DNA of 64,000 nucleotides. Origin: Fennellomyces sp. T-0311. Lineage: Eukaryota > Mucoromycota > Mucoromycetes > Mucorales > Lichtheimiaceae. This document shows, in pieces, positions 1-64,000 of the stretch. The translations under genes were made by a program, and so were the position numbers. The notes beneath the pieces were generated by a model, which searched no databases, had not been told where the DNA came from, and saw only the letters and a list, made by a program, of their open reading frames with translations. How positions within the stretch are numbered: position 1 is the first letter of the stretch; each line of letters begins with the position of its first letter. The stretch covers positions 682,001 to 746,000 of the forward strand of contig JALLLT010000002.1 of NCBI GenBank assembly GCA_025266875.1, in the 5' to 3' direction.

Positions 1-1207
1 GTTCATCAAGATAACTACAATATCTCATTCAACACAGCTGATACTTGCTCAGGATATACTGTATTGGATGTTGAGCCCAACAAGACGTATCGACTGCGCA
101 TCATTGGTGCTACCACATTCCGTACGCTTGGATTGGCAATTGGCAAACACAAGATGACTGTTATTGAAGCTGATGGTCAACTTACCAAACCATACGAAAC
201 GGATTGGCTCGAAATTGGTCCTGGTCAGCGATTCTCTGTGCTTATCCACACAGATGCGCAAGGTGACACGTTCCCTATTGCAACTAGCTATCGTTGGCGC
301 CACCGCAGCCCCGGGGGTCATACCGAGAACGGATTTGCCTATTTGCGATACAATAAGGAGAAACGATGCAGTCATCAAGAATCGTGCGGTAACGAGGCAC
401 TGTTCAAACCCGTGTTCCCTGGACGGAATAGCAAGGAATTGGCCAATGAATTAAACTATCCATCGTATACACTCGTTAACGAACTACCCGATTTCCCGAC
501 AGAAAACACACCCGACTGGTATTGGCCGGAGATTGCGCCGCTTGTCGACTATACCATGATTGAATCCACTTTTCTGGCAGCCGAACCTCACCGTGTGATC
601 AAGTTACGTTCAAACATGGTTAAGCAGGAAAACAATGAGACGCGTTATTTGATGAATGGCCGTATGCCTGTAACTCGCGATCGGCCTGCTCTTGCAAGAT
701 ACGTGGGAGACGAAGAGTCGCTCGATATCTCAACAGACAAAGAAGAAGATGGCTACTGCAAAGAGCGCGATACATTCCCCATTGAGTTGGGAGAAGTTGT
801 TGATATTGTGCTTCAAAATGTCCAATCTGGACGCAACTGTCTGATTCATCCTTGGCACACTCATGGTCACTCGCACTACGTGATCGCCTCAGGTCCAGGC
901 GAATATATTCATGAAGAACACAAGGATATTCGCAACTATCCAACGCCTCTATTCAGGGACGTGTCACTTGTGTATCCATCAGACAACACACCCACAGATG
1001 GTTGCGGTTGGACCAAGATCCGTCTTTATGCTGTAAGTTCATTCCATTTTGACCGTGGGTAATTTCTAATCTTCTTTATTTTTCTAAAAGGACAATCCGG
1101 GATTGTGGGCTATCCATTGCCATATCACCTCGCATATGATGCAGGGCAAATTTGCTGTATTAGAAGAATCACCAGAACTTATTTCAGCCTATAGACTTTA
1201 CCAGTAA
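1..1207 (+). CDS. Multicopper oxidase (laccase / ascorbate oxidase type), 3' part
   Basis: This is the C-terminal part of a multicopper oxidase. It is open in frame 1 from the left edge, so the start lies outside the window. One intron (1033-1090) separates 1-1032 from the last exon 1091-1207. The copper-site motifs are visible: HPWHTHGHSHYV near 847-885 and HCHITSHMMQGK in the last exon, which supply type 1, 2 and 3 copper ligands in this family. Members oxidise phenols, ascorbate or Fe(II) and reduce O2 to water. The protein ends about 15 residues after the last motif, with no C-terminal membrane segment, so a secreted laccase or ascorbate oxidase fits better than a membrane-anchored Fet3-type ferroxidase. 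The substrate cannot be read from this fragment. Confidence 0.93.
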
Positions 1208-1322
1208 CTACTTCGTTTGTAATTTTTGCTTGATAATATAAAGCTGCACGTGTGTCGCATGTTAAACCAACCATCTTGCTACTGTGTAACCTGCCAATCT
1301 TTCTTTTCCCAACGCGTCTAGA

Positions 1323-2737
1323 ATGTCGATCGACTTGAGTAAGCATTTTGAAAATAACTGAATGGACGTTTTTTTTTACCTAATGATCTTAAAGGTAAAC
1401 CGAGATACCCACAGTCAACGTATTGGGGTCGACTTCGTCACTTCATTGATGTCACCGATCCTCGGTAAAACAGTAATTTCCACCCAAAAAATGGCAGGAT
1501 TTATTAACACACTTGGCATCAGTACACTGTTCGTTTCCCGGCAACAACTCGAAGTTGCCAAGAACCTTCTTGGTCAATACAAGCAGGACCCTAAAATGCA
1601 AGTCGATCCTGAACGGTTGTGGAAAGCAAAGAAAGGTTATTGGGAAAAAAGGTGAACGCGTTGTCTTATTCACGACAACTCATATATTCTTTAGTGGTGG
1701 ATTCGACGATTCATCCTGATACTGGTGAACCCATCTTCTTGCCATTCCGAATGTCAGCGTTTGTCCCTGTCAATTTGGTTCTTGTTGCCGGCATGCTTAC
1801 TCCCAACCCATCGGTTTGTTTGTTCTGTGGCCTTTGATGTGTCACGGGAGACTAACATCAAGGAATCAGATCAAAACCATCCTATTTTGGCAATGGGCTA
1901 ACCAGAGCGTCAACGTCGCATTCAATTCGGCAAACGCAAACAAGTCGACACCAATGAACTGGAGTGAAACGGCAGGTTTGTAAAACAAAAAGCTAAAAAG
2001 CAGGATTATGATGTAACAGCGGATGATTAGTGGCATATGTATCGGCTGTAACGACATCGTGCGCTTTGGCTGTGGGTCTCAACCAAGCTGTACCAAGACT
2101 AAACATTGCTGCCAGCACCAAGCGTATCCTAGCAAAGCTTGTTCCCTTTGTTGCCGTCGCAACCGCAGGAACAGTAAACGTGTTTCTGATGCGAGGCAAG
2201 GAGATCAGGTAGAATGGTATTCGGCAATCCAATGTCCGGGATAACTGAGTGATTTGCATAGCGAGGGTATTGATGTGTATACTGAGGACAATGAGCGCGT
2301 GGGCAAGTCAAAGAAGGCTGGTCTGGCTGCCATTTCACAGGTAAATCACAATGGTTGATCAACATGGGCTTATCTTTAACTTAATCTGTAAAATTAGGTT
2401 GCCTTATCGCGTATCCTAACAAACGCACCGGTCCTGGTGTTCCCGCCATTGATCCTGGATCGTTTGCAGCAAAAGCCATACTTCCAAGCGAATCCAAAGG
2501 CATTGTTGCCCATCAATTTCGGTAAGTAGTTGTGGTTGTTCCTGAAGGTTTGTTTACTAAAAGCAGAGGGATACAGGTCTGATTGCTATTAGTATGATGA
2601 GCGCTTTGCCAGCGGCTATCGCTGTGTTCCCACAGATTTCGGCACTAGAGACGGCTTCGATGGAAAAGGAATTCCAGGATTTGAAGGATTCCAATGGCAA
2701 GCCCATTACTCGGCTTTATTACAACAAGGGTCTATAG
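1323..2737 (+). CDS. FSF1: Sideroflexin, mitochondrial inner-membrane amino-acid carrier
   Basis: Nine exons (1323-1338, 1395-1464, 1523-1635, 1695-1813, 1870-1975, 2031-2208, 2262-2340, 2398-2521, 2577-2737) join in phase to a 321-residue protein, the usual sideroflexin length. Family hallmarks are visible: DPRTLF near the N-terminus, HPDTGE, ILFWQWANQSVN, AYVSAVTTS and a C-terminus YYNKGL. Sideroflexins are multi-pass mitochondrial carriers; animal SFXN1 imports serine for one-carbon metabolism. The first exon is only 16 nt (ATG plus four codons and one base), followed by a 56-bp intron. The start was chosen because it yields the typical short N-terminus before KPRYPQSTY. It lies 115 bp after the multicopper oxidase stop. 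Yeast Fsf1 is the named fungal relative; orthology is inferred from motif order. Confidence 0.93.
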
Positions 2738-2882
2738 AGAGAAAGCCATAAAAGATGATCTTGTATCACATGCGCTGTCTGTGCAATGTATAAACTCGAC
2801 ATACCTTTCAACATCCGAGAGAAGTAACAAAACAAAAGACCGCCGTAGTAACAAAAACTCCTTCCTTTTACTCCATTTCATC

Positions 2883-4185
2883 ATGGTTGACACAAAGAAG
2901 ACCGAAGTCTGGGACACGAAAACACAAGCCTTCCACGGTGGTCAGGAACATCGTTTCCTTGACAACTTTGTCGAAGACTTTAGTGTCACGACCAACTACC
3001 TTGGTACTCCCAGCAACGCACTGAACGCTGCTCGCGAAGCTGTTAGTTTCTTTTTTATAATCTCGCACGGTTTCACTTTGTGTCTAATGCTCGGCAAACT
3101 TAGATTAGCGAAGTACATCATTATCCAGCTGCTAATCAAGAACCTTCCAAGACGTCACTTGCACAATTCCTTTGGCCATCCGACTACGCCGAACATCACG
3201 GCCGACTCTTGTTGGGGAATGGCGCTTCGGAATTGATTGATTTGGTTACTCGCAAGACCCTGATCCAATGCATCGCGCGTGGTGTTACCAAGCCAAAGTG
3301 GAAGGGCGGTCCGTGGAACGTTCAGGTAAGTTTGAAGGGTGGTGGAGAAACGGAGCTCCTGATCTAATACGCATTCAGTACCGAGAATACCAGCGCAGTG
3401 CTGAAAACAATGAGTTTGAAATCATGGATCCAACTTACAAGGAACCTGTCGACATGCTCTGCATTGTTAACCCATGCAACCCTACCGGTGACTACTTTGA
3501 TGTGCAGGGATTGAAGGAGTTTATCAAGGCCAACGTTCTTCCCAATGGTGTTGTACTTGTTGGTAAGTGTGTGAAAGCAATGCTCGAGAAAGGTAGGGGG
3601 CCTTTGTAACACTGGTTTATTGCAGATGAATCCATGCAGCCATGGCACTCGCGCGAATTCCGCTCTGATTCGCTCATCTCGCAACACGACTTTGCGAAGG
3701 AAATGTGGGAGAAATATCAGATTGGTGTGCATGTTATTCACTCGTGGACCAAGATTTGGTCGTGCACTGGCCTCCGCGTTGGATCCATCATCTGTCCTAC
3801 CAACAGCCATTGCGAGGCACTCCGCAAGATCCAAGTTCCATGGTCCGTCAATGGTCCTGCCATGGCATTCATCGAAGCTGTTGTCAAGGAAGATGCATAT
3901 ATGGAGGAAACCTGGGATAACACGGCACGTCTGCGTGCACACTTGATCGAACAATTGACTGGTTTAAATGACAAGTGGGTGTATCATGGCAAGCCGTTCT
4001 TGAGCTGGATCTGGGTGGATATGCGTTCCGAGGAAACGGCTGAAAAGGCAATTGATTTGGCACGCAAGGCTGGTGTTCCTGTACGAAGTGGTAAGCCCGG
4101 TTACTCGTGCCCAACCTTCGTCCGTGTGGCTGTTCGCAAGGAGCCGGAGGTTGCCCATTTGGTCAATGCCTGGAAGGCCCTTTAG
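2883..4185 (+). CDS. PLP-dependent class I/II aminotransferase
   Basis: Four exons (2883-3041, 3104-3325, 3379-3562, 3626-4185) give 374 residues. The fold-type I signature is clear: LLLGNGASELIDLV early, NPCNPTGDY in the middle, an aspartate in VLVDES that contacts the pyridine nitrogen, and the Schiff-base lysine in SWTKIWSCTGLRVG. The layout (about 370 residues with a short N-terminal arm) resembles the histidinol-phosphate aminotransferase / CobD-like branch rather than aspartate aminotransferase. The amino donor and acceptor cannot be assigned from sequence alone. No targeting peptide is evident. It lies 145 bp downstream of the sideroflexin gene on the same strand; no functional link is implied. 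Confidence 0.92.
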
Positions 4186-5756
4186 AATAGTCTTTTTACT
4201 TTATATATTGTATGCGTTTTGATTTGAAAAGTTTTGCCTTATGTATTATATTAATTGTAAGGATTAGAAGCAAAAAAAAAAGCTGATACCATTTTGCTGT
4301 CGAATACGTTTGCGTCTTTTCTTTGAAGGATGGCCTGGAAAATACACATGGCTTTACGGATCCTTGAAACAGGAAGGCATCCATGTTTCCATGAAATCAT
4401 CTGTGTATTTGTCACATGTACTCGATCACTTTATCAATGCAGAATGCATGGTTTGCATTAGTAGATTGTTCATACTTTGTTAGAAAAAAATCTGGTAGTT
4501 CTGGATCTGGATAGATAGTACCCCGTGTCGTATACATCATGGTCAGCATGGTGTCTATCTATCTATTTTAGATATCTAGGCTATCACGTTTTTCCTCAAG
4601 CCTATCGCACGTTTTTGAAAGGAAACTTCATATGCCAAAGTAGTGCGTGCCTGCATGAGACTTGCCATGAGTTTCTCTATTTATATTTGGTGCATAGGAA
4701 CTGGTACTATGTATATAAACAAGGGGTTGCCAGATGTTTAGAGGCGCTTGATGAGTACACACGTCCAAATTGCGTTTCCCATCAAGCGCTGGGAAGAGAG
4801 TACCGCATGTCATAGTAGCTCACTGTTTCTCATCTTCTACACAAAAGGAGACAACATATTCCATTTTCGTTATCTAGGGCTAATATTAAAATATACACCG
4901 TCAATGTACCATGCACAACATGTGGGAGACACAAATATGGATCATGTAATATATGCTTGCACAATATATTTTTCCAACATAAAAGCAAATTCTGCTTAAT
5001 AACGGCATTAGATAGCTATTGCTGCGTTATCATGACTTCCCCATTCATCCGCACGAAGATGAATAAAATCAACGAGAATGTCACGTGTAAAAAGCATGTA
5101 CCATGAAAAAAAAACAAGCAATGACCAACACGCTAACCTGAGCTTGGGCGCCAACTCTCATGCAAGCAAAGGTAGTACAAGGTTTGGATCTCGAAAAAGG
5201 TTGACACCAAAAGTGCACGGCTTTCCTGTTTTTTAAAATAACAAATTGAGGCCGTAGCCGCAGCATAAAAAACCTGTGTGGTCGGTTCCTAGCTGGTGCG
5301 GCATGACCAATCTATCATATTGCGGAACGAACAAAAGCACTCCGCGCACAAGAGCCACATTTCCTGCAACCAGTGGCTCCTTTCACAATGCTCCGTGCAA
5401 GTCCGTATCCCAAGTAGTAATATACAATTGTCATATGAGGAATAGCGTGTGGCTATTTTGTACAAGATCGACGATGCAAGTCAACAGCGCGACGGACCCA
5501 CGGATAGCAGGATCCTGCCCCAGTGAGTCCAGCAATGCGCAGCGAACAGAGATGTGACTTGCTGGAAACTGTCGGTTATTTACGCTCCCAGAACGATGAA
5601 CAAAGGTAGGCTGTGAGTGGGTTGTGTGGAAGGAGTTTCGAGTGGCGCAACATATCAAGTTGGGGCTCACGTGAAGAAAGAAAGAAAAAAAAAGACAATA
5701 TCGGATCAATCGGCAGTCGATATTTTCTATCTTTCTTTTCCTTCTTTCATCCAAAC
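4186..5756. other. Intergenic region, no supported gene
   Basis: Between the aminotransferase and the Opi1-domain gene only short open frames without domain signal, codon continuity or plausible introns were seen. The last 150 bp, rich in A and pyrimidine tracts, probably hold the promoter and leader of the downstream gene. Confidence 0.6.
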
Positions 5757-6567
5757 ATGAACAATAATAACAGCCGATTACGTGCACGGCCTTCAACTTC
5801 ACGCTCCACATCGCCAGCGCGGCCAGCACCATATCAACACCCTCCTCGGTCACCCACTGTGATCCATCATCGACCACCCACAACCAGTACGTGGCAGCAA
5901 CTGGTTGTCCAGGCGGGTTCTGCAGCTGGTACCACAGCCGCCGTTGTCAGCGAAGAGTCGATGAAGTGCCTCAAGTACTGTCTGAGCTGGCTGCGATACG
6001 CAATACAACACATCGAACAGCAAATGACTCAGGTGCGGAACTATCTCGTGTCGCTGGCATCCACTTCAGCATCATCCAAAGCACCACCCGCAAACAACCC
6101 GCTAGCGTCCATCAAAAAAGATATCGTCGAGACGGTGCGCAAGGTGGTTGACGTGATATCTCGATACGCAAGCACGTCGCTTCCGCAGCACGCCAAGGTC
6201 GCGGTTCGAGGGTTCATCCTTGATTTGCCGAATCGTTGGGTAAGCGGGTATACAAAACCAGTAACGAATAGGGTTATTTACTTTAATTGTTCAGGATATC
6301 CGATCGTCACCCGCGGCTTCTCCCCTGCTCACGCCTACAGAAGGATTATCACCTGTTCGCGATGAAAACGCCATTCGTGTCTTGACATTTGGCCAGGAAT
6401 CAGTTGATATGCTGCAATCCATCTCAACCGTGTTTTCCGACACTGTCGATCGTGCCGAGATCTGGCTCGATCGATGGCGAACCATACGCGACGAAAAAGA
6501 TGATCCTGATCTCAAATTGCCACCCATTCGAACACTCAATATCAATAGCGAGCCCAATATGTTTTAA
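5757..6567 (+). CDS. Opi1-domain transcription regulator
   Basis: Two exons (5757-6239 and 6295-6567, 55-bp intron) give 251 residues. Residues about 63-83 (VVSEESMKCLKYCLSWLRYA) match the conserved core of the Opi1 transcription-factor family, followed by a helical stretch and a short acidic tail. In yeast Opi1 represses phospholipid-synthesis genes and senses phosphatidic acid at the ER; filamentous-fungal relatives include clock-controlled proteins. This copy is shorter than yeast Opi1 and shows no clear leucine zipper or FFAT motif, so only the core role is suggested. The first 45 residues are Ser/Pro/Arg-rich and probably disordered. The ATG at 5757 was chosen because an upstream in-frame extension lacks conservation. 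A phospholipid theme is shared with the PSD2 gene 47 kb away, but no link is shown. Confidence 0.8.
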
Positions 6568-7350
6568 ATTCTAGCTGTATGTAGATACCCTCACTCCCCT
6601 GAATCGTTTTAGCCAAAAAAGTTTTCCTATTTCCCTCTGTTCTCCCGGGTGTATAACCATCGTAGTTGGGGTTTAACATGTATAATGATAGTTTATTTCT
6701 TTCTGGGTGCCCTCAGCTGTTAAACCAATGGCATGTTCTTCCTGCCGACTGATGATTTCCTTAACCAACGAGTTATCCAGAAACTGACGCTGTCATATGC
6801 ATTGCTGGGGCTTGCGAGTCGGCCCGGAACCGGCTATACTGTTTAGGAACCACTTGTCATACTCGTTCACACGAGTATCAACCAATTAGTACCCTGGTCG
6901 CCAATTTCGACTGGCTAAGAATTCGATTATATCGTTGTAACACCTGGGGCAATTGGTACCTTATCGCCTATGCAGTGTATGATCTATATGTATCATGCAG
7001 GCTATGCATCGCCGTGATTCGACATCCATGTTCTTTTGTGCCCGTTTTTGTCAGGATAGAGCGCAGCTCAGTAACTGTATCATGTTACGCCTTATTGATA
7101 TTGGAATTAGCCAACACACTTCTGTCGCTGAGAATCATAAGTGCATCACCATCATACAATAGTAATATTCTTGTGTCGTACGTAGTCGCATCCATGGCAA
7201 CTGTGAACATGCTTCCAATCAAGCAGTCGCACATTATTAATAACATCGAAAGGATCTTGTGGGCTGCATGCAAGAATTGCACTCTACGTTTATTTTGTAT
7301 ACTGCGGAATCGTGGATACTACGCAGACGATCACAGCAAGAAGCATCCTC
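6568..7350. other. Intergenic, convergent 3' ends
   Basis: This spacer lies between the 3' end of the plus-strand Opi1-domain gene and the 3' end of array copy A. No gene, repeat or RNA was recognised. Confidence 0.6.
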
Positions 7351-7980
7351 CTAAAGAGCCCCTTCGGTCTTATTCTGCGATCCTCCATGGTCAGGATTTT
7401 GTTTTTGATCGTTCAAGGTTCGAGTTTCATTCACTTTGGCTGCCCAGATACGTTTCGCATCCATATTCTTGGCGTATGGAAAGTCGCTACCGTCTGCCCA
7501 TTTAACTGCGGTGGTCGGATTAGCACCAGTACCTCCCAATGTAAGAGCACCTCCACCAGGACAAGTAATCTCAAACGTATCAAGACTCTTGTTGTCACCC
7601 GAAAAGCGATGTACCTATATTCATTATTAGCATCAATTGGCATATTATTTCACTGCTACTTTCTGACAATACATACATAGAATCTGACGATGGCATTGGC
7701 ATTTTGTCCTATGACACAATCTTTATTGCTGTAGTTGCAGCATTGCTTCTCACCAGCGCGTATGCGATCTTTCTTAAACCTATTATCGGTTGCTCAGTTG
7801 TATTTTCTTAGTAAGCTTTGTTAAAGTAAGTACTTACGCCTTATTAGAAGTGCTACCGTAACCATCGACCTCGCTAATGAAGAATGCCGTTCCGTCTGTG
7901 TGCTGGTTATAGACACAGAAGCTGTATACATAGTATGGCAGTGTAGTGATTGCAAGTGTGATCAGAGATAAGCAACGCAT
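7351..7980 (-). CDS. Small secreted cysteine protein, array copy A
   Basis: Three exons on the minus strand (7980-7838, 7779-7677, 7614-7351) give 169 residues. Introns are phase 2 and phase 0, the template for the array. Exon 1 encodes a signal peptide (MRCLSLITLAITTLPYYVYS) then FCVYNQHTDGT; exon 2 has AGEKQCCNYSNKDC; exon 3 has ITCPGGGALTLGG, VKWADGSDFPY and a tail with NETR and QNKT. Five mature cysteines match the siblings. I do not recognise a named domain. Alternating hydrophobic stretches with GGG and WADG turns suggest a small beta-rich fold. Secretion is inferred from the signal peptide. The tail carries two N-glycosylation sequons (NET, NKT). Confidence 0.85.
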
Positions 7981-8035
7981 AATGTTTTCCGGTAAGCAAG
8001 ATATCTCTGTGATCGATTTGTTCCCACGTACGTTC

Positions 8036-8044
8036 CTTATATAC
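8036..8044 (-). promoter_or_regulatory. TATA box of copy A
   Basis: TATATAAGG on the minus strand, about 56-64 bp upstream of the copy A start codon. Similar boxes precede most members of the array. Confidence 0.55.
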
Positions 8045-8594
8045 CACGCCTTGATTGATTGTTCTGTACATTATCAGCTCTCTTTCATTCTTCTTTTGCT
8101 TCTTCTCTCGTCAACATGTATAAAGAAACCAGAGTTCAATTTGTGCGACATCGCTCCTTGATATCTGGAGAAGATTAAATGATCTAGCATGGTCTCCGAC
8201 CAATTATTGCCTTGTGCGTAAATCGGCGTGAACAACAAAATCGTCAGTATCTGATATTTCTTCTGAATGCTATTGGTTTCTAATATTATGGTCAGAAAAT
8301 CCTCATGATCAGCAAGATAAGAAAAAAGTAGTATCTTAAGGCTGACACGTGGAAATTAGTAATGTCCATAATGCACGTTTTCAATTGACGGAGACGCTTT
8401 TTTGCGAGCTCAAAGGTGGTCTGTAATCTATATGCATCCATTGCATATCATATCTCGCTACGCGGTGGAGTTTAACGATGAATAGATCAAATAATGTACT
8501 TTTTGGTGCATGCATAGCCCCTATGGGAGCCTCGGCATATTATTTCAAGAGTTGTGTGGTAATTTTGTCGCCTCACTCATTGTTCTAAAATACT
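8045..8594. other. Intergenic between copies A and B
   Basis: AT-rich spacer. No coding or repeat signal was recognised. Confidence 0.5.
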
Positions 8595-9137
8595 TTAGCT
8601 AGATGGTCTGGATACGATCGAGTCTGCGAAGTTGCTACCGTTTGCCCATCGAACGTCGACTATTGGATTAGCCGCAGTACCACCCAGAATCACAGAGCCG
8701 CCACCAGGACAACTAATCGTGTAATCAGTCATATACCCTGTCTCAACACCACGGTGCACCTATATATAAATAAGGTTGACATATATTAGCATCGTATTGA
8801 CAACACTCCTGATCTTTTTTTTTAAGTTAGAACCCACAAAGAATCTAACAAAATTACTGGACTTCCCACCGGCCACGCAATCTGTATTACTATAATGACA
8901 GCATTGTGTTTCGCCTGGTGACATTTGGCCCGTAGCAAAGCTCCTATATATTTTCCCTATTAGAAAAGCTTCGCCACAATCTATCATGACAACTTGCTTC
9001 TCGAACTCTCCACCGTAGCCATAGGATTCTTCCAACCACACCAATGTTCCGTCTGTATGCTTGTTATAAATACAGAAGCTGCACACGTTGAGGGGTAAGG
9101 TAATGACAACAAGGACGATTGATGACAATAAAATCAT
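8595..9137 (-). CDS. Small secreted cysteine protein, array copy B (first intron lost or unspliced)
   Basis: The frame is open from 9137 to 8838, then one intron (8837-8760), then 8759-8595, giving 154 residues. The signal peptide is followed by FCIYNKHTDGT; then come SPGETQCCHYSNTDC, ISCPGGGSVILGG and VRWANGSNF. The siblings have a phase-2 intron before exon 2. Here the matching stretch (about 8992-8943) starts GT and ends AG but is 50 nt, and removing it would break the frame, so the product reads through it as about 17 extra residues. The C-terminus stops soon after the WANG motif and lacks the NKTR-like tail of other copies. It may be a functional variant or an early pseudogene. Confidence 0.65.
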
Positions 9138-9757
9138 ATTTTCGTTGTGCCAATAGCGAAGATAAAGTGCTCTGGCAACTTGTTCCCTGAAAATTTAAAT
9201 ATAGATCGTTGCTGGTAGAATCAGGTTGAACCATAGAGTTCAGGGGGCGCTTTCTGCTTTCATTTTCTTGTTTCATTTTGATCTCACACACAAGTCCATA
9301 TATAGTTTGTCACCGCTCCATATAATTTGCATTGACCGGAATACTCCACCAGTGCTTTAGTGCTTTTGTCCGACAGCAAAATACTACGCATTGCCCTGTG
9401 ACGCGTGCTGCATATCGCAAATCTTTGTACGTAAGCAAGTCAAAGTGATCAAATCTGAGTACTAATAATGATCCGGTGGATGACAACACTTGGAAGTATG
9501 TTGCTATAAACATAAGGTTAACAGTTTGACCAAAGGGCTACGCGAAATGATACCAAGGACATTATCATGGGGGTTAAACATATTGGTTGTCATTTTTCAT
9601 TATTCAGTAAACTCTATGTTTCATCTAGTTTCAATCCTTTTTTCTGGTAGTGAAGTAATGTCTGAGAACAATGCTTGAAGAAGGGCTAGATATTGATAAA
9701 GAAAATGTGGTAGATCTCGATGACCACACACTCTCTAATTATTTCTGAGTATGATCT
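9138..9757. other. Intergenic between copies B and C
   Basis: A TATATTTAAAT box near 9191-9206 (minus strand) lies about 55-65 bp before the copy B start. Nothing else was recognised. Confidence 0.5.
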
Positions 9758-10328
9758 TTAAAAGCACTTCCCGCGACAGTAGTAACCTTTTTTGATATAA
9801 TTCGTTCTCGTCGGATTATACATGATATTTGCGCCGAAATTGCTTCCATCTCCTTTCTTGACAGTGAAAGTTGGGTTACTTGCAGTTCCACCAGCAACAA
9901 TATAACCGCCACCAGGGCAGGTGACATCGTAGTGTCCAACCATTTTATCACCGGAGAAGCGTTGAACCTATAACGTTTTTTATGCACAGCTCCCAAGCAT
10001 GAGATCCTTGCAGTCAACTAATTTACATGTATACTTACATAAAACTCGACAATCTCATCGGCTAGTATTAAAAACGCAGTCCTTATTATGGTAATTGCAG
10101 CAACGGCTATCTCCTGGATCCACATTATGATGGTCGAAACGGCTACAGGGTTGATGAGATCCTTGCCTTTGACGTTTTGCTTAAAAGCACCTAACGACTG
10201 GGACTTGACCCATAGCCAAAAACTTGTCGTATAGAAATTTTGGTACCATCGAAATGTTTGTTATAAATACAATAGCTGTATGCATCGTATGGCAGGATAA
10301 CTAGGATCAGTAATGTGAGGAGATGCAT
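9758..10328 (-). pseudogene. Small secreted cysteine protein, array copy C, probable pseudogene
   Basis: Exon 1 starts at 10328 with a good signal peptide and YCIYNKHFDGTK. Exon 2 (10142-10039) still encodes DPGDSRCCNYHNKDC, and exon 3 (9967-9758) encodes VTCPGGGYIVAGG. Two lesions are visible. Exon 2 is 104 nt instead of the 103 or 106 of its siblings, so the ADEIVEFY end lies in a different frame from the CC motif. No phase-2 donor exists at the end of exon 1, where TAG follows directly. Exon 3 also ends differently, in a tail with CRGKCF that adds two cysteines. A sequencing error could explain one lesion but hardly both. Confidence 0.7.
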
Positions 10329-10963
10329 TGGGCAAGTGTCAAGGAATTCAGGAATAGACGTTGACTCTTATGCTCTTTATAAGTATCTTTTCTTCTTCCA
10401 GGGGTTCATTGTCACCGTCTCTAGAATAAATTAGCTTTCGTTATTATCCATCCGGTCTTGTAATGAGCACCGGGAACAAGTAAAAAGAAGCCTGAAGTTC
10501 CATCAGTATAAAAGTGCTCGTTCTTCATTATCGAAGGCAAATATTCCTCCAATGTAGTTTTATGTTACTCCTCATCTATATCCATAAGTAGATGTAATTT
10601 AACCACCAGATTATTTCATAACTCTATTGTATTTTGTAGAATAATTATTTTTATGGCTATGATAAAGAGATTACATAGGCATCATACATCCTAATAAAAC
10701 GACATTTCAAAGTGAGATAATGTTGAATTGAACTCTACCTTCACATGATGTGTATAAAGAGGAGGTATACCAGTTCAATATCATCACTCCAGCGTATAAA
10801 GGTATGAACATCACATATAAAATGAGAGAGCATGTGAATATTTTATTATGTTGAATATAGTCTATTTATCTCGACGATAACATGTCCACTATTATTATCA
10901 TGGCTTAGTTCCTTGTTGTAATGTCACATATATATAGACGGAGGGATAGCTTTCATTTTGTAG
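10329..10963. other. Intergenic between copies C and D
   Basis: AT-rich. A TTATAAAG box near 10370-10385 could serve copy C. No gene was recognised. Confidence 0.5.
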
Positions 10964-11608
10964 TTACAATAGTGATTTTTTGGGCGTTTTCCCCGTCTTA
11001 TTATGGTGACCCCAATCATCGTCGTTAAAACCAGCTGCTCGTGTTTTGTTCAGATCTGTGTAAAATCGACCGGTTCGAAAGTAATCCAGTTTATATGGAT
11101 AATCCGCCCCATAGTGCCACTTGACTACGAAATGAGGTTGGGATGCATTGCCTTGGAAGTAGAGGCTGCCGTCACAAGGCACGGTAATCTGACCTTTGTA
11201 CGCGATATTGCTTTTATCAACATTTCTGTAGAACTAGTAGGTAATACACATTTATTAGCATAACAGTACATCCATCGCTTGCGTGATAATGGCATACACA
11301 CATCAAATTTAACAATATCCGTTTGGACCTGATTGGCACAGCAATGTCTCCTCGTGTACGAGCAGCAGTGGACTGCCCCAGGGCGTACATCGTACACTTG
11401 AAATCTAAAACTGTATAATTCATGAGAATGAGGTAATATAGAAGCGCATAATACCAAAAACGTACGCTTTGGGGATGCGGCTGTAGTTTTCAACTTGGTC
11501 AACACTAATTGTTGTACCATCCGTATGTTGGTTAAAAACGCAGTAACCGTAGACACACTGCGATGTGGCAGCAATAACAGCAAAGATGGAGAATAATAAA
11601 ACGCGCAT
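10964..11608 (-). CDS. Small secreted cysteine protein, array copy D
   Basis: Exons 11608-11466, 11404-11302 and 11233-10964 give 171 residues; exon 1 (143 nt) and exon 2 (103 nt) match copy A exactly in length. A signal peptide precedes YCVFNQHTDGTT. Exon 2 reads RPGAVHCCSYTRRHCCAN, with one extra cysteine. Exon 3 departs from the common pattern: FYRNV replaces the HRF start and TVPCDGSLYFQGN replaces CPGGGY. The tail has DLNKTRA and a His/Asp-rich HHNKTGK, giving two NKT sequons. D and E share these features and form a subgroup. Function unknown. Confidence 0.83.
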
Positions 11609-12192
11609 GGTATTTGTGTAAAAAATTTGTTTGACCTGATGATCAACTATATATGCGTTTTTTGTGAATCAAATGACTGACGCTGAATATAGGAGGCATT
11701 TCTTCTTATACTCAGATAACTTTGTTCATAGTAGAGACATAAAACATAAAGAAAATAGTACCTCATACACGCTCTCCTACAGCATCTCCTGAACACTCCA
11801 ATTATAGAGAGATTCCGTGGTTCATCTGATAGATATCCTTTAATATGTTTATGGACGACCTTGCATATTGGATGTGCATTACTATTTGCTTCCGGTATAT
11901 TATCCTAAGTATGCTCTACGTACTATTTGAATGTTTAGCACTAGCTTAATGATTGATGTTGGCCTTGATAGTAAAAGTACATTAGCTGATCGAATTTATC
12001 GCTTTTATATACATGCACCTAAAATTCTTTTCTGTACTTAAATTCTAGGACCTCACTGGGCTTGCGCAGACTTCGATGGACCTGTATTTTTGATACGTAC
12101 GTATAGCTATCCTAACTTATCCTTGCTAAGAGAATATCGGGCACCGTTAATCTCTTTGAAGTAGTATACAGCAATGAGTTTACATCATTATA
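11609..12192. other. Intergenic upstream of copy D
   Basis: A CATATATAG box at about 11647-11656 (minus strand) lies about 40-48 bp upstream of the copy D start. The rest is AT-rich with no recognised gene. Confidence 0.5.
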
Positions 12193-12364
12193 CAGTTGAA
12201 CCCCGTTTTTTGCACAGGCAGTTTCTTCAAAAATCTTGCGCAGAAAGTGGGGTGTGTAGATAACGGGGTCGATCTGGCTGGAATCCTGAGCGGTTTCGAG
12301 CAGAATTGTGTGCAAAAACTGAGGGTGCGCAAATAACGAGTGTGCAAAAAACCGGATTCCATTG
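12193..12364. mobile_element. MITE-like element with Tc1/mariner-style ends
   Basis: A 172-bp non-coding stretch whose ends are imperfect inverted repeats. The left end reads CAGTTGAACCCCGTTTTTTG; the right end, reverse-complemented, begins CAATGGAATCCGGTTTTTTG. Both continue GCACA. TA dinucleotides at 12191-12192 and 12365-12366 fit the TA duplication of the Tc1/mariner superfamily. No transposase is encoded, so a non-autonomous element of pogo/Tigger style is inferred. A relative lies at 51433-51546. Confidence 0.7.
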
Positions 12365-12366
12365 TA

Positions 12367-13226
12367 ATCTTTGAGTTTGATGGACTACGCTACGTTCCTT
12401 GTTACCTCACTTTCTACTGATCTTAGCCCTTTGTATGACTTTTTCTCTACACTGACTTTGAATACCTTGCAGTCTATCTTCCTCATCATGATCGACAACT
12501 TGCTTAGTACTTGTTAAATTTCTTAACACCTATGTCTACTTCACCATGAAGTGACATGTACTCCCGTATCATTAAAAGTGCCTTAACATTATCTTTCACT
12601 GCAAACACCCAAGTTGGACATGGAAATAAACCAGTGAGCTACAATGCAAGAAATCTGACCCTATCCTTTTACTTACCAAGTCGACGACCTTTATCTACCA
12701 CAATTAATTCACTCACCCTACCATTTCTACTATTCCAGCTTGTACAGTGAATCCTTGTTCACTTGGATCCTTACCTCACACAGCAAATTATTATTATGAC
12801 AATTTAATGTACGTATAATTACATAACCTCCGAAAATTATTCCCAATAATAACAAGGCCATACGAGTGCTAGATGCTACTTTTTCGATTGTATATCACTG
12901 TAATAATGACTGGTAGTAAGTTATGTTCTAAGTTGTCTATTTCTCGTTCGGCAGATAGACGCTAATTATATCTCTCAATCCGTAAAGCTCGTGCAGAAAA
13001 CCAAAACAGCATTACAGTAAGCAAAATAGAGTTAGATCAGCGTTTATTTTACATATACTCCATAAAGCATATGAAAAACAATAACATCAGTTCACAAGCG
13101 TGTTAAAGAAACGAAAAAGGCATGCAAAACTTTATTGCATCAATTATGATATGTACAACCTATGATATGCTCAAAACTAATGATTATGTTATTTTCCATG
13201 GTGCCGATCAAGTCGCACCTTGTCCA
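12367..13226. other. Intergenic between the MITE and copy E
   Basis: AT-rich sequence with scattered stop codons in all frames. No gene was recognised. Confidence 0.5.
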
Positions 13227-13848
13227 CTAGTTTTGTTGCTTGATCTTCTTGTTCGCCCCATGATGGTCTGACTTATCTTTGCCCAGGCGATGTGCACGTG
13301 TTTTGTGCAGGTTTACAAACATCTGACCTCTGGTGGAATATTCCAACTCGTATGGGTAGTCGTTACCATCTCCCCATTTCACTACAAAGTGGGGATCTGC
13401 CGCGGTGCCTCGAAATACGAGCCTGCCGTCGGCAGGTACGGTAATTGTTCCCCAATGGGCGGTATAGTCATCATTAACATTTCGATAAAACTATATTATT
13501 TTAACTATGCGTTCTATTTTCACTGTTTGATAAGGTATCACGTACTTTAAATTTAAGGATATTAGTCGGAGCCTTCGGTTTATTATTACAAGATTTTTCG
13601 TCGGGAGCGCAGCAATAGTACTCGCCAGGACGGATATCGTACTTCTGAAATCTACCACTGTATGACTCATGAGCGAGAGCACTAATAACCAAAGTTATCG
13701 CTATTTACCTCGCGGGGCCACCATAATTTTCAACTTGGTCAACGCTAACCTCCGTAGCGTCCGAAACGTCGTTGTAAACACAAAAACTGTGGACATAATG
13801 ATGTAGCATGGCGACAATAGCAAAAACGGAAAGTGACGAAACGCGCAT
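13227..13848 (-). CDS. Small secreted cysteine protein, array copy E
   Basis: Exons 13848-13709, 13651-13546 and 13490-13227 give 169 residues. The signal peptide is followed by FCVYNDVSDATE. Exon 2 has RPGEYYCCAPDEKSC; exon 3 has FYRNV and TVPADGRLVFRG, then VVKWGDGNDYPYE. The exon 3 cysteine conserved elsewhere is replaced by alanine (VPADG against VPCDG in copy D), leaving four mature cysteines. The tail has HKTRA, where the NKT sequon is lost, and a His-rich DHHGANKK. Closest to copy D by exon 3 features. Function unknown. Confidence 0.83.
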
Positions 13849-14969
13849 AGTATTAATCCAGTAGTAATTTCCTAGACTTTTGCGTTGGAAGTTAACACAT
13901 ATATATGTATTTCCTTCGACCAATTGATTATTAGAAATAGGGGTCGTTTCAGATTTCTAGCTTGTAGATAGACCTCATATCATGGAGCTAAGTATAAAGA
14001 AAAATAAAGTTCATCATCTATTCTCCTACTACAGCGCCTCCTTGAAGTTACCAAGTGAGATGGTGTATTATTCTTTGCTGCGATAAAGTTCCATAGCACT
14101 TCAAAATTTGCGGATTTAATCAGTGAGGTTCAAAAACTATTGGTTTTCAGCATTTCCCTAAAAAGTTCGGACAGGATTACAGACGTTTTAAGTTTTGAAG
14201 TCATATTGAGGTGCATCCGTTTAACCACAAATATTGAAATAAGTAATAATCAATTGGTTTATTCAAAGTCCTAGTGCTTTGTATCTTCATAGATACGTAA
14301 TGATAGCACCCAAGAAGGAGTGAAAATAAAGAAATCTGAAAGGGATGTTGAGTCATGCAGCCAGTGTTAACGTATGGTTAATGATTATCCAAGCACGGAT
14401 ATCTCTTACAAGTTCTTTTTCCCATGCTTTTGGATTCTATCTAAGCGGAAGCGCAACGTGGCAAATTGTATTGCTTGAATTTAGTTTACAAATAGTATCA
14501 TATGCTTGAGATCTCAAGTGCACCAGGAACGAGTGATAAATGGCACGCATACCATGGTAGGTACGCAAGGATGACCTTAAATTTTACATCGGAAGCTGTC
14601 CCACTGTATGCGGATTTCCCTTGGATTAATTAATTGTAAGATATAAGAGCAGCACCTGCTTCTAATTTGACGCCTGACACCATGTCATGGGACAAAATGA
14701 TAAAGAAAAGCTAAAGTTCATCTACCTCTCTATGTTGTGACAAAGTGCGTATGCTATATTCGGGCATCTGACCAATGATCGTCTGCTGCCATTGGTTTTC
14801 AAATTCCCAAATAAAAAGCGATATTACGGACAGACCACAGTGTTTCGCATTATTTAGGAAATGATTAACAGTGCGTGAATGACGAAGTGCATTTATGTAT
14901 ACATATAATCAAAACGCAAATAACTGGCTTGTATGTAATCAATTAATCTTCGCATGTAGTGAAAGTATA
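13849..14969. other. Intergenic between copies E and F, left part
   Basis: An ATATATATG box near 13900-13910 probably serves copy E. No further gene or repeat was recognised. Confidence 0.5.
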
Positions 14970-15113
14970 CAGTATTTCCAAAAATTAATGTCGCTACCCA
15001 AAGGAATCAATGTCGTTCCAAAAATGGAAGTCGCTGTATATTTTATATTATAAAAATTGGACCTTGGCGACATTGATTTTTATGGATAGCGACATTACTT
15101 TTTGGAAATACTG
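14970..15113. mobile_element. MITE-like element with about 50-bp terminal inverted repeats
   Basis: A 144-bp element flanked by TA (14968-14969 and 15114-15115). The left end begins CAGTATTTCCAAAAA and the right end is its near-perfect inverse; similarity continues inward through AATGTCGCTA and AATCAATGTCG. The whole unit could fold into a long hairpin. TA duplication and a CAGT end suggest a Tc1/mariner-derived MITE, of a different family from the element at 12.2 kb. Confidence 0.72.
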
Positions 15114-15344
15114 TATCTTACGAAGTTTTCTACGTGTAAGATTGCTATTTTCGTATTATAGTTGAGTCAACATAGATGAGCTAACTACGTATTAAATAGC
15201 AACTTGCGCTTGATAAGATGGATTACCAGATCAATCGTCTGGATCATATATGTGCTAATAGTATAACATCATTCCGATTAATATTTATATCCTTTTAAAT
15301 GAGAAACCAACTCAATGATATAATTACGTATGCCACTTAATAAT

Positions 15345-15882
15345 CTAGTAACTATGAGCACGATATTCGATTGTAGCTGGATAATCGCTGCCATCTGCCC
15401 AGTGAACTTTAAAGACTGGGGAATCCTTATTTCCTCCCATCGAGATCCAGCCACCTCCAGGACAACTGATATCATAGCGTCCCAAATCCTGTCTCCCAGG
15501 ATAAAGTCGATGTATCTACATAGCGCGGTGTGTTAGTACCAGTGCTTTTATGATTGGTGCTTTTTTGGTTATCCTACACGCAAGGTAACTGGATTTCTCG
15601 GGTCTCTTTGGTTCACACAAGTTTTCTCGGTATATGGGCAGCATGCTTTTTCGCCTGGCTTTACAACCCATTGTCTAAAACGTCTACATAATTTAGAAGT
15701 GAGCACAGTGGCAAAAGTAAAATTTTACCAGCAATTACGTACTCTGTGACAATACCCTGGAAGCCTCCAATTTGGTAAATAGATATGTATGTCTCATCCG
15801 TGCTTTTGTTGTAAACGCAGAAACATTGGACACAATGCTGCATCGTAGCAAAAGCAAAGATGAACAAGAGTGCTACGCGCAT
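15345..15882 (-). CDS. Small secreted cysteine protein, array copy F
   Basis: Exons 15882-15743, 15683-15578 and 15515-15345 give 138 residues. The signal peptide is followed by FCVYNKSTDETY. Exon 2 has KPGEKACCPYTEKTC and exon 3 has ISCPGGGWISMGG and VHWADGSDYPA. The product ends shortly after the WADG motif, without the NKTR-like tail, so this is a short form. The exon 2 motif seems the least derived in the array and would be the best query for distant relatives. A CATATAAATA box at about 15933-15943 lies about 50-60 bp upstream of the start. Confidence 0.83.
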
Positions 15883-15930
15883 GGTAAAGGAATGTTTGAT
15901 GAGGACAACTGAAAATATCCTTCTCTATGT

Positions 15931-15943
15931 GACCTATTTATAT
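15931..15943 (-). promoter_or_regulatory. TATA box of copy F
   Basis: CATATAAATAGGTC on the minus strand, about 50-60 bp upstream of the start codon at 15882. Confidence 0.55.
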
Positions 15944-16485
15944 GTTTTTTTTTCATCGTTCATATTTCTTGTCCTCAAAGAATGCCTCCGATCCTCTTAT
16001 TTAATTATCTGTCAAAGATGTATCAGTAGACCGTGAACTTATAAACCTTACTTTAATGGATGGGTTTCATTGAATTTTTTCAAGTTTAATAATGAGCTCC
16101 GATGCCAGTACGTTGTTACGACCGAAAATGTTACAACATGTCTCTACGTACAACAAGACTACAATTTCCTGCAGCTCTTTGGAGGAGCTTGGTACTAAGC
16201 CTTATAAAGTAATACTTCTCTCTTGTTGCAAAGGATCTTTTTTGCGCAAAAAATCTCTGGCCCTTTCACTGTTGTACAAACGGGGTACGACTGGACTGTA
16301 TCTGTATAAATTTAACACAACGTATCGTAGACGACATCGCTTAAGCCTTGGGTTTTCAAGTACAAAAAACGCTTTTAAGGAATCAAATGTATTCAAATCT
16401 ATTACATTGATGGTAATTATATACGTGTAGATTTCTGAAAACCGGAGTAACAACAGTTGTCAGCGTCTATCGCTTGCTATTAGCG
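15944..16485. other. Intergenic between copies F and G
   Basis: Open frames on both strands overlap here, but none has a signal peptide, domain motif or intron pattern like the array. Treated as non-coding. Confidence 0.5.
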
Positions 16486-17244
16486 TCAGAGCTGGATAAT
16501 TTGATGGGTTGTCAATCTTCGCTTCCTGTTTAAGTTTGTTCTGAGCGTTGGCGATGCCCGAAGCGTCGATGTTGTGGCTGATAAGACTCTATCGCCTTTA
16601 TTGCCGCCTCGATTGCTGTAAGCCTCGTTCATATGCATGATGGGGTGCAGTGCTTCAGAACCATAGGATATCTGATTTCGCCGAACTATCGGAGGATAGC
16701 CAGGACGTTGGCCCTCAATCAGTTTTTTGCCATCAATCAAGTATGGGAAGTCGCGTCCGTCGGCCCACTTCACCAAAATGGTTGGATTTGGTTTATTTCC
16801 GCGAAATATGATGTAGCCACCGCCTGGACATGTGATATCATAATGATCCACGTCAGAGCCACCGCCGTCAAGACGTCGCACCTAGGGAACGGCACATATA
16901 TTAGCATGACTGTTTAATGCTTTACAAAGTAGATCTTACAAGAAATTTGACAATTTCGTCCGGCTTCCCACTTTTATTACAATCGGTATTACTGTAGTGA
17001 CAGCACTGTGTTTCGTTAGGGCGTATGTTATCTTGACTGAACCGCCTGTAGAGTTTGTTAGCGAGTCTATATAAAATTTTCATCCTAAATAAGGCATTTA
17101 CGTAGATTTTTTGCCACCGTAACCATCAATTTGGCTGATATAGATTGATGTGTCATCCGAATGCTCGTTATAAATGCAGAACCCGTTGGCGTAAAATGCA
17201 GGTAATGCGATTATAGCCGTAGTCAACAGTGATGTAAGGCGCAT
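16486..17244 (-). CDS. Small secreted cysteine protein, array copy G (long tail)
   Basis: Exons 17244-17102, 17045-16940 and 16881-16486 give 214 residues, the longest copy. The signal peptide is followed by FCIYNEHSDDTS; exon 2 has RPNETQCCHYSNTDC; exon 3 has ITCPGGGYIIFRGN and VKWADGRDFPY. After the common core comes a tail of about 80 residues, basic and Ser/Thr/Asn-rich, with no cysteine and no NKTR motif. It resembles no other tail in the array, so it may have arisen by read-through into flanking DNA or by replacement. Function unknown. Confidence 0.8.
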
Positions 17245-17290
17245 GGGTACAAGAAAAATGTATAATTCATAGAACTCGCACTTCGGAACC

Positions 17291-17300
17291 CATATTTATG
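17291..17300 (-). promoter_or_regulatory. TATA box of copy G
   Basis: CATAAATATG on the minus strand, about 47-56 bp upstream of the start codon at 17244. Confidence 0.6.
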
Positions 17301-17634
17301 CTTTTCTCGCCACCGCAATTCATTGTTATCCCAAAGGTGTTTTTGTTTTTTACTCATTGCGGAAGCAATTTCTAGTGTCAACCCCATAAAGAAATTTGCA
17401 TATTGGTAATGTTGTACATTTCTCCGACAATGAGGTCTCGAATTCTAAACATGGTTATGATTTGAGCAGAAGGGACGGTGATAAAATCAGGCGCGTATTC
17501 TATTCTTTGGCAGTAAAACGCGATGTGTACTCATGTAATCAAACAAACAAATATATATTCAGTCAGCAAATCGGAGTCGGTGTAGATGCAGTGACACTCC
17601 TGAAAATTTGAACTGGTCGAAACCAGCAATGTTG

Positions 17635-18218
17635 CTATTCGTTCTCGCTATTGAGCTTTCGAGATTCTTCTATATCAACGTAATTGTAGTAAATACTGGG
17701 ACCCACAGTAATGGTATACTCATACGGCATATGGTCAGCGTAATTCACTGCGATTTTGGGATGATCCGCGGTTCCGTAGCCACCTGCTGGACAGTCGACA
17801 TTATAGTGCCCCAGATCCTTCGCATCATGAAAACGGTGAATCAAATTTAATCTCAATCCTTATTAGTAAACCTTTTATGCTTGTTATTTGTAAAGGAAAA
17901 CGGCATACATAGAAGTCGGTAGTATGATTCAAGTTTGGGGTCGCAGAGCACTCAGAATTGGTATAAAGGCAGCACTGCTTTTCCCCGGCTTGCATATGGC
18001 GATGACGGAACCGACTATACATACGATTTATGAGCGATGCTTACTACTATTTTACAACCAAAAAATACTTGCTAATGGTGGTTTGCTTTCTTTGATTGCC
18101 CCGAAACCTGACGAATGTATATTTCTGTGCCGTCAATATGTTGATTGTAAATACAATAACCGCAGATCAAATACGGTAACATAGCGAGAGTAAAGCTGAA
18201 AAATGTTGAGAGTCGCAT
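17635..18218 (-). pseudogene. Small secreted cysteine protein, array copy H, probable splice-site pseudogene
   Basis: All three exons are recognisable. Exon 1 (18218-18085) has a signal peptide and YCIYNQHIDGTE; exon 2 (18014-17909, 106 nt like the siblings) has QAGEKQCCLYTNSEC; exon 3 (17841-17635) has VDCPAGGY. Two of the four splice dinucleotides are gone: the first donor, expected right after AAAGC, reads AA instead of GT, and the second acceptor, directly before the conserved IHRF, reads TG instead of AG. The exons themselves have no stops. Either the gene is dead or it uses unusual sites giving altered products. Confidence 0.68.
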
Positions 18219-18261
18219 ATCGTTGTCACAAAAATATTTTCTGCCTTCATGCTTATTCACA

Positions 18262-18272
18262 TCTATTTATGT
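18262..18272 (-). promoter_or_regulatory. TATA box of copy H
   Basis: ACATAAATAGA on the minus strand, about 44-54 bp upstream of the start at 18218. The promoter is kept although the splice sites are not. Confidence 0.55.
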
Positions 18273-18595
18273 CTTTGCTTGTCCTAGGAGAAGACAGTAG
18301 GATCCTTTGATTCCAGAATGTAAACTTTGAAACAAAGCATAATAAAAACGGTTCCAATAAACCAAATAGGGGTTTCATTTACGTTTTTGTGGTACGTATT
18401 TTACATGTCACCTTTCAGTTACGTCTCAACCATACATAAATAAATATTATAGTAGTGCGTATCATGCTAACATTACCCTACTACAGCTTAACTCATCTCC
18501 TGTGTTACTCAGATAATGAACCGTAAATTATATCAACTTGGATCTACTACAATGATTTATCTTCTAAAATAATAGAGTAATTCATCATTAGAACA

Positions 18596-19191
18596 TTACT
18601 CTTCATTGATAATCCTGGTTTTGTTTAAATCAGCAAAATAACGGTATCTAGGTGGACCATAATTGATTGTATTATGATAATCTTGCCCGGTTATATACTT
18701 GGTAGTATATACCGCATGAGGTCCAGTACCACTGACTGTAAGGGTGCCACCAGCAGGGCAATCAATCTCAATTGCTCCAAGGTCGCTCCCGTGGTAAAAA
18801 CGGTGTACCTTTATAGAATATAATCCATGTGTATTTTCAGTACTCTTACCAAAAAACAACGCGATAATCTTACATAAAATTTAACGATACTGTTTTCATC
18901 CGAGCTACCGACGCAACTTCTATTTGTGTGTGCGCAGCATTGCATTTGACCAGGGAGTACATGCTTATAACGGAAACGTCTAAAACACGATAAATTCATC
19001 TATGAGTGTGTATTTGTATACTTTTTATATAACAGCACTCACGCATAGTATCCTGTACCCTTCTTGAAGCCATCGGTTTGGCGAACATAGAATTCCGTGT
19101 CATCGCTGTGTTGGTTGATGACACAGAATCCGTAGACGTTGCATGGTAGTAAAAGTAAAGCCAGAATTAACAGTGGAGTAAAACGTAACAT
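18596..19191 (-). CDS. Small secreted cysteine protein, array copy I
   Basis: Exons 19191-19043, 18979-18874 and 18808-18596 give 155 residues. The signal peptide (MLRFTPLLILALLLLPCNVYG) precedes FCVINQHSDDTE. Exon 2 has LPGQMQCCAHTNRSC; exon 3 has IDCPAGGTLTVSG and ends with a DLNKTRI motif close to the C-terminus. The usual WADG is replaced by YITGQDY. Copies H and I share CPAGG and a similar NYGP/TVGP turn and look like neighbours by duplication. Function unknown. Confidence 0.83.
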
Positions 19192-19230
19192 GGTTTCTGA
19201 TTTGGCATGGATGAACAGCTCACGGTAGTT

Positions 19231-19240
19231 CTTTTATGCC
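19231..19240 (-). promoter_or_regulatory. TATA box of copy I
   Basis: GGCATAAAAG on the minus strand, 40-49 bp upstream of the start at 19191. Confidence 0.55.
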
Positions 19241-19618
19241 TTTTATCCATCATTTGTTGTCTCAAGTGAGTAGGACACTATTTGATAGTTTCCAACATTA
19301 GCACGTGTTTAATGAAAATGAAGCGCAAAAATTTCTTGGGATGACGATATTGATGTCTATTTCGGTTATACATAGAAGTGCAGAACCTTTATGCAGATGA
19401 TAACAAAGAGAGAATTTAAATTTAATAATTATCATTCATATAATCCGCTATATGCTATATAGTGCAGTAGTCATGACTTTATTATTTCTTTGCGATCAAG
19501 CATATATTCTTTGTCACATTTCAGTAAGACAGATGAAATAGTTTCAATGGATGACTTGTGTTTTCTTTATACCAAAGCAACAATTATTAACGAGAGATAT
19601 ACTCATTAAACCATCTTC

Positions 19619-19640
19619 CACCTCAGAAAAAAAAAATTCA
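19619..19640 (+). repeat. Left terminal inverted repeat of the CACTA element
   Basis: Begins CACCTCAG followed by an A run and ATTC. It pairs with 24740-24761. The preceding TTC is the target duplication. Confidence 0.8.
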
Positions 19641-19869
19641 AAAAATATTTAAAAGCTCGTAACGCAAAATAAATTCGAAATGGCCCCTTTTTTGAATTTC
19701 CTTTTGAATTATTTTTGAGTGTCTGAATTGATTTTGAATATAAATAATTGCTTTGAACTGCTTTTATTTTTGTTTTTTATCCATGAGACGTATCAATATG
19801 CTATTACATCCAGTGAAACAATGAAACCATGACAACAAAATATCAAGACGTTCCTGGGTATCTGGGGTA

Positions 19870-21394
19870 TTAGTTGTTCGATGTTGCTGCTTTCTGTGCC
19901 GCTTCCTGCGCTGCTCTTTTTGCTTGCCTTTCTGCGTTCGACGGGCGTCCACGTTTTCTTTTGGGGGCAGATTCTAACGGAAAAAATACTCAATGGTGAG
20001 ATGAAGCTCATTCTCAGTTGCTTGGAATACATACCGATCGGAGTCGCACGCTTTTTGCCCTTGTCCTTGGAGCCTTGCACCTTTTGGTCACCCCTCCTGT
20101 TCTTCACCAGAGGCACATCTTCATCATCACTTGGCAATGGAGTTTCGATAGTAGTTGCTTGGGAATGTTGTGTACGCTTTCGTTGGGGCAGTCTTGCAGC
20201 TGTATCAGGAACTTCATCCGAGTCGTCCTCACTTGTCAATACGGCGTCAAATGCGGCAAAGTAATCATCAACAGGATTTCGTTTGTTTGAACTGCATTCC
20301 ATTAGCCTTCTGTTTATAAAATCATAATAGTAAATATTACATACCGTGCTTCGGGAACAACGCTTGGTTCTGGAGAGCGAGATGGCGAAATCGATATTCT
20401 TGGGCTAAAAGTAATAATTTCTCAGTGTAAAGAAATTTTATATGATTGTATAGCTTACCTTTGAACGCTTGAGCCTGTTGGGCGGGATTCAGCATCAGCA
20501 GGAGATGCACTGGTTGTGCTAAACATAAAACACCCTTAATATCCCATTCAAGAAAACAGGAAATAAAAGCAATACCTAGCTTGGGATCCGGCTTCCACAG
20601 ACGGTGCATTGGTTGCGCTAAAGATAAAATACCTTAATATCTCATTCAAGAAAACAGGAAATAATAGTGATACCTTCGAGACTTTTTCGCCGGTTCGACC
20701 AAACCTGAAAAATAAAAATATTAGTTGGTTTCGAGCTAACTAATGGTTCCCAGAGCTCACCTTGTCCTTTCGTTCGGAAAAAAGCCTTCACCATCAAGAC
20801 CTTTGCTCCCCATTGCCCAACACATGCTTTCAAAGGATATTCGCCGCCAATTCCCTTTTCAAGGATATCCACAATGATGTATTGGTCTTCAGGGTCAACG
20901 TCACTCCATGTCGCGTCCGAGGGCAACTTCAATTTGCATCGTGCGCGTCGTGCAAGTGAATCTGAGTAGATTCTGGCGTTCTTCTTGAATGTGTTGAGAT
21001 ACCGGACCTTCCACTTCGCCTCGCCGATAATCTCTTTACCCAGGATCTCGAATAGCTCCCAGCTGGGTGTTTTTTGGCTGCCATTGTCGTTAACGGGAAA
21101 AGAAACATCTCGTGAAAACTCCACGTCTTTGAATGGGTTGGCATCAGCACGCGCACGCGGAAACTCGGTCATGTTTGCTTCTAAGTCTTGCTCCAAGAAA
21201 TGGTCACGATTCGCACGGAAGTTGTTGACGGTTTCTGTCAAATCTGTAACACGATCCTTTAGTTCAGTGACAGCAGCCTTCAGTTCATCAATTGCAGCAG
21301 TTGTCTTTGCGGATTTGGATATGACAAGTTCCCTGAATTCCCGTATATCTTCACGGAAACTGGTGAAAAGAGTCAGCGCAGTGTCGGTGGACAT
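19870..21394 (-). CDS. CACTA accessory protein with coiled coil and AT-hook
   Basis: Seven exons on the minus strand (21394-20761, 20704-20674, 20617-20576, 20518-20459, 20404-20345, 20306-20035, 19973-19870) join in phase to 400 residues. The N-terminal 75 residues are heptad-like (IDELKAAVTELKDRVTDLTE), a probable coiled coil. A globular middle of about 130 residues follows, then a Ser/Pro-rich linker split over small exons, an acidic region, and a C-terminal KRKRGRPSN, a classic AT-hook. This suggests an AT-rich DNA-binding partner, comparable in role to the TnpA protein of plant Spm, which binds subterminal repeats. That role is inference; the middle region is not recognised. Several introns here resemble each other (TTTCCTGTTTTCTTGAATG shared by two), so the small exons may have arisen by internal duplication. 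Confidence 0.78.
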
Positions 21395-21490
21395 GGGAGT
21401 GAATGTGGTAAAAGCTGTAAAGTTGTTTTGGTACTAAGTACAGTCAGTCACTCCCAATAATCTCACTCTCTTAATTAAATCACTGCCACC
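21395..21490. promoter_or_regulatory. Divergent promoter of the CACTA genes
   Basis: Only 96 bp separate the two opposite start codons (21394 minus, 21491 plus). The promoter is therefore shared or overlapping. Confidence 0.6.
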
Positions 21491-24400
21491 ATGCCCAGCG
21501 TCCAGTGCTATGGCTGTTGCTATATAATTACTGGTACAACCACTGAAATCAAGGATCATTTGGATGAATGCATGCAAGATCGAGTGCGGTTAGATTGTGA
21601 AAGCCTTGCATTCGGAAGATCAGTAAGTGCAATTGTTCGTGTCGTTGACAAGGAATACTAAGTATATCGTTTTGCCCCATAGACAAATGGTGAAAGTTCA
21701 ACTGCTGCCATGCTACCTGAAGCACACCCTACAGGTGCCCTGGCACCTCTCACTGATCTTAATAATCAGTCTAGTCAGGTACGATCCGATACATTATATT
21801 AATAATCGAATATTCATGGAGTATGTACTTGCAGAATGCTGGAAGTAACTTGGAGAACATGGGTCCAAATTACGATTACGATTATTATGGTGACCACTGG
21901 ACAGATGATGATGCCCCACCGATAGCCCCTGATGCCTCATCGATCACCACTGATGCCTCACCTATTACCACTGATGCCCCACCGAGCAGCCTTGACGCTC
22001 CAACGATCATCCTTCACGCCCCATTGAGCACAGCTCCTGAACCCATGGAAGTTGACGACCTTGAACTGCGCTTGAGCCAAACTACTCCGTCACTAAGCAA
22101 TATATTCAACACACAGCTGCAAGCTGGACTTTTGGAGTCATTGGATGCAAACTCTCCCACTACAGCTGCAGACGGCTCCGAGATAATCGATCTGCGCGAA
22201 TTTCACCTTACTAACGAAAGCCATATTCAATGTAGCATGGATTTGTATGCAATGGCAGCGGACGCCGGTTTACCTCGAGAAACATTTGATGCTATGATGC
22301 GACGCGTCAACGCTTACATCGAAGGTTTACGTCCAAAATTGTTGAGCTTTTATCGAGCAAAAAACGAATTGCGGCGGAGCTATCCTGTCAAACCAAAACC
22401 ATACGATGTATGCCCTGACGGGTGTAAAATGTACAAAGATGACGATACTCGTGTCGAATGTGAACATTGCAATAAACCACGGTACAAGGATGGGTCGACG
22501 ACGCCAGTTAAGCAGATGCAGCAACTGCCACTGAAACAACAGCTGGCCGTTCTGATCAAGGATGAAGAAACACGTAAATTGTTGAAGTACAGATCTACTC
22601 GTCAAAGGACAGAAGGCGTTTTGAAAGATGTGTTTGATGGAGGCGTCTACAAGGAAATGGAAATGAACAACGAGCTGTTCAAGGACGATATGGATATCGC
22701 TTTGGGATTATATACTGACGACTTTACGCGGTTTCGGCGTGGCGGACAATCCATGATGATCGTCCATCTTGTAGTCCTCAATCTCCCCCCTGATGTGCGG
22801 TATGAAGACAAGAACATGTTGCAGGTTTGCGTGACTCCTGGCCCAAACAAGCCCCACGACTTGTTCAGCTTTCTGGCTCCCCTTTTGGAGGATCTTAGTT
22901 CGCTTTGCCACCGTGGCATTACTGTCAAAACTGAAAAAGGTGATTTTACTGCAAAAGCACATCTTTTTTTTGCGGGCGGCGACATTCCTGCTGTATCCAA
23001 ATTGGCTGGGCATTCGGGGCACAGCCATTACCGTGGTTGTCGTTTCTGTACGATAGAAGGTGTCTACATCAACCATACTATGACATTTCCACCCATGAAA
23101 AGGAGGGGCGAAGGAGGTATGGATCTAGTAATACATACATTGCAGCTGAGTAATCGCTCGCGTGAACTTTTATAGAAACCCGTCTAAAACTCAAGATAAG
23201 ATCTTCAGCCTCGTACACAGAAGTAACTGATGTGAATGCCACTGGTCAAAAGCAAATCACTCCGTTTGCATCCTTACCGACGTTTCACGGCGCTACCTTT
23301 TTCCCAATTGACGTGATGCATCTCCTTGGGCCTGGTATAGGGAAGCATTTGTGGCGTGTCATTTGTGGCGACTTCGGCGTAGAGAACAATCCATTGTATC
23401 TAGACGGATCTCAACGGCAGTTACTTGGCGCGAGAATATCCGCGTCCCGGACTTTGATTCCCTCGTCGTTTGCTGGCGATTGCGGTGATCTGACGTACCA
23501 GAGCAGCTTCTTCAGGGCCGTAGATTGGATACACTTTGTGCGCTACTTTGTGCCTACTGTGTTATTGGAGTTTTACGATAACAGCGACACTCGAAATGCG
23601 CTTCTTGACTTAGCCATGATTTACCACTACGCATTTAGTCGCGAGTTACAGGTGGATCAGCTTGCTGAACTCAAGGCAACGTCTACTTCGTTCACTTCAT
23701 GGTTACAAGGTCACGTTGATCAAGGCAATATTACTCCTACTGTCTTTACTCCCAATGTTCACTACCTGTCCCATCTTTACAAGTATATTGAAAGAGTTGG
23801 ACCATTGCCATTCGTTGCGGCGTTTGCTATGGAGCGCGCAATTGGAACTGTGAAGCGTAGAATGAACTCAACAAGGTATCCGGGAACCAATGCTGGTAAT
23901 GTTTTGATCGATTTGGCTGCTATACGACGACGTAAAAGACAAACCCAGAGCAATGACGAAAACCACAACCAACAAGAGGACCAAGACGATGAACAAGTCG
24001 ACATCTCAACTCAAAGGAAGAGCAGTGTGATTTTCGTGTCGGATGAGAAAAATAGTCCAGAAATCTGGGGCCCATTTGCGCAAGATACAGTTCGCGACCT
24101 CAATTGTCGTAGTTACCTTAGAGACTTCTGGGCATGGCAAAATCGATCGTACACAGGTGTGAATATCAATATGGAAGAGCTTCTTGAAACTGGTAGTCGA
24201 CTGCTTAAGGACGGAGTGACATACGGAGGAAGCAACAAGGAGTCCTTTGTCGTTTTACAGGTATGGGTAGATAAAAGCCGGCAGAATCGTACGAATCAGA
24301 ATGTCGTCCCCATCCATCGACAATATTTCGGGTCTATCAAGTTTTTCTTTAAGCATCAGTTCAGCGACTCAGAAAAGCTTCTGGCATTTGTTGAAGTTTA

Positions 24401-24602
24401 CCGTACCATAGAAATTGACGGGCCGTATCCGTATATGACAGAGTCGGGAGGATCAAAGTATCTTGTAGTGGATATTGACAACATCGTTGGCTTTGCCGGT
24501 CGCGCACAAGGATGGAATACACGGCAATACGTCTATTGGAAACGTCAAAATTCCCCTCCCCATCAAGATCTGCCTATAGATCATGGCTTGGAATATATAT
24601 GA
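21491..24602 (+). CDS. Tnp2-type CACTA transposase
   Basis: Four exons (21491-21622, 21683-21778, 21835-23116, 23176-24602) give 978 residues with no interrupting stop. The Tnp2-like features appear in order: a cysteine motif CPDGCKMY...CEHCNKPRY near residue 280, DIALGLYTDDFTRF, LNLPPDVRYEDKNML, GPNKPHDLFSFLAPLLEDL, then AHSHYRGCRFCTIEG-like cysteines, and PIDVMHLLGPGIGKHLW in the last exon. An N-terminal stretch of Thr/Asp/Pro-rich repeats (SSITTDASPITTDA) is probably disordered. Transposases of this class cut the element ends and integrate it with a 3-bp duplication. Catalytic acidic residues were not assigned. Together with the flanking repeats this looks like an autonomous copy. Confidence 0.85.
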
Positions 24603-24739
24603 TATGCACATTATAAATTGAATATTTCTTGAATATTTTCTGAAAGAATGATTATTATCTGAATATATTTTGAATTATTGAGTTCTTTTTGAAAACTTGA
24701 ATTATTTTTTGAGTTAATTTTAAAATTTTGATTTGTTTT

Positions 24740-24761
24740 TGAATTTATTTTTCCTGAGGTG
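24740..24761 (-). repeat. Right terminal inverted repeat of the CACTA element
   Basis: Reverse complement begins CACCTCAGG, then an A run and ATTC. TTC follows directly at 24762-24764. Confidence 0.8.
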
Positions 24762-24764
24762 TTC

Positions 24765-25461
24765 TGCGGCTTTCACATATGTACAAGGGTGGGTATCATA
24801 TCTTTTCTGTTCATTAGTACCATTTCGGCAGTATTCTGGACATTCAGAGTCATCTGGGGCACTCAATTATAGTTCGCTGCTATGGCAACGAATTTAAAGT
24901 AGTGGTGCAGTATTGACATTAAGGCTGTACTGAGCGCTCACAGAGGCTGATTTTGAACTGACGCTTTGAGTCGCACATCTATATTTGTACACGGTCTTTG
25001 TGTAGATGTAGTTCTCATCAAGTTATTTTCTACGTAAAATTTTTATGAATGACTACTCATTTATACGTCGCATGATGCTCAACTATTGCTCAAATAATCA
25101 TGAAATAAAAGTTTATGCACATCAGACTATTTAATAAGACAAGCTGTATGTACCGCTAAAAGGTACATCAAAGGATCCAGAAACGGTTGCAAGTCATCGT
25201 CTTGTATCTGATCACATGGCATAGTATTGCTCTCAGACACGCGAGAAATCATGTCTATCGCACATGCGGCTGATGGTTTTTTATTCCTACAGGGCAGAGA
25301 TTCTTTTAATTCAAAATGAAAAAGTAATATAAAGTTCAATGGATGCTCTTCCCTTTTATATATCAATTGAATTTTACAATTCCAGTTATATTTTTGATAA
25401 GGTTAAATGTATGCATATGGAGTAGCCCATGTTAATGATACGCAGTGTACATAAGTGTCCA
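24765..25461. other. Intergenic between the CACTA element and copy J
   Basis: No supported gene. One minus-strand open frame lacks the array motifs and any signal peptide. Confidence 0.5.
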
Positions 25462-26105
25462 CTAATCAGTATTGTTTCCTCGTGTCTTGTTCACACCGGT
25501 ATCGAAGTTGCCCACTTGTGTCTCGTTTAAACTTGTATCATGGTTGAGCTCCCGTGTCTTGTTTAAATTGGCAGAAAGCCACCGCGTGTGTCCATTGTTG
25601 TCTCGCTCGTACAGATATGGTGTTCCGTTGGCGAAATGAACCTTTACTTGAGGGTTCAGTTCATCACCCCATAATACGATATAGCCACCACCAGGACAGG
25701 TGATTTCGAAATGATTTATCTCGCCTCTTGTATTAAATGTCCTTATCTTTTTACAGCTCATGCATTAGTATTCTTTTTATTAGACACTCCATTACAGCAT
25801 AGCTTACATAGAATTTGACAACACTGTATTCATCGCCGCCAACGCAAGTCTTTTGAGTGTGATGGCAGCATCGGTATTCTCCTGGCTTGACGTCTTTATG
25901 TTTAAAGCGCCTATATGAATCCTTTATGAGCTTGCTATCAAAATGTCACGCCAGATGCTTACGAAAAAATTGTCCCTCCGTGGTACCCAGCAACTTGACG
26001 TACAAAAAACCTCGAATCGTCGGAGAAATCGTTGTAAATGCAGAAGCAATAAACAAAGTATGGCATGGTAATGATGGCGAGAACAAATAGCGTCAGGATG
26101 TGCAT
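25462..26105 (-). CDS. Small secreted cysteine protein, array copy J (repeated sequon tail)
   Basis: Exons 26105-25963, 25910-25808 and 25746-25462 give 176 residues; exon 1 and 2 lengths (143 and 103 nt) equal those of A and D. The signal peptide ends in a FCIYNDFSDDS start. Exon 2 has KPGEYRCCHHTQKTC; exon 3 has ITCPGGGYIVLWGD and VHFANGTPYLYE. The tail has three related units, LNKTRE, LNETQ and VNKTR, each an N-glycosylation sequon, at intervals of about 14 residues, plus NNT. This looks like local duplication of the NKTR unit that other copies carry once. Function unknown. Confidence 0.84.
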
Positions 26106-26163
26106 GGTGTACTTCACTGACTATTGGTTATAATAGGAATCGCAATCGCTTGGTTGAGTATGA

Positions 26164-26173
26164 TCTATTTATC
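26164..26173 (-). promoter_or_regulatory. TATA box of copy J
   Basis: GATAAATAGA on the minus strand, about 59-68 bp upstream of the start at 26105. Confidence 0.5.
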
Positions 26174-27716
26174 ATCTTTTTCGCTTCATGTGTCCTCTTT
26201 GTTCTCATGGGATCTTCGCCTTTTACTGTAGTTACGCCTTCTAATAATAGAAGCTGCCGTAGAGAAATTCATTGAAGTCCATCACTCAGATGCCAAGTTC
26301 CTGAGATGCATATACTGTACGTATTAATTTATTCCTTGATTAATAAAGGGACAAAGCAGGTTGTACTACCATTCTTCTCATGACTGTTGCAAAGCCAGCT
26401 CAGATATATTAGAGTATGGAATTCCTTGTCTGAATTCTTAGCCTACCGAAGAAGAACAAAGTAAAGACTGTACGTCATATTGGAGAAGGATCTTAGTAGA
26501 AACATATCAGCTTACCGAGCCAGGAATACCGTTTTCCAATACCTGGATTATAGTTTACGCGCCACTGTTAACACGTAAGATTTGTATATGTGCTTATGTT
26601 TAGAGCATAAAACTAAAATTATATTAGTACGATGATGACGAACCGGCACCGGAAGAAGCCCTCCAAGGCAGACCGTCCGCACTCAGAGGCAACCACACTT
26701 AGTGCGGTACTCCTCTCCCAAACAGGTCTACCTCTCTGGTATAATGCCTACACCGCTTTTTTCTTCTCTCCATTCTATCATATTCTTAATTTCTCCACAC
26801 AGGACTGTCTTTTTCCCAGTAAGTGCTTTTTCAAACATGGGATCAGATTCCTTTCTATCTCTACACTTGTACCGGAATGAAACCACCATATACCTATAGG
26901 AGGAGGCCAAAAATCTTCCAAATAAAATTCATACATTTTCAACTGAAGCTGAAAGAGCAGTTATCGCCTGCGCAGATATCAAAGTTTAGGAGCAACGATA
27001 ACTTTAACAATCATTTCAAGTCTTCCAACTTACATATGGCTAATGCATAATGACGTTGTACCTAGCTTCAATTTTGTTATCGACTGACTTTGACATCAAG
27101 GGGTGCACTTTAATACATAATAGGCCATCATTTCGTGCGCGTAACAAGTTTAAAAAAACACAGCTGAAATCCTCGCGGTCTATTAGATTGCATTATGACA
27201 TTTTTTTTTAAAAAAAAACTTTCGAAATTTATTTTATAACAACTGAAGTATCATTTTTTTACTGAAAAAATATGTTGCATAGTTTAGACGATCCATATCT
27301 AAGTGAAGAAAGTGAAAGTGAAAATGAAAATGACAATGACAATGAATATGGCTTATTTTGGGGGTAATTTGTGCAGAGTCCCTTACAAATAATTTCTGGC
27401 AGGATAGCCTCCTAGATGGCAGCGATACACAACAGTAAATTTATTTACTGCTATGAAATATTACGGTAGCACAACAAAATAGTATTATCGATAGATAAAG
27501 AACCTTTATCTGAAAGAAATAGCTTGGTTTAATCATTTTTAGTAGACTAATTAGATAACGACATGTTATCGGCGGGAGATGAAAGCTGCGAGTGATGTTT
27601 ATATGAGAAATGTTAAGTTTGTGCTGTGTATTATTATTACGTATTAAAAGATTGGCATTGAATTTACATATCAATCAATAAAAGTACTGCTGATCTTATA
27701 TACCTGTAAGCACTGA
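26174..27716. other. Intergenic between copies J and K
   Basis: No supported gene. At about 27309-27350 there is a run of GAAAGT/GAAAAT/GACAAT hexamers encoding a short acidic peptide before a stop at 27366. It could be a decayed transposon N-terminus, but no partner sequence was found. Confidence 0.45.
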
Positions 27717-28347
27717 TTATTTGAATTGCCGCTTCCTGCGAGTACTCTTGAGACGGTTCTCCATTTTACGTGTTTTTTTCAAGTCGGCAAAAAACCAATG
27801 ACTCTTTTGATCATGTTCAACTGTATATTGATAAGGCCGACCATCTGCCCAGCGAACGTCAATAATTGGTTGAGTTGATGTACCGGAAAGAACAATGTAG
27901 CCTCCAGCTGGGCAATCGATCTCATAGTTACCGACACCAAAACCTTGATCAGATTTCAAAACAATCTATATATGTATTACCAGCACATTAGAATACATGC
28001 TTAAACGAGAATATTCTAGCCAAATTACTAACCCAAAACTTAACAATGTCTTCGGCATTACCATTAGCGGCGCAATCGTTATCTTGATAGCTGCAACATT
28101 CAGACTGGTCGGGTGTAACATTCCACTTTTTGAATCGCCTATAATAAAATGAACAAATTTTCGCTATTCGAACTTTTATCGCATTATATCGAACGTACGC
28201 ATTCAGTTTAGCATGTGGCCCTTGTCCAGCAATTTGGCGAATAAAAAAACTGGTGCCATCAGAATGCCTATTATAAACGCAATAACCGTGTGCATGGTCC
28301 AGCAGTGCAATGAGGACAAAGAGAAGAAGGGATAAGATGCGAAACAT
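27717..28347 (-). CDS. Small secreted cysteine protein, array copy K
   Basis: Exons 28347-28199, 28138-28033 and 27965-27717 give 167 residues. The signal peptide (MFRILSLLLFVLIALLDHAHG) precedes YCVYNRHSDGTS. Exon 2 has TPDQSECCSYQDNDC; exon 3 has IDCPAGGYIVLSG and VRWADGRPYQYT, followed by DLKKTRK, where the NKT sequon of other copies has become KKT. The C-terminus is strongly basic (RLKSTRRKRQFK). The start at 28347 was chosen over an upstream in-frame ATG because it begins the signal peptide. Function unknown. Confidence 0.84.
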
Positions 28348-28390
28348 AATTATAGAATTCTGGGCTGTCTGGCTTGATGGAATGAAAGCA

Positions 28391-28400
28391 TATTTATGCC
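28391..28400 (-). promoter_or_regulatory. TATA box of copy K
   Basis: GGCATAAATA on the minus strand, 44-53 bp upstream of the start at 28347. The same ten bases precede copy L. Confidence 0.65.
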
Positions 28401-28635
28401 TTTTCAAAATGGGCTCTCATTATTGATTCGCCAAGATAGTGTTCCTTTCATTTAATATTGAAATTTTTGACAATAGAATCACATATAAAGAAGCCCAATC
28501 AACAGGTTTCTTTTTCAAACCATGAGATCCTCACAATAAGTTAAGTTTGTGTACATAGTAACATATAACGAACACATTAGCAGTTATCTAATAAAATCCA
28601 TCCTAGCTGCTTTCATATTGGAGTGATAGGAATAG

Positions 28636-29283
28636 TGTTGGCGCCGTTTTGAGTCAGGTGTACAGTAGTCGGTTGTTGTGTAAATTGGTAGTTGAGTACA
28701 CCAAAATATAGTGAGCACCAGCAACAATATCGTTTGTTACGGACGTTTGTATAAAGGGATCCTAAAGAGGATTGAGGATTGAAAATAGAAAATGGGTAGT
28801 AAAGCAAATTGTCTTTATTGCTTGATCGATAAACAGTAATCCTAATTGCAGGACACTAAACAACACTGATAACTATAAAGTATTTAGGTTGGGGTGTTGA
28901 TAAATGTAATCAATTGACCAATGTTTATTTAATGAAAAGCGCTTCATATTTATATCTTTCGATACAATGGCGCAGCACTAGCTATTCTAGCTGTGATAGG
29001 TGCATACGGTAACCAATTGATGATGGTGTAGTTGCCGCAGCAGTGGGGGTAAAGGTGATTGGTGTTGTTCATGCAGGCTAATTGCTGGCTAGTGGTGGCG
29101 CAGCTGCCGCAGTAATTGATATGTAGAGTGCCGCAGCAAAGAAGATTCTGGCTACTAAGCTACTCTATTGGGTAATTGTGGGTGATAATGGTAATGTATA
29201 TGATATGATAATACAAGAGAGAAGAGAGAGGAAGAGAAAAAGGGAAAGAGGAAAAGTTGGCAGGGCTACCAACATGTCTATCA
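28636..29283 (-). repeat. 3' LTR of the retrotransposon (left copy)
   Basis: 648 bp. On the element strand it starts TGATAGACATG and ends GGCGCCAACA, the canonical TG...CA. No difference from 34945-35592 was seen by eye. Confidence 0.92.
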
Positions 29284-29313
29284 GATTGCCCCGGCCGCGC
29301 GAAACGCGTGTCC

Positions 29314-29736
29314 CTACGCGTTGTTGGGCGCATCTTGGGTGCCTTTTCGGTGTCGTCTTCGGTGTTGCCACGGTAAAGATGGTCGGGGGTGGCCGGCGGA
29401 TCGTTGTCGCGGTTGCGACGGGTACAAGAGCGTTGTTGATATCGACGATGCGATCAGAGAGGAGTTTTCCTTGTATTGGGTTAGGTCGTCATCAGAGTCG
29501 GTCGTCGTTGGAGAGGTTGAGCTCCGGGATGAGCTGGAAGTCGAGAAAACGTCGGATATCAGTTCCTCATCTTGAGCAAGGATGTTGCTGAGGAGAGCAG
29601 AGTTCATTGGATCGGTGTACGGTGGTTGGAGGGATTTGTGGATAGGAATAATGATGTGCCTCTTTTTTTTTTTTTTTTTTTTGTCTTTATATACATTTTT
29701 TTTGTTTTGGAATCTTCTTTTACTGCGATGCTTCAT
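29314..29736 (-). CDS. Open frame between pol and the 3' LTR, function unknown
   Basis: An open frame of about 140 residues begins with a Lys-rich stretch that includes an A-run (KKKKKKK), then a Ser/Thr/Asp-rich part and a Pro/Arg/His-rich end. No integrase, chromodomain or envelope feature is visible. It may be a chance frame in the low-complexity 3' part of the element. Confidence 0.3.
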   Translation of the reverse strand: MKHRSKRRFQNKKNVYKDKKKKKKKRHIIIPIHKSLQPPYTDPMNSALLSNILAQDEELISDVFSTSSSSRSSTSPTTTDSDDDLTQYKENSSLIASSISTTLLYPSQPRQRSAGHPRPSLPWQHRRRHRKGTQDAPNNA

Positions 29737-29940
29737 TTTCCATCGTCATTCATTCATTTTTTTCTTTGATCTTGTTAAGCGGTAAATATAAGATCTATCT
29801 TGAATGTGCTGACTTCATCTTCTAGCAATCTTCTTTTCTTTTTAATTTATCTTTTGTTTCGACTGGTTTTTTTTTTTCTTCTTTTTTAATCTGTTTTATG
29901 TACTTCTTTACAGCAATCTTCTAATGTGTGCTCCTTTTAA

Positions 29941-30219
29941 CTAGTTCAGTTTCGCAAGTGAGGTGATCTTGATGCTTGAGAGTAAAATGGCGATAATCCG
30001 TGTCTGGCAATCGGTATGCAGCACAAAAAGTGCTTCTTCAGCGCCGTCACGTGCTAACACTGGTTTCGGTGGGTCTTCGGATCGGAATAGCTTGTCTCCG
30101 TTGACAAAGTAACGTTTGCTTTGTTGTCTGATGTTTTTTCGGCGTTCGGCGTCGTAGCTTCTTGGGATTTCGAGGGTTTCGAGGTAATGCTTCAAATCGT
30201 TGTATTGTTGTTCGTCCAT
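29941..30219 (-). pseudogene. Integrase N-terminal remnant
   Basis: From the ATG at 30219 the frame reads YNDLKHYLETLEIPRSY, then a region ending FVNGDKLFRSEDPP and ALFVLHTDC. This fits the segment leading into the HHCC zinc-binding domain of Gypsy integrases, where a first histidine is followed by a longer module. Here similarity stops right after that first histidine, and the catalytic DDE core is absent. The frame differs from that of pol, which ends at 30329. A deletion within the integrase region is the simplest reading. Confidence 0.55.
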
Positions 30220-30328
30220 TGATGTAATTTGAAGTGTAGATAGGGTGGATCGAGGTGTACCGGTGGTGTAGGTCGTGGGAAATGTAAACAATCGGTCGAA
30301 TAAGGAATGGTTATCCCTTTGGCTCAGC

Positions 30329-33300
30329 CTAATTGTGGTCGGTCCGGAATTGAGGCGGCGTGCCTTCTTCTTGTTCTCCTTCGTCGGTGTCAAGTTCTTC
30401 AGCCAGGTCATTTCGTCCGTCTTGTGTCATTGCTTCAGGTTCATTGTCGTACATTCTGCTGAGGTAGTCGGCTGCGCGATTCTTGGTGCCCGGAATGTAT
30501 ATAACGTCAAACTCGAATTCGCTGAGGTAGGTTACCCATCTGGCCCAGATTCCTATGGGGTCTTTTTGCTGGAGTATTCCTTTCAGCGGGCGGTGGTCGG
30601 AAGCAACGATGAATGGGTACGATATAAGGTATTTCCGTAGCAGTCGGCAGGACCAAACAAGTACACAAGTTTCGAGTTTACTTGCACTATAGTTTTTCTC
30701 GGTCTTCGATGTCCTTCTGGAGATGTACTGTATAACGCGTTCGTTTCCTTCTTGATCCATCTGGCTGAGGATTCCACCTAGGCCGTTCTTGCATCCATCG
30801 ATAGTGAGCTTGAATCCTGCTCTTGAAAAGTCTGGTCTGGCAAGTACTGGGGGCGTCATGAGGGCTTCTTTTAGCTGTGTGAAAGCTAATGTATGTTCTT
30901 GAGTCCAGGGTCCGGCATTGTTTTTCGTCAAATCGTGTAGTGGTCGAGCTATCTTGGCAAATCCTTGTACGAAACGTCGGTAGTAATTGCACAATCCAAG
31001 AAAACTCCTGAGTTGCGTAACGGTCCTTGGTATCTTGATGTCTTGAATCACCTTGATTTTCTTGGGATCGGCCTTGGTTCCTTCTCTTGTGATAACCATG
31101 CCCAAGAATTCCAATGTCGTGCAGAAGAAATTCACTTTGTCCGGGTTTAGCTTCAAGTTCGCCCATCGGAATTTCTCGAAGATAATGCGTAGGTGCTCAA
31201 GATGTTCCTTCGTATCCATGCTGAAAACGTTTAGGTCGTCGTAAAAGTAGGTGCAAAACGCGATGTTGGAGAATACAATTGACATCAGGTTGCTAAAGAC
31301 AGCTGGTGAAGTCTTTAATCCTTGGCTGCTCCGTAAAAAGCTGTACTGGCCGAGAGGCGAGGTGAATGCTGTCAAAGGGATTGACTTTTCATCCAGCTTT
31401 ATCTGGTAATAGGCGTTGGAGATGTCGCATGCTGAGTAGACTTGTGCGTTGCCAATACTGTCGAGTGCGTCTGCTATCTTGTTGACTGGGAAGTTGTTGC
31501 CTCGTATCTTTTGGTTGATCCGTCTGTAGTCGATGGTCAGGCGAAAGTCTCCTGATCGTTTCTTCACCATGATGATTGGGGCAGACCATGGGCTTTGAGA
31601 GGGTTGTATGATTCCTAGGCGGCAAAGCTTGTCAAGTTCCTTCTTGAGGGCTTCAAGTTCCACAGGCGCCATGCTGTACGGTCGGGATCGAATAGGTAAG
31701 GTCTTTTCTTCCAAGATTATTTCATGCTTGATCAGGTCTGTGCATCCAATGGTTTCTCCGTCCCAGTTAAAGATGTCTTGATACTGTTCGGCCAATGCTC
31801 GAAATTGTCGTTCAATCTTGTTGTCCTTGTCATCCGGGATTTCCTTTGGCTTTATCCGTATGTATTGTTCTTCAAACAGAGGGTCCGGTTCGGTTAAGGG
31901 TCTTGTGGCTTCCTTCAGAGTGAATAATTCGTTTGCTGATCTAGGCTCTAGTCGTACGGGTTCGTATCCAAAAACATCCTCGGTTGGTCCAGTCATTTTC
32001 GGGTAAATCTCTCCAAGGTAGGTTCCTGCTGGTAGGGTTCGCGGTGTGGTGGACTGATTGTGCAGAACCAGTTCGAAATCACTCCTTCCTGTCTTGATGG
32101 TAGGTATGTGTACGATGTCCACAATATCCAGGTTGCTGATATCTTGTGCAAATGCCAGTTTCCTTGTAGCCTTGTGAGGTAGCGATCCTTTCAAACACAG
32201 TTGACTGTGGGTTGGTATGGAATATTCGACATCGGTGAAAACGAGGTATATGGTTTCGTCGTCATCCACGTGCTTTTCGATCCGAAGCCTTGGGTCTGGT
32301 CGGTCGTCCAATAGGTAAAAGTCCGTAGCTTTGCCAGTTTCTTCAAAGTCACTGTCTGATGCGTCTTCGTCGTCTAACGCTTCAAGTTCGCTATCCGTGG
32401 ATTCTTCGTTGTCATCTTCGGTCTCCGTGGTATCATCTGGGCTGTCGTCGCTTTCTTCGCTGATGGGTAATGTATCGTGCCATGTATCGGATTCTTCCGC
32501 AAATGATAAAGGGATTGCCGCATTTTGTCGTCCGTATTTTATAGTAAGCGTAGCGTCTTCAAAGGAGATACAAGCATAGCTCTTCGTCAAAAAGTTGTTG
32601 CCAATAATCAGGCCAACGGGGCAATGTTGGAGGACTTCGATATCGAGAGGTATGCTGATAAAGTTGCCGGGTCGTATTTCCACATTTCGAATTCTGCCGA
32701 GGGATGCTTGTTGCGTACCATTGCCGAGGGTGAATACGGCATCTGAGGGAGCATTGATTCTGAGGCCTAAGTACTTGGCGGTGGCTCTTGACATGCACGT
32801 TTTGGCAGCACCAGTGTCGACGAGTGCTTTCAATATCGTTCCGTTTATGCAAAACCTTCCGTAAGCAGCAGTAGGATTGATTCTTGGCTGGAGTTCCATG
32901 GCATTAGGTGGTCGTCGGATTTTTCTGCGAATCGAGGTGGTAGCGTGCAATTGTCTTCGTAGCGAGGGAGCCACAGCAACTAAGTCCTTGATCGTGATAT
33001 TCGCCGTTCTGTTCATTACGTCTTCCGTGATATCGTAATCAATCTTGGCCTTGTGTTTCGGAGTCCTCGGTTTGCTGTTTTCATTCGAAAGGGTCGGTGT
33101 ATTCTTCTTTATCGGCTGTTTCCTTTTTGGTTGGTCGATTTCCATGGGCTCTGGATTAATCCTTCTGGCAGTGGTTTCCGTTGCTTCTCTTCCTTGTTCA
33201 TTTTGGTCATTCGAGTTATTTATGTCAGGTGAAGATCGGTTTTGGAGTCGTTGCTCTAGTTGCGGTCGATGCACTTGTTGTTGCCTTGAAGTTGACGGTC

Positions 33301-33553
33301 CAGGATCTGGGATCACTACGGGATCTGCGAAACGTATCGGCTGGTTCTTGGGTTGCCTCTTGTTCTTGTCGCTGCGTCCTGTTCGGTCTACAGTAGCTCC
33401 TGATCGTAGCCTGATTTGCCTTCGTTCATCGGTGGGTTTCGAAGCTGCGAAAAGTTCCTGGGTTCTGTTGTTCTGGCTCCTTTGATTGTTCTGAAAGTTG
33501 GTTCTAACGGGTTTGGTGTATCGGCGGGCGTTCAGTTGACCGTTATTTCTCAC
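30329..33553 (-). CDS. Retrotransposon Pol: protease, reverse transcriptase, RNase H
   Basis: A 1074-residue open frame on the minus strand. In order: a basic Gln/Asn-rich leader, an aspartic protease with ALVDTGAAKT, an acidic linker, reverse transcriptase with FRLTIDYRRIN, the substrate pocket FLRSSQGLKTSPAVF and the catalytic YFYDDLNVF, then RNase H with TIDGCKNGLGG, ASKLETCVLV and VASDHRPLKG. The frame ends in an acidic tail instead of running into integrase. It opens in the -1 frame relative to gag with no ATG at the junction, so expression as Gag-Pol by frameshifting is likely. Confidence 0.92.
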   Translation of the reverse strand: MRNNGQLNARRYTKPVRTNFQNNQRSQNNRTQELFAASKPTDERRQIRLRSGATVDRTGRSDKNKRQPKNQPIRFADPVVIPDPGPSTSRQQQVHRPQLEQRLQNRSSPDINNSNDQNEQGREATETTARRINPEPMEIDQPKRKQPIKKNTPTLSNENSKPRTPKHKAKIDYDITEDVMNRTANITIKDLVAVAPSLRRQLHATTSIRRKIRRPPNAMELQPRINPTAAYGRFCINGTILKALVDTGAAKTCMSRATAKYLGLRINAPSDAVFTLGNGTQQASLGRIRNVEIRPGNFISIPLDIEVLQHCPVGLIIGNNFLTKSYACISFEDATLTIKYGRQNAAIPLSFAEESDTWHDTLPISEESDDSPDDTTETEDDNEESTDSELEALDDEDASDSDFEETGKATDFYLLDDRPDPRLRIEKHVDDDETIYLVFTDVEYSIPTHSQLCLKGSLPHKATRKLAFAQDISNLDIVDIVHIPTIKTGRSDFELVLHNQSTTPRTLPAGTYLGEIYPKMTGPTEDVFGYEPVRLEPRSANELFTLKEATRPLTEPDPLFEEQYIRIKPKEIPDDKDNKIERQFRALAEQYQDIFNWDGETIGCTDLIKHEIILEEKTLPIRSRPYSMAPVELEALKKELDKLCRLGIIQPSQSPWSAPIIMVKKRSGDFRLTIDYRRINQKIRGNNFPVNKIADALDSIGNAQVYSACDISNAYYQIKLDEKSIPLTAFTSPLGQYSFLRSSQGLKTSPAVFSNLMSIVFSNIAFCTYFYDDLNVFSMDTKEHLEHLRIIFEKFRWANLKLNPDKVNFFCTTLEFLGMVITREGTKADPKKIKVIQDIKIPRTVTQLRSFLGLCNYYRRFVQGFAKIARPLHDLTKNNAGPWTQEHTLAFTQLKEALMTPPVLARPDFSRAGFKLTIDGCKNGLGGILSQMDQEGNERVIQYISRRTSKTEKNYSASKLETCVLVWSCRLLRKYLISYPFIVASDHRPLKGILQQKDPIGIWARWVTYLSEFEFDVIYIPGTKNRAADYLSRMYDNEPEAMTQDGRNDLAEELDTDEGEQEEGTPPQFRTDHN

Positions 33554-34863
33554 AACTGGCCCTCCTCGTTTTTTGACTGGTATTCAGAATATTGGGCAGG
33601 TCCTTCAAAGTCGTCATTCCAGGTGTAACCGTATTGATCTTGTTCGTCGTCTTCAAGGTATCCGTCGTCTCGATGTTCGATGTGTGCAAAGGTTTCGAAT
33701 TGGTTTCGTCTGTCTCCTTGCTGTTGAGGTGGTTCATTCACAGGTCGTTGCACATTCGTATGATCTTGGTTCCTTGGGTAATCAGTCGATTGTTGAGCTT
33801 GGTTCCGGTTTTGACGTGGTTCTTGATTGGCTTGACGCGGTGTCCATTGTTGTTGGCGAGGTGGAGCGTTTCGTTGGAGATCGTTATTAGGTCCTTGTTG
33901 TCGATTCTGGTGGTAAGGCGGTTGAGGTCTGCTTTGGTAATATTGCTGCTGTTGCCTGTCTTGATATGAGAGCGATTGCTGATTTCCGTGTGCTTGGTTC
34001 GGCTGCTTTTGATAGAATGCGCGTTGGTTGTTGTATCGAGGCGGTCGTTCATTCCATCGATTTTGGTATCCGTCGTTGTTTCGTCTGGTGAAGCCGTTGT
34101 TGTTGAAAGGTCGATGTGATCTCTGCTGTTCATATTGACGATACTGGTCGTATTCGTGTCTTGGTTCGTCGTAATACTGCATGTCTTCAGCTTCCATTGC
34201 GGCAATCAAAGGAATACGCGATCGTCGTCCGTGTCTGAGTGTGGCTTCGGCCTTGCGTCCTTCCCAAAAGCTTTGGGCGACATCAAAATGGTCTACGGTG
34301 GCGATACCTCGAACCATCATCCAGTAGTGCTTGATTTCCGGCAGTAATCCTTGCTTGAACTTCGATTGGATTCGGTCTTCGTCGATGATTTCGGCTTTCT
34401 GGGCGGCTTCTCGGATTCGGCTCATGAACGTTCGGGGGCTTTCGTTGTGTCTCTGGCTTATGGCATCAAATTCTTCGATGTAGCGTAAAATGTCGTTGTA
34501 CGTCACGTATTCGGCTTGAAATTGGTCCAGGATATAGTCGATTATGGGTTGGGTCCTCTGCGTGTCTTCGTTTGCCAATTGGCTTCGGGCGATAAAGTCA
34601 GGGTAAACGTTCATTTCGAAAAAGGTCAATGCAGGTCCTCGGAGTACGGCGTGGAAAAGTTCAACTTTTCTATCGGTGGTCTGTGCGCCAGCTAACAGAA
34701 TGTAAGATTTGAATTCTCGCCTGAATTCACGAAAATCTTCATATTCGTGGCCGGAAAAGATAAGAGTCGGTGGTGGGAGCATGGTGGTGATGTTGTCCAA
34801 CACAGTAAGTTCGTTCGTCAAAGGTTTGTCGTTTCTGTTGTTCCGGAAAAGGTATCGGTACAT
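33550..34863 (-). CDS. Retrotransposon Gag, no zinc knuckle
   Basis: The first ATG of the frame is at 34863, giving 437 residues; the open frame itself extends upstream almost to the LTR. The N-terminal half is a retrotransposon capsid-like region (LIFSGHEYEDFREFRREF, then LRGPALTFFEM). The C-terminal half is very rich in Gln, Asn, Arg, Pro and Tyr, with no CCHC zinc knuckle. RNA binding may instead come from the Arg/Gln-rich tail. Gag ends with TGA at 33552-33550, overlapping the pol frame. Confidence 0.88.
   Translation of the reverse strand: MYRYLFRNNRNDKPLTNELTVLDNITTMLPPPTLIFSGHEYEDFREFRREFKSYILLAGAQTTDRKVELFHAVLRGPALTFFEMNVYPDFIARSQLANEDTQRTQPIIDYILDQFQAEYVTYNDILRYIEEFDAISQRHNESPRTFMSRIREAAQKAEIIDEDRIQSKFKQGLLPEIKHYWMMVRGIATVDHFDVAQSFWEGRKAEATLRHGRRSRIPLIAAMEAEDMQYYDEPRHEYDQYRQYEQQRSHRPFNNNGFTRRNNDGYQNRWNERPPRYNNQRAFYQKQPNQAHGNQQSLSYQDRQQQQYYQSRPQPPYHQNRQQGPNNDLQRNAPPRQQQWTPRQANQEPRQNRNQAQQSTDYPRNQDHTNVQRPVNEPPQQQGDRRNQFETFAHIEHRDDGYLEDDEQDQYGYTWNDDFEGPAQYSEYQSKNEEGQL
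33568..33574 (-). promoter_or_regulatory. -1 ribosomal frameshift slippery heptamer
   Basis: A AAA AAC in the gag frame (codons TCA AAA AAC), 15 nt before the gag stop. It fits the X XXY YYZ rule, and slipping by -1 continues straight into the pol frame. A downstream stem or pseudoknot was not assessed. Confidence 0.72.
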
Positions 34864-34944
34864 GTAATTTCGTTCCGTGAGTTGTGTATCCAAGGTCTCG
34901 TCTGCTGGAAAAGCCTTGAATTCCCCTGTAGTGAGCACCAAATT

Positions 34945-35592
34945 TGTTGGCGCCGTTTTGAGTCAGGTGTACAGTAGTCGGTTGTTGTGTAAATTGGTAG
35001 TTGAGTACACCAAAATATAGTGAGCACCAGCAACAATATCGTTTGTTACGGACGTTTGTATAAAGGGATCCTAAAGAGGATTGAGGATTGAAAATAGAAA
35101 ATGGGTAGTAAAGCAAATTGTCTTTATTGCTTGATCGATAAACAGTAATCCTAATTGCAGGACACTAAACAACACTGATAACTATAAAGTATTTAGGTTG
35201 GGGTGTTGATAAATGTAATCAATTGACCAATGTTTATTTAATGAAAAGCGCTTCATATTTATATCTTTCGATACAATGGCGCAGCACTAGCTATTCTAGC
35301 TGTGATAGGTGCATACGGTAACCAATTGATGATGGTGTAGTTGCCGCAGCAGTGGGGGTAAAGGTGATTGGTGTTGTTCATGCAGGCTAATTGCTGGCTA
35401 GTGGTGGCGCAGCTGCCGCAGTAATTGATATGTAGAGTGCCGCAGCAAAGAAGATTCTGGCTACTAAGCTACTCTATTGGGTAATTGTGGGTGATAATGG
35501 TAATGTATATGATATGATAATACAAGAGAGAAGAGAGAGGAAGAGAAAAAGGGAAAGAGGAAAAGTTGGCAGGGCTACCAACATGTCTATCA
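34945..35592 (-). repeat. 5' LTR of the retrotransposon (right copy)
   Basis: 648 bp. No base difference from the left LTR was seen by eye. The sequence just inside (TTTGGTGCTCACTAC on the element strand) is the candidate primer-binding site; no tRNA was matched. Confidence 0.92.
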
Positions 35593-35627
35593 ATAGGTAG
35601 GTCAGCAGATTTAATAAAAGAGTACGT

Positions 35628-36207
35628 TTATGAAATTATTCGATCATGAAGTACTCTATGCACAAATGGACTCCCATCAGCAAACGTGACTTTACGACTA
35701 GTATCAGACCAAGTTCCAGAGAATATAATGTAGCCACCTGCAGGACACTCAATTTCATAACTTTCGCGATAGAGGGCATCGTTCGAAACTAAAACCTTTG
35801 TTACGTGTATGATCAAATTAGTAACATAAATGCCATTTGAATAGCATAAACTATATTGTAAGGACGAGCGCTTACCCAAAGTTTTATAATTCTATGGGGA
35901 TCCGAGTATAGGGCGCAGTCCGGGTTAGTATGCGGACAACACTTTTTTTCATGAGGATGGAGATTCGTTTGTTGGATTCGCCTATATTTTTTGCTTAAAT
36001 AATCAGCTGCAGTGATCATCTTTTTTTTGTTCGCTTAATATGGTTCACAAATACATACCCGAGTTGGGCACTTCTCGGGGATTGTCCGGCGATCTGACGA
36101 ACAATTAATTGTGTGTTGTCAGTATATTGGTTATAAAGACAGTAGCTGTCAATGTGGTGTAGTAGATCAGTTAGCATGAGTAATAATAGTAACCGGAAGG
36201 CGTGCAT
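35628..36207 (-). CDS. Small secreted cysteine protein, array copy L
   Basis: Exons 36207-36059, 35981-35876 and 35795-35628 give 140 residues. A signal peptide (MHAFRLLLLLMLTDLLHHIDS) precedes YCLYNQYTDNTQ. Exon 2 has HPHEKKCCPHTNPDC; exon 3 has IECPAGGYIIFSG and VTFADGSPFVH, and stops soon after without the NKTR-like tail. Copies K and L share CPAGGYI and equal exon 1 and 2 lengths (149 and 106 nt). The retrotransposon target duplication ends only 31 bp beyond the stop codon, so its insertion may have altered the 3' UTR. Confidence 0.83.
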
Positions 36208-36251
36208 GGGAATATTGATGTCAAGGAGGAAGGTTCCTATCGAAATCTCGG

Positions 36252-36262
36252 CTATTTATGCC
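36252..36262 (-). promoter_or_regulatory. TATA box of copy L
   Basis: GGCATAAATAG on the minus strand, 45-55 bp upstream of the start at 36207; nearly identical to that of copy K. Confidence 0.65.
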
Positions 36263-36669
36263 TTCTGTATTTCTGGTGTGCATAGGCATAAAGAAATGGT
36301 CTTCAAGCCTTTTTAATTTAATATCCTCCCTCGTCAATTTTTTGCCCAGGCAAACTTTATTCGAAAACTATAATCAGATCTCCAGTACATTTGTTGCTAT
36401 GATAATGGCATCAATTTATTTTAACTAGCTCATTATTTTCAGCTTGGGATATAACATTTACAAGGTGAAAAATATTTTTGGCAGTGCATTGATTTTAAAC
36501 ACTGACCAGATTCAACGTTCAATGCCTTCTAACGGCAACAATAATAAATCACAGCTTCTCCGAGGATGAGCTTTTGAGCTTCTTAATACGTGAAACTCCA
36601 TTTGCAGCCGAAGACTAGTTGAGAAAAAAAAGATGGTTACATTTTTATGCAGTTTATCAGTTTAAATTG
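36263..36669. other. Intergenic between copy L and SGF11
   Basis: No gene or repeat was recognised. It marks the right boundary of the secreted-protein array. Confidence 0.5.
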
Positions 36670-37618
36670 CTATACCGGAAGAGGCTTTTTCTTCTTTTTA
36701 TTGTCTGATGTCTCTGGGTCACTCATTGCAACCGGTTCGTCTGATGGCGGTACCGCAGAAGACGCGAATGGTGATGCCGATCCAAATCTAATAGAGAGAG
36801 AAAAGAGAGAGAGAGAACAGTGGCGTATTACTTTTATTAAACTGATCTATACTTTGTCTTGTCGTTATCCAGTCTCACCGTCGGTTTGCTACTCGACTTG
36901 ATTGTCTTCCGGCTAAACCCAAGCATTTCTCTAGATGGTTCGCATACTTTACAGCGGCAATCATTTTGTGGCAATTGACACAATCATACGACGGTAAGTT
37001 ATTTGCTGCATAGCTGTTACCGAACACATCACATCCCGGTCGAGACACTAAGTAGTCAGTGAGATAATGAATACTGCTTACGGGAGTAAAATTACCGTAT
37101 TGTCGACAACTAAAAGAAGTAGAGCTTAATAGTTATTTCCGGTAGATGATCCATCTTCACTTACCGTGTCTGACATATCTGGCAGATGCTATTTGATTGC
37201 TTGATATCTCGGTGAGCTTCGAACAGGACGTCGTATATGCATTCATCGATGAGATCTCCGAGTAATGAGTATGCCTATGGTACGATTAATCGAAGGCTTA
37301 CGCACTTTTTGCTGCTTGTCGTACCATCGTTGCTTTTGTAATGCCGCCGGATGATCCGTTCGCGTTCCCATTTGATGGTTGAAATACGTTTTTTTCTAGT
37401 ACCATATGCGTCTTTTGCAGATCGTCCAGTTTTTTGTTGCGCTCGGTGACAACTTTTCGGAAGAAGCTGTAATTTCGAAGGGGTCAGCTTTGACCATTCC
37501 ATTGCAATTTGCATAAAAGACGTTACGCTTGATTGGTCTCTCGTTGCTTTTCAAGTTGTTGCTGTGAATCGGCAGATACTGACGATGATGCCTTTGATGA
37601 TGGCTTTGATTTATGCAT
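36670..37618 (-). CDS. SGF11: SAGA-associated factor 11 (Sgf11 / ATXN7L3 type)
   Basis: Five exons (37618-37527, 37466-37325, 37274-37165, 37109-36879, 36787-36670) give 230 residues. The Sgf11 zinc finger is clear: YDCVNCHKMIAAVKYANHLE then KCLGLAGRQSSRVANRR, with ligands C158, C161, H173 and C177. An upstream helix (YSLLGDLIDECIYDVLFEAH) matches the Sgf11 segment that binds the deubiquitinase module. Sgf11 holds Ubp8 to nucleosomes and is needed for histone H2B deubiquitination by SAGA. The extra SICQICQTRC stretch between helix and finger is unusual. The end is a basic KKKKKPLPV tail. The exon 2/3 join uses ATG|GTACGA, the only donor that keeps phase. Confidence 0.88.
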
Positions 37619-37820
37619 CTTTTTTTTGGAGTGGTCAAGATTGTTGATCAGTTGGAAAAAAAAGCAGCACTGAATTGTAAAGCTTGGGACTCCGGTTACT
37701 AACTAGTACACTTTGGAACCCCCCTCACCGGGGCAATGGTTTGATGTACATGATTGATATACAACTGTGTGCAGGGAAAATAGATAAAAATTGGATAATA
37801 TATAACACATTACGGGATCT

Positions 37821-38433
37821 CTACCAAGCAAGGTTTGGAGACGTGTAAAAGCTAGAAATGGAATGATGTTGTTGCCACGCAACCCAGTTTGGGGAAGGTT
37901 TCGAATCGTTGTCATGATGATGCGCTGATGAGCAAATGGAGGAAAATGCAGCGAGTCGCTTGTCTTTTTTGTCCACAATGGTATCTAGTAAAAGCTCGGG
38001 AGTAGAGACAGGTGAAGTGAGGCGAGGGTGATAGGATTGTTCGGTAGTAATTGTGCTGCTACTGCTTGTGCTGCTGTCATCGTCACTCAGACGACCGTTC
38101 TCGTCATGGATAAATGTGCACCGGACGCCGTACAGGCATGTCCCCGTCATGTGGTATGTTCGGCAGATTTCCGTCTTGTATCGAGCATGTCGCTGAACCG
38201 TTCTAAGCTCTTGATCGCCATGAGCAAATCGACACTTTTTACCGTATCTATACGAAGAAAAAGAATTAGCGAAATAAGTTCGATTATGACAATTCTAATT
38301 TTCCCGGCGAATTTTACCTGCAGTGACCCATCTCGGTCCAGTTGCGACACATTTCTGTCTTGTATAGCTCAGGTTTTTTGTCGGGATGAAGGCTACCTCT
38401 TTGGCGTTTTGCATCAAGAGTTGAAGGAAGCAT
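37821..38433 (-). CDS. Tandem CCCH zinc-finger RNA-binding protein (TTP/Tis11 family)
   Basis: Two exons (38433-38318 and 38247-37821) give 180 residues. Two CX8CX5CX3H fingers are exact: C29-C38-C44-H48 and C67-C76-C82-H86. Each follows the lead-in YKTE(M/I)C typical of the tristetraprolin/Tis11 family. Such proteins bind AU-rich elements in 3' UTRs and promote mRNA decay; yeast Cth1/Cth2 do this in iron shortage. The C-terminal half is Ser/Thr/His-rich and presumably disordered. The splice falls inside the first finger, before its third cysteine. Confidence 0.9.
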
Positions 38434-39044
38434 TGTAGAATAAAGAAAAAAAATGTATATTGAACGTACGGAAAGAAGCGCAGAAAGAAATATAGAGGAG
38501 AAATCGGGTTAGGGCGGGCTGATTTGCAAGAGAGAACGGTGATTATTTGAGAACTGGACCAAAACTTTATGAAAAGTAAACAACATCCGAGCGGGGGAAC
38601 TCTTGTGATTAGGTGATGATGGTATTGCTGAGTGGCATCGATTGGAACCGGTTCCCATCATCATGGGCGTGACAACACGGGGATCTGGCCGAATAAAAAA
38701 AGGGGCCAGCGAACGATTCGAAGCAAAGGGAGCTTTTTCATTAGACGTACATAAACTCCGGGGGATCAATCATGGTAGCACCCAAGATAAGAATATTTTT
38801 TTTATGCTTCGACTTAATGTGCATAAATTTCTCCATAGAAATAAACCACAACTCACACACACGCCCACAGGACCCCTCTAAAACGCCACGTCAGGGTAAA
38901 TCCTGTCGCCCATTTTGAAACACGAGACAAAGTCAGAGGTACAGTTCTTTTTTTTTGTACAGTTGCACGTGTTCACTTGTGTATCCCGGCAAGTTTTCCG
39001 GGCCTCCTTTCATTTTCCTTTCAAAAGTCATCATCTATGCTTTA
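38434..39044. other. Intergenic, promoter side of the CCCH gene
   Basis: Short open frames only. A purine-rich stretch near 38470-38520 lies just upstream of the CCCH gene. No gene was recognised. Confidence 0.5.
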
Positions 39045-39893
39045 TTATTGGTTACTAAATGTTTCTACGGAAGGTTTTTTCAGCAGCCCAAGCGGCACAT
39101 CGTCTTGGTCGTCGTCTTCCGTTTGCTCCGGCCGATGAATCGCCGAGGAAGAATGTACATCCTTGGCCCCTTTATGCAATAATTTCATTCTACGCTCTTT
39201 CATTTCCTCAGCAACCGTTGCCGTGGCACACCGTGGTTCACGTTGTCTCTTCCAATATGTCGGAAAACTTTTAGCCTTCTTCACCATTGTTTGGGGCTGT
39301 GCTGTGGTCACAATGGTCGCGTCAGCAAAGCGCCGTCGCCGTCGATCAACTGCCTCGTGGATGGGGTGTCTGTTCTGACGTATTTGGTGCACGGGTGTCT
39401 CGAGGAGCATTAAAAAATAGCGGCAAGCCACTTTCCTTTTGCCTGTAGGATTGTCCGCCAGGAGAGGTGGAAGCATCTTTTCACGCTGTTTGCTGGCACT
39501 TGACTTGCCTAAAATACACCAAAGTGCGACGTTCACCCTTAAATCTGGTGGAGGGCTTTGCAGCTTGTTCACTGTCGCTGCATAAACTCGGTTGGCGTAT
39601 TCGTGATCCTTCTCTGATGTTGCTTTACTCCTCTTGCTGCTGCTGCTGCTACTGCTACTACTACTGTGATATCCTTTCTTGTTATCCCGTGGTACATCCT
39701 CGCCATCGTCGTCGTCGTCGTCATCGTCATCGTCCGAGTCGGAATCCCAGAATATGTCTGGATTGACCACTACTCGTCCTCGGCGGTGTTTGCCCCAGAC
39801 CATGTGAAGGAATCGGTGCTGTCGCTTTTGGTGGTGACATGCTGATTCCGCTCCAAATAGTCGATCGAAAAGCGAGGGCTTTTGTATATCCAT
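39045..39893 (-). CDS. Acidic, serine-rich protein of unknown function
   Basis: A single exon of 282 residues from the ATG at 39893. The open frame extends further upstream, but that part overlaps the neighbouring gene's 3' end and is hydrophobic low-complexity sequence, so the later start (MDIQKPSLFDRLFG) was preferred. Features: a run of ten Asp (DSDSDDDD...), a run of ten Ser, a basic middle (RRRRRFADATI) and an acidic C-terminus with DDVPLGLLKK. No domain is recognised. Mixed acidic and basic tracts suggest a nuclear protein, which is only a guess. The encoding CTG/GTC repeats could vary in length between strains. Confidence 0.6.
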   Translation of the reverse strand: MDIQKPSLFDRLFGAESACHHQKRQHRFLHMVWGKHRRGRVVVNPDIFWDSDSDDDDDDDDDDGEDVPRDNKKGYHSSSSSSSSSSKRSKATSEKDHEYANRVYAATVNKLQSPPPDLRVNVALWCILGKSSASKQREKMLPPLLADNPTGKRKVACRYFLMLLETPVHQIRQNRHPIHEAVDRRRRRFADATIVTTAQPQTMVKKAKSFPTYWKRQREPRCATATVAEEMKERRMKLLHKGAKDVHSSSAIHRPEQTEDDDQDDVPLGLLKKPSVETFSNQ

Positions 39894-40048
39894 ATTACAA
39901 AAAAATGCAGAAAGATGGGTGAGAAAAAGAGAAAGAAGAGAGAAGGGAAGCCCAAGAAGATGAAGAAGGTATGAGGGATGGGTTGGACAAGAAGGGGGTG
40001 GATGGGGGGAGAGGGGAATGGTGGTATTACAGTAAAAAAGGCGACTTT

Positions 40049-40674
40049 CTACATGAATTTCCAGCTGATCGAGCATTTGCCTTTCTTAAGGTCGCCACAA
40101 ACGGCTTTGAATACTAATAATAGAAAGAGTTATTATCATGCTAGCTGATCAATAAATGTTCACAAACCTGCTGGCGACAAGTCCAGGCATCCTGCATGTT
40201 CATTTTATGAGTGGGAAAAATCGACCCTGCAATTAATATGAAGTCTTTTACCTTGAGGACATGTTGGGCAAGTATCTTCAATTCTTGCCTTTGTTTCACC
40301 ATCGGATCCTTTGATATACACGTACTTGTTGCAATGAGGATTAACATTTGGATTAGGTCCTATGTTTCACAATATATGCATTAGATCTTGTACGACAGCG
40401 AATGTATGAAAAAAAAACACAAACCATTATGCATTTGTGGTCTGTTTATTGCAACCACTAGCTCGTCATCTGTGTCAGTTTGTCCACAGGATCCGGGGCC
40501 AGGATTATAATAAGTACCAATGCCATCAAACGCGGCTCCCTTAATCTGGTCAAGCATGCTTCTCTTTTTCTTGTTTTTCTTCTTGTCATGGTGACCACGA
40601 TGTGTGGGGGAAGCAACAGCCAAGGTTACAAGCCATAGTAGTACAACACCAAGTAGTAAGGAATGGCGCCTCAT
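40049..40674 (-). CDS. Secreted RlpA-like double-psi beta-barrel protein
   Basis: Four exons (40674-40425, 40359-40252, 40191-40168, 40113-40049) give 148 residues. A signal peptide (MRRHSLLLGVVLLWLVTLAV) is followed by a Lys/His-rich stretch, then the barrel: GIGTYYNPGPGSCGQ, VVAINRPQMHNG, RIEDTCPTCPQGCLDLSPAV and a C-terminal CSISWKF. This matches small fungal RlpA-like/expansin-related domains, which bind cell-wall polysaccharides or act as inhibitors; catalytic activity is not implied. The third exon is a 24-nt microexon encoding CLDLSPA, needed to complete the motif. The cysteine pairs suggest disulfides in the secreted form. Confidence 0.87.
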
Positions 40675-42588
40675 TTTTTTTTTTCGGTGATACAAATCCT
40701 AGAGAAGGAAAAAGGGAGAGAAAAAGATGACAGCCATATAGACGACAAAGGGGAAACCCAGTTTTATAAAGTAGCATTCGTGAGGTTGTGATAAGCCAAA
40801 AAGCAAGGGCTCTTCATTCTCTCGCTGCAAGAGAATAAGTTCCTTTCTTTCCCCTTGGAACAAGGGTAAGACATTCGAAATCCCCCCTCCTTAGTTTCTC
40901 CTTTGATGATATACATATATAATACACAACAAATGCGTACATGCTATGTACATTAGTGGGCGTCGCCATATATATTAATAGTAAATAAATAATCAAAAGA
41001 CGGTATGCTCAGGGCAACACTTAAACCCGGAAGAAGATCCGAAATGCTACAACCAACTTGGTGCAGCATCAGGTGGTATCACACCACATTTTTTTGCTGC
41101 AGATCTCCATAGTTATTGTTCTAACTGTATAAAGAACGCCATCTCAAATCAAACCATGAAGACAAAAAAAACTTTTTTGCTATATCATATAGAAAAGTAT
41201 TCTAAAAAGCTTCTATTATGTATGCATTAATTAATAGCGTGCCTTTTCAGATTATTTGAAGGATTAGATATAAATTCCTAATCATAAGTACCTGAGAAAC
41301 GATAAAAACAAAGTTTGATAGGAATTTACATCTTTTTCATAACTTTATACAATGATGTAAGATGACGATACATAGATTCAGCATCACAACAAGTTTCGTT
41401 AACGATGTATGTATTTCTGCAAGTCTGCAGGAGTGGCAGGTGCCTATGCGTATCTCCGATTAAATGCACTACAAGGATTTTCTAAAGCTTTATACGCGTG
41501 TAGTGTAATGAAACGGCAGGCTTTTTGGTATCAAACCTTTTTTTTGCAATGATTTCAACCGACACACTTTGGGTCTGGCGATTGCTCATTCATGAATCTG
41601 TAAAGTTACAATATCACGTCGATAACGTTGCTGCACAGTCGGGTCAGAGCAGAGAAAAGCTAATAACGCCCAATATGCGAAGAAGAAGAAAAAGCCTAAT
41701 AATTGACCGTTTAGGTGAAGAGTGCATTATCCCCTAAAGTATACACACAACAAGTACTTTTTGGACCAGTGCCGTTGTCGTGCCCAAAGGAGCCTCCTTA
41801 CTTTCCATGGCAGCCATGCTTCGTCCAAATGTCAATATTTTCTCCAAGCCATCATATATATTACATCGCACAATCACATGGGGACATACATGTATCTCTT
41901 GCATCTTACTAGGAGGAGATAATTCTTCTATGAAAAGCGTGATGTGGAGATGAAGAAAAAAATGTGGCTGTCGACTTTTGAGGCAACAGTTCCAAGCATA
42001 CAGGCGCAGTATAGGATTGCTATTGTCAATTCACGAAAACACCGATTGCGTCCGGGTCCCTTAAATTGAAGAAAAGGCTTATGTTGCATACACAGCCGTC
42101 AACACCCCGCAAAAACTTGACCCGACTATGATGACAGCTGTCATGTCATTTCTTTGAGGCATTCTTTGCGGCCCCAGTGATTTTGTTACTCACAAGTTTA
42201 GTAATCAAGGTTATCAAAACCAGCTTGAGTGCTACCACAGCAACATGATTGCCACCGCGACTATTCGGTACGATGCACTGGTATCAAGTTTACGTACGGT
42301 AATACGACATAACTTAACAACAATGGTAGGCATAAACATACTATCTAGATCTGGGCCATGCATGCACTTAGCAGTCTAGGCTGTTATCGTATTTTCGGCT
42401 GGCATCACATATCTCTGGAACATTAGTCGGCCTAAATACACCTTTTCCGTTCAGTGAAGCGAGCTATTAATAGGCAGACATGTCTAGATCTCGAGGAGGC
42501 GTGTGTGTGCTATAGGTGGCATGGATATCAAACCAAAGCGAAAAAAGCAAGGCAAGTTCAATTTTGTCTTAGAACAAAGCCCCAGACC
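40675..42588. other. Intergenic region, no supported gene
   Basis: 1.9 kb between divergent genes. Several short open frames lack any domain or intron logic. Promoters of the RlpA-like gene (near 40675-40760) and the WD40 gene (near 42450-42588) must lie here; no motif was certain. Confidence 0.5.
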
Positions 42589-43872
42589 ATGACCACGTTT
42601 CTACCATTAATCAATCGCGATCTGACGTTCACACCGTACGGCATTCAATGGATACCGACATCAGCACGACTTTGTGCTGTAGGTGCCACTGGTCGCGGTA
42701 CTGGAACGGTTGCAGTGTTTGAAATGCAATCGCGACAGCTTGCATTGGTGGGAGAAGTAAGGGTCACAGGCCATTTCCCGGTCTATAAAAAGTTTTGCTA
42801 ATGGATGCCATAGACCGAGACATCGACACCTGTACGTTGCTGCACTATGGGTGCTGCTGACGGTGTTACGCGTCGCTTAGCTACAGGCAACTTTGACGGA
42901 CAGTTACAATTATGGTAGTTATAGACTGCATCAAAGTTATATTAGTAATAGAGTGTTTGGTTAGGGATACGAGCCGGCTTGACGTGTCACCGACAACCAT
43001 AAAGGCACACGAAACAATTATCAACGCGATTGACGGCTGTGGTGGGGCCATTCGGCCAGGGGGATCGCGTGAATTGGCAACTGCCAGTCGAGATGGTAAC
43101 CATATAAAGCGCGGACTGATCAACGTTTGCTGAACTATTCCACAAAGGCAGCGTCAAAGTGTGGGATACCAGAGCCCCGGAGAAATCTGTTATCGACATC
43201 CTACCAAAGCCATCGGACCGGGTAAATGACGCATGGGCAGTTGCTTTCGGTATATAACGGATGGCAAAGCCTATTCATGGCTCTAACCTCAAGTGATAGG
43301 AAACTTCCAAAACGGAAACGAGAGGCTACTTGCAGTCGGATTCGATAATGGTGATCTGCAACTGTTCGATCTGGCCTCCGTTCAGTACATCTACTCGGCA
43401 AACGTTGGTTCGGGAGTAAGTGGTTTAGGTAGTGGCACCACTCTGCAAACGCATAACGGTTTATTTAGATCTGCTCGGTTGAATTTTCCGAACCTACGCG
43501 TATTGTGGCAACTACTTTGACTGGACTGGTCACCCTCGACTTTAAAAAGGACAAACCTTTGACAAAGCTTCCCGTAAGTCATACCAACATGTGTGCGTGT
43601 CCTTGATTACTCAAACGTGTGTGCAGGGATCGACAGATACGACTATATGGTCCGCACGACATGCTCCGCAGAATCGCAACTACTTTGCGGCAACCGGAGG
43701 CGACGGCACCGTCAAGTTATGGAGCTATGAGAATGTGAAGAAGGCAGCATTGGCTACGGCTGTATCCAAACACCCAATAATCTCATGCGACTGGAGCGGT
43801 GACAAGAATGGGCTGTTCGCGTGCTGCTCGTTTGATCAAACGATCCGGGTTGGGATGATGAAAGGTTTATAA
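42589..43872 (+). CDS. WDR92: WD40 repeat protein, WDR92 / Monad (DNAAF10) type
   Basis: Seven exons (42589-42756, 42814-42914, 42965-43095, 43148-43249, 43300-43415, 43469-43573, 43627-43872) give 322 residues. The order of blocks follows WDR92: FTPYGIQWIPTSARLCAVG, GRGTGTVAVFEM, RRLATGNFDGQLQLWD, INAIDGCGG, ATASRDGSVKVWDTRAP, LAVGFDNGDLQLFDL, SARHAPQNRNYFAATGGDG and CSFDQTIRV. WDR92 is a WD40 propeller that works with the R2TP/prefoldin-like chaperone and in ciliated cells helps assemble axonemal dynein. A short product without extra domains agrees with the family length. The ATG before TTFLPLINRD was chosen because the propeller starts there. Confidence 0.88.
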
Positions 43873-43944
43873 AGGAGAGTAACTTTTACATGCAAGGAAC
43901 ATAAGAATATCAGGTATGCGATCAACCGAGATGGCATGAACAGA

Positions 43945-45022
43945 CTATTTACTACGACGAGCCTTCCATTTGTAGATAGCCAAGCCATGCTCATCCACAC
44001 CCACTTTTCGCTTGTCTCCCTTGCCCTGCAAAATATCCTGTTTAGTTATCCGGCATAACAACTTGTTTGCATATATTACCTGCATCGCCCGCTGTATCTC
44101 CAACTCACGTTCGACGCGCTTGAGCTCAGCTTCGCGCTGGGCACGAGATGTGAATTCTTTGTATTTGGCCTCTCTCTCCTTCCTTAATTCCTGCGTAAGA
44201 CAATGAGTACAGCCGATATCAAACGCACACGTGAATCTTACTTTAAGCGACGCCGCATTTTCTGGTGCGATGATATCGCTCTTTTGTAACGTTTCTACGC
44301 GTGGCCGGTTGAATTTGCGATTGACCAGCTCTGGCCGAGTGCCCAGGTGTTTTGCGGGATCAAACGACTTGGCTGTGGCGCACACCTCTTAGTTAACTGA
44401 ACGCATTGAGTCCTCTGCCCGCTCACCTTGCTCTTTTGAATCAACAAAAACAATGTGGCTGCTCTTCTTTGCTGGAGCTTCTTCCGCATCGTCGTCACTG
44501 TCTCCGTATATGTTGAGCATATCCTCATCACCCATATCCTCGTCCAAGAAGTGCAAAGAGTCCCGTAACTTTTCCATTTTCTGCCATGGCAACATGACTT
44601 AGCACACCTGCAAAACGCAGCGACGCTGCTATCCGTACCTTTTTACTTATATCGCGCTGCAGCTTGATGTAGTTCTTGTCCTGTGACTTCATCAATTGTA
44701 TCATTTCTGCTGGCAAAGCCTCGTTTCGCTTTTGAATATGGACACCACCCTATTATTGCGCGTTAGGCACACTCCCTCCCAATCAAATGCTGGTTCTTGC
44801 CTTTGTCTTGGTGCTGATCATTTTAAAGTAGAATTCATCGGGATTCCTTGCCAAAGCTTTGTTTCGCAAAGCTTTTAGTCGATTCTGCTTGCTGTGGTAG
44901 TCTTTGGCACGAAGCAGGTAGTCTTTCTTCTTTTCCAAAAGGCCGAGGCGTTCACGACCTGACACCTGACCTCTTTCCTTGTGATTGCGCCGGTGGACGG
45001 CATTTCGCATTGACGACGACAT
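43945..45022 (-). CDS. UTP11: U3 snoRNP-associated protein Utp11
   Basis: Six exons (45022-44801, 44749-44639, 44580-44427, 44387-44242, 44190-44080, 44025-43945) give 274 residues. The Utp11 N-terminus is unmistakable: [36 protein letters not shown] and [11 protein letters not shown]. The C-terminus [11 protein letters not shown] also fits. Utp11 is part of the small-subunit processome and is needed for 18S rRNA maturation in the nucleolus. The first intron appears to use a GC donor (AAG|GCAAG) with a normal AG acceptor; without it the frame closes after nine codons. Its start lies 114 bp from that of the Rad60-like gene on the other strand. Confidence 0.92.
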
Positions 45023-45136
45023 GGTTTAATGATCGATTGCGCAAAAAAAAAGCTTCAAAAAGAAAGTGCATTTAAAAGCCGCACATTTTTTGCGCCCGTT
45101 GCTGGGAAACCAACCACCTTTCCATTTCCTCTTCGA
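45023..45136. promoter_or_regulatory. Divergent promoter between UTP11 and the Rad60-like gene
   Basis: 114 bp lie between two opposite start codons, so both promoters share this space. No TATA box is obvious. Confidence 0.6.
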
Positions 45137-46698
45137 ATGGCCGATTTCGACATTTGTAACGTCTACAAACGCCGTCCTTCCAAAAGAAAAGGCGATAAGG
45201 GTGCAAAGAAACATAAAGGTCCTTCCTTTAAAACCTTTCTAGAGACACGTAAGGCATTGACCACATAGTATACAGCCAAAGGAACCCGTGGGATTTATTT
45301 TTTCTGACTCTTTTTCTTACAATTGCAGGTCAAAAGTACGGTGTCGATGGCACCCGGTCAGATACTGAAGACAGCGATTCCGACGACTACAGCACGAGGC
45401 GGAACAAGAAAAAACCAAAACTTCTCTACAGCGAATTCAACAAACGACGGCAGTCTGAGGAAGTGAGCGAAGACAAAGAACGTGACGAAAGTTTGGACGA
45501 GCCGGCAACGAACAATACGTCGTTTTCTACTGAACCTAGCGCTGAACCAGAACCAATAACGACGTTGAATGAAAAGCTGGAGGCTACTTGCATGTAAGTT
45601 GCGGCGCTCAGGCGAGTGGAATGGTTGTATTCATTGGCAGGATAGTGAGTTGTCGGATGATGAGGACATTTCGTACTCTTTTCCACCACGGTAAGCCGCA
45701 ACAACATTTCTGTATACGGGTTTCTCACACACAGCCGCCAGGATCACTCAAGATCCACCGCCGTTGCGACCTCCGCCACCTGTCGTTCCGTCCATCGAAG
45801 AAATGACAGACTTGGATCCTGATCTCATGAAAATTGTTACCGCCCCAACCGCCGCACACGATCCAAGCTCAGCTCATCCCACCAGCGCCGCAAAGTTGGA
45901 GAAAGTGTGCATCAAGGTACAATATGTGAGTCTCAAGAAGACGGATGATCGGGTGATGCTCGAAGCGATTAGGCTCATGGAGGAACCTCTGAAGGTGTAT
46001 CTTATGGAGGTGAGAACGATAATTCTACTTGATTGCGCGCGTCTGATTATCTTTACAGAATGATCCGTTCGAGAAACTGCTTCAATGGTTTTGCTCCAAA
46101 AGACTGCTCGCAAAGAACAATATTCTGCTGGTGTACGATGATACGCCGGTAATGCCGCGCGCCACGCCTGCCAGTTTACACATGATCACAGGAAAGAAGG
46201 GCAAAAACCTCATCAGTATGGAATCAGGCTGGTTTTTTTTTCTAAAGCTGGATGTTGACTGACGTGCAAATTGGCAGAGGCGTATATCAAGGAGGACTAC
46301 AAGAAGCATATGGAAGAGGAATCTGAAATGATACAAAGGCAATTGCACGAATCGCCGTTTGGTGACGAGAAGTTTGAAGCAAACATGGAGGAGACGGCTC
46401 CCGTGGATGAGGAGGTGATGCGTATTAAGCTCCAGGGCAGAAACAATGACTATTTTAACATCCGTGTTAAAAAGGTAAGGCTCCTGATGCAGCTAGAGCT
46501 TAAATCATGCTAACTATTCTTAATCAGACAACCTTGCTGCGGAGTATCGCAAAGCGGTACGTCGAGGTCAAGGAGCTTGGTAGTGCCGCCATTGAAAAGA
46601 TACGACTGTCGTTTGATGGCGAAGATTTATCACTCAACGGCACGGTCGCAGACACAGACCTGGAGGATGAAGACGTTGTCACCGTTATCGTTTCATAG
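45137..46698 (+). CDS. Rad60/Esc2/NIP45-type protein with SUMO-like domains
   Basis: Seven exons (45137-45248, 45329-45593, 45646-45690, 45742-46009, 46059-46215, 46278-46474, 46528-46698) give 404 residues. The N-terminal third is charged and disordered, with acidic Ser-Asp patches (DTEDSDSDDY, LSDDEDISYSF) of the type that bind SUMO. Two ubiquitin-like folds follow: one around VCIKVQYVSLKK to LLVYDDTPVMP, and a C-terminal one from VMRIKLQGRNNDYFNIRVKK to DEDVVTVIVS. It ends without the Gly-Gly of true SUMO, as in Rad60, Esc2 and NIP45. These proteins help DNA repair and replication-fork stability with Smc5/6. Acceptors of the third and fourth exons were chosen by phase and are less certain. 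Confidence 0.85.
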
Positions 46699-47138
46699 TA
46701 TTTCTGTTGATAATAACATTGTCATGTCAATCCCTCATCATCGAACATATCCCCTTACTTATTTACATATTCGACAGCCCACTCTTGTACAGCCTTTTTT
46801 TCTAAATCATTGCACTTCAATAAATATGTCCCTATCGCATAACACGTTCCGGACTTTTTGTATACACCAATCAGATTTGTTGCAAATATACGTATGATCT
46901 ATTGCAGCATACTACTGCTTTCGCGTGCATGCATGTGTGTTTACTCATCCATCTATTGATGGTGTGGGACAGTGAGGGGTGACTCCATTACTAATTGCAT
47001 GGATCCCTGCAGACAATCTTGCTTAAAATGCCATCAAGGATATGTGCAAGCAATATTTTTGAAGAATTATATTTCAGAGAGAGACGAGAACAACAGCGCA
47101 TGAAAAATATCTAACAAATTCCTCTACAACGCAAATCT

Positions 47139-47176
<38 letters not shown>

Positions 47177-47196
47177 CGTTTATCCCTACACTGGGG
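46699..47196. other. Convergent spacer with (TA)n microsatellite
   Basis: This lies between the 3' ends of the Rad60-like and RA-PH genes. A TATATA run of about 30 bp (near 47142-47173) is the only feature seen. Confidence 0.7.
47142..47173. repeat. (TA)n dinucleotide repeat
   Basis: About sixteen TA units; boundaries may be off by a few bases. Confidence 0.8.
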
Positions 47197-49492
47197 CTAT
47201 CGGCGTCGAGGGTCAAATGTCGATGGGGAATTAAAGTTGACCAAAGGCTTTATCTGTCGCTCCATAAGCTCCCTTGTATGTTGTTGGCCGGCATTTTCTT
47301 CCGGTCGCAGCAATGGGCCGTTACCAGGTACAGGTACTCCTGCATTGTTGGGCATTGGAACATCATGACGACGGCTACGCGAAGATGTAGTAGGCTTTCG
47401 ACGAACAGACGCGTATCTTCGAGGCTCTCCACCATCAGCACTATGATTATGCTGGGTTTCCCGAGTGCTTTTTGATCGAGAAAGCCTACTTTCACCAACG
47501 CCAGCATTCGAATTAAGTGACTTGTCGAGTAACGATCCTTTCGAAAAATGAACCTTGTCGTCGAGTTGAATCAACGTACCAGATGCTTGCGTATCATCGG
47601 GTACTTGAGGGGACTGTCTGCTACTGCTATGTCCGCTATCGACGCTCTCAATTTCGCTATTTGCCATGCTAGTAGCAAGAAGCGAGCCCTTAGAAAATGG
47701 ATCACGCTCAAAACCATCAATCAGCGGACCATCATTGCGTCCACGTCTGCTACTATGTCGCGATAACGTATTGGATTTCTGAAGATCTTTGGTGGATTTG
47801 TGACGTCGCAATGTACCGCTTCGTGTTGGCACATTCTCGTCGTTGTTTGCTTTGTTTTCTTTGGGTGCAATTGGTGCAGAGGGTGGAGGGAGATCCACGG
47901 GTCCGAGTGGATTAATAATGCGATGGGGATACAATTGATATTGGAATGTACTCTAGAATAAATGTATTTAGAGTGTGTGGATACTTTTTTTCATTGTGCT
48001 TAAAGAATTACATACCTTCGCATTTCGTATACTGAGTACCCACTGTCGCAAGGAATCGTAATCGTCTGCAGCTAATAGATGCATGTAATCCTCTGGTCTT
48101 TCGAAAATATGGGGTTTATCTTGTGCACGCACGGCGAAAACGTATTCCGTAGGGGATCCACGCACAGGGAGAAGCATCGTATACACATCGAAAGACGAAA
48201 GATGACAGAGTGGAACCGAGCCAGATCCTTTGGTATCTTTGGCATGATGGATCGTGTTATCCATGATATAACAGAATCGCTTCTGCCATCTACCCTTCTT
48301 GTATTCAATTGATAGCCATCCGTAATGAGGTGGATATCGTTTTTGAAGCACCCCCTAGAGTGTAGAAAAAAATTAGTTTTTAAAACATTGAGGGGAAATT
48401 TGACTCACATCAGCCATCAACGAATCACGGTACTTGTACTTTTTGACCAGTAACATATTCTTTGTATCCTGCTCCCACGTTGATGTCGTATCCATGACAA
48501 TTTCCCAATCACGTAGGGGACGTTCTGAAAATTTATATTAAATTAGTTACCATGCCAACCATCGACCATGTAAAACATACCGATATCATGGCTGTTCGCA
48601 ATCTCAAACAAAGTCCATTCCTCGCTTTTATCCAACAGTCCTTTCTTTCTGAGATATTGAACAACCATGGCAGCAGTCAATAAGTTTGTCAATTGCACGG
48701 TCTTGTGGTTAGATCCATCATTGATGTAGATGCGGATGGTGATAGCTTTAATTGGCACGCCGACACCTCTCTTGTTGACGGTTCCTTGCATTGCTGCCGA
48801 GTTTTCAGTAGCAGCAATTGGTTGCTTTTGGAAGACGAATTAATATTCCTCTTGATCCCTATACTTTTTTTTTATTTGGTCTTACCTGATTATCCGTTGT
48901 TTTGTTATTAGTTTCCGTGGTATCACCTCCGGCTTCGAGAACGGCCCAGGCACACTGCATAGCTGCCCTGAGATCTTGATCACTGTCATCGCGGGGCAGA
49001 TCTTTTGGGGGCGCATTAGTCGGTAAAGGAGGCACAGGTTCAGTAGTCTTAAACGACCTGCTGTTTCCACCACTGCTCGCACTTCGCACTAGACCAGACA
49101 CCACATCTCTAGGCGGTGATTTCAAAGTATTTGACCTGCTCACTACAGGTTGTTGCTGGGGGCGTGGGTGATGGCGTAACTGGGCAACACAAACATTATC
49201 GTCGTCGTCGTCGTCATCAGACACTTGAGTTGGTCGCCTTCGAGTACTTGGGTGGCGGTGCATTGGATGAGTGGAAGATGACAAGGGCGGTATGTCACGG
49301 CTATTATTAGGAGTTGCTGACACTGGGTTGTCTACAGTCTGTCACAAAAAAAAGCACCGGGTGAGAAGTTATATAAAGCATTCCTAATTAGGATGTGAAA
49401 TCATCCGAGCATTCCCTTTGTCTTACCAGCGAGAAATCCATTACTTGTTTTTCGAGGTCTCGAAGGGCATGGTCAAGGTCGCTAGGTGCCAT
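47197..49492 (-). CDS. RA-PH domain adaptor protein
   Basis: Six exons (49492-49427, 49338-48886, 48824-48581, 48524-48409, 48354-48016, 47952-47197) give 657 residues. In order: a short N-terminal helix (LDHALRDLEKQVMDFSL), a disordered Ser/Pro part with a poly-Asp run, a Ras-association-like domain (KAITIRIYINDGSNHKTVQL to WTLFEIAN) at about 195-265, a PH domain (YGWLSIEYKKGRWQKRFCYI to SLRQWVLSIRNAK) at about 300-405, and a long Ser/Arg-rich tail. The tail holds a repeated DPFSKGSLLATS / VHFSKGSLLDKS motif. The tandem RA-PH order recalls the MRL and Grb7 families, which link Ras-type GTPases to membranes and actin. A role in polarised growth is plausible but inferred. Confidence 0.83.
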
Positions 49493-50519
49493 CTTTATGA
49501 GGGGTGATTATTGAACTAATTTCGGAAGAGAATTAATTAAAATACTCTTTTTTGCCAGCGCTGTTCGCCTTTTCTCTCTATAGCTCTTGTGTGACATCAT
49601 GTTCTCCCCTTTCGATCGAATTATTTAAACTTGCACACTTGTTTCTTTCCGCATCACCTGCCATGTCTGAATCAAAAAACCCGCTCATGTGCTTGCTTTG
49701 CTTTGATCTGTCAAATCCTCTCTTTTTTGTTAATTTTTTCCTAATTACCGTCTCGTTTAAGGAGCCACATGTCACGCTCTATATAGAAAAAACACAAAAA
49801 GCCAAGGTAAATTAAACCATTTTAAAAATGTATTGGCAGAAAAAGGGCGTTATGGTACCAATCGTCGCCATAAGAAAAAATTATAATCTCCCATCACTCT
49901 TCTTTTACTCTACCATGATTGCTTGTTATAGGTACAATGTCAAAGTTGATATGTGCTGTTGTACAAAACTGTAATTGAAATTTACGTGCAGCTACTGTTA
50001 GATAAAGTGGATCTAACTTGAAATAAAAAATAGTAACCACATATTGATTGAAGGCCTGAGGAAGGAGCAATGAAAAAAAAGCATTCTTCATGGTTTTTGG
50101 AACAGGGTATGTCAATTTCCAGACATCCTCGATTTTGATAGGTAAGATGTAAGCACTGGTATTGCAGTACGAATACAAAAAGTATATGGCGCTAACAGTA
50201 ACGCAGCGTTGCACAACGAGACACATAAAAGTAGTAGAAAATTCCAGTAAGAGTCTACATAGCGATTTTAGCTTTTCTTGTTTCCCTTGGCGATGTTGTC
50301 TGACATGCGGCATGTGTACCTATTCTCGGAGACTCATTAACACTGGCAGTTCACCTATATTTATGTAGCAAAGTCTATCCCAAAGTTTGAAATGAAGCTT
50401 ATTGTACTACCAGCCTAGAATAGTGCAGGAGGTGAATTAACATGCGAAAATGTCTTTCTACATGAAACATTTAAATATGTATTTGGCACATCTGAAAATG
50501 GTTCTTTAAAATACGTGCT
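49493..50519. other. Gene-poor region
   Basis: Promoter side of the RA-PH gene, then AT-rich sequence. A 139-residue minus-strand frame (49894-50313) has no recognisable domain and is left out. Confidence 0.45.
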
Positions 50520-51065
50520 TTTAGCAAAAACCTTTACTGGCCGGGGCTCAACTGAAGAAGTCCACTCTTGGCTCTTTGGTATGAGCACTATTTTTCCTTA
50601 GTCCGGACGGGGGCCGACGACCAGAAGGTGGGTCTCACTGCTTTGATCCTACAGAAGACAGCCCTTCTCTGGTTCATGGCTGAGGCGAACCTTGAGGCCT
50701 TGCCCAGGTTCTTCCGTCAAAGTTGCCAATGACCAATGGGCGGAATCGGCATGTTACTTGGACACCAATGTCGTGACGGACGAATTCACCACCTCAGTTC
50801 GACTTTTTCGGGCATTGTCAGCGACAATCATGACGTTATACTTGGTAAAAGCTGGCTTTACGACAAGAACTGCGAAATCGACTGGAAAGCCAACGGTGTC
50901 AAACCTCAACCTCCTCCTCCTCCTCTGAGGCCTATGGAGATCCTATTTCTCTCGCACTCTGCCAGCAACAAAGCTTTGCGTGACGTGACAGACGATGGTT
51001 TTGTTGGGTCTCGTGTATCGGTACGCGCCATATCCACCGAATATGGACCTCTTTTCTGCGGAGCA
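50520..51065 (+). pseudogene. Decayed Ty3/Gypsy gag-protease fragment
   Basis: Pieces in different frames resemble a Gypsy element: TGRGSTEEVHSWLF and ALILQKTALLWFMAE look like gag capsid segments; SDNHDVILGKSWLYDKNCEI resembles the end of a retropepsin domain (the VILGxxWL motif). Frameshifts and stops separate them, and no RT or LTR is nearby. It is an old fragment, unrelated in sequence to the intact element at 28.6 kb as far as can be judged. Confidence 0.6.
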
Positions 51066-51067
51066 CA

Positions 51068-51487
51068 ATGAGTGGTTATTTGCATGCGGAAGAGGACAGA
51101 GACATGCGGTACTCGACTAATGCGACAGGAAACAACCCGATGGAAGGATTTAACGAAGAGGAACCCGACAACTACCTACGAATTCGTCAGTTTGGAAGAT
51201 ATTCAGTTCGCCTCACGAAAAAAAATATGCTGAAGAAAGAAGGAGCCAGAATGCATTACTCAAAACTGATGGTCGAAGAGACGTGGAACACCATAGAGGA
51301 CAAGGGAGTATGTGTAGCGCGCTGCGTGATCTGCGACGACACGCTGTACAAGGACAAAAACTTGAAGCACCCATGCTGCGATAATATGGGAAAAGATGTT
51401 GTAGTCACATCGAACGAAGCCGGATTTCAGCACAGTGGACCCCCTTTTTTACATAGGCGGTTTTTCAGAAATGTAGTGCAAAACTGA
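51068..51487 (+). other. Open frame after the Gypsy relic, unassigned
   Basis: A 139-residue frame with a Cys-rich part (CVARCVICDDTLY and HPCCDN). It runs into the MITE at 51433. It may belong to the decayed retroelement or to an accessory transposon gene; no family is recognised. Confidence 0.35.
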
Positions 51488-51546
51488 GGGTGTGCAAAAG
51501 GCGGGGATGTGCAAAAAGTGAGAGTGCAAAAAGTGAGGTTCTACTG
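51433..51546. mobile_element. MITE-like element related to the one at 12.2 kb
   Basis: About 114 bp. The left end CAGTGGACCCCCTTTTTT and the reverse-complemented right end CAGTAGAACCTCACTTTTT match each other and the ends at 12193-12364. TA follows on the right; the left flank reads CA, so the duplication is imperfect. Inside are GTGCAAAA repeats, also seen in the 12.2-kb copy. Confidence 0.65.
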
Positions 51547-51548
51547 TA

Positions 51549-53443
51549 TACTTACGGTTTTTATGCGCACGGCTTGCTCGATGTTATGGGCTTCAGCCCC
51601 AATGCGCCAGAGATGCAAAGTATTGTATCACATGATGGGGCGGCTATCTTGAACCAAAATCAATATGGAAGCATTACCATCCGCATTCCTGGATCACTTG
51701 GAAGAATATATGCTGCTCCTGGATCGTCTAATGACTTCTTGCACACAATGACAGTGGACCGTTACCTGCAAGCGTCTCCTCCTGGTACAACAAATCCGCC
51801 TAACCAGTACTTTTTCATTGACAAACATTCAACACGAGTTCATATCCACTCACAATGTTAAAAAAACACAACGTACGTAGATTTCAAAGTAAATAATAAA
51901 ATCCAGCACGACCGATGAGCTCGTGTTCAAAAAAAAAAGTTCCTTACGACTATAACCAATTGGATTACCCATCAACGACGATGACATTGAATGACACTTA
52001 CCTGGAGGATTATAATAGGAACAGTAATAACGAGGAAGTCATTAAAGACTTTCTGTTGATGATATAGGCATAGTGATTCGCACCTATGCACTATGTACTA
52101 AATACGCTAATACATTCAGTCACCAAGGAAAAACCAATGCACAATATCCCTTCGCCATTCATGTAAATTTTTGATTATGGTGCATGCATTTGAACAAATA
52201 TTCAGAAAGAAAAATGAACGATTGATGAAGCGTATACATCTATATCGGCCTTAAATGTCTCACATGGATTATAGTACGTACGTAATAAACAAGTAAAAAC
52301 CTCCGCCCTCCATTATGACCACAATCTCAAGATATATGCTGGAAGCCTTGTCCGTACGTAGGCTATGCGAAAGTATGTACATATTTGATCTAAAGCCCTT
52401 GACTCATTCAAACGCTCCATGGGCAGTTTCATTTCAGTTTTCTTAATGCTCGATCGTATTACATGTCACAAACTTTATACAGGGATCGTGTAACAGGTAC
52501 ATATGTTTCGTACACAACTGACATGTTAGATAGGAAACAGCAGAACAAAAGGTTCTACATCAAGATTACTCATGCTCAGTTAGCTTGTGCCACGAATACT
52601 ATCACAAGTATCCGGATAAATACGTACCCTTTTTATACATTCATTGTTTAAAAAGTCGAGTATAGCTCGCCCAAAAACGTGCCCATTGCAAGTAACCAGA
52701 GTGGTCTTTGGGCCTATCCGCTTTGAACTTGGCACTGTCCAACCCAACGTGTTCCACGTGAGCTTGTGTATGTTCGGCTACACGCCATACGTAAGGAGCA
52801 CTCATCTATCGGACTCAGCCGTTTTTTTGGCCAACGGCCAATTCAGCCATTTTGAAAGTGTTCTGGTTACTCTTGATTATCCCACTTATTGATGGGCATT
52901 AAAAGCCTGTTTAAATTTCTAATAAGTAGAAAGTTAAAACGTGCCTCAAGAAAAAGGCTATGGTTTATGCGCTGGCGACTAAAAACAGGTTTAATCTTAT
53001 TAGGGTAATACCCGTGCGCCGTTGTGTGGCTTCAATATTTTTTGTGGAGCAGTAACAAATACTTGAATGTGAACGATCACATGGTGTTTCATATACTGAT
53101 CCCTGTGGTTGCCGAATTGCCATCGCATTTGAGGCTAACCTGCTCGGCACATAGGAGCGGAAGCAATATTTCGTTTATCCCTTCTCCCGAAAACCTGAAT
53201 GACAGAGACCCACCTCGCGGAGTTTTTTGCGCTGAACACATGTTACCATTTCCATCTGGCCAAGACGACGACGGATCGCACAGCTCACACACAGACGTTT
53301 TGTTTTTTCAGAACCTTTTTTCCCACTTTCCACTTTTCGCCCCAAAAGAAAGCAATAAGCGTTTAAAAATCGCGTTTTTTCCTTCTGTTTAAGCGAAACT
53401 TTACTATCACGAGAAAGCAAGGGAGAATTCCCAAACAGCAGTA
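51549..53443. other. Gene-poor region upstream of PSD2
   Basis: Open frames at 51490-51861, 52463-52651 and 52644-52892 show no domain, signal peptide or clear splice logic. They may be decayed genes. The final 200 bp hold the PSD2 promoter and leader. Confidence 0.45.
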
Positions 53444-56400
53444 ATGGAATCAGGCGCATCAAGCGATCCCGGTGTCAACACCACCGATTCAAATGGCGAT
53501 GATCGCAAAGGCCGGATGCGGCTCTTTCATAGATCGAAGAGTAGTATTAAACTTCTCATGAAGCGACCTCATTCACGTACGCCGTCGGTTGACCAGACAA
53601 CAGAAGCTTCGGAGGAAACGGTACGTGCGTCGTCACCTTCGTCGTCGTCAAGCACAGACTCGGGCGAGCTTGTACTGCAGGTGTCTATCCTGCGAGCTCG
53701 ACACTTGCGGTCCAAAATTGAGGTATATTATAAATTTTCTTATTTCGGACCATGCACCCTTAACCTTATCAAAAATAGGATAGCATGGTGCTGAACCCGT
53801 ATGCCATCGTCAGTTGCGCAGGGCACAAGCAACGCACACACGTCGTCCGCAAATCCAAAGACCCCGAATGGCACTGTACGTTTGATATCAGGCTCCCGCG
53901 CACCCGTCGAAAGCGCCGGCTGTTTTGGACGCACGGTGTGGTCATCACCTTGTGCACAAAGGACAGGTTCAAGTCCGTGTTTCTAGGCCAAATCCGTTTT
54001 CCCATTGACGGCCTGTTTGCTGACAACGCAGCGCAATCGGTAATTATTCCCGCGAAATGCCAAGCCCAATAAAACGTGGTTACTCATCGAATGTTATATT
54101 TTTCTTTACTTAGGCAAAATGGTATACCGTTCAGGAGCCAATGCGTCCCAAGTTTCGCATCCGTCGTCGGAAAAACTATGCCGCCGACGAGCAGATGGGC
54201 GAGATGGAAATCAAGTTTGGCCTGGCGCATGCCGGAAGCAGTACCAGCAGCAACGACGACGAATTGCGCGAGATGTGGAGTGCCTACGTAGAACAGCACC
54301 ACCCGACGCAAGATATCGATAGCTCCTCCTCGCTGCCCTCCGATATGGATAACCTGCAAATGTCAACCCCGACACCCTCGCGATTCAGGCAAAGACGACG
54401 ACGAACGAAGAGCGACAACTCGGTCGCCAAACAAAAGAAGAAGGGCCAGAAGCGTTTCAAGCGTCGCAAAGACTACATTGCCAAGTTCTATTCAGATGTC
54501 GTTGGGGTTGCGTTTCTCGAGATTTCCCACGCCAATGACTTGCCTCCTGAAAGAAACAGTGCGTTTTCTTCTGATATTGAAATCATAGGCAGCATTTACT
54601 AACCATTTTCGCTAGTGACACGCACCGGTTTTGACATGGATCCCTTCGTAATTGTGTCGTACGGCACTTCAACCTTCCGCACACGTGCCATTCGACACAA
54701 TCTCAACCCGGTGTGGAACGAGAAGCTATTCTTTCATGTGCGCAAAAATGAAGCCAAGTACAAGCTCAAGTTTGCGGTGTACGACAAGGACAAGATCACT
54801 GGCCATGATTATGTCGCGTGGAAAGAGATCGCCATCGAAGATGTCATCAATGGCAAGCAAGGCGCCAACACCGAGCCCGTGCTCAAAGATACCATGGTGA
54901 CCGATACCCCTGCTGATGCCATTGACGCCAACATGGATCAACATACCGTCGATCTTGAAATGGTCAATAAACAGCGATGGCAAGATCGTCGTCCAACACT
55001 CACCTTCCGAGCCAAGTTTATGCCATATTCCGAAATGCGCAAACTGTTTTGGGTTGCACTTGCCAAAAACTATGGCGACGATAACATGATCGGACGCCTG
55101 GGTGTCCTTTCCATGCTTGAGAGCTTGGGATCAACCATCTGCGAGGCCACAGTGAATGGATTCTGGGAACGACATAACAAGGATCCAGAGACCGATGATC
55201 TGACCATGGATGAATTGGTCGATAGCCTCGAAAACTTCATGTTGTCTTCCGAGTTACCACAATCAAATGATACTGGTGCTACAATAGGTGCCAGCGATAG
55301 CAGCAGTGACCTCTCCGACTCTGATGACGAATTGGATGACGAAGAACTCGAAGCAGTTGAATTCCTCGATGACTATGACGAACCTATCGAGACTCCATCA
55401 TCTGGTGTCTCGGATGAGGCTGACGGTGACGAGATATTGTACGAGGCGGAAGGTGTCCAATACAACGAACAATCACAACTCGCTTTCGATATGTCGAGAT
55501 CATCATCCGGGAATGGCAAGGATGAACATGAAAAAGTCATCCGTTTAGCAGAATGTCCGATTTGCCATCGGCCCAATTTGTCGAGACGTGCACAGATGGA
55601 TATTGTGACGCATGTAGCCATGTGTGCTGCCAACGACTGGACCACAGTAGACAGGTTCCTGATGGGTGATTTCGTGACCGAAGCCTATGCGCAGCGCCGA
55701 TGGTTCGTCAAACTCGTTAGCAAGGTCGGCTATGGCCGATATCAACTTGGAAGGGTACGTTATTATTTTGATTGCTCACTGCATTTCTGTTAACATGGTG
55801 CTGCAGAACAATGCAAACATCATCGTGCAAGACCGGGAAACTGGTCAGCTGATCGAGGAACGCATGAGTGTGTATGTCCGTCTAGGCATGCGTCTTATTT
55901 ACAAAGGCATGAAGACTGGCATCCAATCTAAAACAGGTAATTTAACCCAAGATGTATTATTTACGGGATTGTTTTGCTCACGCGTTTAATTAACAAACAG
56001 CTCAACGCGTTTTGACGAGCATGACGTTCAAGCAAGGCCGTCGCTATGACTCTCCTCATTCAGCACGCGAAATCGGACCTTTCATCAAGTTCCATAATCT
56101 TGATATGAGCGAAGTCCTGGATCCTATTGAGAGCTTCAAGACCTTCAACGAATTTTTCTATCGCAAATTAAAACCCGGTTCCCGGCCCTGCGAGTTCCCT
56201 GACGATCCCTCAGTTGCAGTTAGTCCAGCTGACTGTCGGATGATGTCTTTTGCAAGTATTGATGACGCCACGCGTTTATGGATTAAAGGGATCGAGTTCA
56301 GCGTGGATAAACTCCTGGATGATCCTGTTCAGGCTGAAAAGTATCAAGGAGGTGCATTAGCCATTTTCCGACTCGCACCTCAGGATTACCATAGGTATTT

Positions 56401-56942
56401 TATTAGCTATATCAAAAAACGGGCCGTCGCTAATAATATGAATAGATTTCATTCACCTGTTGATGGCGATATCACTAGTGTGAAGCACATTTCTGGTCAA
56501 TATTACACTGTAAATCCAATGGCTATTCGAACAACGTAAGTTTAATGCTTGTACTTTGTGGCAATTATATTAAGCGACTTTCAGTCTTGACGTGTACGGC
56601 GAGAACTCGCGTTCGGTGGTAACCATGGATACTGAAGCGTTTGGTGAAGTAGCTGTCGTTCTTATTGGTGCCATGATGGTTGGGTCAATCGTCTTGACTC
56701 CAAAAGAAGGCGACCATTTAGACCGCACGGATGAGCTAGGCTACTTTGCTTTTGGTGGCAGTACCATCGTTGTGCTGTGGCAGAAAGATACCCTTGTTTT
56801 TGATCAAGATTTACTTGAAAATTCAGAGAAGACCTTGGAAACTCTGGTAAGTTTATAATATTTATATCAAAGAGTACTTTTTAATAAGCATACATGTATT
56901 TGGTAGGTCCGTGTTGGTAACCGTATTGGACAACATCCATAA
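53444..56942 (+). CDS. PSD2: Phosphatidylserine decarboxylase, Psd2 type (C2-C2-PSD)
   Basis: Nine exons (53444-53722, 53779-54039, 54114-54558, 54616-55754, 55807-55936, 56001-56394, 56446-56535, 56585-56846, 56907-56942) give 1011 residues. In order: a basic Ser-rich start, a first C2 domain ([13 protein letters not shown]...[11 protein letters not shown]), a second C2 domain ([14 protein letters not shown]...[12 protein letters not shown]), a degenerate EF-hand-like stretch ([15 protein letters not shown]), an acidic linker, a Cys/His motif (ECPICHRPN...HVAMC), and the decarboxylase with [19 protein letters not shown] and a C-terminal GGST. In this family the proenzyme cleaves itself between Gly and Ser (about residues 971/972), making the pyruvoyl cofactor. 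The enzyme makes phosphatidylethanolamine at endosome/Golgi membranes; the C2 domains target it. All key motifs are intact. Confidence 0.94.
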
Positions 56943-57190
56943 TCCAAGGATTTACTTTTTCTATATGTATACTATTATTCTTATATTCTTTTTCTTTGTT
57001 ATTTTCAGGCAGTTGTAGACACCAATCCATATCTCTTTGCACTTGTTCAAAGCATGTACACTTCGTTCTTTCATCCGGATATAAATCCCGTTATATTCCG
57101 TTTTTCTAATCGTCTTGGATACTTTTATGCGTACTGCATACGGATATTTTTACCAGCATAAGTATAGATCAAGACCGAGGTGTCTATTGC

Positions 57191-59297
<2,107 letters not shown>

Positions 59298-61956
59298 AAT
59301 TTCACAGGGTTGCTACTAAAGTTAGCTCGGAGACAGAGAAAGAGAATGCCTTTAATACTTACTTCGATGCATTGAAATCTGTATAAATAAACTATTTGTG
59401 GTTAACTCAAGAATAGCCAAGCCCATACTCTTGTTTTCTTCTATTGTACAATACTGCGCCTTTGTATCTCGGCATTCTGCGTAAATTAGGAATATGTGTG
59501 TCAGCATACTCTTGCCCAGGTTACTGTCCCTGAATTTTACGTAAGCTAATTCTCAACCCTGTTCTTCTCTGATACGCATGTATATATTAAAGGTACACTC
59601 ACTCACCGGTGGTTCGGTAAAAGAAGAAAGTAACTACTATTGATGTTATGCTGTGCATACTATAATCTAATATAGTTGTTGATTTATTATACACGCAAAT
59701 ATGCTTTTTGCTGCGCGCGCCACAGCTTTACGAAATCGGTTCCCGCTTAATTACTGTATTTCCTTGTTTGTCTCACCCTAGAGTGGTTTTCTGTTTAAGA
59801 ACATAAAACCTGGCGATACTAGTGATGCCGAAACGATAGTAAAAGGTTTGATGTATGCAACCATGAGAAAAAATTAGATTTGTAGGAAAAACAGGATTCG
59901 TTTCGTAACACAAACAGATACTTTTTTTCTCAACTATGAAAAGTAATCCTGCAGATATTCGTTTGACTGATGCACGGAATCTTTATGCTGTGTATGTATT
60001 AAGTCACTGTAGTTTTACAAGCCATGAACTTTTGAGCCAGTTTTTTTCTGTTCTTACAGTGCTATTTGTTACGTAAAACTGTACACATATAGCATCTACC
60101 ACAATGTAATATGCTTCATAGTATCACTAAACATCATCGTAAAAAGTAACAATAACCATACATTGGTCGCGGAAAATTCCAAGCTAGCGCATTTTTATAG
60201 GACTATGTTAGCACGCTTACGTAAATATATGGCAATGCCTGCTGGAGAACACAAAGGAGCCGAACGGTCCAGACAGACCTTACAGTGCATTTGATCCATC
60301 TTCCCATTCCCTACCAACATTAAATTATGCGTCAAAGTGATCGAGGGTTGCAACACTTCCATTATTACATAATAGACGAATCATCTGTACATAGTTTATC
60401 TATACCTCCTGCTTTGCACAAATCCAAATACTTCCAGTTTCTTTAGAGCAATACACAACCGTTTTTCGAAAATTTTATGTGATCTGCGATGGAAAGCCGT
60501 TGAACGGAGAAACGGTAAGAACGGAGTAGGACGAACAATGAATAATACATACCTAATCATTAAATACGGCCAATACATCATGTTCCGCTCTTGCGAGACT
60601 CGCCTTTTTTAAGCATGAGTGGAAACGACCGCCCTTGAAACATCGTATAGAATCTGCATCTTACACCAATAGCATATCCTGGTAAGGATCCATGTACACA
60701 CAATCATGGCACTTGGATTAAAAACGGTACCTTGTGCCTGATTGGGGAGTGCTTTATAAACTGAGAAAATTAATGGACGACGGACAAGAGTTATGCGACT
60801 TGGATCGGTAGCTTGGGAAAACTTGGTGGTTTATCGAATGACTATTGCTGATAAATGGCCATCACGCTTAATGATGGAATGGCCTGTGGGATACCACTAG
60901 TAGACTTTAACATGAGGCTGTACAAGTTCTCTGGATTTTTCGCCTGTAAGATGCTATACATATTGATCCAGCATTTCCTTAATCCCTTTTCTATGTTAAA
61001 CGAAACTAAGATCCCACAAATTGAGCAACCTAATAGACTACGCTTATCTTTTACGTAGCCATTCTCCAGCTGTTTTCATTAGATATTGTACTATTGTACT
61101 ACTTTGAATCGGTTAAACGCCGGTAAGCCTTTATGTAGGCACTTCATCAACAACTCCCACAAGTGTTACGCATCAAGACTAGAAGTCATTATTGCTAAAC
61201 ACTAATGATTGACATATGTCAGACTGCGTACATAAGCGTAAAACTAAATTATGGGCAATAGTTGATATTCCCATAGTACAGTACGAATGAAGCACGGGTC
61301 CATTGGCATTGGTGTTTTTTCCCCGCAGCCAATATACTAACCATATTCACAGTGGGTGTTGTCAACCGAAAATCGCAGTTGAATGCTTCAGAATGCCTTT
61401 TAGCGACAAGTGAGTTTCATAGTGCGTCACACAGCCGCCAATTTATCTAAGGTTCGTGTCCTGCACAAGCCCCCTTTGTAGCAGGCAAGAAGCAGGACAA
61501 AAGCTACGCTTAATAGTTGCTTCCTTTCATAGTTTTTTTTAATAATACACTTTCCCGATTGATACTTTACCGTATGCCGCGTTCATCATAGCGAACCAAT
61601 CCTGATACACGTTGCCATTTCTTTGCCGAAGATCTCTGTTGCTGTGGAAATCATCAGTTGGCCTGATTTGTGTGACGATCGGCTATTCGCGTGTAACAAT
61701 ATCGACATGCAGGGTTAAAGAATACGCGTATGTTTTGAGACAAAGTATACGATTTGCAGCACATCTATAGACGGTGCGCATAAATGAGTGCAATTGTAAA
61801 TCACTATTATTTTGGTCTACAAGGCGCCAATTTCTCTGGGTATAACACCTGCTATGTTTTTTTTTGTTTGTTGATTTGTAAAGAAAAATGAAAGTAAAAA
61901 AAAAAAAGAGGTTGCGTACTTCTACTCGCGTACATGTTTAAAGAAAAAAATACTTC
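59298..61956. other. Spacer between the tandem MAPK genes
   Basis: 2.66 kb with no supported gene. It must contain the promoter of paralog 1. Short open frames have no recognisable content. Confidence 0.5.
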
Positions 61957-63977
<2,021 letters not shown>

Positions 63978-64000
63978 CTGCAGACGGGACATTACAACAA

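Follow-up and report, generated by a model that had tools for sequence, protein, structure and literature searches.

Twelve related genes form a real tandem array in the soil mould Fennellomyces sp. T-0311, and they look maintained. Beyond what an earlier note on this DNA had proposed, the array is one of eight locations of the family in the genome, and the family occurs across the Mucorales. The window, that is the whole stretch of 64,000 nucleotides analysed, corresponds to positions 682001-746000 of contig C95 in an assembly of 45.6 Mb and 182 contigs. The analysis supports the earlier note in seeing here small paralogues of secreted type that belong to no named family and stand in a tandem array interrupted by two transposons. 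The family is undescribed, in the sense that no paper on it was found among those listed, judged by title and start of the abstract, with subscription journals thinly covered; no paper naming BJV82DRAFT, the strain or Phascolomyces articulosus was recovered either.

All twelve genes lie on the minus strand and have three exons each, from the stop codon of g1 at 7351 to the ATG of g12 at 36207, as established by scanning all six frames for the motifs and splicing the exons manually (Table 1). Hold-out exon profiles, built from 20 copies that lie outside the window and applied with an E cut-off of 0.01, match 12 of 12 exon-1, 12 of 12 exon-2 and 12 of 12 exon-3 places, with E values from 1e-4 to 9e-18. 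These matches are on the minus strand without exception, none falls outside the 36 exon places, and the reversed window gave no match to the same profiles (E up to 0.01). A chance resemblance among the array genes is thus ruled out, and the twelve same-strand three-exon paralogues that had been proposed for positions 7351-36207 are borne out by both approaches.

Table 1. Genes of the array and transposons inserted in it (window positions).
Feature	Position	Strand	Product or remarks	Exons
g1	7351..7980	-	169 aa; identical to NCBI BJV82DRAFT_573768	7980-7838, 7779-7677, 7614-7351
g2	8595..9137	-	136 aa; GC-AG intron 1	9137-8998, 8943-8838, 8759-8595
g3	9758..10328	-	broken: stop at exon 1 end, frame break in exon 2
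g4	10964..11608	-	173 aa	11608-11466, 11410-11302, 11233-10964
g5	13227..13848	-	171 aa	13848-13709, 13657-13546, 13490-13227
g6	15345..15882	-	138 aa	15882-15743, 15683-15578, 15515-15345
g7	16486..17244	-	214 aa	17244-17102, 17045-16940, 16881-16486
g8	17695..18218	-	doubtful; low end approximate	near 18218, 18013, 17841
g9	18596..19191	-	155 aa	19191-19043, 18979-18874, 18808-18596
DNA transposon, Tnp2-type transposase ORF	19619..24761	.	36-nt inverted repeats, 83% complementary; TTC on both sides; between g9 and g10
g10	25462..26105	-	176 aa	26105-25963, 25910-25808, 25746-25462
g11	27717..28347	-	167 aa	28347-28199, 28138-28033, 27965-27717
LTR retrotransposon	28636..35592	-	identical 648-nt LTRs; ATAG on both sides; between g11 and g12
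g12	35628..36207	-	140 aa	36207-36059, 35981-35876, 35795-35628

Splicing is clean in ten of the twelve models; their introns measure 51-80 nt, the first lying in phase 2 and the second in phase 0. In g3, exon 1 runs into a stop where the other array genes have a donor and the frame of exon 2 is broken; the gene could be spliced by script only if the end of exon 2 was left out. The splicing of g8 works only when a GC donor is accepted and exon 3 is cut short. Where the earlier note had counted nine intact genes, the number is therefore ten by clean splicing, or eleven if g8 is included. The apparent GC-AG introns of g2 (8998) and g8 (18073) share the same GCAAGT donor. The translation of g1 agrees over all 169 residues with a public protein of the same strain (Lichtheimiaceae, Mucorales).

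Without the two transposons the gene starts are 903-2242 nt apart, as had been claimed, and therefore the reading of a continuous array before the insertions is right. The minus strand of the LTR element encodes reverse transcriptase, RNase H and protease, and its identical LTRs suggest that it was inserted recently. The transposase region of the DNA transposon (21775-24602) consists of two overlapping ORFs in different frames, with a match to Pfam Transposase_21 in the first only. Two further minus-strand ORFs of 203 and 263 aa (19793-21433) lie inside this element, antisense to the transposase; the longer has only a syntaxin-like match below the cut-off.

On the genome scale, protein searches and exon profiles place the family at 40 sites on eight contigs: 12 on C95 (the array), 13 on C107, seven on C68, three on C144, two on C113 and one each on C118, C79 and C46. 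Clean spliced models were obtained for 31 of the 40 places (32 modelled, minus the forced g3). The nine places that are broken or have no clean model are g3, g8, six in C107, of which four have a candidate splice and two none, and the one in C46. A further place on C99, suggested by the first pattern search, was dropped, its best exon match having an E value of 0.42. The two copies at C113:33929-36175 are divergently oriented and encode identical proteins, which points to a recent duplication in palindromic form or else to an artefact of the assembly. Moreover, the copy at C107:319187-320144 has an intron 1 of apparently about 515 nt, versus the usual length of about 60. The public annotation has few of these genes right. 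Six public Fennellomyces records of the family were found, and three equal the models obtained here (g1, C68:412894 and C113); among the others, one carries an extra N-terminal stretch, one has a different end and one, BJV82DRAFT_573769 (window 8595-10328), is a fusion of pieces of the broken g3 and of g2. For the array genes other than g1 and this fusion, no public protein was recovered in the protein searches.

From a structural perspective, the mature part of the protein is predicted to comprise about 110 residues, four of them conserved cysteines, and to adopt a transthyretin/Ig-like beta-sandwich fold. It would be preceded by an N-terminal signal peptide, predicted from the sequence pattern and from a low-confidence N-terminal helix in the models. 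The AlphaFold model has a mean pLDDT of 82.4 and a pTM of 0.75 (74.0 and 0.64 for the model of g1). Seven residues are invariant in 30 Fennellomyces sequences (C22, N25, C58, C59, C66, G101 and G107), and the core of the family, made up of the Cys and Asn of FC(I/V)YN, CC-x(6)-C and the Gly of P-x-G-G, is present throughout, with one record among the relatives lacking C22. The motifs of the earlier note fared unevenly when counted by eye. Its (F/Y)C(V/I)(Y/F/I)N holds in 11 of 12 genes, g12 having L; the exon 2 core PGExxCCxYTNxxC is found letter for letter in none of the twelve, and its CC-x(6)-C part in all of them; CP(G/A)GG occurs in ten, g4 and g5 being the exceptions; and the WA(D/N)G said to follow the exon 3 core in most genes was overstated, being present in five of 12. 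A fifth cysteine stands directly before the P-x-G-G core in eight of the ten array models, in the C79 copy and in Phascolomyces; in g4 it is displaced and a sixth is added, and g5 has none. Such an odd number of cysteines hints at dimer formation or at a free thiol. Many copies have a variable C-terminal tail, of up to about 80 residues (g7), and four or five N-glycosylation sequons are found in g1, g4, g10 and C107:327004.

A named domain for the family was rejected, and the statement of the earlier note that none could be recognised holds in the Pfam scans. Searches of Pfam (10, 30 and 14 members, E up to 1) and NCBIfam (30 members) returned no more than isolated matches in one or two members each, of which the strongest (0.002) was to a collagen-flanked repeat in a single member. 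Three sequence searches of PDB returned four matches at 0.45 or worse, none, and one at E 1, respectively, and no fold match under 0.001 was found in a viral structure library. The structure prediction that had been proposed as a check gave a beta-sandwich, and no strong match of the family to a characterised domain was found in Pfam. The enzyme 5-hydroxyisourate hydrolase has conserved catalytic His and Arg residues. The family differs from it in having neither His nor Arg in invariant or near-invariant columns, and neither transthyretin nor this hydrolase gave a sequence match in the PDB searches. Thaumatin/PR-5 proteins had no Pfam match at E up to 1 in 30 and 14 members, Mal d 2 appearing only at a Foldseek E of 0.12. 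The MAX and ToxA-like effectors of plant-pathogenic fungi are expanded, small, cysteine-bearing secreted beta proteins. The family resembles them in kind only and belongs to another phylum; neither fold is among the best 50 fold matches listed, and we know of no plant host for Fennellomyces.

A profile search, as the earlier note had proposed, found relatives in eight mucoralean genera besides Fennellomyces. The Fennellomyces profile finds proteins of Blakeslea trispora (4.7e-18) and Pilaira anomala (1.5e-15). A profile of these two adds Choanephora cucurbitarum, Thamnidium elegans, Helicostylum pulchrum (two records), Cokeromyces recurvatus, Rhizopus microsporus and Phascolomyces articulosus, together with one metagenome piece of 71 residues; with both query proteins counted, 10 of the 23 candidates have an E value of up to 1. 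When scored directly with the Fennellomyces-only profile, at a database size set to 1e6, each of the ten has an E value no higher than 1.6e-8, and none of their reversed sequences does better than 230. These hypothetical proteins (such as BD560DRAFT_420679 of B. trispora, A0J61_04758 of C. cucurbitarum and BDA99DRAFT_561956 of P. articulosus) are true relatives of the array family and share its CC-x(6)-C and P-x-G-G core; seven of the eight in the tree differ from the array type in lacking the extra cysteine, which Phascolomyces has. They are uncharacterised, and most species gave one protein, a lower bound in a search that requires shared five-letter words and depends on annotation, versus about forty places in Fennellomyces. 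What is defined here is a protein family without a Pfam match that is single in most relatives seen, including R. microsporus, and expanded in one mould; this contrast offers a handle on its basic role and then on what the expansion adds.

Judging from the sequences searched, the family is so far seen only in Mucorales and is amplified in Fennellomyces sp. Scans of prokaryote and viral contigs, each with one peptide pattern, gave 25 and 10 matches, none of them a relative, although weak relatives could escape a single pattern. Bacterial or viral relatives in the collections scanned were accordingly rejected. In a tree of 38 rows (30 Fennellomyces and eight relatives), the two sets are split by one branch, whose support of 91/90 falls short of the 95/80 star. 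A single group of 19 rows (100/100) unites the copies of C68, C107, C144, C118 and C113, and the array copies are spread over the remainder, with C79 adjoining g11 and g12 (87/56). If the root lies between the relatives and Fennellomyces, the expansion would have taken place in the Fennellomyces line and the array would be its older part.

Selection was estimated as dN/dS by a counting method. Among the 25 closest pairs, none of them inside the array, 22 have a mature dN/dS of 0.16-0.52, one is protein-identical and two are saturated. Fifteen of the 45 array pairs are measurable (0.23-0.55), only three of them with dS under 1.5 and the other 12, at 1.5 or more, being rough; 30 are saturated. 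No general positive selection was found, dN/dS being below 1 in every measurable pair. On these ratios, the family copies are constrained and maintained, not freely diverging. One loop (38-47 of P0002) behaves differently: in five separate pairs from C68, C144 and C107 its pooled dN/dS is 0.74, versus 0.27 in the strands, 0.19 in the other loops, 0.18 in the signal peptide and 0.14 in the CC loop. Its mean entropy shows a small excess in the array (1.89 versus 1.40-1.74 elsewhere in the protein) and a large one in 19 copies outside it (2.48 versus 1.07-1.66). This loop has thus been released from constraint or pushed to vary, a pattern that is clearest in the copies outside the array. The 'fast-evolving' of the earlier note is thus apt for the distance between array copies (29-46% identity to g1) and for the near-neutral loop, but not for the proteins as a whole, given the ratios below 1.

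As for function, our best guess, held tentatively, is that these are secreted binding proteins with a fixed scaffold and a variable loop that might meet an outside partner. The protein would leave the hypha, disulphides would keep the scaffold rigid, and the contact site would be the loop that joins strands 2 and 3 and varies in length and sequence. Duplication would then provide a repertoire, one scaffold with different contacts, for partners such as competing microbes, grazers or other mycelia. The main rival, itself doubtful, is a secreted structural or matrix protein of the cell wall or spore coat, single in most Mucorales and amplified for dosage in Fennellomyces, with sequon-bearing tails that anchor or hydrate it. 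The single protein of most relatives, the purifying selection across nearly the whole protein and the tails of some copies are all consistent with it, and the odd fifth cysteine of eight array models would permit cross-linking; dosage selection, however, does not predict copies as dissimilar as those of the array, no hydrophobic anchor was noticed, and no wall-protein Pfam match was found. Expansion by birth and death without new function, in which mobile-element-rich regions duplicate a tolerated gene whose copies drift and decay, would fit the nine places of 40 that are broken or lack a clean model, the transposons in and beside the clusters and the near-neutral loop. It is nevertheless unlikely, since the conserved phases of the 31 clean models and the dN/dS ratios far below 1 argue that most copies were kept working.

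An antimicrobial or membrane-acting protein, whose sandwich would bind lipids or glycans of competitors or grazers, is likewise improbable. The fold does not point to membranes, because the fold matches concerned tie with transthyretin, HGSNAT and PepT2, and no conserved hydrophobic tip was seen. Unlike domain 4 of the cholesterol-dependent cytolysins, the family is a stand-alone small protein with no sign of pore formation, and no Pfam cytolysin match was obtained at E up to 1 (30 and 14 members). Very unlikely, in our opinion, is a ligand for self/non-self or mating-partner recognition acting by analogy with plant SPH/PrsS. Plant SPH proteins are small, secreted, disulphide-bonded beta proteins of multigene families (PMC6439154). 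The Mucorales family is alike in kind, with small, secreted-type, cysteine-bearing beta proteins (as predicted here) in a multigene family, and there is a weak fold match to SPH/PrsS (PF05938; PDB 6g7g) at 6-8% identity in structural alignments. SPH/PrsS, however, belong to plants and have no Pfam tie to the family, PF05938 giving no match at E up to 1 in 30 and 14 members. Equally a long shot is the idea that Fennellomyces has thirty to forty secreted recognition proteins of transthyretin-like type, with a fixed disulphide scaffold, that would tell mycelia, partners or microbes apart through one specificity loop; if true, an early-diverging fungus would have a recognition system based on ligands, with an origin independent of plant SPH proteins. 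The roles in host interaction, competition or self/non-self recognition that the earlier note had inferred for the array stay, like the secreted binding proteins preferred here, possible by inference.

The surroundings of the genes were also inspected. A partner gene common to the clusters was rejected, the shared ORFs being mobile elements only; the search covered ORFs of 60 codons or more in the fetched stretches, which a short or intron-rich partner could escape. The ORFs common to C113 and C68 are a Tc1-type transposase, and those common to C144 and C68 are part of a repeat with 132 genome matches. The repeat ORF at C68:425477-426385, with 132 matches genome-wide and a weak helix-turn-helix match that does not reach the curated threshold, is probably a mobile element. 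Three of the five flanking ORFs scanned have a Pfam match (aminotransferase, CCCH zinc finger and C2 domain), with no functional pointer. By a strict pattern, 21 of 31 genes have a TATA-like box whose distance from the ATG downstream is 41-66 nt, but only three of ten array genes do; the remaining array genes have looser A/T boxes upstream, as judged by eye. Upstream of family genes, the 8-mer TCGTAGGT and also TATA-like 8-mers are over-represented, and since the promoters share descent no inference was drawn. Finally, GTAGGTA precedes the TATA-like box by 26-28 nt in five copies of C68 and two of C113, seven in all, against a background of 0.11 per kb on both strands, a recurrence that may be explained by shared descent.
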